DNA of 64,000 nucleotides, from the NCBI RefSeq assembly GCF_040954835.1, contig NC_090709.1, forward strand, positions 38,430,776 to 38,494,775, read 5' to 3'. This DNA comes from Lepisosteus oculatus (taxonomy: Eukaryota; Chordata; Actinopteri; Semionotiformes; Lepisosteidae). The notes below the pieces were generated by a model. That model saw only the letters and a list, made by a program, of their open reading frames with translations. It did not search any database and was not told where the DNA came from. Every line of letters begins with the position of its first letter. The stretch's first letter is position 1. Shown here piece by piece: positions 1 through 64,000 of the stretch. A program made the position numbers and the translations under genes.

Positions 1-299
1 TCTGTGAACACAGACCCCAGGTGTGTGTCAGGTGATCCAGGGTGTCTATCTCCCAGGTCAGTGTAATAAATTGTATCGCAGGGCAGTGTCTCGCTCAGCA
101 ACGTACCAGCGAGAGATAAAACACACTCAGCTGTCTCATTTCGGACATGGTTTATTTGTGTCTCGCTCCGTCACTCCGCAGAAAGAACCAGGGATGAAAC
201 AATCAGAAGGGAAACGAAAGCTGAATGTTCAGAGTTTGAGGCACCCTGGGACAGGGAGGGGCTGGCTTCCCACTGCCCTCCTGGACACAGGCTGCAAAA
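1..299. other. Unassigned flank downstream of PHF1
   Basis: I see no conserved coding exon here. A TTTATT (AATAAA on the minus strand) lies near position 149, so another minus-strand 3' end is possible but not supported by coding sequence. The open frames here are unremarkable. Confidence 0.4.
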
Positions 300-612
300 G
301 CCAACATCCACTGGGATTGGCCGAGCCGGGCTCCTGCTGTGATTGGCCGAGCCAGAGACCTGCAGTGATTGGCTGAGCCAGGCTCCTGCTGGGATTGGCC
401 GAGCCAGAGATCTGCAATGATTGGCCGAGCCAGAGATCTGCAATGATTGGCTGAGCCAGGCTCCTGTTGGTATTGGTTGAGCCAGGCTCCTACTGGGATT
501 GGCCGAGCCAGGCTCCTACTGGGATTGGCCGAGCCAGGCTCAACTGTGATTGGCTGAGCCAGGCCCCTGCTGTGATTGGCTGAGCCAGGCCCCTGCTGTG
601 ATTGGCCACCTG
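300..612. repeat. About 26-bp tandem repeat carrying GATTGG
   Basis: About twelve degenerate copies of a roughly 26-27 bp unit, each starting GATTGG (one TATTGG) and followed by GCCGAGCCAG- or GCTGAGCCAG-like sequence. GATTGG is the reverse of a CCAAT box (ATTGG core, the NF-Y motif), so the array is also a regularly spaced run of potential NF-Y sites just beyond the PHF1 poly(A) signal. No protein is proposed. Confidence 0.85.
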
Positions 613-663
613 TGTGTCTCACAGTATGACTATAGCACGATACTGCCTCTATAGTACATCACT

Positions 664-669
664 GTTTAT
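664..669 (-). terminator. PHF1 poly(A) signal AATAAA
   Basis: TTTATT on the plus strand reads AATAAA on the minus strand, about 60 bases past the PHF1 stop codon at 730-732. It implies a very short 3' UTR. Confidence 0.7.
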
Positions 670-729
670 TGCTACTGCAAAGCCGCCCTGTGGGGAGACG
701 TGGGGACACGACAGAAGCCCAGCGCCGCC

Positions 730-988
730 TCAGCACACTCTCACGTTACCCCACTCCACCAGGTACTGCACGGTGCCGTCTGGGATCACCCTGCGGGCCA
801 GGATCCTCACCGCCTCTCCCCGCACCCCACAGCCATCACCCAGGGCAGCTCCGGGGCCGCGGGGGCAGGGAGGGGGCAGGAGGAGGAGGGGAGGGCAGGA
901 CTCCTGCTTCTGTTTCTGATCAGGCAGCTGAGAAGGCACCCGTGAGAGGGGCAAGACTTCCTGCTGGAACTGGCAGGGGTCCTCGTCA
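730..988 (-). CDS. PHF1: PHF1 exon 14: C-terminal chromo-like segment and stop
   Basis: Last exon, acceptor CCCTCAG just before 988. It encodes an acidic/proline linker and then [20 protein letters not shown], the diagnostic Polycomb-like C-terminus that contacts SUZ12 in the family, ending shortly afterwards at a stop at 730. Confidence 0.95.
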
Positions 989-3900
989 CTGAGGGAGAGA
1001 GAGGAGAGTGGAGCATCAGTACACTGGACTGTGTACAGTGATATACAGGGTGTCAGACTGTGTTACAGACTGTGTACAGTGATATACAGGGTGTACAGTG
1101 ATATACAGTGTGTCAGACTGAGTAACAGACTGTGTACAGTGATATACAGGGTGTACAGTGATATACAGTGTGTCAGACTGTGTTACAGACTGTGTACAGT
1201 GATATACAGGGTGTACAGTGATATACAGTGTGTCAGACTGTTACAGACTGTGTACAGTGATATACAGGGTGTACAGTGATATACAGTGTGTCAGACTGTT
1301 ACAGACTGTGTACAGTGATATACAGGGTGTACAGTGATATACAGTGTGTCAGACTGTGTTACAGACTGTGTACAGTGATATTCAGGGTGTACAGTGATAT
1401 ACAGTGTGTCAGACTGTGTTACAGACTGTGTACAGTGATATTCAGGGTGTACAGTGATATACAGTGTGTCAGACTGTGTTACAGACTGTGTACAGTGATA
1501 TACAGGGTGTACAGTGATATACAGTGTGTCAGACTGTTACAGACTGTGTACAGTGATATACAGGGTGTACAGTGATATACAGTGTCAGACTGAGTAACAG
1601 ACTGTGTACAGTGATATACAGGGTGTACAGTGATATACAGTGTGTCAGACTGTTACAGACTGTGTACAGTGATATACAGGGTGTACAGTGATATACAGTG
1701 TGTCAGACTGTGTTACAGACTGTGTACAGTGATATACAGGGTGTACAGTGATATACAGTGTGTCAGACTGTGTTACAGACTGTGTACAGTGATATACAGG
1801 GTGTACAGTGAAATACAGTGTCAGACTGAGTAACAGACTGTGTACAGTGATATACAGGGTGTACAGTGATATACAGTGTGTCAGACTGTGTTACAGACTG
1901 TGTACAGTGATATACAGGGTGTACAGTGATATACAGGGTGTCAGACTGTGTTACAGACTGTGTACAGTGATATACAGGGTGTACAGTGATATACAGTGTG
2001 TCAGACTGTGTTACAGACTGTGTACAGTGATATACAGGGTGTACAGTGATATACAGTGTGTCAGACTGTGTTACAGACTGTGTACAGTGATATACAGGGT
2101 GTACAGTGATATACAGTGTGTCAGACTGTGTTACAGACTTTGTACAGTGATATACAGGGTGTACAGTGATATACAGTGTGTCAGACTGAGTAACAGACTG
2201 TGTACAGTGATATACAGGGTGTGAGATGGTGTTCAGTGATATACAGGGTGTGAGATGGTGGACACACTCACCTGTAGTGGTGCAGAGAACCTGTGTCAGG
2301 GGGTCCTCTGCAGGACGAGGGGTGACAGGAGGCAAACATCCTCTTCGGAGGAGAACTGGAAAGAGAGACAGGCAGAGTGAGACTGACTGACTGTCTGTCT
2401 GACTGTCTAACTGACTGTGTCTAACTCAGACTGTCTGACTTTCTGTCTGACTGTCTGACAAACTAACTGTCTGACTGTCTCACTGACCGACTGTCTGACT
2501 GACTGACTGTCTTACTCACTGTCTGAGTGTTTGTCTGATAGTTTGACTGTCCTACTGTCTGACCCAATTCGTCCTGGGCCACCCGTTGCCATGGAAACCT
2601 ACTGACCAGGCGCTCAGTGGCTCCGCAGGCCTCCTGAAGCTGTAGACGCTGGCCCCGCCCACGTAACCCTGGTAACACTGACTCAGGGGCGCCGGGTGGG
2701 ACATCACATCCTGGGGGCGTGGCTTTAGGGAGCAAATCAGAGACACAGTTGTCGTGGACCAATCAGAGCACAGACAAACTGTCATAAGGACAGGAGACAC
2801 ACAAGAGGACAGGAGACACAGAGAGGGAGAGGAGATCAGAGAAGCCCTTGATAATCAACACACAGAACAGGACAGGACAGGAGACACAGTGAGAGAGAGA
2901 GGAGATCACAGAGAGTCCCTCAGTCATAAACACACACAGCAGGACAGGAGACACAGTGAGAGAGAGGAGAGCACAGAGAGTACCTCAGTCATAAACACAC
3001 ACAGCAGGACAGGAGACACAGTGAGAGAGAGGAGATCACAGAGAGCCCCTCAGTCATAAACACACACAGCAGGACAGGAGACACAGTGAGAGAGAGGAGA
3101 TCACAGAGAGCCCCTCAGTCATAAACACACACAGCAGGACAGGAGACACAGTGAGAGAGAGAGGAGATCACAGAGAATCACAGCAGGAAAGGAGACACAG
3201 TGAGAGAGAGGAGATCACAGAGCCCCTCAGTCATAAACACACACAGCAGGACAGGAGACACAGTGAGAGAGAGAGAGGAGATCACAGAGAATCACAGCAG
3301 GACAGGAGACACAGTGAGAGAGAGGAGATCACAGGGAGCCCCTCAGTCATAAACACACACAGCAGGACAGGAGACACAGTGAGAGAGAGGAGATCACAGA
3401 GAGTACCTCAGTCATAAACACACACAGCAGGACAGGAGACACAGTGAGAGAGAGGAGATCACAGAGAGTACCTCAGTCATAAGCACACACAGCAGGACAG
3501 GAGACACAGTGAGAGAGAGGAGATCACAGAGAATCACAGCAGGAAAGGAGACACAGCAGGAAAGGAGACACGTGTCGCACCTGGGAATCCTGGAGGCGCC
3601 GTCTGGATTTCCGACTGTCGGGATCGGCGCTCTTCCTCTGGCTCAGCACCGAGAGGGGACTGGAGACAGGAGGGTGTTAAAGTCACACGGCTGAATCACA
3701 GAGACGACAGCTAGACAACTGACACTACAGGTCCGCCTGTGTCCAGTGTCTGTGTCCAGGCTGTGGACACTGAGCCTGTCCTCTCTGTGTAGTCAGGTCT
3801 GTCTGTGTCTAGGCTGTGGACACTGAGCCTCTCCTCTCTGGACAGCAAGGTCTGCCTGTGTCCAGTGTGTGTGTCCAGGCTGTGGTCACTGAGCCTGTCC

Positions 3901-6900
3901 TCTCTGGACAGCGCCAGGTCTGCCTGTGTCCAGTGTCTCTGTCCAGGCTGTGGTCACTGAGCCTGTCCTCTCTGGACAGCCAGGTCTGCCTGTGTCCAGT
4001 GTCGGTGTCCATTTCTCTCACCTCCTCCGAGTCTGTGTTGTTAGACCCTTGTGTGAGATGATGGCAGGTGGATCGGGGGTGAGAGGTGAAGGGTCGGAGG
4101 TCAGGGGAGGCGGGGCTCGGACCTGGAGCCCAAACAGACATTTCTTCTTCTTAATCTCCTTCCCAGAAACAAACCTCCAATACAAGCAGAACAGCAGCAA
4201 GAACGACACTTTTAGTGTTCATGATCACGGCGACTGTGTAACACAGCAGCAGTGACACGCGGGTTAAAAAAAAGCAGTAGTCCAGTCCAGTCCAGTCCAG
4301 TCCAGCAAACACACAGTCAGGACACTGTAGTCCAGTCCAGTCCAGTCCAGTCCAGTCCAGTCCAGCAATCACACAGTCAGGACACTGTAGTGCAGTCCAG
4401 TCCAGTCCAGTCCAGCAAACACACAGTCAGGACACTGTAGTCCAGTCCAGTCCAGTCCAGTCCAGCAATCACACAGTCAGGACACTGTAGTGCAGTCCAG
4501 TCCAGTCCAGTCCAGCAATCACACAGTCAGGACACTGTAGTCCAGTCCAGTCCAGTCCAGCAATCACACAGTCAGGACACTGTAGTCCAGTCCAGTCCAG
4601 TCCAGTCCAGTCCAGCAATCACACAGTCAGGACACTGTAGTGCAGTCCAGTCCAGTCCAGTCCAGCAAACACACAGTCAGGACACTGTAGTCCAGTCCAG
4701 TCCAGTCCAGCAATCACACAGTCAGGACACTGTAGTGCAGTCCAGTCCAGTCCAGTCCAGCAATCACACAGTCAGGACACTGTAGTGCAGTCCAGTCCAG
4801 TCCAGCAATCACACAGTCAGGACACTGTAGTCCAGTCCAGTCCAGTCCAGTCCAGTCCAGCAATCACACAGTCAGGACACTGTAGTCCAGTCCAGTCCAG
4901 TCCAGTCCAGTCCAGTCCAGCAATCACACAGTCAGGACACTGTAGTCCAGTCCAGTCCAGCAATCACACAGTCAGGACACTGTAGTCCAGTCCAGTCCAG
5001 TCCAGTCCAGCAATCACACAGTCAGGACACTGTAGTCCAGTCCAGTCCAGTCCAGCAATCACACAGTCAGGACACTGTAGTCCAGTCCAGTCCAGTCCAG
5101 TCCAGTCCAGCAATCACACAGTCAGGACACTGTAGTGCAGTCCAGTCCAGTCCAGTTCAGCAATCACACAGTCAGGACACTGTAGTCCAGTCCAGTCCAG
5201 TCCAGTCCAGTCCAGTCCAGCAATCACACAGTCAGGACACTGTAGTGCAGTCCAGTCCAGTCCAGCAATCACACAGTCAGGACACTGTAGTCCAGTCCAG
5301 CAATCACACAGTCAGGACACTGTAGTGCAGTCCAGTCCAGTCCAGTCCAGCAATCACACAGTCAGGACACTGTAGTCCAGTCCAGTCCAGTCCAGCAATC
5401 ACACAGTCAGGACACTGTAGTGCAGTCCAGTCCAGTCCAGTCCAGCAATCACACAGTCAGGACACTGTAGTGCAGTCCAGTCCAGTCCAGCAATCACACA
5501 GTCAGGACACTGTAGTCCAGTCCAGCAATCACACAGTCAGGACACTGTAGTGCAGTCCAGTCCAGTCCAGCAATCACACAGTCAGGACACTGTAGTGCAG
5601 TCCAGTCCAGTCCAGCAATCACACAGTCAGGACACTGTAGTGCAGTCCAGTCCAGCAATCACACAGTCAGGACACTGTAGTGCAGTCCAGTCCAGCAATC
5701 ACACAGTCAGGACACTGTAGTCCAGTCCAGCAATCACACAGTCAGGACACTGTAGTCCAGTCCAGTCCAGTCCAGTCCAGTCCAGCAATCACACAGTCAG
5801 GACACTGTAGTGCAGTCCAGTCCAGTCCAGTCCAGCAATCACAGAGTCAGGACACTGTAGAGCAGTGCAGTCCAGTCCAGTCCAGTCCAGCAATCACACA
5901 GTCAGGGCACTGTAGTGCAGTCCAGTCCGGTGCAGTCTGTCCAGTGCAGTCGAGTCCAGTCCAGTGTCTCCAGTCTCTCACCTGTCTTTATGGGAGGTCA
6001 GAGCGTTCAGGAGGTTGTGAGAGCGATCCTGTTTGGGCGTGTCTGAGAGCTGAGAGAGGAGACAGGAGACAGGGGAGAGGAGAGAGAAAGAGTTAGGCAG
6101 GCAGAGAGAAACTCAGGGCTCGGGTAGTGAACTCCAGCACCAGTGCCGCAGTCCCGCCCGTGGCCACCGGAGGGCGACACCACCAGTTCACAGCCAGCCA
6201 GAGCTCGAGAGAAACCAGGCCCAGGGCGTTCGCACTCGCCAGCACAGCTCAGTCCGCAGGAGGACTTGTCTGCTCTGTGTCCCCCGAGCTCGGGAGCATT
6301 CTGGGGGTGACAGGGCTGCTCCTGCTGCGCCCCAGAGCTCTGGAGCTGTACCCCCCAGGATATCAGAGTCTCCCCCCCCCCGAGCTCTTTCAGATCAAGA
6401 CTCCACAAGGTAATTGGTTAACGAGGCGGGTCGGCAGGTCTTGAGGGCAGGGTAATTGGTTAACGAGGCGGGTCGTGAGGGCAGGGTAATTGGTTAACGA
6501 GGCGGGTCGGCGGGTCTTGAGGGCAGGGTAATTGGTTAACGAGGTGGGTCGGCGGGTCATTAGGGCAGGGTAATTGGTTAACGAGGTGGGTCGGCGGCTC
6601 ATGAGGGCAGCGTGACGAGTCCTACCGGCCCCAGCAGTAGGGAGTCCCAGTTCTCGTTGGCGAAGGACAGGATCTCCCTCTCGAAGTCGAAGTACTTCCT
6701 CCGGCAGCACAGGGACAAGTGATACAGCACCAGGTGGGCCAGGTCCACCCTGAGGTCCAGCAGATAGGCAGCAGCGGTCAGCACCCAAGAGCAACAGCGC
6801 CCCCTGGGGGCAGGGTACAGGGACACAGAGACCAGACTCCCCCTCTGGGGACAGAGACACAGAGACACAGACCAGACTGCCCCCTGGGGACAGGACACAG

Positions 6901-9900
6901 GGACACAGAGACACAGAAACACAGAGACACAGAGACCAGACTGCCCCCTGGGGACAGAGACACAGAGACACAGAGACCAGACTGCCCCTCTGGGGACAGA
7001 GACACAGAGACACAGACCAGACTGCCCCCTGGGGACAGAGACACAGAGACACAGAGACCAGACTGCCCCCTGGGGACAGAGACACAGAGACACAGAGACC
7101 AGACTGCCCCCTGGGGACAGACACAGGGATGCAGAGACCAGACTGCCCCCTGGGGACAGGACACAGAGACACAAAAGGGAGTTCTCACCAGCTCATGGGG
7201 AGTCTGCTCACAGCCTCTGGCCCCGTGGTGCAGACAGAGCAGTCGAAGTGGTAGAACCTGCACAGAGAGAGAAGCCACAGCACCAGTACAGCCCAGCCCA
7301 GCACAGAACAGCAGGATCCAGCACAAAACGCACCCCTCCACTGGGACAGTACAGTATACCACTACACCCTCTCTCCAGTACAGTACAGTATAACACAACC
7401 CCGTCTCTCCACTGGGACAGTACAGTATAACACTACACCTTCTCTCCAGTACAGTACAGTATAACACTACACCTTCTCTCCATTGGGACAGTACAGTATA
7501 ACACTACACCTTCTCTCCAGTACAGTACAGTATAACACTACACCGTCTCTCCACTGGGACAGTACAGTGTAACACTACACCGTCTCTCCACTGGGACAGT
7601 ACAGTGTAACACTACACAGTCTCTCCAGTACAGTACAGTATAACACTACACCTTCTCTCCAGTACAGTACAGTATAACACTACACCCTCTCTCTCCACTG
7701 GGACAGTACAGTATAACACTACACCATCTCTCCACTACAGTACAGTATAATACTACACCGTCTCTCCACTGGGACAGTACAGTGTAACACTACACAGTCT
7801 CTCCAGTACAGTACAGTGTAACACTACACCTTCTCTCCACTGGGACAGTACAGTATAATACTACACCGTCTCTCCAGTACAGTACAGTATAACACTACAC
7901 AGTCTCTCCAGTACAGTACAGTATAACACTACACCGTCTCTCCACTGGGACAGTACAGTATAACACTACACAGTCTCTCCAGTACAGTACAGTATAACAC
8001 TACACAGTCTCCCCACTGGGACAGTACAGTATAACACTACACCCTCTCTCCACTGGGACAGTACAGTATAACACTACACAGTCTCTCCAGTACAGTACAG
8101 TATAACACTACACCGTCTCTCCACTGGGACAGTACAGTATACCACTACACCCTCTCTCCAGTACAGTACAGTATAACACTACACCTTCTCTCTCCACTGG
8201 GACAGTACAGTATAACACTACACCATCTCTCCAGTACAGTACAGTATAACACTACACCTTCTCTCCACTGGGACAGTACAGTATAACACTACACAGTCTC
8301 CCCACTGGGACAGTACAGTATAACACTACACCCTCTCTCCACTGGGACAGTACAGTATAACACTACACAGTCTCTCCAGTACAGTACAGTATAACACTAC
8401 ACCCTCTCTCCACTGGGACAGTACAGTATAACACTACACCTTCTCTCTCCACTGGGACAGTACAGTATAACACTACACAGTCTCTCCAGTACAGTACAGT
8501 ATAACACTACACCTTCTCTCCAGTATAGTACAGTATAACACTACACCCTCTCTCTCCACTGGGACAGTACAGTGTAACACTACACCCTCTCTCCAGTACA
8601 GTACAGTGTAACACTACACCGTCTCTCCAGTACAGTACAGTATAACACTACACCTTCTCTCTCCACTGGGACAGTACAGTATAACACTACACTCTCTCTC
8701 ACCTGTCTCCGTACAGCAGGGGTTTGCTCAGACACTGAGTACAGGCCTCATGGAACCACTGGCCACAGCTGCGACACTGAAGCATCTTGAGATTCCACCT
8801 GTAAGAACACAGACATGGGCCTGTGACATCACCTCACTGTAACTGAGCACTGTGACATCACCTCGCTGTAACTGAGCACTGTGACATCACCTCACTGTAA
8901 CATCACATCACTGTTACTGAGCACTGTGACATCACCTCGCCGTAACACAGCCCTGTGACATCACCACACCGTAACCCAGCCCTGTGACATCACCACACCG
9001 TAACTGAGCACTGCGACATCACCTCGCTGTAACATCACTGTAACAGCACTGTGACATCGCCGCAGCAGTAAGTGTGACAGTGCAGTGACAACGCAATGCA
9101 GCACTGTAACAGTGTGACATCATTGTAAAAACGCAGCAGCAATATTTAAAGACCAACCTGTAGAGGCAGGACAGAAAATCTGAGGCAGAGAATAGGAGAC
9201 GGGACTTAACCGGGGGCGGGGGGGGACAGGACAGGAGGCTCTTCTGTACATAGAGGGGGGTGGGGGTGGGGAACAAGCTGGATGAGCTCCTCCAGTCAGG
9301 AAAGGAGGCTCTTCTGTACACAGAGGGGGGTGGGGGTGGGGAACAAGCTGCCCAGCCATATTGTTGAAGCCGATACCCGGGTTAATGGATGGGTAATACT
9401 CTCAGGACACAGCTGGATGAGCTCCTCAGACCAGTTAGACACTAGGAATCAAAACAGACTACAGCAACCAGACGCTTCTTCAGCTCTTGAAACGATGTCA
9501 TCGTTAAATTATTGTAAAAGGCACGCCATTGGGCCAGTGCAGCTGTCACTCACTCTCCAGGCCCGGCGCAGTAGCAGTAGCACTGCTGCTGATTGGTCAG
9601 GTGCTGGGGATCCCAGTCCAGTGCCGACAGCTGATAGGGCAGGCGAACCTTCATGGCCTGCATTAGGCGGGCGAAGCGCCCTCTCTTCATGGCGCCCCCT
9701 CTCTGTGTGGAGGATTAACAGCAGTCAGTGTGTGTGTGTGTGTGTCCGTGTGTGTGTCAGTGCGTGTCTGTGTGTCAGCATGTCAGTGTCTGTGTGTCAG
9801 TATGTCAGTGTCTGTGTGTCAGTTTGTGTCAGTGTTTGTGTGTCAGTTTGTGTCAGTGCGTGTCTGTGTGTCAGTATGTCAGCATGTCAGTGTCTGTGTG

Positions 9901-12900
9901 TCAGTTTGTGTCAGTGCGTGTGTCAGCTTGTGTGTCAAAGTGTCAGTGTGTGTGTGAGTCAGAGTGTCGGAGTGTCAGTATGTCAGTATGTCAGTGTTTG
10001 TGTGTCAGTTCATGTGTCAGTTTGTGTGTCAAAGTGTCAGTGTCAGTGTCAGTGTGAGTCAGAGTGTCAGAGTGTCAGTATGTCAGTATGTCAGTGTTTG
10101 TGTGTCAGTGCGTGTGTCAGCTTGTGTGTCAAAGTGTCAGTGTGTGTGTGAGTCAGAGTGTCGGAGTGTCAGTATGTCAGTGTTTGTGTGTCAGTGCATG
10201 TGTCAGTTTGTGTGTCAAAGTGTCAGTGTCAGTGTCAGTGTGTCAGAGTGTCAGAGTGTCAGTATGTCAGTATGTCAGTATGTCAGTGTTTGTGTGTCAG
10301 TGCATGTGTCAGTTTGTGTGTCAAAGTGTCAGTGTCAGTGTCAGTGTCAGAGTGTCTGATGGTGATTGTGTGTTGCTACCCAGGGTGCAACAGTGGTTAA
10401 TTAGCAGGAAGTTAATCACCTTGGTCGCCACTGCAAACACACACTGTCGGCACACCCAGGTGCTGCTGTCGGCCTCGGGCTCGATGGCGGGGGTGTGGCA
10501 CTGCGGGTGGTACCCTGGAAGACAGGAGGCCAGCGGCTGGTTACCCCTGCTCGCCGGGGGGCAGGACGGCGACGGGCTGTCCGGCGGGGGGGCACGTTAC
10601 CGTGGCGACACTTGCGGCAGTTGAAGAGTGGGTCTTTGTGGGGCGGAGCTTCACACACACAGCACACACCCTCCAGAGCAGCTGAGACTGAGACACAGAG
10701 AGAGAGGGGGGTTAATACACACACAGCACACACCCTCCAGAGCAGCTGAGACTGAGACACAGAGAGAGAGAGAGAGAGAGAGAGAGGGGTTAATACACAC
10801 ACAGCACACACCCTCCAGAGCAGCTGAGACTGAGACACAGAGAGAGAGGGGTTAATACACACACAGCACACACCCTCCAGAGCAGCTGAGACTGAGACAT
10901 AGAGAGAGAGAGAGGGGTTAATACACACACAGCACACACCCTCCAGAGCAGCTGAGACTGAGACACACAGAGAGAGAGGGGTTAATACACACACAGCACA
11001 CACCCTCCAGAGCAGCTGAGACTGAGACACAGAGAGAGAGAGAGGGGTTAATACACACACAGCACACACCCTCCAGAGCAGCTGAGACTGAGACACAGAG
11101 AGAGAGAGAGGGGTTAATACACACACAGCACACACCCTCCAGAGCAGCTGAGACTGAGACACAGAGAGAGAGAGGGGGGTTAATACACACACAGCACACA
11201 CCCTCCAGAGCAGCTGAGACTGAGACACAGAGAGAGAGAGGGGTTAATACACACACAGCACACACCCTCCAGAGCAGCTGAGACTGAGACACACAGAGAG
11301 AGAGAGGGGTTAATACACACACAGCACACACCCTCCAGAGCAGCTGAGACTGAGACACAGAGAGAGAGGGGTTAATACACACACAGCACACACCCTCCAG
11401 AGCAGCTGAGACTGAGACACAGAGAGAGAGGGGTTAATACACACACAGCACACACCCTCCAGAGCAGCTGAGACTGAGACACAGAGAGAGAGAGAGGGGT
11501 TAATACACACACAGCACACACCCTCCAGAGCAGCTGAGACTGAGACACAGAGAGAGAGAGAGGGGTTAATACACACACAGCACACACCCTCCAGAGCAGC
11601 TGAGACTGAGACACAGAGAGAGAGAGGGGTTAATACACACACAGCACACACCCTCCAGAGCAGCTGAGACTGAGACACACAGAGAGAGAGAGGGGTTAAT
11701 ACACACACAGCACACACCCTCCAGAGCAGCTGAGACTGAGACACAGAGAGAGAGGGGTTAATACACACACAGCACACACCCTCCAGAGCAGCTGAGACTG
11801 AGACACAGAGAGAGAGGGGTTAATACACACACAGCACACACCCTCCAGAGCAGCTGAGACTGAGACACAGAGAGAGAGAGAGGGGTTAATACACACACAG
11901 CACACACCCTCCAGAGCAGCTGAGACTGAGACACAGAGAGAGAGGGGTTAATACACACACAGCACACACCCTCCAGAGCAGCTGAGACTGAGACACAGAG
12001 AGAGGGGGGTTAATACACACACAGCACACACCCTCCAGAGCAGCTGAGACTGAGACACAGAGAGAGAGAGAGAGAGAGGGGTTAATACACACACAGCACA
12101 CACCCTCCAGAGCAGCTGAGACTGAGACACAGAGAGAGAGAGGGGTTAATACACACACAGCACACACCCTCCAGAGCAGCTGAGACTGAGACACAGAGAG
12201 AGAGGGGTTAATACACACACAGCACACACCCTCCAGAGCAGCTGAGACTGAGACACAGAGAGAGAGAGAGGGGTTAATACACACACAGCACACACCCTCC
12301 AGAGCAGCTGAGACTGAGACACAGAGAGAGAGAGAGGGGTTAATACACACACAGCACACACCCTCCAGAGCAGCTGAGACTGAGACACAGAGAAAGAGAG
12401 AGGGGTTAATACACACACAGCACACACCCTCGAGAGCAGCTGAGACTGAGACACACAGAGAGAGAGGGGTTAATACACACACAGCACACACCCTCCAGAG
12501 CAGCTGAGACTGAGACACAGAGAGAGAGGGGTTAATACACACACAGCACACACCCTCCAGAGCAGCTGAGACTGAGACACAGAGAGAGAGAGGGGTTAAT
12601 ACACACACAGCACACACCCTCCAGAGCAGCTGAGACTGAGACACAGAGAGAGAGAGAGGGGTTAATACACACACAGCACACACCCTCCAGAGCAGCTGAG
12701 ACTGAGACACAGAGAGAGAGAGAGGGGTTAATACACACACAGCACACACCCTCCAGAGCAGCTGAGACTGAGACACAGAGAGAGAGAGAGGGGTTAATAC
12801 ACACACAGCACACACCCTCCAGAGCAGCTGAGACTGAGACACAGAGAGAGAGAGAGGGGTTAATACACACACAGCACACACCCTCCAGAGCAGCTGAGAC

Positions 12901-14860
12901 TGAGACACAGAGAGAGAGAGAGGGGTTAATACACACACAGCACACACCCTCCAGAGCAGCTGAGACTGAGACACAGAGAGAGAGAGAGGGGTTAATACAC
13001 ACACAGCACACACCCTCCAGAGCAGCTGAGACTGAGACACAGAGAGAGAGAGAGGGGTTAATACACACACAGCACACACCCTCCAGAGCAGCTGAGACTG
13101 AGACACAGAGAGAGAGAGAGGGGTTAATACACACACAGCACACACCCTCCAGAGCAGCTGAGACTGAGACACAGAGAGAGAGAGAGGGGTTAATACACAC
13201 ACAGCACACACCCTCCAGAGCAGCTGAGACTGAGACACAGAGAGAGAGGGGTTAATACACACACAGCACACACCCTCCAGAGCAGCTGAGACTGAGACAC
13301 AGAGAGAGAGAGAGAGGGGTTAATACACACAGCACACACCCTCCAGAGCAGCTGAGACTGAGACACAGAGAGAGAGAGGGGTTAATACACACACAGCACA
13401 CACCCTCCAGAGCAGCTGAGACTGAGACAGAGAGAGAGGGGTTCATACAGACACACTGACTGGACACTCCAGTACATGAACACTGCACTGAGAGAGAGAG
13501 GGGTTCATACAGACACACTGACTGGACACTCCAGTACATGAACACTGCACTGAGAGAGAGAGGGGTTCATACAGACACACTGACTGGACACTCCAGTACA
13601 TGAACACTGCACTGAGAGAGAGAGGGGTTCATACACACACACTGACTGGACACTCCAGTACATGAACACTGCACTGAGAGAGAGAGGGGTTCATACAGAC
13701 ACACTGACTGGACACTCCAGTACATGAACACTGCACTGAGAGAGAGAGGGGTTCATACAGACACACTGACTGGACACTCCAGTACATGAACACTGCACTG
13801 AGAGAGAGAGGGGTTCATACAGACACCCTGACTGGACACTCCAGTACATGAACACTGCACTGAGAGAGAGAGGGGTTCATACAGACACCCTGACTGGACA
13901 CTCCAGTACATGAACACTGAACTGAGAGAGAGAGGGGTTCATACACACACACTGACTGGACACTCCAGTACATGAACACTGCACTGAGAGAGACCCAGAG
14001 AGCAGGGGACATCTTTCTCATTTTCCAATATTCTTATTAATAAATAATGGAACAAGAGATCTCTGTGTCTTACAGGAGTGGATATCTTTCCTCAGGACCC
14101 AGAACTCGGAGTTGTCTTCAAATCGCACAAGACAGCACTGTCTGACCTCATCCACCTGCGAGAGAGAGTGGACACTGACACCCACTGACACCCAGCACTG
14201 ACACACTGACACCCAGCACGGACAAACTGACACCCACTGACACACAGCACAGACACGCTATCAGATGCTGTCAGACACAGAAACACAATCAGGAACAGAC
14301 ACATACAGATTCAGTTAGACACAGACGCACAGACTGACACACAGCCAGATACAGACTGACACACAATTAGATGCAGTCAGTCAGACACACACACAGTCAG
14401 ACAGTCAGACACCCACACACAGTGTGACACACAGACACACAGACAGTCAGACACACAGTCAGACCGTCAGACTGACACACACACACACACACAGTCAGAG
14501 TGACACAAAGACACACAGACATACACACACAGTGAGAGTGACACACAGACACACAGTCAGACAATCAGACTGACACACACACACAGTCAGAGTGACACAC
14601 AGACACACACACACAGTCAGACCGTCAGACTGACACACACACACAGTCAGAGTGACACACAGACACAGTCAGACCGTCAGACTGACACACAGACACACAG
14701 TCAGACAGTCAGACTGACACACAGACACACAGTCAGACTGACACACACACACGGTCAGACTGACACACACACACACACTGACTCTTTTGACGTTGCCCAG
14801 GTACAGCAGTCCGTCGCTCCAGCGCGCCAGCACGTCGTCTCCCTCACCGAGACTCGACAT
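730..14860 (-). CDS. PHF1: PHD finger protein 1 (Polycomb-like 1), complete, 14 coding exons
   Basis: Nuclear accessory subunit of PRC2. In the family the Tudor domain binds H3K36me3 and the winged-helix EH region binds CpG DNA, helping PRC2 deposit H3K27me3. Coding exons in transcript order: 14860-14783, 14155-14074, 10681-10601, 10514-10420, 9702-9554, 8798-8703, 7257-7189, 6749-6626, 6049-5982, 4174-4022, 3659-3581, 2710-2607, 2355-2272, 988-730. All junctions are GT/AG, phases agree, and the total of 1521 nt gives 506 aa (human about 567). Domain order is Tudor (about 8-52), PHD1 (58-112), PHD2 (157-212), EH (217-258) and a C-terminal chromo-like segment. The start is the first ATG after the acceptor at 14863; the mammalian N-terminal extension is missing. 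Nearly every intron is filled by its own minisatellite. The paralogues MTF2 and PHF19 are possible, but synteny and the C-terminal match favour PHF1. Confidence 0.93.
1021..2262. repeat. About 60-bp minisatellite filling PHF1 intron 13
   Basis: About 20 copies of a compound unit built from GTACAGTGATATACAGGGT and TGTCAGACTGTGTTACAGAC, with small indels. The array occupies nearly all of the intron between exons 13 and 14. The long open frames over it are an artefact of the repeat. Confidence 0.95.
2272..2710 (-). CDS. PHF1: PHF1 exons 12 and 13 (linker region)
   Basis: Exon 12 is 2710-2607 and exon 13 is 2355-2272. Exon 12 encodes [20 protein letters not shown], like the NQSYQG...YNF stretch of mammalian PHF1. 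Exon 13 begins with [13 protein letters not shown], matching the mammalian SSPIRMFASFHPS motif. The codon split across them gives Cys. The intron between (2356-2606) is a low-complexity run of GACTGTCT repeats. Confidence 0.9.
2785..3575. repeat. About 65-bp minisatellite in PHF1 intron 11
   Basis: About a dozen copies of a unit holding ACAGGAGACACAGTGAGAGA and CCCCTCAGTCATAAACACAC. In the sense (minus) direction it is rich in CTCTCTCT, that is, polypyrimidine-like. It ends at the exon 11 donor. Confidence 0.92.
3581..4174 (-). CDS. PHF1: PHF1 exons 10 and 11
   Basis: Exon 10 (4174-4022) starts [18 protein letters not shown], the conserved basic motif that follows the EH region in Polycomb-like proteins. 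It continues into a proline-rich linker. Exon 11 (3659-3581) encodes a basic serine-rich stretch ([20 protein letters not shown]). Confidence 0.9.
3725..4015 (-). repeat. About 64-bp dispersed minisatellite, sense orientation, PHF1 intron 10
   Basis: Four to five copies of a unit with CTGTCCTCTCTGGACAGC and GTCCAGGCTGTGGTCACTGA. The same family, reverse-complemented and therefore also sense to its host gene, sits upstream of RGL2 at 22590-23165. Confidence 0.88.
4270..5945. repeat. (TCCAG)n compound minisatellite filling PHF1 intron 9
   Basis: Over 30 units, each a constant block AATCACACAGTCAGGACACT followed by GTAGT(C/G)CAG and a variable number of TCCAG pentamers. Pentamer number varies between units, so this is a nested VNTR that should be highly polymorphic. 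Confidence 0.95.
5982..6049 (-). CDS. PHF1: PHF1 exon 9
   Basis: Encodes [20 protein letters not shown] then KDR across the junction, matching the mammalian LSDTPK...LLSALNSHKDR segment between the EH region and the KKCLFGL motif. Acceptor CTCTCTCAG, donor CAG|GTGAG, phase 0 to 2. Confidence 0.93.
6050..6625. repeat. PHF1 intron 8, with a 41-bp repeat at 6405-6605
   Basis: Five copies of about 41 bp containing GGGTAATTGGTTAACGAGG lie next to the exon 8 donor. The unit contains TTGGTTAACGAGG, so GTTAAC recurs. The remainder, 6110-6400, is non-repetitive and shows no conserved coding frame. Confidence 0.85.
6626..6749 (-). CDS. PHF1: PHF1 exon 8: EH / winged-helix region
   Basis: Encodes [20 protein letters not shown] followed by [20 protein letters not shown], one of the most conserved parts of Polycomb-like proteins. 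In the family this extended-homologous region binds unmethylated CpG DNA. Donor CCG|GTAGGA. Confidence 0.96.
6815..7175. repeat. About 40-bp minisatellite in PHF1 intron 7
   Basis: Eight or nine copies of a unit holding GACAGAGACACAGAGACACA and CAGACTGCCCCCTGGG. In the sense direction each unit offers a TCTCTGTCCCCAG-like pseudo-acceptor. Confidence 0.9.
7189..8798 (-). CDS. PHF1: PHF1 exons 6 and 7: second PHD finger
   Basis: Exon 6 (8798-8703) encodes [20 protein letters not shown] then [11 protein letters not shown]. Exon 7 (7257-7189) encodes [20 protein letters not shown]. With CYCYC at the end of exon 5 these supply the C4-H-C3 zinc ligands of PHD2, including the canonical WFHEACT histidine. 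Confidence 0.96.
7325..8695. repeat. About 37-bp minisatellite filling PHF1 intron 6
   Basis: About 36 units mixing two variants, one with CACTGGGACAGTACAGTATA and one with CCAGTACAGTACAGTATA, each followed by ACACTACACC(G/T)TCTCTC. Nothing else is visible in the intron. Confidence 0.95.
8805..9130. repeat. Degenerate repeat of CTGTGACATCACCTC in PHF1 intron 5
   Basis: About ten imperfect copies of a 25-35 bp unit with TGTGACATCACCTCACTGTA. TGACATCA resembles a CRE/AP-1 half-palindrome, but I claim no regulatory role. Confidence 0.75.
9225..9420 (-). repeat. Dispersed G-tract element in PHF1 intron 5
   Basis: Two adjacent copies of a dispersed element with CTTCTGTACA(C/T)AGAGGGGGG and GGGGAACAAGCTG. 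Relatives lie at 26310-26485 (RGL2 intron 4, sense) and 37775-37925 (RGL2 3' UTR, antisense). Here the orientation is sense to PHF1. Confidence 0.85.
9554..9702 (-). CDS. PHF1: PHF1 exon 5: PHD1-PHD2 linker
   Basis: Encodes [20 protein letters not shown], then [20 protein letters not shown] and [10 protein letters not shown]. This matches the mammalian linker (KRGGALKKG...LPYGLKGLDWD...QQSYCYCGGPGE) and supplies the first cysteines of PHD2. Confidence 0.96.
9720..10360. repeat. GTGTGTCAGTATGTCAGTG low-complexity array, PHF1 intron 4
   Basis: A variable array of TGTCAGTGT-type words with higher-order copies of about 95-100 bp. It is purine/pyrimidine alternating (TG-rich) and fills the intron. 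Confidence 0.92.
10420..10681 (-). CDS. PHF1: PHF1 exons 3 and 4: first PHD finger
   Basis: Exon 3 (10681-10601) encodes [20 protein letters not shown] then CRKCRHG. Exon 4 (10514-10420) encodes [20 protein letters not shown] then [11 protein letters not shown]. Together they give the C4HC3 ligands of PHD1. The exon 3 acceptor is ambiguous: AG at 10682-10683 or a second in-frame AG six bases upstream, which would add two residues. The first 34 or so bases of exon 3, with its acceptor, are the seed of the array at 10690-13435. Confidence 0.94.
10690..13435 (-). repeat. Exon-derived minisatellite: about 43 copies of the PHF1 exon 3 acceptor
   Basis: A 60-72 bp unit repeated about 43 times, varying mainly in the length of a (CT)n run. 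In the sense direction each unit is a pyrimidine tract, an AG acceptor, the first exon 3 bases (CTGCTCTGGAGGGTGTGTGC, then TGTGTGTG) and GTATTAACCCC leading into the next pyrimidine tract. The copies share the exon sequence exactly up to TGTGTGTG, so the array arose by duplicating the intron-exon boundary. TTAAC fits the yUnAy branch-point pattern. Sense frames are open through most of the array. Confidence 0.95.
13436..13995 (-). repeat. 62-bp sense-oriented 3'-splice-site satellite in PHF1 intron 2
   Basis: Nine copies of the 62-bp unit. In the sense (minus) direction each has TGCAGTGTTCATGTACTGG, GTGTCCAGTCAGTGTGT and GAACCCCTCTCTCTCTCAG. It abuts the exon 3 array, with which it shares the AACCCCTCTCTCTC tail. 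Confidence 0.96.
14074..14860 (-). CDS. PHF1: PHF1 exons 1 and 2 (coding): Tudor domain
   Basis: The first coding exon (acceptor at 14863, ATG 14858-14860, end 14783) encodes [20 protein letters not shown] then LGNVKR. The second (14155-14074) encodes [20 protein letters not shown] then LRKDIHS. Trp14, Tyr20, Phe38 and Phe44 sit where the family's aromatic cage for H3K36me3 lies. The first donor is AGA|GTCAGT. Confidence 0.94.
14165..14780. repeat. GACACACAGTCAGACTGACA array, PHF1 intron 1 (coding)
   Basis: Irregular CA-rich repeats of CACACAGTCAGA and CAGACTGACACAC words with no fixed period. No gene is seen. Confidence 0.85.
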
Positions 14861-15189
14861 TCCTGAGCGACAGAGGGGACAGGTCAGTGGGTCAGTGACC
14901 CCCGCCGGACACACGCGTGGCGTGGGCAGCGCCGGCCACGCCGCCGCCCCAGCCGCACGCGCCTCCGAAAACACGGGCTGAGCTCCCGTCTCGGGCCACG
15001 GCGACCACAAACTCGCACGAAAAACAACGGCAACAACAACAACAACAAAAAAAAACACAACACAAATACGCAACGACCGCAAAGGCGATGAGAATAAGGG
15101 CAACGTAGCTCCCACGCAGGAGGAATACAAATAGAAACACGTCCGCCTAGAGACAGAGAGACAGAGACATTTCCAGACGGACAGACCCC

Positions 15190-15790
15190 GTGCCTACCTG
15201 CTATCTGGCGAGCTGGCGGGTCTGTCCGTCTGGGTCTGTCACTCATTTCAAAACCTCGACATGAAACCTCTCGTCACAGTGATTTCTCTCTCTCTCTCCC
15301 TCTCTCCTCTTCTCCTCTCTTCTCTCTCGCCTCCGGCTCTCGGTCTCGGTCTCTGACTTCACTCCAGCGTCCGCTGTCCGTCAGCCTGTCTGTGTTTCCG
15401 TGTTTCTGCGTCTCCGTACCGCCGTGTTTCTGTCCGTCTCTGTGTCTCTGTCCGTCTGTCACTCAGCAATGTCACCCACCCACCCTCGCCTCTCCGCCTG
15501 TCGCTCCGTCTCGGTCGGTCAGTCGGTCGGTCCGCCGGCCCGTGTCGTCATGCTCCGGCTCGGCTCGGCTCGGGTCGGCTCGGTTCCGTTCGGCTGGGCT
15601 CGGCTCGGCTCTTCCCCCGGCCCGGCCCGGCTCGGCTCGGCTCGGCTCGGTTCGGCCCCGCCCCGGCCCGGCCCGGCCCGTCCCGGCCGCCGCCGCTCCG
15701 TATCCGCGAGTGACGATGGGGCTCCGCCGGGGATCAGGGAGCGCGCGGAGCCGCCATGTCGCTGTCTGGGCTGCGTGTGACGCAGGGAGA
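15190..15790 (-). promoter_or_regulatory. CpG-rich PHF1 promoter / 5' UTR region
   Basis: A G+C- and CpG-rich stretch at 15480-15780 with GGCTCGGCTCGG runs lies directly upstream of the PHF1 coding exons. A plausible noncoding first-exon donor is AGCAG|GTAGGC at 15198 on the minus strand, with the next acceptor at 14863. The transcription start is not resolved. Confidence 0.6.
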
Positions 15791-15924
15791 AAAACAGGGA
15801 GACCGGGAGAGGGATCGGGATAGAAACAGAGAGAGGGAGAGAGGGACCGGGATGAAGAGAGAGAGGGGGGGAGAGACGGAGAGAGACTCCACGGGCTCTC
15901 CTTATACTGTACCTTGTGTCCCTG

Positions 15925-17150
15925 TAGAGACGGCATTTACTGTAGTATACCACAACACACTGTGGTATACACTGTAGTATACTGTAACACACTGTGGTAA
16001 ACTGTGGTATATACTGTAGTATACCGTAACACACTGTGGTATATACTGTAGTATACCACAACACACTGTGGTATACACTGTAGTATACTGTAACACACTC
16101 TGGTAAACTGTGGTATATACTGTAGTATACCGTAACACACTGTGGTATATACTGTAGTATACCACAACACACTGTGGTATATACTGTAGTATACTGTAAC
16201 ACACTGTGGTAAACTGCAGTATATACTGTAGTATGCCACAACACACTGTGGTAAACTGTGGTATATACTGTAGTATACTGTAACACACTGTGGTAAACTG
16301 TGGTATATACTGTAGTATACCACAACACACTCTGGTATATACTGTAGTATACCACAACACACTGTGGTAAACTGTGGTATATACTGTAGTATACCGTAAC
16401 ACACTGTGGTATATACTGTAGTATACCACAACACACTGTGGTATATACTGTAGTATACCACAACACACTGTGGGAAACTGCAGTATATACTGTAGTATGC
16501 CACAACACACTGTGTGTAAACTGTGGTATATACTGTAGTATACTGTAACACACTGTGGTAAACTGTGGTATATACTGTAGTATACCACAACACACTGTGG
16601 TAAACTGTGGTATATACTGTAGTATACCACAACACACTCTGGTATATACTGTAGTATACCACAACACACTGTGGTAAACTGTGGTATATACTGTAACACA
16701 TTGTGGTAAACTGTGGTATATACTGTAGTATACCACAACACACTGTGGTAAACTGTGGTATATACTGTAACACACTGTGGTAAACTGTGGTAGATACTGT
16801 AGTATACCGTAACACACTGTGGTAAACTGTGGTATATACTGTAACACACTGTGGTAAACTGTGGTATACACTGTAGTATACTGTAACACACTGTGGTAAA
16901 CTGTGGTATATACTGTAGTATACCACAACACACTGTGGTAAACTGTGGTATATACTGTAACACACTGTGGTAAACTGTGGTATATACTATAGTATACCAC
17001 AACACACTGTGGTAAACTGTGGTATATACTGTAGTATACTGTAACACACTGTGGTAAACTGTGGTATATACTGTAGTATACCACAACACACTGTGGTAAA
17101 CTGTGGTATATACTGTAGTATATGTACTGTAGTACTGTAGATCTGTAGTA
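15925..17150. repeat. AT-rich hairpin-prone minisatellite between PHF1 and RGL2
   Basis: About 1.2 kb of units mixing GGTATATACTGTAGTATACC and CACAACACACTGTGGTAAAC in 30-45 bp periods. CCACAACACACTGTGG and the GTATAC/GTATAC ends are self-complementary, so single strands should fold. The long minus-strand open frames rich in Tyr, His and Val come from the repeat. Confidence 0.93.
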
Positions 17151-17159
17151 CAGTCCATC

Positions 17160-17945
17160 TATGAGGGGATACAGACTCGTCTGCGTCAGGCCCTGCGGGG
17201 ATACAGACTCATCTGCATCAGGCCCTGCGGGGGATACAGACTCATCTGCGTCAGGCCCTGCCAGGATACAGACTCGTCTGCATCAGGCCCTGCGGGGGAT
17301 ACAGACTCGTCTGCGTCAGGCCCTGCCAGGATACAGACTCGTCTGCATCAGGCCCTGCGGGGGGTACACTCGTCTGCATCAGGCCCTGCGGGGGATACAG
17401 ACTCATCTGCGTCAGGCCCTGCGGGGGATACAGACTCGTCTGTGTCAGGCCCTGCCAGGATACAGACTCGTCTGCATCAGGCCCTGCGGGGGATACAGAC
17501 TCGTCTGCGTCAGGCCCTGCGGGGACTGGCACAGCCGTGCTCCCTTGAGGATACAGACTCGTCTGCGTCAGGCCCTGCGGGGGGTACACTCGTCTGCATC
17601 AGGCCCTGCGGGGGATACAGCCTCATCTGTGTCAGGCCCTGCCAGGATACAGACTCGTCTGCATCAGGCCCTGCGGGGACTGGCACAGCCGTGCTCCCTT
17701 GAGGATACAGACTCGTCTGCGTCAGGCCCTGCGGGGATACAGACTCGTCTGTGTCAGGCCCTGCCAGGATACAGACTCGTCTGCATCAGGCCCTGCGGGG
17801 GGTACACTCGTCTGCGTCAGGCCCTGCGGGGGATACAGACTCGTCTGTGTCAGGCCCTGCCAGGATACAGACTCGTCTGCATCAGGCCCTGCGGGGGGTA
17901 CACTCGTCTGCGTCAGGCCCTGCAGGGAATACAGGCTCGTCATCA
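17160..17945. repeat. About 35-bp minisatellite of ACAGACTCGTCTGC
   Basis: Over 20 copies of a unit with GATACAGACTCGTCTGCGTC and AGGCCCTGCGGGG. It includes the near-palindrome CAGACTCGTCTG and two longer insertions (ACTGGCACAGCCGTGCTCCC) near 17525 and 17680. The open frame across it is not a gene. Confidence 0.93.
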
Positions 17946-18360
17946 GGGATAACAGAGAGCTCCGTCCTCAGAGAAAGGCAGCAGTTACTCTTGTTCTGCA
18001 GTTAACAACAGTAATAATGACTCTAGCTATTCCACGCTTAGTGATAGTGAACGCTTAATAATTGTCATTAATATCGGGAAAGACTTATTGGCACGTATTC
18101 CGCTAATGTTAAGGTAATTAACCAGAGGTCGCAGAGGAGAGACAGGCAGACAGCACCACACAGACGGAGAGAGGCTGAGACACTGAGAGACTCACTACGG
18201 CCATGAACGCTGACAGACTGAAGCAGTTTCACACAGGAAGTGTGTGTGTGTGCAGTGAACAACACTGAGTCACTTCCTCTCCAACTTCCCTCTATACAAA
18301 CACAGCTGGAAATAGAAACAAAGGCCGAGCTCTCAGAGAACAGTGCACAGTGTTTGAAGT
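17946..18360. other. Non-repetitive spacer
   Basis: Non-repetitive DNA between two arrays. I see no conserved coding frame, RNA gene or clear promoter. Confidence 0.5.
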
Positions 18361-18364
18361 GTGC

Positions 18365-20785
18365 TGTAGCAAACCACACTCACACTGTACTGAACCACAT
18401 TAAACTACTGAACCTCACTCTGTACTGAACCACAGTATACTCACTCACACTGTACTGAACCACATTAAACTACTGCACCTCACACTGTACTGAACCACAT
18501 TAAACTACTGTACCTCACACTGTACTGAACCACATTAAACTACTGCACCTCACTCTGTACTGAACCACATTAAACTACTGCACCTCACACTGTACTGAAC
18601 CACATTAAACTACTGTACCTCACACTGTACTGAACCACATTAAACTACTGCACCTCACACTGTACTGAACCACATTAAACTACTGAACCTCACTCTGTAC
18701 TGAACCACATTAAACTACTGCACCTCACTCTGTACTGAACCACATTAAACTACTGCACCTCACACTGTACTGAACCACATTAAACTACTGTACCTCACAC
18801 TGTACTGAACCACATTAAACTACTGCACCTCCCTCTGTACTGAACCACATTAAACTACTGTACCTCACACTGTACTGAACCACATTAAACTACTGCACCT
18901 CACACTGTACTGAACCACATTAAACTACTGTACCTCACACTGTACTGAACCACATTAAACTACTGCACCTCCCTCTGTACTGAACCACATTAAACTACTG
19001 TACCTCACACTGTACTGAACCACATTAAACTACTGTACCTCACACTGTACTGAACCACATTAAACTACTGCACCTCCCTCTGTACTGAACCACATTAAAC
19101 TACTGAACCTCACACTGTACTGAACCACATTAAACTACTGTACCTCACACTGTACTGAACCACATTAAACTCACTCACACTGTACTGAACCACATTAAAC
19201 AACTGCACCTCCCTCTGTACTGAACCACATTAAACTACTGTACCTCACACTGTACTGAACCACATTAAACTACTGAACCTCACTCTGTACTGAACCACAT
19301 TAAACTACTGTACCTCACACTGTACTGAACCACATTAAACTACTGCACCTCCCTCTGTACTGAACCACATTAAACTACTGCACCTCACACTGTACTGAAC
19401 CACATTAAACTACTGCACCTCACACTGTACTGAACCACATTAAACTACTGTACCTCACACTGTACTGAACCACATTAAACTACTGAACCTCACTCTGTAC
19501 TGAACCACATTAAACTACTGTACCTCACACTGTACTGAACCACATTAAACTACTGCACCTCCCTCTGTACTGAACCACATTAAACTACTGCACCTCACTC
19601 TGTACTGAACCACATTAAACTACTGTACCTCACACTGTACTGAACCACATTAAACTCACTCACACTGTACTGAACCACATTAAACAACTGCACCTCCCTC
19701 TGTACTGAACCACATTAAACTACTGTACCTCACACTGTACTGAACCACATTAAACTACTGCACCTCCCTCTGTACTGAACCACATTAAACTACTGAACCT
19801 CACACTGTACTGAACCACATTAAACTACTGTACCTCACACTGTACTGAACCACATTATACTCACTCACACTGTACTGAACCACATTAAACTACTGCACCT
19901 CCCTCTGTACTGAACCACATTAAACTACTGCACCTCACTCTGTATTGAACCACATTAAACTACTGTACCTCACTCTGTACTGCACCACATTATACTCACT
20001 CACACTGTACTGAACCACATTAAACTACTGAACCTCACACTGTACTGAACCACAGTATACTCACTCACACTGTACTGAACCACATTAAACTACTGCACCT
20101 CCCTCTGTACTGAACCACATTAAACTACTGTACCTCACTCTGTACTGAACCACATTAAACTACTGAACCTCACTCTGTACTGAACCACAGTATACTCACT
20201 CACACTGTACTGAACCACATTAAACTACTGAACCTCACTCTGTACTGAACCACATTATACTCACTCACACTATACTGAACCACATTAAACTACTGCACCT
20301 CCCTCTGTACTGACCACATTATACTCACTCACACTGTACTGAACCACATTAAACTACTGTACCTCACACTGTACTGAACCACATTAAACTACTGAACCTC
20401 ACACTGTACTGAACCACATTAAACTACTGTACCTCACACTGTACTGAACCACATTAAACTACTGAACCTCACACTGTACTGACCACATTATACTCACTCA
20501 CACTGTACTGAACCACATTAAACTACTGAACCTCACACTGTACTGAACCACATTAAACTACTGAACCTCACTCTGTACTGAACCACATTATACTCACTCA
20601 CACTGTACTGAACCACATGAAACTACTGAACCTCACACTGTACTGAACCACATTAAACTACTGAACCTCACACTGTACTGAACCACATTAAACTACTGAA
20701 CCTCACTCTGTACTGAACCACATTATACTCACTCACACTGTACTGAACCACATGAAACTACTGAACCTCACACTGTACTGAACTG
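18365..20785. repeat. About 35-bp minisatellite, about 69 copies, upstream of RGL2
   Basis: Units read CTGTACTGAACCACATTAAA and CTACTG(C/T/A)ACCTCACA. Variant units replace the second half with TATACTCACTCACA, giving a higher-order pattern towards the right end. It is A+T-richer than its surroundings and has no long open frames. Confidence 0.95.
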
Positions 20786-20899
20786 GGGTCACCCTGCTGA
20801 CCGAGAAGAGATCACCTCCAGGACCTGCGCGTCAATACATTGAAACCCCCCTGGCCTTGACCCATCATGGCCTCCTGATCACCCCCCTCTCTGAACTGG

Positions 20900-21890
20900 C
20901 CTCACCCCTCTGCTCTCCTCCCCCTGAGAGCTGCTGTGTGTGAGAGGACTGGAGCCTCACGCAGGTGGGGTACACACTGGTGGAGCAGGAGGGGATCCCC
21001 GTTACTGTCCAGAGCTCCGAGGGGAGAGCCCAGAGAAGAGCTGCAGAAGTTTGATTATTGTTGTGGACGGACAGCTCCCAGCGGTGCAGCAGAGGGCGAG
21101 AGAGCACGCAGGTGTTCATCACGCCCCGCTGTTCTTTCTTAGTGATGAAAACCGTCAGCCTGGGCAGCCTGCTCTTCTGGACCGCGGGGATCCCGGTCCC
21201 GGGGGCGACACACCGCCCGCCCGCCTGCGAGGACTCTCCGGGTTCGCCTCCAGTAAACTCGGGGAGGGGCGTGTATGGGGGACGCTGTGTTCCTGGCGGC
21301 GTGTTTGAAGCCTGCTGTGCTGTGTTTTGTTTTGTTTTTTTATGTACCCCAGCGACACAGATGGAGCTCCTCGCGGAAGAAGAAAGGTCTTCCCGGTCTG
21401 GTGTTCAGGAAGTGACACCGTTACAGTTGCAGAGAGAGTTGCAGGGGGGACCGCCGACACTCCGTCTGCGGTCGTCGGACAGCGGGGGGCACCCGCACGC
21501 TGCCTCACACGCACCCGCACGCAGCCTCACACGCACGCACACGCTGCGCGCTCAGGAACAGTGACTTGGAGAGAGAGTTTCGCCACACACCCCCACCCAC
21601 ACCCACACCCACACACACCGCGCAGCCCTGCGAGAGAGCCGGCTCCAGCAGGCGGGGAGAGAGAGACACACACACACGTACGCACGCACGCACGGCCAGC
21701 GGGCCAGCGGGGCGGAAGTGGCCCCGTGTGGAGACGGAGAGACGGGGAGACGCAGGACTGGCACACCGACAGCGGGGCATGAGCGCAGGGCGGGCCGGCG
21801 CCGGGGCTCCGCGGGCTGACGGGCGAACAGCTGTTCCCGCAGCGGCCGAGACTGACCTGGGCTGAGAGGACAGAGCAGCCCCGCCGTGAG
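20900..21890 (+). promoter_or_regulatory. Probable RGL2 promoter and noncoding first exon
   Basis: G+C- and CpG-rich sequence, strongest at 21160-21290 and 21440-21880, lies upstream of the RGL2 coding exons. A candidate noncoding exon ends at GCC|GTGAGA (21885), followed by an intron to the acceptor at 23512. No TATA box is evident. This is placed by position and composition only. Confidence 0.45.
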
Positions 21891-22009
21891 AAACCCGTCT
21901 GTGTGAGTGTGTGTGAGACAGACCTGTCATTGTGAGAGACCTGTCTGTGTGTGAGTGAGAGAGAGAGACCTGTCTGTGTGTTCGTCTAATGTCTTTATTA
22001 ATGTTCATC

Positions 22010-22350
22010 AGGCTGGACTGACTGACTGTTCTTCACTGGGATTATAATCAGACTCCACTGACACTGACAGAGCAGTCTGACACTCTCCAGGCTGGACTGG
22101 ACTGGGAGCTGGATTAGTTCTTCACTGGGATTGTAATCAGACTCCACTGACACTGACAGAGCAGTCTGACACTCTCCAGGCTGGACTGGACTGGCTGGAC
22201 TGGGAGCTGGATTAGTTCTTCACTGGGATTGTAATCAGACTCCACTGACACTGACAGAGCAGTCTGACACTCTCCAGGCTGGACTGGACTGACTGGACTG
22301 ACTGGACTGGGAGCTGGATTAGTTATTCACTGGGATTGTAATCAGAATTG
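22010..22350 (+). repeat. Dispersed repeat with GGGATTGTAATCAGACTCCA
   Basis: Four copies of about 80-90 bp, each with TAGTTCTTCACTGGGATTGT and CTCCAGGCTGGACTGG. A second cluster of the same family lies in KIFC1 at 61290-61495 in the same orientation. Confidence 0.9.
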
Positions 22351-22589
22351 TAATCAGTTACAAAGAAAGGTGTATTTCTCTTCCTTCTCCAAGAGCTGGA
22401 GGTGTGTTTGTTTAGTATTTGCATGTTGGCCGAAACTGCAGAGAGAGAGAGAGTCAACCGGTTTAATGCAAAGTAGAGAGAGAGACAGGGAGTGTTTTCT
22501 TTGTGTTTCTCCTACTAAATATACATATAAACACACACTGGCTGAGTGTCTCAGCAGAGAGAGAGCAAGGAGAAACAGACCCTGATGAA

Positions 22590-23165
22590 GGACAGGCTCA
22601 GTGACCACAGCCTGGACAGACACTGGACACAGGCAGACCTGACTACACAGAGAGGACAAGCTCAGTGACCATAGTCTGATAGACACTGGACACAGGCAGA
22701 CCTCACTACACAGAGAGGACAGGCTCAGTGACCACAGCCTGGACACAGACACTGGACACAGACAGACCTGGCTGTCCAGAGAGGACAGGCTCAGTGTCCA
22801 CAGCCTGGACACAGACAGACCTGACTACACAGAGAGGACAGGCTCAGTGTCCACAGACACTGGACACAGGCAGACCTGGCTGTCCAGAGAGGACAGGCTC
22901 AGTGACCACAGCCTGGACACAGACACTGGACACAGGCAGACCTGGCTGCCCAGAGAGGACAGGCTCAGTGACCACAGCCTGGACACAGACACAGAACACA
23001 GGCAGACCTGGCTGTCCAGAGAGGACAGGCTCAGTGACCACAGCCTGGACACAGACACTGGACGCAGGCAGACCTGGCTGTCCAGAGAGGACAGGCTCAG
23101 TGACCACAGCCTGGACACAGACACTGGACACAGGCAGACCTGGCTGTCCAGAGAGGACAGGCTGT
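22590..23165 (+). repeat. About 64-bp dispersed minisatellite, sense orientation, RGL2 5' region
   Basis: Nine copies of GAGAGGACAGGCTCAGTGAC and CACAGCCTGGACACAGACAC units, the same family as 3725-4015 in PHF1. If the RGL2 first exon is near 21.8 kb, this array is intronic and sense, as in PHF1. Degenerate GTCAATCAGTGTG repeats follow at 23235-23460. Confidence 0.9.
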
Positions 23166-23512
23166 GCTCCCACTGCCAGCGGGGAGAAATAGAGACTTTC
23201 TGCTGCACTGTGAGAAGCACTCTGGGATCTGACAAACATTCCTCAGTGTCAATCAGTGCGTCAATCAGTGCGTCAATCAGTGTGTGAGTCTCAGATAGTG
23301 TGTTAATCAGTGTTTCAGTGTGTCAGTCAGTGCATTAATCAGTGTGTGAGTTTGTCAGTGTGAGTGTATCAGTATGTTAGTGTGTCAGTCAGTCATTGTG
23401 TCTGTGTGAGTGTGTCAGTCAGTCAGTGTGTGAGTGTGCGATTGTGTCAGTGTGTCAGTGTTGTCATGTCTGTCCGCTAACTCCCTTTGTCCTCTCCCCC
23501 TGTGTCCGACAG

Positions 23513-23673
23513 TGGTATGAGCCATGCTCCCCCGCCTGTGGAGTGGTGGTACGGACCTCCCGGGAGGGGAGGAGCCTCAGGGCGTGACCCTCAGTGGGTA
23601 CCGCCCCCTGGAGACGCCGGGTGAAGGGAGGTGGGCGGAGCCAGGCGGCTGGACGCAGGCGGACACGCCCCCG
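23513..23673 (+). CDS. RGL2: RGL2 first coding exon
   Basis: Acceptor CCGACAG at 23512, ATG at 23524, donor CCG|GTGAGT after 23673. It encodes [20 protein letters not shown] and [10 protein letters not shown], then a Gly/Trp/Pro-rich tail. It aligns with the mammalian N-terminus MLPRP...SPPGGVVLSSFR. Bases 23513-23523 are 5' UTR. Confidence 0.85.
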
Positions 23674-26600
23674 GTGAGTTCCCCGTCTCACAGCCAGGGG
23701 TCAGACCCGAGCTCCCCGGATCTACCCCACGACACACAGCCCGAAGTAGGGAGAGGGATTGAGGAAGAGGAGGGAGGGGTCAGAGGGTGGACGTGAGGTC
23801 ACGGCTAGTTCCTGCAATTGTCCACACTGACAATGGCACTTCCTGAACCCAGAGCACTGAGAGACGGGCAGGGAGACTTCCTGTATAAAACAGCCCAGTC
23901 CCGTACCTTATAACCCAGTCCAGTGCTCTCCATCCCAGCCCAGTGCCCTCTGAACCAAAAGAGAGTCTCAGGGGTTCAGACAGAGAGACTCAGGGGTTCA
24001 GACAGAGAGACTCAGGGGTTCAGACAGAGAGACTCAGGGGTCAGACAGAGTCTCAGGGGTCAGACAGAGTCTCAGGGGTCAGACAGAGTCTCAGGGGTCA
24101 GATAGAGACTCAGGGGTTCAGACACTCAGGGGTCAGACAGAGAGACTCAGGGGTTCAGACACTCAGGGGTCAGACAGAGAGACTCAGGGGTTCAGACAGA
24201 GAGACTCAGGGGTTCAGACAGAGACTCGGGGGTTAAGGCAGAGACTCAGGGGTTCAGACAGAGAGACTCAGGGGTTCAGACAGAGAGACTCAGGGGTCAG
24301 ACAGAGAGACTCAGGGGTCAGACAATGAGACTCAGGGGTCAGACAGAGAGACTCAGGGGTTCAGACAGAGAGACTCAGGGGTTCAGACAGAGAGACTCAG
24401 GGGTTCAGACAGAGACTCAGGGGTCAGACAGAGAGTCTCAGGGGTTCAGACAGAGACTCAGGGGTCAGACAGAGAGACTCAGGGGTTCAGACAGAGACTC
24501 GGGGGTTAAGGCAGAGACTCAGGGGTTCAGACAGAGAGACTCAGGGGTTCAGACAGAGAGACTCAGGGGTCAGACAGAGAGACTCAGGGGTCAGACAATG
24601 AGACTCAGGGGTCAGACAGAGAGACCCAGGGGTCAGACAGAGAGACTCAGGGGTTCAGACAGAGTCTCAGGGGTTCAGACAGAGACTCAGGGGGTCTCCC
24701 AGGCCCTGCAGAGCAGTCTGATTCCTGCAGGCTGTTCTGAGGTTCAGGCTGCTCAGGAAGTGCAGGTCTGGTCTTGTCCGAGGTAGCCCTGTCGCGCTGA
24801 CGTCACTGGGGCTGCGCTCTTCCTGGATATGAGCAGAGCACCGACACACAGGCATGATCTTCCCTTCTGTTCTCAGACTGGACACAAACCGGACCCTGGG
24901 CACATGAAGACCACCTGGTACTGTCCACTGGAGCCGGTAAGAGTCTCTGTCTCTGTCTCTGTCTCTCTCTCTGTCTCTCAGTGCAGTGTTCATGTACTGG
25001 AGTGTCCAGTCAGTGTGTCTGTATGAACCCCTCTCTCTCTCAGTGCAGTGTTCATGTCCTGGAGTGTCCAGTCAGTGTGTCTGTATGAACCCCTCTCTCT
25101 CTCAGTGCAGTGTTAATGTACTGGAGTGTCCAGTCAGTGTGTCTGTATGAACCCCTCTCTCTCAGTGCAGTGTTCATGTACTGGAGTGTCCAGTCAGTGT
25201 GTCTGTATGAACCCCTCTCTCTCTCAGTGCAGTGTTCATGTACTGGAGTGTCCAGTCAGTGTGTGTGTATGAACCCCTCTCTCTCTCAGTGCAGTGTTCA
25301 TGTACTGGAGTGTCCAGTCAGTGTGTGTGTATGAACCCCTCTCTCTCTCAGTCCTCAGCTGTGTCGGAAGTAGAGGAGGAAGGTCTTATCTACACTGTGG
25401 TGGTGAAACAGCAGCCCAGTACCTCCAGTGGGACAGGGGTGAGACTTATATGACTCTTCTGTTGTGAAGTGATCTGCAGTTACCCATAGTCAGGGACAGA
25501 GGGCGCTGTCCACATTGTAAGACTGTGTACAATCTGAGACACAGGCCCTGCCTACACGTCAGTATCTTCAGAGAGATCATTAAAATATGTGAGAACTGCA
25601 TCTCTCAGTGTGCGCTGTGTATACCCCTCTCTCTCTGTGTGTGTGTATTAACCCCTCTCTCTCTCAGTGTGTGTATTACCCCTCTGTGTGTGTGTGTGTA
25701 TTAACCCCTCTCTCTCTCAGTGTGTGTGTATTAACCCCTCTCTCTCAGTGTGTGTATTACCCCTCTCTCTGTGTGTGTGTATTAACCCCCCTCTCTCTTA
25801 GTGTGTGTGTGTATTACCCCTCTCTCTCTGTGTGTGTTTATTAACCCCCCTCTCTCTCTCAGTGTGCGGGTGTGTTGACCCCTCTCTCTCTCTCAGTGTG
25901 CGGGTGTGTTGACCCCTCTCTCTCTCTCAGTGTGCGGGTGTGTTGACCCCTCTCTCTCTCTCTCAGTGTGTGTGTGTGTTGACCCCTCTCTCTCTCTCAG
26001 TGTGTGTGTGTTGACCCCTCTCTCTCTCTCTCAGTGTGTGTGTGTATTAACCCCCCTCTCTCTCTCTCTCAGTGTGTGTGTGTATTAACCCCCCTCTCTC
26101 TCTGTGTGTGTGTATTAACCCCCCTCTCTCTCTCCAGCCCGCAGTCTCGCGCTCCCAGTGTGTGAAAGGTGGCACCGAGGAGAAGCTCATCCTGCACCTC
26201 CTGCGCTCCTTCGCCCTGGGAGACCCCTCCTACGTCCCCATCTTCCTGTCCACCTATCGCACCTTCACCACGGCGCAGAGGGTCCTGCAGGTCCTGGAGC
26301 AGAGGTGACCCCTCGTTCCCCACCCCCACCCCCCTCTGTGTACAGCAGAGCCTCCTGTCCTGACTGGGGGAGCTCACCCAGCTGTGTGTGGAGAGAAGCC
26401 AGGGTATTGGCTTCAACCACAGGGCTGGGCAGCCTGTTCCCCACCCCCACCCCCCTCTGTGTACAGAAGAGCCTCCTGTCCTGAGTCAGTTCAATTCAAT
26501 TCAAGGTGCTTTATTAGCATGGCCGATGGGTACAATCAGCTTTGCCAAAGCAAATGAAAGTAATGATATTTACATTAAAAAAACAAAAAATAGAAGTAAA

Positions 26601-29600
26601 ATAAAATCTAGCAGTGCCAGGCGAGGGATCTGCAGCCTCGTCGCCCCCTGCTGGCCAGGGCTGCAGGCCTCATGCCCAGCCTGAGGGATTGTGGGATCAG
26701 CGGTTCCGAATTTCCTGTTTCAAACCTCCTGTTTGTGTTGCAGGTTACAGTGCCACCTTGTGGAGAGACATGAGACCAGCAGACAGGAGCAGCTTGATTT
26801 TAATACGTGAGTCTTTCTAGTGCAGTGTTAATGTGCCCTCTGTCAGGGTGTCTGTGTGAACCCCTCTCTGTCTCAGTGCAGTGTTCATGTACTGGAGTGT
26901 CCAGTCAGTGTGTCTGTATGAACCCCTCTCTCTCTCTCAGTGCAGTGTTCATGTCCTGGAGTGTCCAGTCAGTGTGTCTGTATGAACCCCTCTCTCTCTC
27001 AGTGCAGTGTTCATGTACTGGAGTGTCCAGTCAGTGTGTCTGTATGAACCCCTCTCTCTCTCAGTGCAGTGTTCATGTACTGGAGTGTCCAGTCAGTGTG
27101 TGTGTGTATGAACCCCTCTCTCTCTCAGTGCAGTGTTCATGTACTGGAGTGTCCAGTCAGTGTGTGTGTATGAACCCCTCTCTCTCAGTGCAGTGTTCAT
27201 GTACTGGAGTGTCCAGTCAGTGTGTCTGTATGAATCCCTCTCTCTCTCAGTGCAGTGTTCATGTACTGGAGTGTCCAGTCAGTGTGTGTGTATGAACCCC
27301 TCTCTCTCTCAGTGCAGTGTTCATGTACTGGAGTGTCCAGTCAGTGTGTCTGTATGAACCCCTCTCTCTCTCAGTGCAGTGTTCATGTACTGGAGTGTCC
27401 AGTCAGTGTGTGTGTATGAACCCCTCTCTCTCTCAGGGCAGTGTGCTCAGTGTTCAGTGCCTGGCTCAGTGGTTACCCAGAAGACTTCCTGTCCCTGCGT
27501 GACCCCTCACCCCTGGACCGTCTTGCCTTTCTAATGCCCCGCGACTCCGCGGGATGCGAGGTCAAAGGTCGCATTGTGAACCTGGCGGAGGAGCTGAGGA
27601 GGAGAGGGGGGGCCCCGCCTGCCGGTGAGCGCAGCCTCGTCTCGTTGACACCCCGCCGGTCAGTGGCCCCGCCTGGCTCGCTGCCTCGCTCACACGGCTC
27701 TGTCCTCCCCTCCTCAGGCAGCGAGGGCGCCCTCCCGGTGACCTCTGACCCCCTGCCCCCCGACTTCGACGTGACCACAGTGCTGGGCTTCCCAGCCGAG
27801 CTGATCGCTGAGCAGCTGACCATGATTGAGACTGTGAGTGAGCTCTCTCCTGTGTCTCCTGTCTCTCCTGTGTCTCCTGGGTCTCCTGTCTCTCCTGTGT
27901 CTCCTGTCTCTCAGGGGCTGTTTGTCAAGGTGGTGCCCCATCACTGCCTGGGCTCGCTGTGGTCTCAGCGCTGTGTCTCCTGTGTCTCCTCTGTCTCCTG
28001 GGTCTCCTGTGTCTCCTCTGTCTCCTGTCTCTCAGGGGCTGTTTGTCAGGGTGGTGCCCCATCACTGCCTGGGCTCGCTGTGGTCTCAGCGCTGTGTCTC
28101 CTGTGTCTCCTGTGTCTCCTGTGTCTCCTGGGTCTCCTGGGTCTCCTTTGTCTCCTCTGTCTCCTGTCTCTCAGGGGCTGTTTGTCAAGGTGGTGCCCCA
28201 TTACTGCCTGGGCTCGCTGTGGTCTCAGCGCTGTGTCTCCTGTGTCTCCTCTGTCTCCTGTCTCTCAGGGGCTGTTTGTCAAGGTGGTGCCCCATCACTG
28301 CCTGGGCTCGCTGTGGTCTCAGCGCTGTGTCTCCTGTGTCTCCTCTGTCTCCTGTCTCTCAGGGGCTGTTTGTCAAGGTGGTGCCCCATCACTGCCTGGG
28401 CTCGCTGTGGTCTCAGCGCTGTGTCTCCTGTCTCTCAGGGGCTGTTTGTCAAGGTGGTGCCCCATCACTGCCTGGGCTCGCTGTGGTCTCAGCGCTGTGT
28501 CTCCTGTCTCTCAGGGGCTGTTTGTCAAGGTGGTGCCCCATCACTGCCTGGGCTCGCTGTGGTCTCAGCGCTGTGTCTCCTGTCTCTCAGGGGCTGTTTG
28601 TCAAGGTGGTGCCCCATCACTGCCTGGGCTCGCTGTGGTCTCAGCGCTGTGTCTCCTGTCTCTCAGGGGCTGTTTGTCAAGGTGGTGCCCCATCACTGCC
28701 TGGGCTCGCTGTGGTCTCAGCGCTGTGTCTCCTGTCTCTCAGGGGCTGTTTGTCAAGGTGGTGCCCCATCACTGCCTGGGCTCGCTGTGGTCTCAGCGCT
28801 GTGTCTCCTGTCTCTCAGGGGCTGTTTGTCAAGGTGGTGCCCCATCACTGCCTGGGCTCGCTGTGGTCTCAGCGCTGTGTCTCCTGTCTCTCAGGGGCTG
28901 TTTGTCAAGGTGGTGCCCCATCACTGCCTGGGCTCGCTGTGGTCTCAGCGCTGTGTCTCCTGTCTCTCAGGGGCTGTTTGTCAAGGTGGTGCCCCATCAC
29001 TGCCTGGGCTCGCTGTGGTCTCAGCGCTGTGTCTCCTGTCTCTCAGGGGCTGTTTGTCAAGGTGGTGCCCCATCACTGCCTGGGCTCGCTGTGGTCTCAG
29101 CGCTGTGTCTCCTGTCTCTCAGGGGCTGTTTGTCAAGGTGGTGCCCCATCACTGCCTGGGCTCGCTGTGGTCTCAGCGCTGTGTCTCCTGTCTCTCAGGG
29201 GCTGTTTGTCAAGGTGGTGCCCCATCACTGCCTGGGCTCGCTGTGGTCTCAGCGCTGTGTCTCCTGTCTCTCAGGGGCTGTTTGTCAAGGTGGTGCCCCA
29301 TCACTGCCTGGGCTCGCTGTGGTCTCAGCGCTGTGTCTCCTGTCTCTCAGGGGCTGTTTGTCAAGGTGGTGCCCCATCACTGCCTGGGCTCGCTGTGGTC
29401 TCAGCGCTGTGTCTCCTGTCTCTCAGGGGCTGTTTGTCAAGGTGGTGCCCCATCACTGCCTGGGCTCGCTGTGGTCTCAGCGCTGTGTCTCCTGTCTCTC
29501 AGGGGCTGTTTGTCAAGGTGGTGCCCCATCACTGCCTGGGCTCGCTGTGGTCTCAGCGCTGTGTCTCCTGTCTCTCAGGGGCTGTTTGTCAAGGTGGTGC

Positions 29601-30833
29601 CCCATCACTGCCTGGGCTCGCTGTGGTCTCAGCGCTGTGTCTCCTGTCTCTCAGGGGCTGTTTGTCAAGGTGGTGCCCCATCACTGCCTGGGCTCGCTGT
29701 GGTCTCAGCGCTGTGTCTCCTGTCTCTCAGGGGCTGTTTGTCAAGGTGGTGCCCCATCACTGCCTGGGCTCGCTGTGGTCTCAGCGCTGTGTCTCCTGTC
29801 TCTCAGGGGCTGTTTGTCAAGGTGGTGCCCCATCACTGCCTGGGCTCGCTGTGGTCTCAGCGCTGTGTCTCCTGTCTCTCAGGGGCTGTTTGTCAAGGTG
29901 GTGCCCCATCACTGCCTGGGCTCGCTGTGGTCTCAGCGCTGTGTCTCCTGTGTCTCCTGTCTCTCAGGGGCTGTTTGTCAAGGTGGTGCCCCATCACTGC
30001 CTGGGCTCGCTGTGGTCTCAGCGCTGTGTCTCCTGTCTCTCAGGGGCTGTTTGTCAAGGTGGTGCCCCATCACTGCCTGGGCTCGCTGTGGTCTCAGCGC
30101 TGTGTCTCCTGTCTCTCAGGGGCTGTTTGTCAAGGTGGTGCCCCATCACTGCCTGGGCTCGCTGTGGTCTCAGCGCTGTGTCTCCTGTCTCTCAGGGGCT
30201 GTTTGTCAAGGTGGTGCCCCATCACTGCCTGGGCTCGCTGTGGTCTCAGCGCGATAAGAAGGGCCAGGAGGGGGCGTGTCCGTCAGTCCGGGCCACAGTC
30301 CGCCAGTTCAACCGGCTGGCCAACGCCGTCACGGCCTCCTGCCTTCTCAACACCAGCCTGCGGGGGCAGCAGAGAGCCAGGCTGCTGGAGAAGTGGATCA
30401 GTGTGGCCGAGGTCTCTGTGTGTGTGTGTGTGTGTGTGTGTGACTGATCGCTCTGTGTGTGTGTGACTGATCGCTCTGTGTGTGTGTGTGTGTTACTGAT
30501 CGCTCTGTGTGTGTGTGTGTGTTACTGATCGCTCTGTGTGTGGTTGTGTGACTGATCGCTCTGTGTGTGGTTGTGTGACTGATCGCTCTGTGTGTGTGTG
30601 ACTGATCGCTCTGTGTGTGTGTGTGTGTGACTGATCGCTCTGTGTGTGTGTGTGACTGATCGCTCTGTGTGTGTGTGTGACTGATCGCTCTGTGTGTGTG
30701 ACTGATCGCTCTGTGTGTGTGTGTGTGACTGATCGCTCTGTGTGTGTGTGTGACTGATCGCTCTGTGTGTGTGTGACTGATCGCTCTGTGTGTGTGTGTG
30801 ACTGATCGCTCTGTGTGTGTGTGTGACTGATCT

Positions 30834-30867
<34 letters not shown>

Positions 30868-33800
30868 CTGATCGCTCTGTTCTTGTTACTGTTCTGAACT
30901 GTCTCGTGTGCAGGAGTGTCGAGCGAGGAAGAACTTCTCCTCTCTGTACGCCGTCATCTCAGCACTGCAGAGCAGCCCTATTCACCGCCTGAGGAGGACC
31001 TGGGCAGAGACAGACAGGTCTGTGAGCAGAGCACACGCCGAGAGACAGACAGGGCTGTGAGCGGGGCACACGCCGAGAGACAGACAGGGCTGTGAGCAGG
31101 GCACACGCCGAGAGACAGACAGGGCTGTGGGCAGAGCACACGCCGAGAGACAGACAGGGCTGTGAGCAGAGCACACGCCGAGAGACAGACAGGGCTGTGA
31201 GCGGGGCACACGCAGAGAGACAGACAGGGCTGTGGGCAGGGCACACGCCGAGAGACAGACAGGGCTGTGAGCAGAGCACACGCCGAGAGACAGACAGGGC
31301 TGTGGGCAGGGCACACACAGAGAGACAGACAGGGCTGTGAGCAGAGCACACGCCGAGAGACAGACAGGGCTGTGAGCAGAGCACACGCCGAGAGACAGAC
31401 AGGGCTGTGAGCAGAGCACACGCCGAGAGACAGACAGGGCTGTTAGCAGGGCGCACGCAGAGAGACAGACAGGTCTGTGGGCAGAGCACACGCCGAGAGA
31501 CAGACAGGTCTGTGAGGTATAATAATGAAGAAACTGACAGATACGATTCCTCTGTGCAGGGAGGCTGTGCGCAGCTATGAGGAGCTCTCCAACATCTTCT
31601 CGGAAAAAGACAACTATTCCCAGAGTCGGGAATTACTGAAGGAGGTGAGGGCGTCTGGCTTTGAGCAGTCAGAGGGGCCACTGCGTGTTCAAGCACAGCT
31701 GCACACAGCGCACTGAGGATGACCTAAACACCTTTCCGCTGCGTCTTTCAGGAAGGAACTTCGAAGTTCGCAAACCTGGACACCAGGAAGCACCAGAGGA
31801 GACGGACAGGGGTGAGAGAGAGGAGGACAGTGTGGGGTCCCCCTGGGGCACACCCCACTGGACCTCTGCACATGGAGATCTGTAGAAACATCCTCCGTGT
31901 GCAGAGAAAAACACCTAACAACGGGTGCAGGGCCGAATTAGGCCAGTACCCACTATTGATAAACATACAGAAAAGAATATTAAAGTATTGGCTACACCTA
32001 AAAAACAGCGACCAAAATTCCTACCACCACAAAGCCCTGCTGAGCCAAGAGCTGAGCCCAAAACAGAGCCCCCTGAGCCAGCTGGTCCTGAGGCTCACCG
32101 ACCTGAGCCACACCGACACTAACCAGCCTCAGGACAGCACTGCTAGAGCACCACAACCCAGACTCAACCACATCACAGCACAATACACACAACTCACAAC
32201 CAGCCTCAGGACAGCACTGCTAGAGCACCACAACCCAAACTCAACCACATCACAGCACAATACACACAACACACAACCAGCCTCAGGACAGCACTGCTAG
32301 AGCACCACAACCCAGACTAAACCACATCATAGCACAATACACACAACACACAACCAGCCTCAGGACAGCACTGCTAGAGCACCACAACCCAGACTCAAGC
32401 CCATCACAGCACAATACACACAACACACAACCAGCCTCAGGACAGCACTGCTAGAGCACCACAACCCAGACTCAGCCACATCACAGCACAATACACACAA
32501 CACACAACCAGCCTCAGGACAGCACTGCTAGAGCACCACAACCCAGACTCAAGCCCATCACAGCACAATACACACAACACACAACCAGCCTCAGGACAGC
32601 ACTGCTAGAGCACCACAACCCAAACTCAACCACATCACAGCACAATACACACAACACACAACCAGCCTCAGGACAGCACTGCTAGAGCACCACAACCCAG
32701 ACTCAACCACATCACAGCACAATACACACAACACACAACCAGCCTCAGGACAGCACTGCTAGAGCACCACAACCCAGACTCAAGCCCATCACAGCACAAT
32801 ACACACAACACACAACCAGCCTCAGGACAGCACTGCTAGAGCACCACAACCCAAACTCAACCACATCACAGCACAATACACACAACACACAACCAGCCTC
32901 AGGACAGCACTGCTAGAGCACCACAACCCAGACTAAACCACATCATAGCACAATACACACAACACACAACCAGCCTCAGGACAGCACTGCTAGAGCACCA
33001 CAACCCAGACTCAAGCCCATCACAGCACAATACACACAACACACAACCAGCCTCAGGACAGCACTGCTAGAGCACCACAACCCAGACTCAGCCACATCAC
33101 AGCACAATACACACAACACACAACCAGCCTCAGGACAGCACTGCTAGAGCACCACAACCCAGACTCAAGCCCATCACAGCACAATACACACAACACACAA
33201 CCAGCCTCAGGACAGCACTGCTAGAGCACCACAACCCAAACTCAACCACATCACAGCACAATACACACAACACACAACCAGCCTCAGGACAGCACTGCTA
33301 GAGCACCACAACCCAGACTCAACCACATCACAGCACAATACACACAACACACAACCAGCCTCAGGACAGCACTGCTAGAGCACCACAACCCAGACTCAAG
33401 CCCATCACAGCACAATACACACAACACACAACCAGCCTCAGGACAGCACTGCTAGAGCACCACAACCCAGACTCAACCACATCCCAGCACAATACACACA
33501 ACACACAACCAGCCTCAGGACAGCACTGCTAGAGTACCACAACCCAGACTCAAGCCCATCACAGCACAATACACACAACACACAACCAGCCTCAGGACAG
33601 CACTGCTAGAGCACCACAACCCAGACTCAACCACATCATAGCACAATACACACAACTCACAACCAGCCTCAGGACAGCACTGCTAGAGCACCACAACCCA
33701 GACTCAGCCACATCACAGCACAATACACACAACTCACAACCAGCCTCAGGACAGCACTGCTAGAGCACCACAACCCAGACTCAACCACATCACAGCACAA

Positions 33801-36800
33801 TACACACAGCAATATCTCACACACTGGGACACACATACAAATACACACTGCAATGTTACAGGACCCTGAACAGACATATACAAGTATGTCTTAGTGCTGG
33901 TGTGTGTGCCTGTCTCCGACTCCCTGTCTCTCTCCCCGATTCCCTGTGTGCCTGTCTCCCTGTCTCTCTCTCCCTCAGACAGCACCTCGGGGGACTGTCC
34001 CCTACCTGGGCACCTTCCTCACTGACCTCACCATGCTGGACACCGCTGTCAAGGACCGGCTGGAGGTGAGTCAGGCCGCGAGACAGACCAGTGGAGAAGC
34101 ACACAGAAAGTGGCCAATGGCTGTTACCTGTCTCCGAGCTCTGCCCTCTGCTCTCTTCTCTTTCAGAATGGATACATCAACTTCGACAAGAGGCGCCGGG
34201 TGAGTCTGAGAATCTCTCTCTCAGTGCAGTGTTCATGTCCTGGAGTGTCCAGTCAGTGTGTCTGTATGAACCCCTCTCTCTCTCAGTGCAGTGTTCATGT
34301 CCTGGAGTGTCCAGTCAGTGTGTCTGTATGAACCCCTCTCTCTCTCAGTGCAGTGTTCATGTCCTGGAGTGTCGAGTCAGTGTGTCTGTATGAACCCCTC
34401 TCTCTCTCAGTGCAGTGTTCATGTCCTGGAGTGTCCAGTCAGTGTGTCTGTATGAACCCCTCTCTCTCAGTGCAGTGTTCATGTACTGGAGTGTCCAGTC
34501 AGTGTGTCTGTATGAACCCCTCTCTCTCTCAGTGCAGTGTTCATGTACTGGAGTGTCCAGTCAGTGTGTCTGTATGAACCCCTCTCTCTCTCAGTGCAGT
34601 GTTCATGTACTGGAGTGTCCAGTCAGTGTGTGTGTATGAACCCCTCTCTCTCTCAGTGCAGTGTTCATGTACTGGAGTGTCCAGTCAGTGTGTCTGTATG
34701 AACCCCTTTCTCTCTCAGTGCAGTGTTCATGTACTGGAGTGTCCAGTCAGTGTGTGTGTATGAACCCCTCTCTCTCTCAGTGCAGTGTTCATGTACTGGA
34801 GTGTCCAGTCAGTGTGTGTGTATGAACCCCTCTCTCTCTCAGTGCAGTGTTCATGTACTGGAGTGTCCAGTCAGTGTGTGTGTATGAACCCCTCTCTCTC
34901 TCAGTGCAGTGTTCATGTACTGGAGTGTCCAGTCAGTGTGTGTGTATGAACCCCTCTCTCTCTCAGTGCAGTGTTCATGTACTGGAGTGTCCAGTCAGTG
35001 TGTGCGTATGAACCCCTCTCTCTCTCAGTGCAGTGTTCATGTACTGGAGTGTCCAGTCAGGGTGTGTGTGTGAACCCCTCTCTCTCTCAGTGCAGTGTTC
35101 ATGTACTGGAGTGTCCAGTCAGTGTGTCTGTATGAACCCCTCTCTCTCAGTGCAGTGTTCATGTACTGGAGTGTCCAGTCAGTGTGTCTGTGTGAACCCC
35201 TCTCTCTCTCAGTGCAGTGTTCATGTACTGGAGTGTCCAGGTGGGCAGTGTTGTATATTAACCCCTCTGTCTCTCTCTCTCAGGAGTTTGAGGTTTTGGC
35301 TCAGATTCGGCTGCTTCAGTCCTCGTGTAAGAACTGCTCTTTCACCCCCAGCCCTCCCTTCCTGCAGTGGTACACCTGTGTGCCCCAGCTGACCGAGGAC
35401 CGGAGGTACAGTGTGTCCTGACCCCTGGTCACCCTCCCCCTGACCCCTGACCCCTGACCCCTGACCGTGAGCCTCTGTCTTTCAGCTACCAGCTGTCCTG
35501 TCAGATCGAGTCCTCCAGTGACCCTGCTGTCCCAAGTCGAGTCCTCAAACCCACCCTGGTGATCACGCACTGCGCTGAGTGAGTACAGACCGCTGTCTCC
35601 CTGGCGTCTCCTACTCCGCTGCAGTGTTCAGGAACTGTGTTCAGGAACTCTCTCTCTCTCAGCCTTCTCTCCTCAGTGGCCAGTCCTGGGTTCGAGTCTG
35701 AAGGCTCCTTCGACTTCGGTTCTCCTGTTAACCACCTCCTGACACGACTGGCCAAGGTGACCTCCTGTTGACCGACTGACCGGACTGATCGAACCGACTG
35801 ACCGATTTACTGACGGATCGAGTGACCGATGGGAGTTCGTGAGGCTGCAGGGGTGTCTGAACTGTGCTTTGTGTTCAGACGGCTCCCTGACTTCCCAGTA
35901 ACCTGCTGGCCTTGTCCTCCGTGTTGCAGCACATGAAGTCGCCCTCGGTGTCCTGTCTGGATGTTGACTCCTCCCCTCCCCCCGTCGGCCCCGCCTCCGC
36001 CATGTTGAGCCCGCCCCCCGCCAACATCAAGTCGCACCGACGTTCCGCCTCCTGCGGCACAACCCCGCCCACAACAGACAAGGGGGCGGGGCCAGATATA
36101 AGGATCATCAGGATCGGAATGGACCTCCAAGATGGCAACATGTATCGCAGTATACTGGTACAGAGCGACTAATACAGACCCCAGAGACACTCCTCACACA
36201 GAGAGAGGAGTCCAGACCCTCACACAGACCCCAGAGACACTCCTCACACCGAGAGAGGAGTCCAGACCCTCACACAGACCCCAGAGGCACTCCTCACACA
36301 GAGAGAAGAGTCCAGACCCTCACACAGACCCCAGAGGCACTCCTCACACAGAGAGAGGAGTCCAGACCCTCACACAGACCCCAGAGACACTCCTCACACA
36401 GAGAGAGGAGTCCAGACCCTCACACAGACCCCACAGACACTCCTCACACAGAGAGAGGAGTCCAGACCCTCACACAGACCCCAGAGACACTCCTCACACA
36501 GAGAGAGGAGTCCAGACCCTCACACAGACCCCAGAGGCACTCCTCACACAGAGAGAGGAGTCCAGACCCTCACACAGACCCCAGAGACACTCCTCACACA
36601 GAGAGAGGAGTCCAGACCCTCACACAGACCCCAGAGACACTCCTCACACAGAGAGAGGAGTCCAGACCCTCACACAGACCCCAGAGACACTCCTCACACA
36701 GAGAGAGGAGTCCAGACCCTCACACAGACCCCAGAGACACTCCTCACACAGAGAGAGGAGTCCAGACCCTCACACAGACCCCAGAGACACTCCTCACACA

Positions 36801-37751
36801 GAGAGAGGAGCACAAATCTGGTTCAGACTGTGCTGTGTATGAGCTCTGTGCTGGTTCTCTGTTGGCTCAGGTGACGAGTAACGACAAGACCCCCTCAGTT
36901 GTCAGCACGGCCCTGGAGAAGCACGGTCAGGACCCCTGCCAGGCATCCAGCTACGAGCTGGTCCAGCTGCTGGCCGAGGGGAAAGGTGAGAGAGGGCACT
37001 GGGCCCAGCACATCTCTCGCAGGGTCTCGGACTCTGTAGGGAGTCCAGTGACCACTCAGCCCTGTGAGTCTGTCCAGTGTGCAGTGCAGTGTGGTCAGTG
37101 TCAGTGAGCCTGTCCAGCGCAGTGTGGTCAGTGTCAGTGAGCCTGTCCAGTGTCCAGTGTGGTCATTGTGCCTGTCCAGAGTCCAGGGTGGTCAGTGAGC
37201 CTGTTCAGTGTGCAGTGCAGTGTGGTCAGTGAGTGTGTCTGGTGTGGTCAGTGGCAGTGAGTGTGTCTGGTGCAGTGTGGTCAGTGAGCCCATCCAGTGT
37301 CCAGTGAGTGTGTCTGGTGTGGTCAGTGGCAGTGAGTGTGGCTGGTGCAGTGTGGTCAGTGAGTATGTCTTGTGTGGTCATTGGGCCTGTCCAGTGTCCA
37401 GTGTGGTCAGTGAGCCTGTTCAGTGGGCAGTGCAGTGTGGTCAGTGAGTCTGTCTGGTGCAGTGTGGTCAGCGAGTGTGTCCAGTGTGGTCAGTGAGCCT
37501 GTCCAGTGTCCAGTGTCCAGCGCAGCGGTCAGTACCGTCTGACCCGTGCTGTTCTGTCCCTAGAGCTGACCATGCCGGCCTCAGGGAACGTCTTCTACGC
37601 CATGACGCCGTCCAGCTCTGACTTCCTGCTGCGGAGACGCGGCGCGGCGCCGGCCCAGGGGGTCCGGCCAGGGGCCAGCGAGGGCGGCGGCGGCGGGACC
37701 TTCCCCCGGATCCGGGCCCAGGGCCGCAAGCTCGTGCGCGCCCTCTTCTGA
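23524..37751 (+). CDS. RGL2: Ral guanine nucleotide dissociation stimulator-like 2, complete, 19 coding exons
   Basis: Exchange factor for RalA/RalB that acts as a Ras/Rap effector in the cytoplasm and at membranes. Exons: 23524-23673, 24877-24936, 25352-25438, 26138-26304, 26744-26806, 27437-27624, 27718-27833, 30196-30411, 30914-31017, 31560-31644, 31752-31811, 33979-34065, 34167-34199, 35284-35405, 35486-35578, 35663-35756, 35930-36157, 36871-36985, 37564-37751. All are GT/AG with consistent phases; 2256 nt gives 751 aa (human 777). Domains: REM about 105-200, CDC25-type RasGEF about 250-510, Ras-association about 620-715. The start MLPRLWSGG resembles mammalian MLPRPLR, and the end GRKLVRALF matches GRKIARALF. 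Several introns consist wholly of splice-site satellites. The paralogues RGL1, RGL3 and RALGDS are less likely given the C-terminus and neighbours. Confidence 0.95.
23960..24700. repeat. About 23-bp minisatellite in RGL2 intron 1 (coding)
   Basis: About 33 copies of CAGACAGAGAGACTCAGGGG with optional TT, plus variants without GAGA. One longer block is duplicated (24210-24320 versus 24470-24610). Confidence 0.93.
24877..25438 (+). CDS. RGL2: RGL2 exons 2 and 3
   Basis: Exon 2 (24877-24936) encodes [20 protein letters not shown]. Exon 3 (25352-25438) encodes [20 protein letters not shown] then QPSTSSGTG, matching the acidic VWDEEEDGAVFTV stretch before the REM domain in mammals. Both are in phase 0. 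The exon 3 acceptor is the tail of the last 62-bp repeat. Confidence 0.85.
24955..25351 (+). repeat. 62-bp sense satellite filling RGL2 intron 2
   Basis: Six copies of the 62-bp unit run from the donor (GTAAGAGTCTCTGTCTC, then a CTCTCTCTCAG run) to the exon 3 acceptor. The last unit's GAACCCCTCTCTCTCTCAG is the 3' splice site itself, so the intron is repeat from end to end. Confidence 0.95.
25600..26137 (+). repeat. Short derivative of the 3'-splice-site satellite, RGL2 intron 3
   Basis: About 16 units of roughly 25-35 bp made only of the tail module: a GTGTGTGT run, TATTAACCCC or TTGACCCC, a (CT)n tract and CAG. The final unit supplies the exon 4 acceptor (CTCTCTCTCCAG). TTAAC is a good branch-point match at a normal distance from the AG. 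Confidence 0.9.
26138..26806 (+). CDS. RGL2: RGL2 exons 4 and 5: REM domain
   Basis: Exon 4 (26138-26304) encodes [20 protein letters not shown] then [20 protein letters not shown], the typical Ras-exchanger-motif start (GTLEALVRHLL...FLATHRAF in human). Exon 5 (26744-26806) encodes [20 protein letters not shown]. The REM domain stabilises the catalytic helical hairpin of the GEF domain. Confidence 0.93.
26310..26690 (+). repeat. Two dispersed elements in RGL2 intron 4
   Basis: 26310-26485 holds two copies of the G-tract element (here CCCCACCCCCACCCCCCTCT, then GTGTACAG), sense. 26490-26610 is a second family, starting TTCAATTCAATTCAAGGTGC and TTTATTAGCATGGCCGATGG. Its relative is at 47925-48035 in a ZBTB22 intron, also sense to its host. 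Similar TTCAATTCAAGGTGCTTTAT repeats are common in fish genomes. Confidence 0.8.
26816..27436 (+). repeat. 62-bp sense satellite filling RGL2 intron 5
   Basis: Ten copies, the first degenerate and starting within 10 bases of the donor (AATAC|GTGAGT). The last CTCTCTCTCAG is the exon 6 acceptor. The sequence after that acceptor, GGCAGTGTGCTCAGTGTTCA, resembles the start of the repeat unit (TGCAGTGTTCA), so the array may extend similarity into the exon. Confidence 0.95.
27437..27833 (+). CDS. RGL2: RGL2 exons 6 and 7: REM to RasGEF linker
   Basis: Exon 6 (27437-27624) encodes [20 protein letters not shown], matching mammalian VLSTWLASHPEDF. Exon 7 (27718-27833) encodes [20 protein letters not shown] then IET, leading into the RasGEF core. 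The exon 7 donor is ACT|GTGAGT, phase 0. Confidence 0.93.
27834..30195 (+). repeat. 76-bp exon-capture minisatellite: 28 decoy copies of the RGL2 exon 8 start
   Basis: The unit is 20 bases of intron (CTGTGTCTCCTGTCTCTCAG) plus the first 56 bases of exon 8 (GGGCTGTTTGTCAAGGTGGT onward to TCTCAGCG). Acceptor-exon starts fall at 27915, 28036, 28175, 28269, 28363 and 28439, then every 76 bp (one with 9 extra bases) to the real exon at 30196. Copies are almost identical. The first five have longer intron parts with extra TGTCTCC words, so they look older. All three frames are open through the array because 76 is one more than a multiple of three and no frame makes a stop. Confidence 0.97.
30196..30411 (+). 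CDS. RGL2: RGL2 exon 8: RasGEF core
   Basis: Encodes [20 protein letters not shown] then [26 protein letters not shown] and [13 protein letters not shown]. This is the conserved start of CDC25-type RalGEF domains (RGL1 has [12 protein letters not shown]). The donor is GAG|GTCTCTGTG, a weak but GT-containing site merging into a TG repeat. The next exon begins ECR, giving VAEECR as in mammals. Confidence 0.95.
30412..30895. repeat. (TG)n with GACTGATCGCTCT, RGL2 intron 8
   Basis: About 16 units of 22-32 bp, each a variable TG run plus GACTGATCGCTC. It starts at the exon 8 donor itself, and ACTGATC resembles a branch-point sequence. Confidence 0.93.
30914..31017 (+). CDS. RGL2: RGL2 exon 9: RasGEF
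   Basis: Encodes [20 protein letters not shown] then [14 protein letters not shown], nearly identical to mammalian [30 protein letters not shown]. The donor CAG|GTCTGTGAGC is the seed of the array that follows. Confidence 0.96.
31018..31515 (+). repeat. 35-bp minisatellite built on the RGL2 exon 9 donor
   Basis: Fourteen further copies of the last exon bases (GAGACAGACAG) plus intron (GGCTGTGAGCAGAGCACACG). In twelve copies the donor GT is GG, so the site is dead. The last two (exon-like ends at 31472 and 31507) keep GT, and both would shift the frame. The long minus-strand frames here are repeat artefacts. Confidence 0.95.
31560..31811 (+). CDS. RGL2: RGL2 exons 10 and 11: RasGEF
   Basis: Exon 10 (31560-31644) encodes [20 protein letters not shown] then SQSRELLKE, the highly conserved IFSE(E/K)[10 protein letters not shown] motif. 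Exon 11 (31752-31811) encodes [20 protein letters not shown], a variable insert also basic in other RGL proteins. Confidence 0.94.
31920..32120 (+). mobile_element. Fragment resembling a LINE ORF2 C-terminal region
   Basis: One frame reads [20 protein letters not shown] then [20 protein letters not shown]. This pattern (ELG.YPL.I.IQ..ILKYW.HL..S...SYH.KAL) is what I associate with the C-terminal part of some non-LTR retrotransposon proteins. Only this short piece remains, and it grades directly into the following 77-bp array. The family is not assigned. Confidence 0.45.
32124..33810. repeat. 77-bp minisatellite filling RGL2 intron 11
   Basis: About 22 copies of a unit with CAGCCTCAGGACAGCACTGC, TAGAGCACCACAACCCAGAC and CACAGCACAATACACACAAC. 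Variants alternate AACCACAT and AGCCCAT, giving a visible higher-order pattern. It appears to have grown from the 3' side of the LINE-like fragment. Confidence 0.95.
33979..34199 (+). CDS. RGL2: RGL2 exons 12 and 13: RasGEF
   Basis: Exon 12 (33979-34065) encodes [20 protein letters not shown] then DTAVKDRLE. Exon 13 (34167-34199) encodes [11 protein letters not shown]. Together they form the PYLGTFL.DL.MLD...[10 protein letters not shown] core that ends RasGEF domains. Confidence 0.96.
34208..35283 (+). repeat. 62-bp sense satellite filling RGL2 intron 13
   Basis: About 17 copies starting 25 bases after the donor and ending in the exon 14 acceptor (TATTAACCCC, a CT tract, then CAG). Unit starts at 34225 and 34287 fix the period at 62. 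The intron contains nothing else. Confidence 0.96.
35284..35756 (+). CDS. RGL2: RGL2 exons 14 to 16: end of RasGEF and linker
   Basis: Exon 14 (35284-35405) encodes [20 protein letters not shown]. Exon 15 (35486-35578) encodes [20 protein letters not shown] then [10 protein letters not shown]. Exon 16 (35663-35756) encodes [20 protein letters not shown] then [12 protein letters not shown]. In exon 16 a second AG at 35675-35676 is rejected because it brings a stop codon. Confidence 0.92.
35930..37751 (+). CDS. RGL2: RGL2 exons 17 to 19: Ras-association domain and C-terminus
   Basis: Exon 17 (35930-36157) encodes [22 protein letters not shown] and [20 protein letters not shown]. Exon 18 (36871-36985) encodes [20 protein letters not shown] then [13 protein letters not shown]. 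Exon 19 (37564-37751) encodes [20 protein letters not shown], then [16 protein letters not shown] and stop. The RA domain binds GTP-loaded Ras-family proteins. The exon 17 donor is CTG|GTACAG. Reading on past it would hit a stop within five codons (VQSD), so the splice is needed. Confidence 0.94.
36168..36815. repeat. 50-bp minisatellite filling RGL2 intron 17
   Basis: Thirteen near-identical copies with CCAGAGACACTCCTCACACA and GAGAGAGGAGTCCAGACCCT, starting about ten bases after the donor. The period is exactly 50. Confidence 0.96.
37030..37530. repeat. GTGGTCAGTGAGCCTGTCCA array, RGL2 intron 18
   Basis: Irregular repeats of GTGTGGTCAGTGAG(C/T) and CCTGTCCAGTGTCCAGTG with no strict period. 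Confidence 0.88.
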
Positions 37752-37774
37752 CGGACCGCCGAGCGCATCCCGGC

Positions 37775-37925
37775 TTCTGTACACAGAGGGGGGCGGGGGT
37801 GGGGAACAAGCTGCCCAGCCCTGTGGTTGAAGCTGATACCCTGGCTTCTCTCCAGACAGGAAAGGACACACTACTGTACACAGAGGGGGGCGGGGGTGGG
37901 GAACGAGCAGGGTGAGCTCCTCAGG
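37775..37925 (-). repeat. Dispersed G-tract element in RGL2 3' UTR
   Basis: Two copies of the family seen at 9225-9420 and 26310-26485 (CTTCTGTACACAGAGGGG and GGGGAACAAGCTGCCCAGCC). This copy is antisense to its gene, unlike the intronic ones. Confidence 0.85.
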
Positions 37926-38240
37926 ACAATTAACTACTGTGAACGTGCCGCAGCGGGATCGCTGGAAATCGGTGGGCCCAGGCCGATGACCAGGCAGCTG
38001 TGAGGCTGAAGGAACATTTTCATTTTACTGGGCAGGGAAACTCCGACCACCTCAAGCAGCTCGACCAAAACGACGACGCCCCCCGGTGTCTGTCCCCGAA
38101 ACGGGACGAAGTCTTCGCGCTCCAGACGGCAGAGGCCGAGCGCCGGCGTGCCCGGAGCAGCAGAGCTCGGGCCCCCAGCCGGCCTGCGCTGCTGCAGGCA
38201 GGAGAAACCGGCCGATTTCCTTCCTGAAAAAGTGATTTTT

Positions 38241-38246
38241 ATTAAA
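38241..38246 (+). terminator. Probable RGL2 poly(A) signal ATTAAA
   Basis: ATTAAA in a T-rich context about 490 bases past the stop codon is the first good signal downstream. Confidence 0.55.
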
Positions 38247-39044
38247 GGTTCACTGTGAGAACTCCTGCCGCCTGTGGTTTTAACGATCTGCGGTTTGTGC
38301 CGTTTGTCCCCGTGATCAGAGTCGCCGTTTCAGTGTGAAACTTCTCGGGAAGGAGAGTCTGACTGAGGGAGGGAGAGGAGCTGCAGTAACAGCACTTCTC
38401 CACCGGAGGGCAGCGTGTGCGTCTGTGAGCAGAGGCCTCCTGCACAGATCCTCCCCTCCAGCTTCTCCACCCTGACGACCCCCATTAAATCTGGTTGCAG
38501 GGTTGAGTAGTTGAGTAGGTGAACCCCTCCAGCTTGTGTTCATTTATATGTCATGGTGCGATAAAACAGTGAGTCAACTGGTCTTGGGGAAAGTTACAGT
38601 CTCCAGCCTCAGCCTTTTTCTCGCTGGGACTGGCCTGGTGCAGGCCCTCCTGAATTACATTTCCCAGCAGGCCATGGGGGAGAAGGGTGGCCAACGGACT
38701 GCCTCCCCTGGGTTGATGAGGGACAGGTGCTGTCAGTTCAAGCCTGCTACCAGAGTGGAGAAGGAGGGGGGGTGGTGTCAGAGCTCAGTCTTTGTTTGGG
38801 AGAAGAAAATTCATTCTCACAGTGCACTGCCAGAAGCTGAGACGAAGGTATATAATTATAGTAAGGATCGTTATTGTTAATGGGGGAAAATAAGGTGCCA
38901 TCCTGCGTTTTTATTAAGAAGGATGCCTGTCGTCTCAGGGCCTGGTATCTTTTCACCTTCTGCAGCTGCTCTCGGTACAGATTCCTCTTGAGGCAGCAGC
39001 TCTTGCTCTCTGTACCTGTGATGCGTCTCCACAGCAGTTCGCCA

Positions 39045-39171
39045 GAACTACATTACCCAGAAGGCACTGACCACTGCCTCCAGGCAGCTGACCAGGTGGA
39101 GAAAGGCGATTGGTCGGCGGGGATTTAAAAAGCAGGAAGTGGAGTCTCCCAGTGTTGCTGCAGACGGAGCA
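39045..39171 (+). promoter_or_regulatory. Promoter-like block beside the inverted repeat
   Basis: In order it shows ACTACATTACCCAGAAGGC (ZNF143/THAP11-like), GATTGG (inverted CCAAT) and TTTAAAAAGCAGGAAG (TATA-like). The same order with diverged sequence recurs at 42755-42865. No downstream gene is recognised. Confidence 0.4.
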
Positions 39172-40186
39172 GAGACCTGCTGGAGCTGGGAGAGCCAGTG
39201 GAAGAAGGAGCAGATGGAGAAGAAAGGTTGTGGGTCTGAACTGGTTTCACAGCAAAGCCCACCACTCTCCTGCACACAAGGCAAAACCAGCATTTCACCT
39301 CCCTCGGAATTGAGCCCAGTTCCGCAGGAGCTGTTTGTTTAGCTTTAGGCAGCATTTCAACAGTCTGGAGTAGTTTGTTTGCACTCTAGTTCTTATCCCT
39401 AGTGAAACAGAGTGGGAGGTACCTGCTGCTGCTCTGTCACTCCACACTCCTGCCAGGGGGAGAGGAGTCAGTCAGGAGGATCAGCTGTTCTGAGCCCCAG
39501 GCAGCAGAGTCGCTGGCTGACCAGAAGCTGAACCCAGCAGTGTTTCAGCTCAGAGAGGACAGCAGGCCTGTCCTGTCCCCGTGTCCAGCAGATCTGGGCC
39601 TAGTTGACAACCCCAGCCCCCCTCTGCAGCTCTCAGGACAGACTCACTCACAGCCACAAGGTAAGGAAACACAGGGCTCTTTATTCACAGTGCAGCACAC
39701 AAGACTCCAGAAACCACAAGACAAACCCCTAGTTCGTACCTGAGCTCTAGCTGGACGTGCAGCCAGCTTCACCAGACCTCCTCCCCCTGACACAGCTCAG
39801 CTCTGCAGCTCTTCCCTCCTGCTCTGCTCAGCACAACTGCTCTCTGTCCCCAGCAGCACCAGACTGAAAGCCTCCCCTCCTGCCTTTTAACTGTCTCCCC
39901 ACCAATCGTCTTCCAGCAGTGAGGCAGGTGATTGTGGGGGAAGACTGTTCCGCTCGGCCTTCTGGGGAATGTAGTTCAGACAAGAGCCGCTGTCTCGCCT
40001 GGACCTGCGGCCCTCTTACAGTGTGGACAGGGAGTGGTGCAGGAGAGCTGTGAGACCAGATTGTTGAGCTGTTTTGTGGTCTTTCTGACTTGAGATGAAA
40101 AGCAGAGGGGTAATGGATTAATCTTCCTGGATGGCAAGACAAATCAATGTACTTATTGATGAGTGAAGAGATTGGGGCTGTGTGGT

Positions 40187-40424
40187 CCTGTAGTTCAGAG
40201 GATCTGGCCACAGGCTTGTCTGTTTGTGGTTGTGGGTTCAAATCTGAATGAATCAGTAGTTTTGTTTTTGAAGACAGTGTTAGTATCAGTGATAGATTGA
40301 TCAGTGAAGAACTGGGAGCTGTTTACTGTGTGTCCTGTAGTGTGAAGGTTAATGCTGTGGACTCTGAGCTGTGTGGCTGTGGGTTCAGTTCCCACTGAGA
40401 GTGAGACTTTTATTGTACTTCAAT

Positions 40425-40496
<72 letters not shown>

Positions 40497-41215
40497 TTTG
40501 GCTTCACTCATCCACAGTAACAGGGTGATAAGTGAAGAGGTGGGGTCTGTGTTTGTGTGGCTCTGTAGTGAAGAGGTCAGGGCTGTGGGCTCAGAGCTGA
40601 GTGGTTGTGGGTTCAAGTCCTGCTGAGACCTACAGCTTGTTTTGGGTTCAATTCTTACCCACAGTTCCAGGTTGATAAGTACAGAGACTGGGGTTGTGTC
40701 TGTGTGGATCTATAGAGCAGAGGGCTAAGTCTCTAGACTCATAGACACCTGGTTGTGGGTTCAAGTCTGAGAGAGACCTGTTGCTTATTTAAGTTTAATT
40801 CTTCCCCACAGTAAGAGGGTGATAAGTACAGAGACTGGGGCTGTGAGGTGTGTGTCCCTGTGGGCTGTAGGATAAAGCTGAGAACTCACAACTCTCTGGT
40901 TGTGGGTTCAAATCCCAGTAAGACCTCAGGTTTGTTTTCAGTCTCTTACCCACAAAAACAGGTTGATAAGTGAAGAGATTGATCCTGCAGTGCGTGTGGC
41001 TCTGTGGAGTGGAGCTTAAGGCTGTGGACTCACAGCTGCAGGGTTGCAGGTTCAAGTCCTGCTGAGAGTGGCCTGCTTTGTCTTTAATTCTTTGTGACAG
41101 AAACGTGTTGATAAGCTGGGGGAGTTGTAAGGGTGGGTGGGAGGCCCAATAGAGGAGAGGGTAAGACACTGGCCTCCCGACTGCAAGGTCCTGGGTTCAA
41201 GCCCAGGCAGGAAGG
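40187..41215 (+). repeat. Seven tRNA-like modules in the left arm
   Basis: Modules roughly 75 nt long at about 40187, 40325, 40555, 40703, 40840, 40990 and 41135, mostly about 140 bp apart. Each has an A-box-like TAGTNNAGAGG region and a B-box-like GGTTCAAATCC or GGTTCAAGTCC. They are separated by GTTGATAAGT(A/G)AAGAG-like spacers. The last has CCTGGGTTCAAGCCCAGG, a short stem-loop where a T-arm would be. The complete cloverleaf folding is imperfect, so these are tRNA-derived or tRNA-like repeats, not functional tRNA genes. Confidence 0.55.
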
Positions 41216-41386
41216 ATGCAGGGGGTCAGTGGCAGGGACAAGTAACTAGATGAAGAGAGAGAGGGGTCTGGGATTTACCTTTTACTGAAACCTTTGACAC
41301 TGTTGGAATTTTTCAGTAAAAGGTAAATCCCAGACCCCTCTCTCTCTTCATCTAGTTACTTGTCCCTGCCACTGACCCCCTGCATC

Positions 41387-42235
41387 CTTCCTGCCTGGGC
41401 TTGAACCCAGGACCTTGCAGTCGGGAGGCCAGTGTCTTACCCTCTCCTCTATTGGGCCTCCCACCCACCCTTACAACTCCCCCAGCTTATCAACACGTTT
41501 CTGTCGAGAAGACTTAAAGACAAAGCAGGCCAGTCTCAGCAGGACTTGAACCTGCAACCCTGCAGCTGTGAGTCCACAGCCTTAAGCTCCACTCCACAGA
41601 GCCCCACACACTGCAAGCACAATCTCTTCACTTATCAACCTCTTACTGTGGGTAAGAGACTGAAAACAAACCTGAGGTCTTACTGGGATTTGAACCCACA
41701 ACCATAGAGCTGTGAGTCTTCAGCTCTATCCTCCAGACCACAGGGACACACACCTCACAGCCCCAGTCTCTGTACTTATCAACCTCTTACTGTGGGGAAG
41801 ACTTAAACCCAAAACAAGCTGTAGGGCTCAGGAGGATTTGAACCTGCAACCCTGCAGCTGTGAGCCCACAGCCTTAAGCTCCACTCCACAGAGCCACACA
41901 CACTGCAGGATCAATCTCTTCACTTATCAACCTGTTTCTGTGGGTAAGAGACTGAAAACAAACCTGAGGTCTTACTGGGATTTGAACCCACAACCAGAGA
42001 GCTTTATCCTCCAGCCCACAGGGACACACACCTCACAGCCCCAGTCTCTGTACTTATCACCCTCTTACTGTGGGGAAGAATTAAACCCAAAACAAGCTGT
42101 AGGTCTCAGCAGGACTTGAACCCACAACCTCACCACTCTGAGCCCACAGCCCTGACCTCTGCACTACAGAGCCACACAGACACAAACCCCGCCTCTACAC
42201 TTATCACCCTGTTACTGTGGATGAGTGAAGCCAAA

Positions 42236-42303
<68 letters not shown>

Positions 42304-42560
42304 ATTGAAGTACAATAAAAGTCTCACTCTCAGTGGGAACTGAACCCACAGCCACACAGCTCAGAGTCCACAGCATTAACCTTCACACTACAGGACACAC
42401 AGTAAACAGCTCCCAGTTCTTCACTGATCAATCTATCACTGATAGTGACACTGTCTTAAAAAAAAGAAAACTCCTGATTCATTCAGATTTGAACCCACAA
42501 CCACAGACAGACAAGCCTGTAGCCAGATCCTCTGAACTACAGGACCACACAGCCCCAATC
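41387..42560 (-). repeat. Mirrored tRNA-like modules in the right arm
   Basis: Reverse-complement counterparts of the left-arm modules, for example CCTGGGCTTGAACCCAGG at 41393 and GGACTTGAACCCACAACC at 42111. Small indels and an extra partial module distinguish the arms. Confidence 0.55.
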
Positions 42561-42754
42561 CCTTCACTCATCAATAAGTACATTGATTTGTCTTGCCATC
42601 CAGGAAGATTAATCCATTACCCCTCTGCTTTTCATCTCAAGTCAGAAAGACCACAAAACAGCTCAACAATCTGGTCTCACAGCTCTCCTGCACCACTCCC
42701 TGTCCACACTGTAAGAGGGCCGCAGGTCCAGGCGAGACAGCGGCTCTTGTCTGA

Positions 42755-43060
42755 ACTACATTCCCCAGAAGGCCAAGCGGAACAGTCTGCCCCCACAATT
42801 CCCTGCCTCACTGCTGGAAGACGATTGGTGGGGAGACAGTTAAAAGGCAGGAGGGGAGGCCTTCAGTCTGGTGCTGCTGGGGACAGAGAGCAGTTGTGCT
42901 GAGCAGAGCAGGAGGGAAGAGCTGCAGAGCTGAGCTGTGTCGGGGGAGGAGGTCTGGTGAAGCTGGCTGCACGTCCAGCTAGAGCTCAGGTACGAACTAG
43001 GGGTTTGTCTTGTGGTTTCTGGAGTCTTGTGTGCTGCACTGTGAATAAAGAGCCCTGTGT
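42755..43060 (+). promoter_or_regulatory. LTR-like promoter and poly(A) signal inside the right arm
   Basis: ACTACATTCCCCAGAAGGC, then GATTGGTGGGGAGACAG (inverted CCAAT), GTTAAAAGG (TATA-like), a donor-like CTCAG|GTACGAA near 42986 and GAATAAAGAGCCCTGTG near 43042. This promoter-to-polyadenylation order over 300 bp resembles an LTR, but no primer-binding site or paired LTR is confirmed. The left arm has the mirrored copy. Confidence 0.4.
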
Positions 43061-43639
43061 TTCCTTACCTTGTGGCTGTGAGTGAGTCTGTCCTGAGAGC
43101 TGCAGAGGGGGGCTGGGGTTGTCAACTAGGCCCAGATCTGCTGGACACGGGGACAGGACAGGCCTGCTGTCCTCTCTGAGCTGAAACACTGCTGGGTTCA
43201 GCTTCTGGTCAGCCAGCGACTCTGCTGCCTGGGGCTCAGAACAGCTGATCCTCCTGACTGACTCCTCTCCCCCTGGCAGGAGTGTGGAGTGACAGAGCAG
43301 CAGCAGATTCTTCCCACTCTGTTTCACTAGGGATAAGAACTAGAGTGCAAACAAACTACTCCAGACTGTTGAAATGCTGCCTAAAGCTAAACAAACAGCT
43401 CCTGCTGAACTGGGCTCAATTCTGAGGGAGATGAAATGCTGGTCTTGCCTTGTGTGCAGGAGAGTGGTGGGCTTTGCTGTGAAACCAATTCAAACCCACA
43501 ACCTTTCTTCTCCATCTGCTCCTTCTTCCACTGGCTCTCCCAGCTCCAGCAGGTCTCAGCCAGGATCTGAACCTGCAACCTCCTGGCCACAAGTACAGCC
43601 TCTTAACCCTCGGCAGGGACACACACCCACTGGCCCAGT

Positions 43640-44275
43640 ATCTTTAACTAGCAATCTGTCAGTGTGGGACTCTCCCTCCAGACTAAAGAGACTCAGTTCC
43701 CTCAGCCTGTCAGTGCGGGACTCTCCCTCCAGACTGAAGAGACTCAGTTCCCTCAGCCTGTCAGTGCGGGACACTCCCTACAGACTGAAGAGACTCAGTT
43801 CCCTCAGCCTGTCAGTGCGGGACACTCCCTACAGACTGAAGAGACTCAGTTCCTCCAGCCTGTCAGTGTGGGACACTCCCTCCAGACTGAAGAGACTCAG
43901 TTCCCTCAGCCTGTCAGTGTGGGACGCTCCCTTCAGACTGAAGAGACTCAGTTCCCTCAGCCTGTCAGTGTGGGACGCTCCCTTCAGACTGAAGAGACTC
44001 CGTTCCTCCAGCCTGTCAGTGTGGGACACTCCCTTCAGACTGAAGAGACTCCGTTCCTCCAGCCTGTCAGTGTGGGACACTCCCTCCAGACTGAAGAGAC
44101 TCAGTTCCCTCAGCCTGTCAGTGTGGGACTCTCCCTCCAGACTGAAGAGACTCAGTTCCCCCAGTCTGTCAGTGTGGGACTCTCCCTCCAGACTGAAGAG
44201 ACTCAGTTCCCCCAGCCTGTCAGTGCGGGAGATTCCCTACAGACTGAAGAGACTCAGTTCCTCACTCCCTTCAGC
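43640..44275. repeat. 51-bp minisatellite with two open frames
   Basis: About 12 copies with CTCAGCCTGTCAGTGTGGGA and CTCCCTCCAGACTGAAGAGA. The period is 51, a multiple of three, so the 17-residue repeats QTEETQFPQPVSVGLSL and LKRLSSLSLSVWDSPSR both stay open. No splice or domain evidence makes it a gene. Confidence 0.93.
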
Positions 44276-44569
44276 CCCCGGATGTAACTGCCTGCCTGTG
44301 TCTGAAGATATAAACGATGCACCAACCCACTTCTCGTCTGTTTTTTGTCAGCGGTCTCTTCAAGCTGAGTCCTTGCTGATCTGCGTTTCTGGTTTCTATA
44401 GATGAAGGTGGTATAAACAGGTCTTACTCACCTAAAACTCCCAAACCATCTTCATTTTCAGGTCCTGTGGCTTAATGCAAAACTAAAAAAAGTCTAAAAG
44501 AATCAAAATCCCCCCTCTCTACTGGTGACACTTTCACTACAGGAAACACCGACCCTCCCCGATTCGTCC

Positions 44570-44890
44570 AGGCGCCCTCTTGTGGCGACTCCTGGGTACT
44601 GCAGGCAACCAGTGGGACACTCCGCTGCAGTACAGACAGACTGGAAGACCGAAACCTCGGGCTCTGCTGATCTCCTTCCGACACCAGCTTCCCTCAACAG
44701 GCGAATTAGAAGACTCCCTCCATCAGGCACCGGGAAACAAACACACAGCAGGGGACTCCAGTTTAACAGATGTGTGTGGGGAGGCGCCCTCTTGTGGCGA
44801 CACCTGGGTACTGCAGGCGACCAGCGGGACACCCTGCTGCAGTTCAGACAGACTGTCAGTGTCGGCTGCTCCCTCCTGGGTCCTGATCCA
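44570..44890. repeat. Duplicated ~110-bp segment
   Basis: Two diverged copies (about 44572-44650 and 44785-44865) share GGCGCCCTCTTGTGGCGAC, CTGGGTACTGCAGGC and ACCAG(T/C)GGGACAC. The flanks are non-repetitive and show no coding homology. Confidence 0.75.
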
Positions 44891-45009
44891 GTCACAGGAG
44901 ACTGATGGGGAAATAACCTGTGAATGGGTGAACTTCACCCCTACATGAGTCACTGGGGCTGCTGCTGGGGGCTGATTCCATGACCTTTGGCTGCAGATAT
45001 GAAACCCAC

Positions 45010-45535
45010 TGTTGGGTCCTGAAGGGGTCAGTCAGTGTGTGTCCAGTCCTTGTCCTGAAGGGGTCAGTCAGTGTGTGTCCAGTCCTGGTCCTGGAGGGGT
45101 CAGTCAGTGTGTGTCTCTGCAGCAGGGCTGTCCAGTCCTGGTCCTGGAGGGGTCAGTGTGTGTGTCCAGTCCTGGTCCTGGAGGGGTCAGTCAGTGTGTG
45201 TGTCCAGTCCTGGCCCTGGAGGGGTCAGTCAGTGTGTCCAGTCCTGGCCCTGGAGGGGTCAGTCAGTGTGTGTGTCCAGTCCTGGTCCTAGAGGGGTCAG
45301 TCAGTGTGTGTGTCCAGTCCTGGTCCTGGAGGGGTCAGTCAGTCAGTGTGTCCAGTCCTGGTCCTGAAGGGGTCAGTCAGTGTGTGTGTCCAGTCCTGGT
45401 CCTGGAGGGGTCAGTCAGTCAGTGTGTCCAGTCCTGGTCCTGAAGGGGTCAGTCAGTGTGTGTGTCCAGTCCTGGTCCTGGAGGGGTCAGTCAGTGTGTC
45501 CAGTCCTGGTCCCGGAGGGGTCAGTCAGTGGTCAG
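45010..45535. repeat. About 36-bp minisatellite of GTCCTGGAGGGGTCAGTCAG
   Basis: About 14 copies of TGTCCAGTCCTGGTCCTGGA and GGGGTCAGTCAGTGTG. Copies vary by A/G in CTG(A/G)AGGGG and by TCAG number. Confidence 0.93.
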
Positions 45536-45734
45536 GCTGAAGAGGTGGGGGGATAACATGAGAATGAGAAAAGGGAGGAGTTTGGAGCATATTTACAGTT
45601 TTTATTTTTCTCCCTGTACTAACCCTAAAAATTAAAAGAATTCAAGTGTAGGAGAACAACAGACTTTACAACAGATTTAACCGGCTTTCAAGAACAAAGA
45701 CTCACAGTCAAAACCTCTCTCGCGGTGGTTAACA

Positions 45735-46205
45735 CGCAAAGGAACTACAATACCCATCATTCATTTCCCACGCAGCAAGCACGCAAATAATTGTTTTGCG
45801 TGCCACAAGTCCTTGTGGGAGATGTAGTTTTTGTTTCTCCTCTACATGAGCTGAAGAAGCTCCCTGCAGTGTCTTGTGGGAGATGTAGTTTTTGTTTTTC
45901 CCTCTATACATGGACTTAGGACGTTTCCAGCAGAGGCTCATGGAAGATGTAGTTTTTGTTTCTCCCCTAAATGGGCTGAGGAAGCGCCCTGCAGTGGATT
46001 GTGGGAGATGTAGTTTTTATTTTTCCCTCCATACATGGGGTGAGGTAGCTCCCCACAGTGGCTTGTGGGAGGCGTAGTTTTTGTTTCTCCTCTACATGGG
46101 CTGAGGGAGCTCCCCGCAGTGGCTTGTGGGAGGCGTAGTTTTTGTTTCTCCTCTACATGGGCTGAGGGAGCTCCCCGCAGTGGCTTGTGGGAGGCGTAGT
46201 TTTTC
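45735..46205. repeat. About 60-bp repeat with ACTACATCTCCCACAAG motifs
   Basis: Seven units with TTGTGGGAGATGTAGTTTTT and CTCTACATGGGCTGAGG, plus a lone ACTACAATACCCATCAT at 45744-45760. On the minus strand the conserved core is AACTACATCTCCCAC, close to the ZNF143/THAP11 motif (ACTACAATTCCCA). Confidence 0.85.
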
Positions 46206-46329
46206 AGTGCAGGATGTCCATGAGAAAGGCAGCTGAACCTTTCAGCCAATTGAAGGAAATGCTGTCCGCAGTCACTGCCTCCTGCTCGCCCAACTCAGCA
46301 CCATCATCATCCATCCCAAGTCTGTCCTG

Positions 46330-47110
46330 TCCCACTGTACTGAACACTGTCCCCTCTCCCCCACTGTACTGAACACTGTGCCCTCTCTCCCACTGTACTG
46401 AACACTGTGCCCTCTCACTGAACAATGTCCCCTCTCTCTCACCTTGTACTGAACACCATACCCTCTCTGTATTGAACACTTTCCTCTCCCCCACTGTACT
46501 GAACGCTGTCCCCTCTCACTGTACTGAACACTATGCTCATTCTCCTCCAGATTTCTTTATTTCTACACATAAATACACAAAAGTGAACTACACAACACAC
46601 TCACCGACACCCTCTCACACTCAACACTCACACACACTGACTCACTCTCTCACACTCACTGACACACTCAATCACTCCCTCACACTCACTGACACACTCT
46701 CACACTCACTGATACACTCAATCACTTTCTCTCACTCACACCCCAACAGTCACACTCACTGACACACTCTCTCACACTCACTGACACACTCAATCACTTT
46801 CTCTCACTCATTGACACACTCACTCTCTCCCACTCAACACTCACACACACTGACTCTCACTCTCTCACACTCACTGACACACTCTCTCACACTCAGTGAC
46901 ACACTCTCTCACACTCACTGACACACTCAATCACTCCCTCACACTCATTGACACACTCTCACACTCACTGACACACTCACACTCTCCCACTCAACACTCA
47001 GTGACTCTCACTCTCTCACACTCACTGACACTCCCTCTCTCACACTCACTGACACACTCTCTCACACACACTGACTCTCACTCTCTCACACTCAGTGACA
47101 CTCCCTCTCT
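46330..47110. repeat. Two low-complexity arrays downstream of ZBTB22
   Basis: 46330-46540 repeats CACTGTACTGAACACTGTCC plus a CCTCTC tract. 46590-47110 repeats CACTCACTGACACACTCTCT in irregular periods. The latter abuts the ZBTB22 stop codon, so much of its 3' UTR would be repeat. Confidence 0.88.
46556..46561 (-). terminator. Candidate ZBTB22 poly(A) signal
   Basis: TTTATT on the plus strand gives AATAAA on the minus strand, about 560 bases past the ZBTB22 stop. It is the nearest canonical signal I see. Confidence 0.45.
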
Positions 47111-47120
47111 CACCCCCAGG

Positions 47121-47897
47121 TCACGTGACGTCCCCCTCGCTCACACTCACCTCGCACACCTCCTCCTCCTCCTCCTCCTCCTCCTCCTCCTCCTCCTCCT
47201 CCTCGGCCCCGGCGGGCCCGAAGCCCCCGGGGCGGGGGGGCGGCGCCAGCAGGGCCCCGGGTCCGCCCAGGCCCAGCGCGGCGGCGGCGGCTGCGGCGAC
47301 GGCCCCCTGCGGGTGGGCGGGGCCCGCGCGGCGCTCGCAGTGGGCGCGGTGCCGCATGAAGCTGTCCCGCCACATGAACTTCTTCCCGCAGGCGCGGCAG
47401 TCGTAGGGCTTGAGGCCCGTGTGCGTCTTCATGTGCTCCGTCAGGTGGTGCTTCATCTTGAACTTCTTGGCGCAGACGGGGCAGTCGAAGGGCCGCAGGT
47501 TCAGGTGCATGTTGACGTGCCGGTCGCGCATGCTCTTGTGGGTGAAGGTCTTGCCGCAGTGGCACATGAAGACCTTGGCCCCGCCCCCGGCCCCGCCCCC
47601 GGCCCCGGCCCCGCCCCCGCCGCCCGGGGCCACCGGCCCGTGCTCCGCCCCCGGCTCGGCGCCCGCGGCGACCGGGGCCGGGGGCGGGGCCGGGCTGTAC
47701 AGCAGCACCGGGTTGCCCTGCATGTCCAGGGGGAAGAGCTGGGCCCGGGGCGGGCCGGCGCCGGGCGGGACCGGGCCCAGCAGGGCCCGCGGGGCCGGCA
47801 GGGCGGGCCGGTCGCCGCGGTGGGGGAGGGGCTCCAGCGCGGGGGGCTGGACGGCGTCGAAGTGGACATAGTCGCCCGAGGACTCGCAGAAGTCCAC
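47121..47897 (-). CDS. ZBTB22: ZBTB22 exon 3: zinc fingers and poly-Glu tail
   Basis: Encodes VDFCESSGDYVHF, LFPLDMQGNPVLLY, then three fingers: FMCHCGKTFTHKSMRDRHVN..., FDCPVCAKKFKMKHHLTEHM... and YDCRACGKKFMWRDSFMRHR with a terminal H-x-x-C-like end (AHC). The first finger has the unusual CxC spacing also seen in mammals (LCHCGKAF). Near the C-terminus a (TCC)n tract encodes 15 consecutive Glu before VCEVSVSEGDVT. Confidence 0.95.
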   Translation of the reverse strand: MDFCESSGDYVHFDAVQPPALEPLPHRGDRPALPAPRALLGPVPPGAGPPRAQLFPLDMQGNPVLLYSPAPPPAPVAAGAEPGAEHGPVAPGGGGGAGAGGGAGGGAKVFMCHCGKTFTHKSMRDRHVNMHLNLRPFDCPVCAKKFKMKHHLTEHMKTHTGLKPYDCRACGKKFMWRDSFMRHRAHCERRAGPAHPQGAVAAAAAAALGLGGPGALLAPPPRPGGFGPAGAEEEEEEEEEEEEEEEVCEVSVSEGDVT

Positions 47898-49410
47898 CTG
47901 AGAGAGAGAGGACACTTTCATTTTACTTCTGTTTCTTGTCCCATATTAATTTTATTATTTCTATTTGCTTTGGCAACACTGATTGTGCCCATCGGTCATG
48001 CTAATGAAGCACCTTGAATTGAAAATGAAAAGAATTGAGAGAAAGAGAGTGTGAAGGAGTGAGAGAGTGAGTGTGAGAGAGAGGGTGAGACAGTGCGGGA
48101 GAGTGTGAGGGAGTGATAGAGTGAGAGAGTGTGAGTGTGAAGGAGTGAGAGTGAGAGAGTGTGAGTGAGAGAGTGTGAGTGTGAGAGAGTGTGAGTGTGA
48201 AGGAGTGAGAGAGTGTGAGTGTGAAGGAGTGAGAGTGAGAGAGTGTGAGTGTGAAGGAGTGAGAGAGTGTGAGTGTGAAGGAGTGAGAGTGAGAGGGAGC
48301 GAGTGTGAGGGAGTGAGAGTGAGAGGGAGCGAGTGTGAGGGAGTGAGAGTGAGTGTGAGGGAGCGAGTGAGAGGGTGAGGGAGAGGGAGTGAGAGTGTGA
48401 GGGAGTGAGGGAGAGGGAGCGAGAGAGAGAGGGAGAGTGAGGTAGAGGGTGAGGTAGAGAGTGAGAGTGAGAGAGGGTGAGAGGGAGAGTGAGTGTGAGT
48501 GAGAGTGTGAGGGAGTGAGTGTGAGAGAGTGAGGGAGTGAGAGAGTGAGGGGGAGGTGGAGTGAGGTAGAGAGTGAGAGTGAGAGTGAGGGGGAGGGGGA
48601 GTGAGGTAGAGAGTGAGAGTGAGAGTGAGGGGGAGGGGGAGTGAGGTAGAGAGTGAGAGTGAGAGTGAGCGGGAGGGGGAGTGAGAGTGAGAGTGAGCGG
48701 GAGGGGGAGTGAGATAGAGAGTGAGAGAGTGAGAGTGAGGGGGAGGGGGAGTGAGGTAGAGAGTGAGAGGGAGAGTGAGCGGGAGGGGGAGTGAGAGTGT
48801 GAGGGAGTGAGAGAGTGAGGGAGTGAGGGAGTGAGAGAGTGAGAGTGAGCGGGAGGGGGAGTGAGGTAGAGAGTGAGAGTGAGAGTGAGGGGGAGGGGGA
48901 GTGAGGTAGAGAGTGAGAGTGAGAGTGAGGGGGAGGGGGAGTGAGGTAGAGAGTGAGAGGGAGAGTGAGCGGGAGGGGGAGTGAGGTAGAGAGTGAGAGA
49001 GTTAAAGAGAGTGGGGGACACACACCTGCGCCTCCGGTGGTCCTGCTCCTCGGCCCGGCAGCTCCGCGGCTCCGGACAGCGTCCTGACGTCCGAGATGCT
49101 GAGGGGGTGCTCTCGGGGGCGCCCCCCGGCCAGCGCCAGCGCCCCGAGCTCGTCCTCGTCCTCGCCCGCGCCCCCCGACACCACCAGCAGCTCCTCCTCG
49201 TCCTCGGCCTGCGGGGGGCGCTCCGTCTTCACCACCACCCAGTGCCGGCGGGGCAGGAGGCTGGGGGGCGCGGGGGGCGGCGGGGGGTCCCCGTCCTGGT
49301 AGGAGGACACCCCGAAGCAGTCGCTGACGCGGTCCTCCGGCTCGGGGCGCCCCAGCCTGAGGCGCTTGGGGGCGCCCCCCCTGTCCGTGCCCCTCCTGCG
49401 GGGGTACACC

Positions 49411-49442
<32 letters not shown>

Positions 49443-51237
49443 CCCCTCCTCGTCCCCCTCCTCCTCGATGAGGAAGGTGCCGGCGCCGCCGGCCGAGCCC
49501 CCGTCCTCGCCGGCGGCCGCGCCGGAGGCGGGGGCGCCCCCGAACCCCGCGCCCCCGGCCTCGCGGGGGCTGAAGTAGTTGGTGCTGCTGGGGGACTGGC
49601 TCTCGCTGGCCCGGCTGGAGCCCAGCGAGGGGCGGCGGCCCGGGGCGGCGGGGGGGTCCCCCGCGCCCGCCCGCGCCCCCGGCCGCCCCCCCGCCGGCCC
49701 GCGCCCCTCCTTCAGCAGCTCCGTGCACTTGTCCACGATGTGCCACATCTGCAGCACGCTGCCCACCGTCAGGTAGTTGACGATCTCCTCGCTCAGCATG
49801 CGCAGGCGGCCCGTGTAGGCGCAGCCCAGCACGCTCTCGAACGCCAGGGGGTCCAGGACCGCGGGCAGGGAGACCGAGGACACGTTCTTCAACAGCACCT
49901 GGACACAGGGAGAGGGGTTCACACACACACCCTGACTGGACACTCCAGTACATGAACACTGCACTGAGAGAGAGAGGGGTTCATACAGACACACTGACTG
50001 GACACTCCAGTACATGAACACTGCACTGAGAGAGAGAGGGGTTCATACACACACACCCTGACTGGACACTCCAGTACATGAACACTGCACTGAGAGAGAG
50101 AGGGGTTCATACAGACACACTGACTGGACACTCCAGTACATGAACACTGCACTGAGAGAGAGAGGGGTTCATACAGACACACTGACTGGACACTCCAGTA
50201 CATGAACACTGCACTGAGAGAGAGAGGGGTTCATACACACACACTGACTGGACACTCCAGTACATGAACACTGCACTGAGAGAGAGAGGGGTTCATACAC
50301 ACACACTGACTGGACACTCCAGTACATGAACACTGCACTGAGAGAGAGAGGGGTTCATACAGACACACTGACTGGACACTCCAGTACATGAACACTGCAC
50401 TGAGAGAGAGAGGGGTTCATACACACACTGACTGGACACTCCAGGACAGTAACACTGCACTGAGAGAGAGAGGGGTTCATACAGACACACTGACTGGACA
50501 CTCCAGTACATGAACACTGCACTGAGAGAGAGAGGGGTTCATACACACACACTGACTGGACACTCCAGTACATGAACACTGCACTGAGAGAGAGAGGGGT
50601 TCATACAGACACACTGACTGGACACTCCAGTACATGAACACTGCACTGAGAGAGAGAGGGGTTCACACACACACACTGACTGGACACTCCAGTACATGAA
50701 CACTGCACTGAGAGAGAGAGGGGTTCATACACACACCCTGACTGGACACTCCAGGACATGAACACTGCACTGAGAGAGAGAGGGGTTCATACAGACACAC
50801 TGACTGGACACTCCAGTACATGAACACTGCACTGAGAGAGAGGGGTTCATACAGACACACTGACTGGACACTCCAGTACATGAACACTGCACTGAGAGAG
50901 AGGGGTTCATACAGACACACTGACTGGACACTCCAGTACATGAACACTGCACTGAGAGAGAGAGGGGTTCATTCAGACACCCTGACTGGACACTCCAGTG
51001 TGGTAACTCTGCTCTGAGACAGACCTGATCGTGGAAGTAGGGTGAAGAGGCCGCCAACACACACCGATGAGCCCTGAAGACACGGCCCTGCACCTCGATG
51101 GCCAGATCACACAGCTGCCCCTCCAGACGCTGACGGTTCAGACTGGCCAGCAGAGCCCCCTGGACTGAGGGGAAACACACCTGCACCACTCCGCCACCGG
51201 GGGCGCTAGAGGCACTGCTGCTACAGCCTGACTCCAT
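47121..51237 (-). CDS. ZBTB22: Zinc finger and BTB domain-containing protein 22, complete, 3 coding exons
   Basis: Nuclear BTB zinc-finger protein, presumed transcriptional regulator. Coding exons: 51237-51025 (213 nt), 49898-49026 (873 nt), 47897-47121 (777 nt), giving 620 aa (human 634). The BTB domain spans about residues 18-125 across exons 1-2. A long acidic/glycine-rich middle follows, and three zinc fingers lie at about 470-550. Junctions are CAG|GTCTGT, CAG|GTGTGT and two CAG acceptors, all phase 0. A noncoding 5' exon is expected at the CpG island near 52.35 kb, since CTCAG immediately precedes the exon carrying the ATG. Both upstream introns are filled by the 62-bp satellite in the sense direction. 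Coding parts of exons 2 and 3 are extremely G+C-rich compared with the introns. Confidence 0.95.
47925..48035 (-). repeat. TTCAATTCAAGGTGC-family dispersed element, sense, ZBTB22 intron
   Basis: Reverse complement of the element at 26490-26610 (CAATTCAAGGTGCTTCATTA, GACCGATGGGCACAATCAG, TTGCCAAAGCAAAT). In each gene it lies in the sense direction. Confidence 0.75.
48040..49020. repeat. GAGAGTGAGAGTGAGGGGGA purine array, ZBTB22 intron 2
   Basis: About 1 kb of nearly pure purine strand with a 50-60 bp higher-order unit (GAGGTAGAGAGTGAGAGTGA plus GAGGGGGAGG). In the sense direction it is a kilobase polypyrimidine tract. Such mirror-like purine runs can form triplex DNA. Confidence 0.93.
49026..49898 (-). 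CDS. ZBTB22: ZBTB22 exon 2: second half of BTB and acidic middle
   Basis: Starts VLLKNVSSVSLPAVLDPLAF then SVLGCAYTGRLRMLSEEIVN and YLTVGSVLQMWHIVDKCTEL, as in mammalian ZBTB22. It continues with SRASESQSPSSTNYFSPRE, a Glu run, LPRRHWVVVKTE and HPLSISDVRTLSGA, all with mammalian counterparts (NYFSPRE, QKHWVYVK, LSISDVRTLS). Confidence 0.95.
49899..51024 (-). repeat. 62-bp sense satellite filling ZBTB22 intron 1
   Basis: About 17 copies in the minus-strand (sense) direction, beginning about 20 bases after the exon 1 donor and ending at the exon 2 acceptor (GAACCCCTCTCCCTGTGTCC, then AG). Nothing else lies in the intron. Two runs at 50830-50950 lack one GA pair and form a local sub-family. Confidence 0.96.
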
Positions 51238-51240
51238 GAG
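51025..51240 (-). CDS. ZBTB22: ZBTB22 exon 1 (coding): BTB start
   Basis: ATG at 51235-51237, three bases after the acceptor. Encodes MESGCSSSASSAPGGGVVQV, CFPSVQGALLASLNRQRLEG and QLCDLAIEVQGRVFRAHRCV then [11 protein letters not shown], the canonical BTB core ([31 protein letters not shown] in human). Confidence 0.95.
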
Positions 51241-51835
51241 CTGAGAGAGAAGAGAGAGAGAGAGGGGTTAACACACAACACTGACCACCTGGACACTCCA
51301 GGACAGTAACACTGCACTGAGAGAGAGAGGGGTTCATACAGACACACTGACTGGACACTCCAGTACATGAACACTGCACTGAGAGAGAGAGGGGTTCATA
51401 CAGACACACTGACTGGACACTCCAGTACATGAACACTGCACTGAGAGAGAGAGGGGTTCATACACACACACTGACTGGACACTCCAGTACATGAACACTG
51501 CACTGAGAGAGAGAGGGGTTCATACACACGCACTGACTGGACACTCCAGTACATGAACACTGCACTGAGAGAGAGAGGGGTTCATACAGACACACTGACT
51601 GGACACTCCAGTACATGAACACTGCACTGAGAGAGAGAGGGGTTCATACAGACACACTGACTGGACACTCCAGTACATGAACACTGCACTGAGAGAGAGA
51701 GGGGTTCATACACACACACTGACTGGACACTCCAGTACATGAACACTGCACTGAGAGAGAGAGGGGTTCATACAGACACACTGACTGGACACTCCAGTAC
51801 ATGAACACTGCACTGAGAGAGAGAGGGGTTATCAC
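51241..51835 (-). repeat. 62-bp sense satellite in the ZBTB22 5' UTR intron
   Basis: Nine copies in the sense direction. The tail at 51241-51275 (GTTAACCCCTCTCTCTC, then TTCTCTCTCAG) is the acceptor of the exon with the start codon. Confidence 0.94.
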
Positions 51836-52137
51836 TACTGGGCAGCAGGAGAGCTAGAGTCCAGCCCAGTATGCGCTGGTGGACAGGTCACCAGTCCATC
51901 ACAGTGCACACCACACACACACCTGAGCCGGCTTTCCCAGAAGCCAGTTAGCACACCAGCGATGCTCAGTGGGTACACTGGTCAAACGCTTGCCTGTCAG
52001 ATTCCCAGTCAAAGCACCAGCAGGCCAGCAGGCTGTGGGAGGAAGCCCACAGGAACACAGGGAGAACACGCAAACTCCACACAGACAGAGCCATGGGAAT
52101 CGAACCCAGTGCGCCAGGCCCACCACTGTGCCTCTTC
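51836..52137. mobile_element. Fish dispersed repeat (GGAGAACACGCAAACTCCAC type)
   Basis: Contains CAGGTCACCAGTCCATCACA, then GGGAGAACACGCAAACTCCA and CACACAGACAGAGCC, then GGGAATCGAACCCAG and CCACTGTGCC. This order is a widespread degraded repeat in fish genomes. I do not assign it to a named family. Confidence 0.65.
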
Positions 52138-52324
52138 CTCTCCAAGTATTAGAAGCATAAACACGACTCCTGTATCACAGACCGTCACATCATCATCATC
52201 ATCGTTTTTATTTCTATTGACCTGCTCGTATACGATTTATTTATTTATGTATTTATTTATTTTAAATGCGCGTCTACTCCCCACGCACAACTGCAGCTGG
52301 GGGGTTGTAACACAATCTCTCGTC

Positions 52325-52700
52325 TGTGTCTCGCCTCCTTACCCGGCGGTGTGTTGACAGTCGGCCCGGGCACCGCCGGAGCTCCGCTGCCCGGCGTCGC
52401 CGCGCTACTCGAGCCCGGGGATCGCGATGGGCCTACCCGCTACCGCTCGCGGCGACGGGCGGTCTGCGCTTTACTTTCAGCGGGGCTGCAGCCGCCGAGC
52501 GGACCGCAACATGAACCCAATTACCCGAAAATACCGGACACGGAACCACACACCCCCCCCCGGCAGCTCCCCCTGTCCGGCCTGAACACGGGTCCGAGCC
52601 GCGGAGCATCTCCGTTCAGACCGACGGCATTCCAACCCCGAATCGCCAGAGCAAGTAAACACCCCCCCTCGCCGGGCCCATGGTCACCCTAGTCTGGGAA
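52325..52700 (-). promoter_or_regulatory. CpG island, probable ZBTB22 promoter and noncoding first exon
   Basis: CpG-dense sequence (CCGGCGTCGCCGCG, GCTCGCGGCGACGGGCGG) sits upstream of the 5' UTR intron. A strong donor CCGCCGG|GTAAGG on the minus strand ends the candidate exon at 52343. The start site is not defined. Confidence 0.65.
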
Positions 52701-52734
52701 CAAGGGCAAAATAAACACCCCCCGCCCCGCTGCA

Positions 52735-55700
52735 GCACAGGGCTCTTAGCCCACAGCTCCAGCTCCAGCACAGGGCTCTGAGCCCACAGACTGACCCCAC
52801 AGCTCCAGCACAGGGCTCTGAGCCCACAGACTGACCCTCACAGCTACAGCACAGGGCTCTGAGACCACTGACTGACCCCACAGCTCCAGCACAGGGCTCT
52901 GACCCCACAGCTACAGCACAGGGCTCTGAGCCCACAGATGGACCCCACAGCTACAGCACAGGGCTCTGAGCCCACAGCTCCAGCTCCATCGCAGGGCTCT
53001 GAGACCACAGACTGACCCCACAGCTACAGCACAGGGCTCTGAGCCCACAGACTGACCCCAACAGCTACAGCACAGGGCTCTGAGACCACAGCTCCAGCTA
53101 CAGCACAGGGCTCTGACCCCACAGCTACAGCACAGGGCTCTGAGACCACAGACTGACCCTCACAGCTACAGCACAGGGCTCTGAGACCACTGACTGACCC
53201 CACAGCTCCAGCACAGGGCTCTGACCCCACAGCTACAGCACAGGGCTCTGAGCCCACAGATGGACCCCACAGCTACAGCACAGGGCTCTGAGCCCACAGC
53301 TCCAGCTCCATCGCAGGGCTCTGAGACCACAGACTGACCCCACAGCTACAGCACAGGGCTCTGAGCCCACAGACTGACCCCAACAGCTACAGCACAGGGC
53401 TCTGAGCCCACAGCTCCATCACAGGGTTCTGAGCCCACAGACTGACCCCACAGCTACAGCACAGGGCTCTGAGACCACAGACTGACCCCACACCTACAGC
53501 ACAGGGCTCTGAGCCCACAGACTGACCCCACAGCTCCAGCACAGGGCTCTGACCCCACATCTACAGCACAGGGCTCTGAGCCCACAGACTGACCCCAACA
53601 GCTACAGCACAGGGCTCTGAGCCCACAGCTCCAGCTACAGCACAGGGCTCTGACCCCACAGACTGACCCCACAGCTCCACCACAGGGCTCTGACCCCACA
53701 GCTACAGCACAGGGCTCTGAGCCCACAGACTGACCCTCACAGCTACAGCACAGGGCTCTGAGCCCACAGCTACAGCACAGGGCTCTGAGCCCACAGCTAC
53801 AGCACAGGGCTCTGAGCCCACAGCTACAGCACAGGGCTCTGACCCCACAGACTGACCCCCACAGCTACAGCACAGGGCTCTGAGCCCACAGACTGACCCT
53901 CACAGCTACAGCACAGGGCTCTGAGACCACTGACTGACCCCACAGCTCCATCACAGGGCTCTGACCCCACAGACTGACCCCACAGCTCCAGCACAGGGCT
54001 CTGAGCCCACAGCTCCAGCTACAGCACAGGGCTCTGAGCCCACAGACTGACCCCACAGCTACAGCACAGGGCTCTGAGCCCACAGCTCCAGCTACAGCAC
54101 AGGGCTCTGAGCCCACAGCTACAGCACAGGGCTCTGACCCCCACAGACTGACCCCACAGCTACAGCACAGGGCTCTGAGCCCACAGCTCCAGCACAGGGC
54201 TCTGAGCCCACAGACTGACCCCACAGCTACAGCACAGGGCTCTGAGCCCACAGCTCCAGCTACAGCACAGGGCTCTGAGCCCACAGACTGACCCTCACAG
54301 CTACAGCACAGGGCTCTGAGACCACTGACTGACCCCACAGCTCCATCACAGGGCTCTGACCCCACAGCTCCAGCACAGGGCTCTGAGCCCACAGCTCCAG
54401 CTACAGCACAGGGCTCTGAGCCCACAGACTGACCCCACAGCTCCAGCACAGAGCTCTGAGCCCACAGCTCCAGCACAGGGCTCTGACCCCACAGCTACAG
54501 CACAGGGCTCTGAGCCCACAGACTGACCCCACAGCTCCAGCACAGAGCTCTGACCCCACAGCTCCAGCACAGGGCTCTGACCCCACAATTCCAGCACAGG
54601 GCTCTGACCCCACAGACTGACCCCAACAGCTACAGCACAGGGCTCTGAGCCCACAGCTCCAGCTACAGCACAGGGCTCTGACCCCACAGCTCCAGCACAG
54701 GGCTCTGAGCCCACAGACTGACCCCACAGCTCCAGCACAGGGCTCTGAGCCCACAGACTGACCCCACAGCTCCAGCACAGGGCTCTGAGCCCACAGCTAC
54801 AGCACAGGGCTCTGAGCCCACAGACTGACCCCACAGCTACAGCACAGGGCTCTGAGCCCACAGACTGACCCCACAGCTCCAGCACAGGGCTCTGACCCCA
54901 CAGACTGACCCCACAGCTACAGCACAGGGCTCTGAGCCCACAGACTGACCCCACAGCTCCAGCACAGGGCTCTGACCCCACAGACTGACCCCACACCTAC
55001 AGCACAGGACTCTGAGACCACAGACTGACCCCAACAGCTACAGCACAGGGCTCTGAGACCACAGACTGACCCCACAGCTCCATCACAGGGCTCTGACCCC
55101 ACAGACTGACCCCAACAGCTACAGCACAGGGCTCTGAGACCACAGACTGACCCCAACAGCTACAGCACAGGGCTCTGAGACCACAGACTGACCCCACAGC
55201 TCCATCACAGGGCTCTGACCCCACAGACTGACCCCAACAGCTACAGCACAGGGCTCTGACCCCCACAGCTACAGCTACAGCACAGGGCTCTGAGCCCACA
55301 GACTGACCCCCACAGCTACAGCACAGAGCTCTGACCCCACAGCTACAGCACAGAGCTCTGACCCCACAGCTACAGCACAGAGCTCTGAGCCCACAGACTG
55401 ACCCTCACAGCTACAGCACAGGGCTCTGAGACCACAGACTGACCCCTCAGCTACAGCACAGGGCTCTGAGCCCACAGACTGACCCCACAGCTACAGCACA
55501 GGGCTCTGAGCCCACAGACTGACCCTCACAGCTACAGCACAGGGCTCTGACCCCCACAGCTACAGCTTCAGCACAGGGCTCTGAGCCCACAGACTGACCC
55601 CACACCTACAGCACAGGGCTCTGAGCCCACAGACTGACCCCACAGCTCCAGCACAGGGCTCTGAGCCCACAGACTGACCCCACAGCTCCAGCACAGGGCT

Positions 55701-56990
55701 CTGGGCCCACATCTACAGCACAGGACTCTGAGCCCACAGACTGACCCCAACAGCTACAGCACAGGGCTCTGAGCCCACAGCTCCAGCTACAGCACAGGGC
55801 TCTGACCCCACAGCTCCAGCACAGGGCTCTGACCCCACAGCTACAGCACAGGGCTCTGAGCCCCACAGATACAGCTACAGCACAGGGCTCTGAGACCACA
55901 GACTGACCCCAACAGCTACAGCACAGGGCTCTGAGACCACAGACTGACCCCACAGCTCCATCACAGGGCTCTGACCCCACAGACTGACCCCAACAGCTAC
56001 AGCACAGGGCTCTGAGACCACAGACTGACCCCAACAGCTACAGCACAGGGCTCTGAGACCACAGACTGACCCCACAGCTCCATCACAGGGCTCTGACCCC
56101 ACAGACTGACCCCAACAGCTACAGCACAGGGCTCTGACCCCCACAGCTACAGCTACAGCACAGGGCTCTGAGCCCACAGACTGACCCCCACAGCTACAGC
56201 ACAGAGCTCTGACCCCACAGCTACAGCACAGAGCTCTGAGCCCACAGACTGACCCTCACAGCTACAGCACAGGGCTCTGAGACCACAGACTGACCCCTCA
56301 GCTACAGCACAGGGCTCTGAGCCCACAGACTGACCCCACAGCTACAGCACAGGGCTCTGAGCCCACAGACTGACCCTCACAGCTACAGCACAGGGCTCTG
56401 ACCCCCACAGCTACAGCTTCAGCACAGGGCTCTGAGCCCACAGACTGACCCCACACCTACAGCACAGGGCTCTGAGCCCACAGACTGACCCCACAGCTCC
56501 AGCACAGGGCTCTGAGCCCACAGACTTACCCCACAGCTCCAGCACAGGGCTCTGGGCCCACATCTACAGCACAGGGCTCTGAGCCCACAGACTGACCCCA
56601 ACAGCTACAGCACAGGGCTCTGAGCCCACAGCTCCAGCTACAGCACAGGGCTCTGAGCCCACAGACTGACCCCACAGCTCCAGCACAGGGCTCTGACCCC
56701 ACAGCTACAGCACAGGGCTCTGAGCCCCACAGATACAGCTACAGCACAGGGCTCTGAGACCACAGACTGACCCCACAGCTCCATCACAGGGCTCTGAGCT
56801 CACAGACTGACCCCACAGCTCCAGCACAGGGCTCTGAGCCCACAGACTGACCCCACAGCTCCAGCACAGGGCTCTGACCCCCACAGCTACAGCTACAGCA
56901 CAGGGCTCTGAGCCCACAGACTGACCCCACAGCTCCAGCACAGAGCTCTGAGCCCACAGCTCCAGCACAGGGCTCTGAGCCCACAGACTG
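52735..56990. repeat. 4.25-kb satellite between ZBTB22 and KIFC1
   Basis: Well over 100 units of 20-42 bp made from CAGCTACAGCACAGGGCTCT, GAGCCCACAGACTGACCCCA and CAGCTCCAGCACAGGGC. A larger segment is itself duplicated: the order at 55000-55760 recurs nearly unchanged at 55860-56620, and one at 52800-53060 recurs at 53150-53400. Long minus-strand open frames (Cys/Leu/Trp-rich) are repeat artefacts. Confidence 0.95.
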
Positions 56991-56999
56991 CAAAACCGG

Positions 57000-57640
57000 C
57001 GAGCTGTCCCTGCGTGACCCCACAACCCACGACTACACACGCGTGCTGACCGTGCGCAGGGCGCTATATCAGCGGCCACCCCGGCTCGCCGTCAGACACG
57101 CTCGGACCCGGGTGGCCTCAGCCCACCCACGGCGACGACACGAGCGGCGCGGAGCTCACCGCTTCTCCCACGCAACGGCGGACGTGTCCTCAGCGAGGTG
57201 GGGGGGGGATGGGGGTGAGGCGAGGGAGTTGGGGGCCGGAGCGGGGCGCTGCCTTGACCCTCGACCCCTCCACGGCGGAGGCCGGGCTACTGTAGGCGGC
57301 GGCGGCCGCGGCGAGAGGCGATCCGACCCCCGGCCGCCATTGCAGGTACCGCTGTCACAGGGGCAGGCCGCCCGGCGTCGCTTCCAGCCCGCCGCGGGCA
57401 AGGCAGTGGGTTTTCGCCGACCGAAGACGGAAAATTAAAAATAAAAACACACACACACGGCTCCAGCGGTCGCAGGGGACGGACACGGCGCGGGCAGGCG
57501 CGACTCCTCCCCCTCCGAGCGCGCACGCAGGCAGGAAACTGCGGCCCCGCCGCGCCCGCCATCTTGGCTCTGAGCCCCCATTGCGTTGCATGGGAGGGAA
57601 GGGAGCCCGCTCGGAGCCAAGATGGTGGCCAGCGCGGTAG
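57000..57640. promoter_or_regulatory. CpG island with a pair of opposed YY1-like motifs
   Basis: CpG-dense sequence. GCCATCTTGGC at 57558-57568 and GCCAAGATGGTGGC at 57616-57629 face each other about 50 bp apart. Each matches the YY1 core AAGATGGCGGC well on one strand, as expected for a bidirectional promoter. No coding exon for a transcript from here is identified in either direction. Confidence 0.55.
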
Positions 57641-58018
57641 GGAGGAAGAATTTCATGGTTGCACCGGAGCAGTGCAGGAGTATTGCGGGGGACCCGCGTC
57701 TGATCAGTTTATGAAACAGACGGGAGGGCGTATCTGCAGGCTGGCCCTACCTGGGAGAACAGGGCAGCGTGTGCGGACCTCCTCTGCATTCACCCTGTTG
57801 AAAAGTGTAACTGTATTACCGTGTGAGCCCCTGGCGGTGGTGATGATAGGTTACACGTACTCTTGGTTGTATTGTACTGTCTGTTCTTTTGTTGTCGCAA
57901 TACAAAATACAAACACGGGCGCGTACACACACATCACGCCACGCCACGCTGGGAAAAAGGAACTGCGCCTCGGGTCGATTTCCCCCAGTCTGGAATGGAT
58001 CAATGTTTTTTTATTGTT

Positions 58019-58186
58019 CTAACACAATAAACTTTGTTTCACAATGATGCACGTCTTCTCCCAGCGGCTGCCCTCTGTATCCAAGCCACGCAGCCTCTCC
58101 TGGATCTCGGACAGAGGGGTCTGGCCGATGGTGATCGTGTGCTGGACAAGCTCCTGGCTACGGTCCGTGTTTCTGTCCCGGCTCAT
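58019..58186 (-). CDS. Small ORF of 55 aa with an immediate poly(A) signal
   Basis: The minus-strand frame reads MSRDRNTDRSQELVQHTITI then GQTPLSEIQERLRGLDTEGS and RWEKTCIIVKQSLLC. It has amphipathic, ordinary amino-acid composition. AATAAA lies at 58010-58015 on the minus strand, four bases past the stop, as in compact terminal exons. I do not recognise the protein. It may be a terminal exon of a minus-strand gene starting at the KIFC1-side promoter, a remnant, or chance. No convincing upstream in-frame exon was found. Confidence 0.35.
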   Translation of the reverse strand: MSRDRNTDRSQELVQHTITIGQTPLSEIQERLRGLDTEGSRWEKTCIIVKQSLLC

Positions 58187-58544
58187 CCAGTCCGCAGAGC
58201 CCTACCGGCACCCCCTCGCTGAAGAGAACCGACAGTGTGCTGAGACATGGAGGGGGGGGGGTTATTATCACACACACACACTGAGACATGGGGGGGAGTT
58301 ATTCTCCGAATATGAATGTGCTTCGGGCCAGAAATGGATTTGCACGTTCAAATCATTCAAAACATTAAACTAAGGAGAGCTAGACCAAACCTGGGACTTA
58401 CACATTATTTCGTTCGATGTTATTTATTGATGTATGGGTTTTTTGTTAACACAATAAATAAAGCATTTGAAAAAAAACTCCACGCCTTCCGCATAAACAT
58501 TGCATTGATTGATTGATCCCAATGTCCCCGCCTTCCTGGGGCTG

Positions 58545-58891
58545 ACGGCCAATCACCATCTCCGAAAGGTATCCTCCTTTTCCATTGGGTAGTTTCAAAC
58601 CCAAATAAGGCGGGTCCCTGTCAGCGGGGAGCTGTTTTTCTTGCGCGGGATTGGTAGACCGAGTGGGCGGGAGGGAGGGGCCAGGTCGGATCGCGGTTTT
58701 GATTGGTTCAGAAGGGCATTTCCGGGGAGGCAGGAAGTGAAGGCAGCAACCAATCGGGTTGCCGTTTTCCTCAATTCGAATCAGGGGTCCAAACGGCCGG
58801 AGCGCGAGAGCCGCAGTAGCAGCTGAGGAGATCGTCTCGAGACAGTTATTGCCGATAACGGAACCGATACCGACGCCGGTGATCAATAACG
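58545..58891 (+). promoter_or_regulatory. KIFC1 promoter with five CCAAT boxes, and noncoding first exon
   Basis: CCAAT or ATTGG cores lie at 58549, 58584, 58650, 58702 and 58750, and TTCAAA at 58594-58599 (TTTGAA on the other strand, a CHR-like element). Clustered NF-Y sites with a CHR are typical of G2/M genes, which fits KIFC1. A noncoding exon ending AATAACG|GTAGGA at 58891 would splice to 60084. Confidence 0.65.
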
Positions 58892-59034
58892 GTAGGATGA
58901 GGGTCATTAATCAAGCATTTAATTTACTGACTAACCCGCCGTCCTTTTTACTTTCCAACCCGTTCGGCTCGGAGCGAAAGCGCTCCGCTGTACTTACTGA
59001 CTGTCGTGGAAAATAATATTAGCGCCTTAATTAA

Positions 59035-59180
59035 GATCATTTATTTAATAACAACCGCAAATAGACCGGTTTATTCCATCCTAACCTACATTATTCAGTA
59101 ACAACCGCGGTTAGACTGGTTTATTCAACCCTAACTGTGATAATGAAATAATAAAGACGGTTTATTCGATCGTAACCTGG
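59035..59180. repeat. Three diverged copies of a ~45-bp A+T-rich unit
   Basis: Copies share AACAACCGC, TAGAC(C/T)GGTTTATTC and ATCCTAACC-like words. This part of KIFC1 intron 1 is A+T-rich and otherwise single-copy. Confidence 0.6.
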
Positions 59181-59719
59181 GTACTGTCCTAAAAAAAACA
59201 TGATTGATCTCTCAATCAATTGTAAAAATCGATTAGTCAATCGCACACCCGGGTATCCGATAATAATCTGCATGAAACTTCATCGTTCAGTCGGAAACCC
59301 TGCGAATCGGCAATCGTCGACGTTAAAACTGTCCTCCTCAGCCTTTCGATACCCGGGTCCGGATGTTGGTGAACAGAAATATCAATAATAATCATAGTCA
59401 TCTGATCGGTAACGGTCCGGGGTGGGTTTGTCAGTTCCTCCCGGGTGTCTGAAGGGGTCTGAGTCCCTGATGCTGCAGCTGCAGTGTGATCGACAGACCC
59501 AGGGCGAGAAGGGGGGGCTCTGGGGGCGCAGGCAGGGTGTAGACGGGACCAGTGCCAGCCGTCAGTGTCTCTAGTGTATCCACAGACACCAAGACCTGGG
59601 CTGCACCCCTGAGTGGTATAATCTGGCTTCTCTGGCCCTCCTGCGCCCTGAAAGGCGTTTAGGAGCGGAGACCAGGAGCTGCACCAGCAGCCTGTGTCTG
59701 GACCGCTGCCTGCTGATGG

Positions 59720-59875
59720 GGATGAGGTGTATTAATAATTATAATAATAATAATTCCTTACCGTTATATAGCGCTTGTCTGGACTCTCCCCGCACAGCGC
59801 TGTACCCCCTCCAGGGTGTACCCCCACATGAGTGAGGCACCAGCTCTCAGTGGGAGGAGACCCGAGGGATGAAGC
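59720..59875. mobile_element. Dispersed repeat with TTATATAGCGCTTGTCTGGA
   Basis: AATAATAATAATTCCTTACC precedes TTATATAGCGCTTGTCTGGA and CTCCCCGCACAGCGCTGTAC. This combination is a common dispersed vertebrate repeat, here followed by a GTGGGAGGAGACCCGAGGG stretch. No coding capacity remains. Confidence 0.6.
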
Positions 59876-60083
59876 CAGTTCAGAGAGGTGGGGTGACACC
59901 CCTCCTCTTCTCGAGGAAGAGAGACGCCCTGGGGCTTTTAGTGAGCAGTTTCTCGGTGACGAAGGGGCCGTGATCTGCTTCTCCCCAGGCTGGGGCTGCT
60001 GGTGTGAAAGCGAATCCTCTGCTCTTGTTGTTCCACTTTAAAATGCTTGTTTTTAATGCGTTTATTTTCATTTTGTTTTTCAG

Positions 60084-60918
60084 ACAAATCAAATGGAGAA
60101 AGACGTGAGTCTCTGTATTGACCCTGTGAGTCTCTCAGTGTGTGTGTATGAACCCCTCTCTCTCTCTCAGTGCAGTGTTCATGTACTGGAGTGTCCAGTC
60201 AGTGTGTGTGTATGAACCCCTCTCTCTCTCAGTGCAGTGTTCATGTACTGGAGTGTCCAGTCAGTGTGTGTGTATGAACCCCTCTCTCTCTCAGTGCAGT
60301 GTTCATGTACTGGAGTGTCCAGTCAGCGTGTCTGTATGAACCCCTCTCTCTCAGTGCAGTGTTCATGTACTGGAGTGTCCAGTCAGTGTGTGTGTATGAA
60401 CCCCTCTCTCTCTCTCTCAGTGCAGTGTTCATGTACTGGAGTGTCTAGTCAGGGTGTCTGTGTGAATCCCTCTCTCTCTCAGTGCAGTGTTCATGTACTG
60501 GAGTGTCAAGTCAGTGTGTCTGTGTGAACCCCTCTCTCTCTCAGTGCAGTGTTCATGTACTGGAGTGTCCAGTCAGTGTGTCTGTATGAACCCCTCTCTC
60601 TCTCAGTGCAGTGTTCATGTACTGGAGTGTCCAGTCAGTGTGTCTGTATGAACCCCTCTCTCTCTCTCAATGTACTGGAGTGTCCAGTCAGTGTGTGTGT
60701 ATGAACCCCTCTCTCTCGGTGCAGTGTTCATGTACTGGAGTGTCCAGGTGGTCAGTGTTGTGTATGAACCCCTCTCTCTCTCTCTGTATCTCCAGAGGTC
60801 TCCCCTGCAGGTGGTCAATGGGATGAAGTCCGCCTCTCGTTTGCCTCTGCCCTCAGTGAAGAGGCAGATCTCAGCCTCGGGGGTGGACAGCGGCCCAGGA
60901 CACCCCCAGCCTGCCCAG
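60084..60918 (+). CDS. KIFC1: KIFC1 first two coding exons
   Basis: The exon at 60084-60104 carries ATG at 60093 and encodes only MEKD before GAC|GTGAGT. The next (60796-60918) encodes RSPLQVVNGMKSASRLPLPS then VKRQISASG. MEKDRSPLQVVNG parallels human MDPQRSPLLEVKG, supporting the tiny first exon. Confidence 0.85.
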
Positions 60919-63900
60919 GTACTGTGTCGTCCTTCTCGGGGCGCCCCCGCGCTGCTGTCGGCCTGCTGCTCATCCCTGAGCCCCGTGTGCTGTGCTTGTG
61001 TGTCCCGACAGAAGAGGCCGCGCACCGCCGAGCCGCCCCCAGCGACCCGCAAGACGCAGGAGGCAGCCAGCGTGGTGACTGGCCGGCCGCGCCCGCTGGT
61101 GTCCAGCCACAGGGCAGGAGGTGAGGGGGGGTCAGCGGGCAGTCGGTCTCGGGGGGTCTCGCCCGCAGTGGACGGCACTTACTGGTGATAAACTCCCTTC
61201 TCTCTCCCACAGTCAGAGCAGGCCGGCCGATAGCAGGAGCAGCAACTGTGGCTGTCGGACCCTCGAAAGGTGAGCAGAGCTCATATCAGCCCACTGGGAT
61301 TATAATCAGACTCCACTGACTGGCTGGACTGGGAGCTGGATTAGTTCTTCACTGGGATTGTAATCAGACTCCACTGACAGAGCAGCCCAAGACTCTCCAG
61401 GCTGGACTGGGAGTTGGACTGGTTCTTCACGGGATTGTAATCAGACTCCACTGACACTGACAGAGCAGTCTGAGACTCTCCAGGCTGGACTGGCCTGTTG
61501 TGTCCGGAGGACGTGCTCATGTTGACAGCACTCACAGTGTCTGATGTGTTTCATGCCCTTGCTGTGGTACCACTGACTCGCTGTCGTGTTTTTCAGCCAT
61601 TCAGAAGAGACCAGTGGCCTCCGTTTCGAAACCAGGTCTGTACCCACTCGTCCTGTCTGCAGCTGGTCGATCCGATCCTCCAGCTCGGCTCTCCCGCCAG
61701 GACTGCAGAGCCCACAGTCCCGCCCCTGAGTTCACGGGCTCTGGGCTTGTCTCTGCAGTGCCCCCCGCTGCCAGCAGCCCACAGTCCCGCCCCTGAGCTC
61801 ACGGGCTCTGGGCTTGGCTCTGCAGCGCCCCCCACTGGCAGCAGCCCACAGTCCCGCCCCTGAGCTCACGGGCTCTGGGCTTGTCTCTGCAGCGCCCCCC
61901 GCTGCCAGCAGCCCACAGTCCCGCCCCTGAGCTCACGGGCTCTGGGCTTGGCTCTGCAGCGCCCCCCACTGGCAGCAGCCCACAGTCCCGCCCCTGAGCT
62001 CACGGGCTCTGGGCTTGGCTCTGCAGCGCCCCCCGCTGGCAGCAGCCCGCAGTCCCGCCCCTGAGCTCACGGGCTCTGGGCTTGGCTCTGCAGCGCCCCC
62101 CGCTGGCAGCAGCCCACAGTCCCGCCCCTGAGCTCACGGGCTCTGGGCTTGTCTCTGCAGCGCCCCCCGCTGGCAGCAGCCCACAGTCCCGCCCCTGAGC
62201 TCACGGGCTCTGGGCTTGGCTCTGCAGCGCCCCCCGCTGGCAGCAGCCCGCAGTCCCGCCCCTGAGCTCACGGGCTCTGGGCTTGTCTCTGCAGCGCCCC
62301 CCGCTGGCAGCAGCCCCCAGTCCCGCCCCTGAGCTCACGGGCTCTGGGCTTGTCTCTGCAGCGCCCCCCGGTGGGCCCGGCGCAGCGCGGCGCCCTGCCT
62401 GGGACCTGAAGGGCAAGGTGAGCGACATGCAGACCAAGGTGTCCCAGTACCAGAGCCGGGTCCGCTCGGCCGCCCAGGAGAGCCAGGAGCTGCGGGAGCA
62501 GCTGGGCCACAGCCAGGAGAGGGAGAGGCAGCTGGAGGAGGAGAGCCAGGGGCTGCAGGAGCAGCTCAGGTACTGAGGAGTGTGTGTGTGTTCAGGCAGT
62601 GTCGGGCCGAGCCGTGTCTCGCACTCTGTGCGCTGTGTTCAGGCGGTGTCGGGCCGAGCCGTGTCTCACGCTCTCTGCCCTGTGTTCAGGCGGTGTCGGG
62701 CCGAGCCGTGTCTCACGCTCTCTGCCCTGTGTTCAGGCGGTGTCGGGCCGAGCCGTGTCTCACACTCTGTGCCCTGTGTTCAGGCGGTGTCGGGCCGAGC
62801 TCTGTCTCACGCTCTGTGCCCTGTGTTCAGGCAGTGTCGGGCCGAGCCGTGTCTCACACTGTGCCCTGTGTTCAGGCGGTGTCGGGCCGAGCTGTCCCAG
62901 CTGTCCTCTGTGCGAGAGGAGCTGCGCTGTGCCGCTCAGGACCGGGACCGGCTGCAGCAGCAGACAGACAGGCAGGCGGAGGAGATCCGCTGCCTGCAGG
63001 AGCTGAGGACGAGCCTGCAGGGCGAGCTGAGCACCGCCCAGGTACGAGCGCCCCCCCCTGCCGCCGCCGCGCCCCCCGCCCCCCTGCCCTCTCCCCTCTC
63101 ACTCGCCCTCTCCCCTCTCACTCGCCCTCTCCCCTCTCCCCCCTGCCCTCTCCCCTCTCACTCGCCCTCTCCCCTCTCACTCGCCCTCTCCCCCCGCCAG
63201 GCCCAGCTGGCCCTGCAGAGCTCCGCGCTGGCCCAGTCCCAGACCCAGCTGGCCGACTGTCGCCAGCTCATCTCCTCCCTGGAGCTGCGGGTCGCCGAGC
63301 TCTCGGACCGCCTGCACTGCGGAGAGATGGAGCGCAGGAAACTGCACAACACCATCCAGGAGCTGAAGGTACAGTCCAGCCCTGCCCACTGACCCCACAC
63401 ACACACACTGACCCCACACACACACACTGACCGCACTGCGGAGAGATGGAGCGCAGGAAACTGCACAACACCATCCAGGAGCTGAAGGTACAGTCCAGCC
63501 CTGCCCACTGACCCCACACACACACACTGACCCCACACACACACACACACACACTGACCCCACACACACACACTGACCGCACTGCGGAGAGATGGAGCGC
63601 AGGAAACTGCACAACACCATCCAGGAGCTGAAGGTACAGTCCAGCCCTGCCCACTGACCCCACACACACACACTGACCCCACACACACACTGACCGCACT
63701 GCGGAGAGATGGAGCGCAGGAAACTGCACAACACCATCCAGGAGCTGAAGGTACAGTCCAGCCCTGCCCACTGACCCCACACACACACACTGACCCCACA
63801 CACACACACACTGACCCCATACTTGACCCCACACCCTGGGACCCCAGCTGTCCAGTGTGGTGTTAAGATTCTGACCTCACAGCTGCTGTGCGGTGTGTTG

Positions 63901-64000
63901 TGTTAGTTGTGTGAGAGGAGAGCAGCCTGTATCTGTAACCCCCTGCGTTTCCTGTTCCCTCTCCAGGGCAACATCAGGGTGTTCTGCCGAGTGCGCCCCC
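60093..64000 (+). CDS. KIFC1: Kinesin-14 KIFC1 (HSET), N-terminal part, continues beyond the window
   Basis: Minus-end-directed mitotic kinesin that crosslinks spindle microtubules. The N-terminal tail and coiled-coil stalk are present; the motor begins at the window edge. Exons: 60093-60104 (ATG; exon from 60084), 60796-60918, 61012-61120, 61213-61269, 61597-61635, 62362-62569, 62876-63041, 63201-63368, 63967-64000+. Phases agree throughout (916 nt, 305 residues so far). Key matches: RRPAWDLKGKVSDMQ (human KRPAWDLKGQLCDL), the Gln/Glu/Arg-rich coiled coil, MERRKLHNTIQELK (human MERRRLHNQLQELK) and GNIRVFCRVRP at the edge, the kinesin-14 neck-to-motor signature. Three of its exons seed tandem arrays at their boundaries. 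Confidence 0.95.
60110..60795 (+). repeat. 62-bp sense satellite filling KIFC1 intron 2
   Basis: About ten copies running from the donor of the MEKD exon to the acceptor at 60794-60795 (TATGAACCCCTCTCTCTC, then TGTATCTCCAG). One copy near 60670 has lost the TGCAGTGTTC segment. Confidence 0.95.
61012..61635 (+). CDS. KIFC1: KIFC1 exons 4 to 6: basic tail
   Basis: 61012-61120 encodes KRPRTAEPPPATRKTQEAAS then VVTGRPRPLVSSHRAG. 61213-61269 encodes VRAGRPIAGAATVAVGPSK. 61597-61635 encodes AIQKRPVASVSKP. This is the basic, Pro/Ala/Ser-rich microtubule- and importin-binding tail; KRPR resembles a nuclear localisation motif. Individual exons are short and weakly conserved, but their phases (1-1-1) agree. 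Confidence 0.8.
61290..61495 (+). repeat. Dispersed GGGATTGTAATCAGACTCCA repeat in KIFC1
   Basis: Three copies of the family found at 22010-22350 upstream of RGL2, in the same orientation (TAGTTCTTCACTGGGATTGT, CTCTCCAGGCTGGACTGG). Confidence 0.88.
61690..62361 (+). repeat. 67-bp minisatellite built on the KIFC1 exon 7 acceptor
   Basis: Nine decoy copies of the acceptor plus exon start precede the real one at 62362. The unit is GGGCTCTGGGCTTGTCTCTG, CAG, the exon bases CGCCCCCCGCTGGCAGC, then CCACAGTCCCGCCCCTGAGC. The first shows TGCCCC for CGCCCC. In the coding frame each decoy meets TGA about a dozen codons in (CGCCCC-TGA), so its use would truncate the protein. Confidence 0.93.
62362..62569 (+). 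CDS. KIFC1: KIFC1 exon 7: start of the coiled-coil stalk
   Basis: Encodes APPGGPGAARRPAWDLKGKV then SDMQTKVSQYQSRVRSAAQE and ELREQLGHSQERERQLEEES. RPAWDLKG is a KIFC1 hallmark at the tail-stalk border. Donor CTCAG|GTACTG. Confidence 0.94.
62580..62875 (+). repeat. 47-bp minisatellite built on the KIFC1 exon 8 acceptor
   Basis: Six decoys of CCTGTGTTCAG plus the exon start GCGGTGTCGGGCCGAGC, joined by CGTGTCTCACGCTCTGTG, precede the real exon at 62876. Two units have GCAGTG for GCGGTG. All three frames are open across the array. Confidence 0.93.
62876..63368 (+). CDS. KIFC1: KIFC1 exons 8 and 9: coiled-coil stalk
   Basis: Exon 8 (62876-63041) encodes RCRAELSQLSSVREELRCAA then QDRDRLQQQTDRQAEEIRCL. 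Exon 9 (63201-63368) encodes AQLALQSSALAQSQTQLADC, RQLISSLELRVAELSDRLHC then GEMERRKLHNTIQELK. Heptad-like Leu/Glu/Gln spacing indicates a dimeric coiled coil leading to the neck. Confidence 0.94.
63369..63830 (+). repeat. Exon-capture repeat: three copies of the KIFC1 exon 9 donor end
   Basis: Three further copies of the last 54 or so exon bases (CACTGCGGAGAGATGGAGCG to GAGCTGAAG) with an intact donor GTACAG, joined by TCCAGCCCTGCCCACTGACC and a CA repeat. Exon-like ends fall at 63487, 63633 and 63750. None is in frame with the next exon, and reading past the first donor meets TGA after seven codons. Confidence 0.95.
63967..64000 (+). CDS. KIFC1: KIFC1 exon 10, start of the motor domain (cut by the window)
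   Basis: Acceptor CTCTCCAG, then GNIRVFCRVRP, the conserved first strand of kinesin-14 motor domains. Confidence 0.93.

Follow-up and report, generated by a model that had tools for sequence, protein, structure and literature searches.

We conclude that the ends of minisatellite arrays, with their putative splice-site tails, are copied between introns in this genome, because the last units of several arrays, an array derived from a PHF1 exon, and a ZBTB22 exon are shared. Gene conversion between introns, which a sequence-only reading of this DNA had listed as an alternative, is supported by the same three observations. To judge from the sequence, the 3′ boundaries of some introns seem to have been redrawn by the repeats. 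On balance, we favor as probable the reading that a 62-bp minisatellite bearing an acceptor spreads from intron to intron by ectopic recombination anchored in TC tracts.

Arrays of the 62-bp repeat in the window

The window (the whole stretch of DNA analyzed, 64 kb) was searched with nhmmer using a 62-bp consensus, and TRF was also run on it. The repeat forms seven arrays in introns of four genes, PHF1, RGL2, ZBTB22, and KIFC1, and all seven are in the sense orientation. The two programs recovered the arrays of the sequence-only reading at coordinates close to those it had given, and its statement that all seven follow transcription is borne out for the four genes of the window. The gene names were read from the sequence, and Pfam, run on exon translations, identified BTB, RasGEF_N, PHD, Kinesin, and RasGEF domains; no Rfam family reached the gathering score in the window. 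In the wider gene-dense region, tandem arrays, counted nonredundantly, number 219 and cover 151,710 of 264,000 bases.

Array positions were taken from nhmmer and the sequence. RGL2 (plus strand) carries arrays at 24979 to 25347 in the intron at 24937 to 25351 (array fraction, 0.89), at 26819 to 27432 in the intron at 26807 to 27436, starting 12 nt after the intron start (0.97), and at 34222 to 35273 in the intron at 34200 to 35283 (0.97). The KIFC1 array (plus strand, 60133 to 60780) fills 0.94 of the intron at 60105 to 60795. In ZBTB22 (minus strand), the array at 49907 to 51016 makes up 99% of the intron at 51024 to 49899, which, by Pfam, lies inside the BTB domain, and a second array (51256 to 51815) lies 5′ of the first coding exon. 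In PHF1 (minus strand), the 62-bp array at 13430 to 13990 lies 5′ of a 66-bp “mirage” array of about 42 copies (10653 to 13438; TRF and sequence), and together they fill 0.98 of the intron at 14073 to 10688. The claim that most of these introns are repeat from donor to acceptor is thus upheld in the six introns that were delimited (0.89 to 0.99), the ZBTB22 5′ intron being left out because no donor was placed. Pfam matches to BTB and RasGEF_N continue across the removed array, the RGL2 join lacking the five residues that directly follow the acceptor.

The 62-bp unit contains a stretch that looks by eye like a branch point, a (TC)n tract, and CAG. As had been proposed, six arrays end in the predicted acceptor AG, which is formed by the tail of their last unit or of the TC tract of that unit, and in PHF1 the exon-derived 66-bp array lies between the 62-bp array and the putative acceptor. 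RGL2 also contains, on the plus strand, two arrays detected by TRF and read in the sequence: one of about 34-bp units (25601 to 26132), which shares the tail GTGTGTATTAACCCC(TC)nCAG and ends near the next acceptor, and one of mirage-type units of 76 bp and longer (27846 to 30252), which repeat an RGL2 acceptor along with the first part of its exon.

Abundance, orientation, and edges across the genome

A 40-nt core of the unit, allowing up to 3 mismatches, gave 8689 plus 9107 copies in the genome, i.e., at least 17,796, and this abundance is not due to chance, because the reversed control of the core gave none. The orientation of 38 arrays was read by hand against genes: 28 are sense and 5 are antisense, and for the remaining 5 no gene strand could be assigned. 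The sense bias is strong among the 33 assigned arrays (28 of 33; P = 7 × 10^-5); the arrays outside contig C14 give by themselves no significant bias (9 of 12; P = 0.15). The 28 sense arrays lie in introns of 19 genes, with the ZBTB22 duplicate counted and gene names assigned by reading; the antisense arrays are in DAXX, SYNGAP1, a PARP-regulatory-domain gene, an EF-hand gene, and an Ig gene. A genome search with a strand tally therefore keeps one part of the earlier claim, the sense excess (28 versus 5), and removes the other: beyond the window the repeat is not always sense, and the orientation is a bias rather than a rule. The arrays without a strand call are at 186342, 194827, and 234567 in region coordinates (C14 position minus 38330775) and at C4:3199150 and C6:53732117. 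The array at 234567 is situated immediately beyond the final NOTCH-like exon; were it transcribed together with that exon, its orientation would be antisense. A comparison family with a 50-bp unit has only five arrays (3:2), and this small sample is not significantly different from 28:5 (P = 0.22). No Pfam family was found for the PBX2-like and NOSIP-like genes named by reading, and the kinase and ARMC5 matches were below the Pfam cutoff. The PBX2-like intron has one single 62-bp unit, which lies between TC tracts.

Selection alone, with arrays inserting randomly and those in antisense or in the wrong place being lost, could produce the strong sense bias, and sense tails can act as acceptors. 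We regard it as quite improbable: sense copies add many cryptic acceptors, so that selection would rather disfavor the sense orientation, as it does for intronic transposons, and the shared last units and the piece of PHF1 in SYNGAP1 are left unexplained.

Of 27 sense cases read by hand, 23 have an array tail, sometimes a degenerate last unit, that reads as a putative acceptor, and donors adjoin arrays only in some cases. An AGGTRAGT donor was found within 30 nt of the array start five times, against none for the reverse-complement control, and the strict antisense-donor pattern that mirrors this test had no matches. The shorter GTRAGT gave 71 matches within the same distance, which were not counted as donors; many look like internal units with a one-base change (repeated matches within one array, and one inside locus L026). 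A G directly after the tail CAG occurs in 44 matches, at least three of them in a GPSM3-like array, G being the only base counted at this position. In the C14 region, 22 of 24 arrays (20 when weak partial last units are included) have their 3′ edge within unit columns 53 to 62, the TC tract, a test that leans on pyrimidines which the acceptor itself supplies, and 19 have their 5′ edge within unit columns 1 to 6. Edges outside TC tracts also exist, such as both edges at C7:237025 and the left edge in ELOB, among others.

Tracts shared between genes and the proposed mechanism

The last units of the third RGL2 array (CCAGGTGGGCAGTGTTGT), the KIFC1 array, and the 5′ ZBTB22 array share a variant that has four matches genome-wide, three of them exact and the one in RGL2 with two mismatches to the other three. 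In all four (KIFC1, ZBTB22, the ZBTB22 duplicate, and RGL2), it is the last unit before the acceptor; the matches are on both strands and within about 151 kb. A rare internal variant, intended as an unbiased sampler, was found in only two places, both of them ZBTB22 copies.

The 66-bp unit consists of the PHF1 acceptor and about 30 to 35 nt of the following PHF1 exon. Its 53 genome matches with up to 2 mismatches (12 plus, 41 minus) are confined to PHF1 and a single intron of SYNGAP1, 75 kb apart and on opposite strands. In both genes, the 66-bp array separates a 62-bp array from the acceptor, and the junction of the two arrays is colinear over about 380 bp. The tract in SYNGAP1 stops exactly where the PHF1 intron ends, and the SYNGAP1 acceptor is predicted to be the PHF1 tail, CTCTGTGTCTCAG. 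In the flanks compared, the similarity between PHF1 and SYNGAP1 is limited to the array end, and RGL2, KIFC1, and ZBTB22, which lie on opposite strands, likewise have a common array end and differ beyond it, so that both groups present a shared tract in unrelated flanks, as in ectopic gene conversion. With the source (PHF1) and the recipient (SYNGAP1) both visible, whether splice sites can move as DNA cassettes becomes a testable question.

In-place expansion of mirages together with segmental duplication, without transfer between unrelated introns, fits the 219 tandem arrays, the in-place mirages in PHF1 and RGL2, and the duplication of ZBTB22. It is nevertheless exceedingly improbable, being contradicted, unless assembly errors placed the arrays, by the last-unit and PHF1-unit matches, in which only the array ends are shared and the genes lie on opposite strands.

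The ZBTB22 exon between the two arrays (51025 to 51240, minus strand) differs from the duplicate copy at 2 of 216 nt, versus 24 of the first 192 nt in the next exon (Fisher P = 7 × 10^-7), and the low divergence could be due partly to selection. This links the repeat family to exon homogenization between duplicated genes. Regional homogenization is also seen in the repeats: among the 35 of 38 arrays with four or more full units, the mean unit distance is 0.0319 within arrays, 0.0330 between arrays of one contig, and 0.0543 between contigs. In 33 of the 38 arrays, the longest identical stretch between different genes, with lengths uncorrected, has a median of 152 and a maximum of 335 on one contig (193 pairs), versus 84 and 216 between contigs (314 pairs).

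In the mechanism that we propose, homology-directed ectopic recombination, by gene conversion or template switching, would spread the repeat mainly among neighboring genes. One end of the copied tract would lie in the array or its TC tract and the other in a TC-rich tract beside the recipient's own AG, and the recipient is predicted to retain a functional acceptor, which the repeat would then provide. Copies would land in the orientation of transcription because the TC tract of the acceptor is on the sense strand, and unequal exchange would then lengthen the array and homogenize it within the region. The antisense minority may have used a mirror-image anchor, the GA tract after the donor GT (GTGAGAGAG), or a TC tract elsewhere; under the model, sense copies should sit beside acceptors, and antisense ones beside donors of the GTGAGAGA type. 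We infer the recombination pathway, the TC tract as its anchor, and the use of the acceptors in RNA.

An RNA-mediated route, in which an excised intron, whole or as its 3′ portion, is reverse spliced or reverse transcribed into another pre-mRNA or gene and replaces the 3′ part of an intron there, predicts equally well that the end of the PHF1-derived tract in SYNGAP1 coincides precisely with that of the PHF1 intron. It is also consistent with the orientation along transcription on both strands and with some introns in which repeat extends almost the whole way from donor to acceptor. We consider this route unlikely, since antisense arrays exist, and the closeness of the shared tracts (about 151 kb for the last units and 75 kb for PHF1 and SYNGAP1), together with the regional homogenization, favors DNA exchange.

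The arrays might instead be introners, mobile introns that made new introns, a reading in favor of which stands the ZBTB22 intron at 51024 to 49899, 99% repeat and splitting the BTB domain. The coding sequence of human ZBTB22 is presumably in one exon. Some introner families bring only a 3′ splice site, according to the accessible part of PMC9860276, and no ZBTB22 exon structure was found in that of PMC1971071. However, inspection by eye of array edges revealed neither terminal inverted repeats nor target-site duplications of a diagnostic kind; the CAGGT flanking the ZBTB22 intron is an ordinary splice-site outcome, and TC on both sides is likewise not diagnostic. Most host introns, including those of ELOB, BCKDHA, DAXX, and SYNGAP1 and the PARP-type introns, look ancient in the light of vertebrate gene structure, and 5 of the 38 arrays are antisense and 5 are without a gene strand. 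We consider an introner origin very unlikely. Of the introner-like reading proposed earlier, the intron-colonizing part agrees with copying between introns, whereas the intron-generating part finds no inverted repeats or diagnostic duplications behind it. An active vertebrate system, in which an acceptor-bearing minisatellite hops between introns along the direction of transcription, overwrites their 3′ ends, converts adjacent exons, and sometimes makes introns, with the ZBTB22 BTB intron as the candidate, is a doubtful extension of the copying reading.

Comparison with known systems

The accessible parts of the literature available without subscription yielded no account of a minisatellite that carries an acceptor and is dispersed among the introns of a vertebrate, and that of PMC9974502 yielded nothing on repeats in introns. 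The closest known system is the mirage minisatellites of amphioxus, which the accessible part of PMC3087553 describes in Adh3 and the globin genes BflGb6 and BflGb9 and proposes to aid intron gain. As in those mirages, tandem units here include an intron-exon boundary with AG, and the PHF1 66-bp and RGL2 76-bp arrays, whose units span the boundary of their host, fit directly. The 62-bp unit does not, the sequence after its CAG not being derived from the host exon, and a locus-specific origin in place is at odds with a core of at least 17,796 copies and with a PHF1 unit that is also in SYNGAP1. As far as the accessible account goes, amphioxus mirages are described gene by gene, whereas here one family has more than 17,000 copies in one vertebrate genome, and array ends appear to be copied between unrelated genes.

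Like introners, as presented in the accessible part of PMC9860276, the 62-bp family recurs, with similar sequence, in the introns of many genes that are unrelated and would supply its own splice site. Introners, in the accounts available, create introns by insertion, whereas here tandem arrays appear to colonize and rewrite introns, with no terminal inverted repeats seen by eye. Dispersed euchromatic satellites, such as the Drosophila 1.688 family, undergo local homogenization. The 62-bp repeat resembles that family, as partially surveyed, in its dispersed short arrays and differs from it in being tied to splice acceptors and the direction of transcription. Intron gain by tandem genomic duplication, in the accessible part of PMC4974935, also links genic tandem duplication to intron structure, but there one duplication gives one gained intron, whereas here intronic arrays appear to move between genes.

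Sense bias of the 62-bp arrays

In a profile search of the window, 62-bp arrays were found in introns of PHF1 (one), RGL2 (three), ZBTB22 (two), and KIFC1 (one), and all seven run along transcription, as the sequence-only reading had described for these four genes. The genes were named by reading translations, and the names are supported by Pfam matches (BTB, RasGEF_N, PHD, Kinesin, and RasGEF). Acceptors were predicted from reading-frame continuity; with its array taken out, ZBTB22 matches positions 1 to 108 of the 110 in the BTB profile. The unit reads CAG|TGCAGTGTTCATGTACTGGAGTGTCCAGTCAGTGTGTCTGTATGAACCCC(TC)n, so a pyrimidine tract and AG are present in every copy, and the repeat share is 0.89 to 0.99 in each of six delimited introns (62-bp and 66-bp arrays summed for PHF1).

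A pattern search of the 1.2-Gb genome (813 contigs) with a 40-nt core at ≤3 mismatches returned at least 8689 + 9107 matches, and the reversed core gave 0 matches in the genome at the same threshold. The 71 and 44 matches to two 62-bp-family patterns lie in uneven blocks on ten contigs (C3, C4, C6, C7, C12, C14, C18, C26, C30, and C279). Orientation was read by hand in a non-random sample of one region (the window and 100 kb on either side; 264 kb, 10 kb of it N; the window itself is C14:38430776-38494775) and 14 pieces around the first-listed copies on C3, C4, C6, and C7. Of the 38 arrays in this sample, 24 come from the C14 region and 14 from the other contigs; 28 are sense, 5 are antisense, and 5 have no assigned gene strand. 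The strict always-sense rule therefore fails beyond the window, and orientation is a bias and no law: 28 of the 33 assigned arrays are sense (P = 7e-5), 25 of 30 with the ZBTB22 duplicate left out (P = 3e-4), and 9 of 12 outside C14 (P = 0.15). Sense hosts include SYNGAP1 (five), DAXX, PBX2-like, GoLoco, and NOTCH-like genes, Elongin B, and BCKDHA. Exons joined over the removed array match PDB chains in Elongin B and BCKDHA, and Pfam in an SRAP-domain gene. The antisense arrays lie in DAXX, adjoining the donor CAAG|GTGAGAGAG; deep in SYNGAP1, 3' of an exon that we take to be recognizable from the human protein; in a PARP-regulatory-domain gene (donor GTGAGAGAGAAT); in an EF-hand gene, where the array edge meets the donor CAG|GTACAGG; and in an Ig gene. 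NOTCH-like, PBX2-like, GPSM3-like, and MHC-like genes are linked to the genes described here, an arrangement that would suit a non-teleost ray-finned fish such as a gar.

Another dispersed minisatellite, 50 bp and acceptor-free, forms five arrays, one at window 36174-36810 and the other four also in the C14 region, which lie within or next to SYNGAP1, RGL2, KIFC1, DAXX, and a NOTCH-like gene. Three have the same and two the opposite orientation, in this small comparison no significant departure from 28:5 (P = 0.22).

Array edges and a regional pool

Arrays most commonly read (TC)n[unit]k(TC)n. Of the 24 C14-region arrays, 22 have their 3' edge within the TC tract, unit columns 53-62 (20 when weak partial last units are counted), and 19 have their 5' edge in columns 1-6. 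The smallest case, in a PBX2-like intron, is one unit between two TC tracts (C14:38534893-38534951; 118-176 of the flanking piece L045). Such edges fit recombination that would use TC tracts as anchors; at acceptors these tracts are on the sense strand, and the antisense arrays of DAXX and the PARP gene sit at donors reading GTGAGAGAG, the mirror image of the TC tract.

Mean unit distance (35 of the 38 arrays, those with ≥4 full units) is 0.0319 within an array and 0.0330 between arrays of one contig, and it is larger, 0.0543, between contigs. Among 33 arrays, identical stretches between different genes of one contig have a median of 152 bp (maximum, 335 bp; 193 pairs), and those between contigs have a median of 84 bp (maximum, 216 bp; 314 pairs). 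Judged by their units, the arrays share a regional pool and are not independent founders. Across C14:38330776-38594775, tandem repeats of period ≥15 form 219 non-redundant arrays that cover 151,710 of 264,000 bases.

Probable movement of array ends between genes

The last unit before the acceptor is one variant, CCAGGTGG[T/G]CAGTGTTGT, in RGL2 (34222-35273), KIFC1, and ZBTB22 (51256-51815). At ≤2 mismatches, a pattern search found four matches in the genome, these three (ZBTB22 on the minus strand, RGL2 and KIFC1 on the plus strand) and a ZBTB22 duplicate 141 kb away on the plus strand.

The 66-bp units of PHF1 hold its own acceptor and about 30 to 35 nt of its exon. A pattern search found them at two loci in the genome, PHF1 (41 matches) and a SYNGAP1 intron 75 kb away on the opposite strand (12 matches; 13 copies by a shorter exact motif). 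At both, a 62-bp array precedes the 66-bp array, colinearity across their junction spans about 380 bp, and the predicted acceptor is the tail of the 66-bp array. Because the exon piece is that of PHF1, transfer would have run from PHF1 to SYNGAP1.

The ZBTB22 duplicate lies on the other strand (flanking pieces L031 and L032, about 9000-19200 counted from C14:38330776). Two synonymous differences in 216 nt separate its copy of the exon between the arrays from that of ZBTB22, and the next exon has 24 differences in its first 192 nt. In blastn of window 45000-53000, the upstream flank (51839-53000) has no match in the duplicate, and the downstream matches are limited to a transposon-like piece (91%) and a zinc-finger exon (84%), so the copied tract most likely ends within the arrays. 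About 107 copies of a 40-bp unit stand in tandem upstream of ZBTB22 (window 52899-56959), and in the duplicate the BTB-intron array is broken by a roughly 1-kb insertion starting with AATTC repeats.

The shared last units, the PHF1 unit in SYNGAP1, and the ZBTB22 exon indicate, at the sequence level, that array ends moved between genes. The best-supported mechanism, which we consider probable, is copying of acceptor-bearing arrays from intron to intron of neighboring genes by DNA recombination; such copying through RNA is less likely, and we regard it as improbable.

Origin of the unit and relation to known systems

One acceptor of RGL2 and the start of its exon are repeated in tandem about 25 times in 76-bp and longer units (window 27846-30252), and the last copy continues into the remainder of the exon. 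The tail GTGTGTGTATTAACCCC(TC)nCAG is common to a 34-bp array of RGL2, the PHF1 66-bp unit, and the 62-bp unit; from this we infer an older acceptor module, to which about 30 nt would have been added to give the 62-bp unit. As for intron creation, the best candidate is the intron that interrupts the BTB domain of ZBTB22; human ZBTB22 presumably has one coding exon.

The PHF1 66-bp and RGL2 76-bp arrays fit the published amphioxus mirages, minisatellites whose unit spans an intron-exon boundary of the host gene. The 62-bp unit may itself have begun as the mirage of a founder gene; unlike mirages as described for amphioxus, its family is dispersed and copied between genes. Introners, mobile elements that create new introns, bring splice sites, as the 62-bp family is predicted to do, and some carry the 3' splice site only (PMC9860276).
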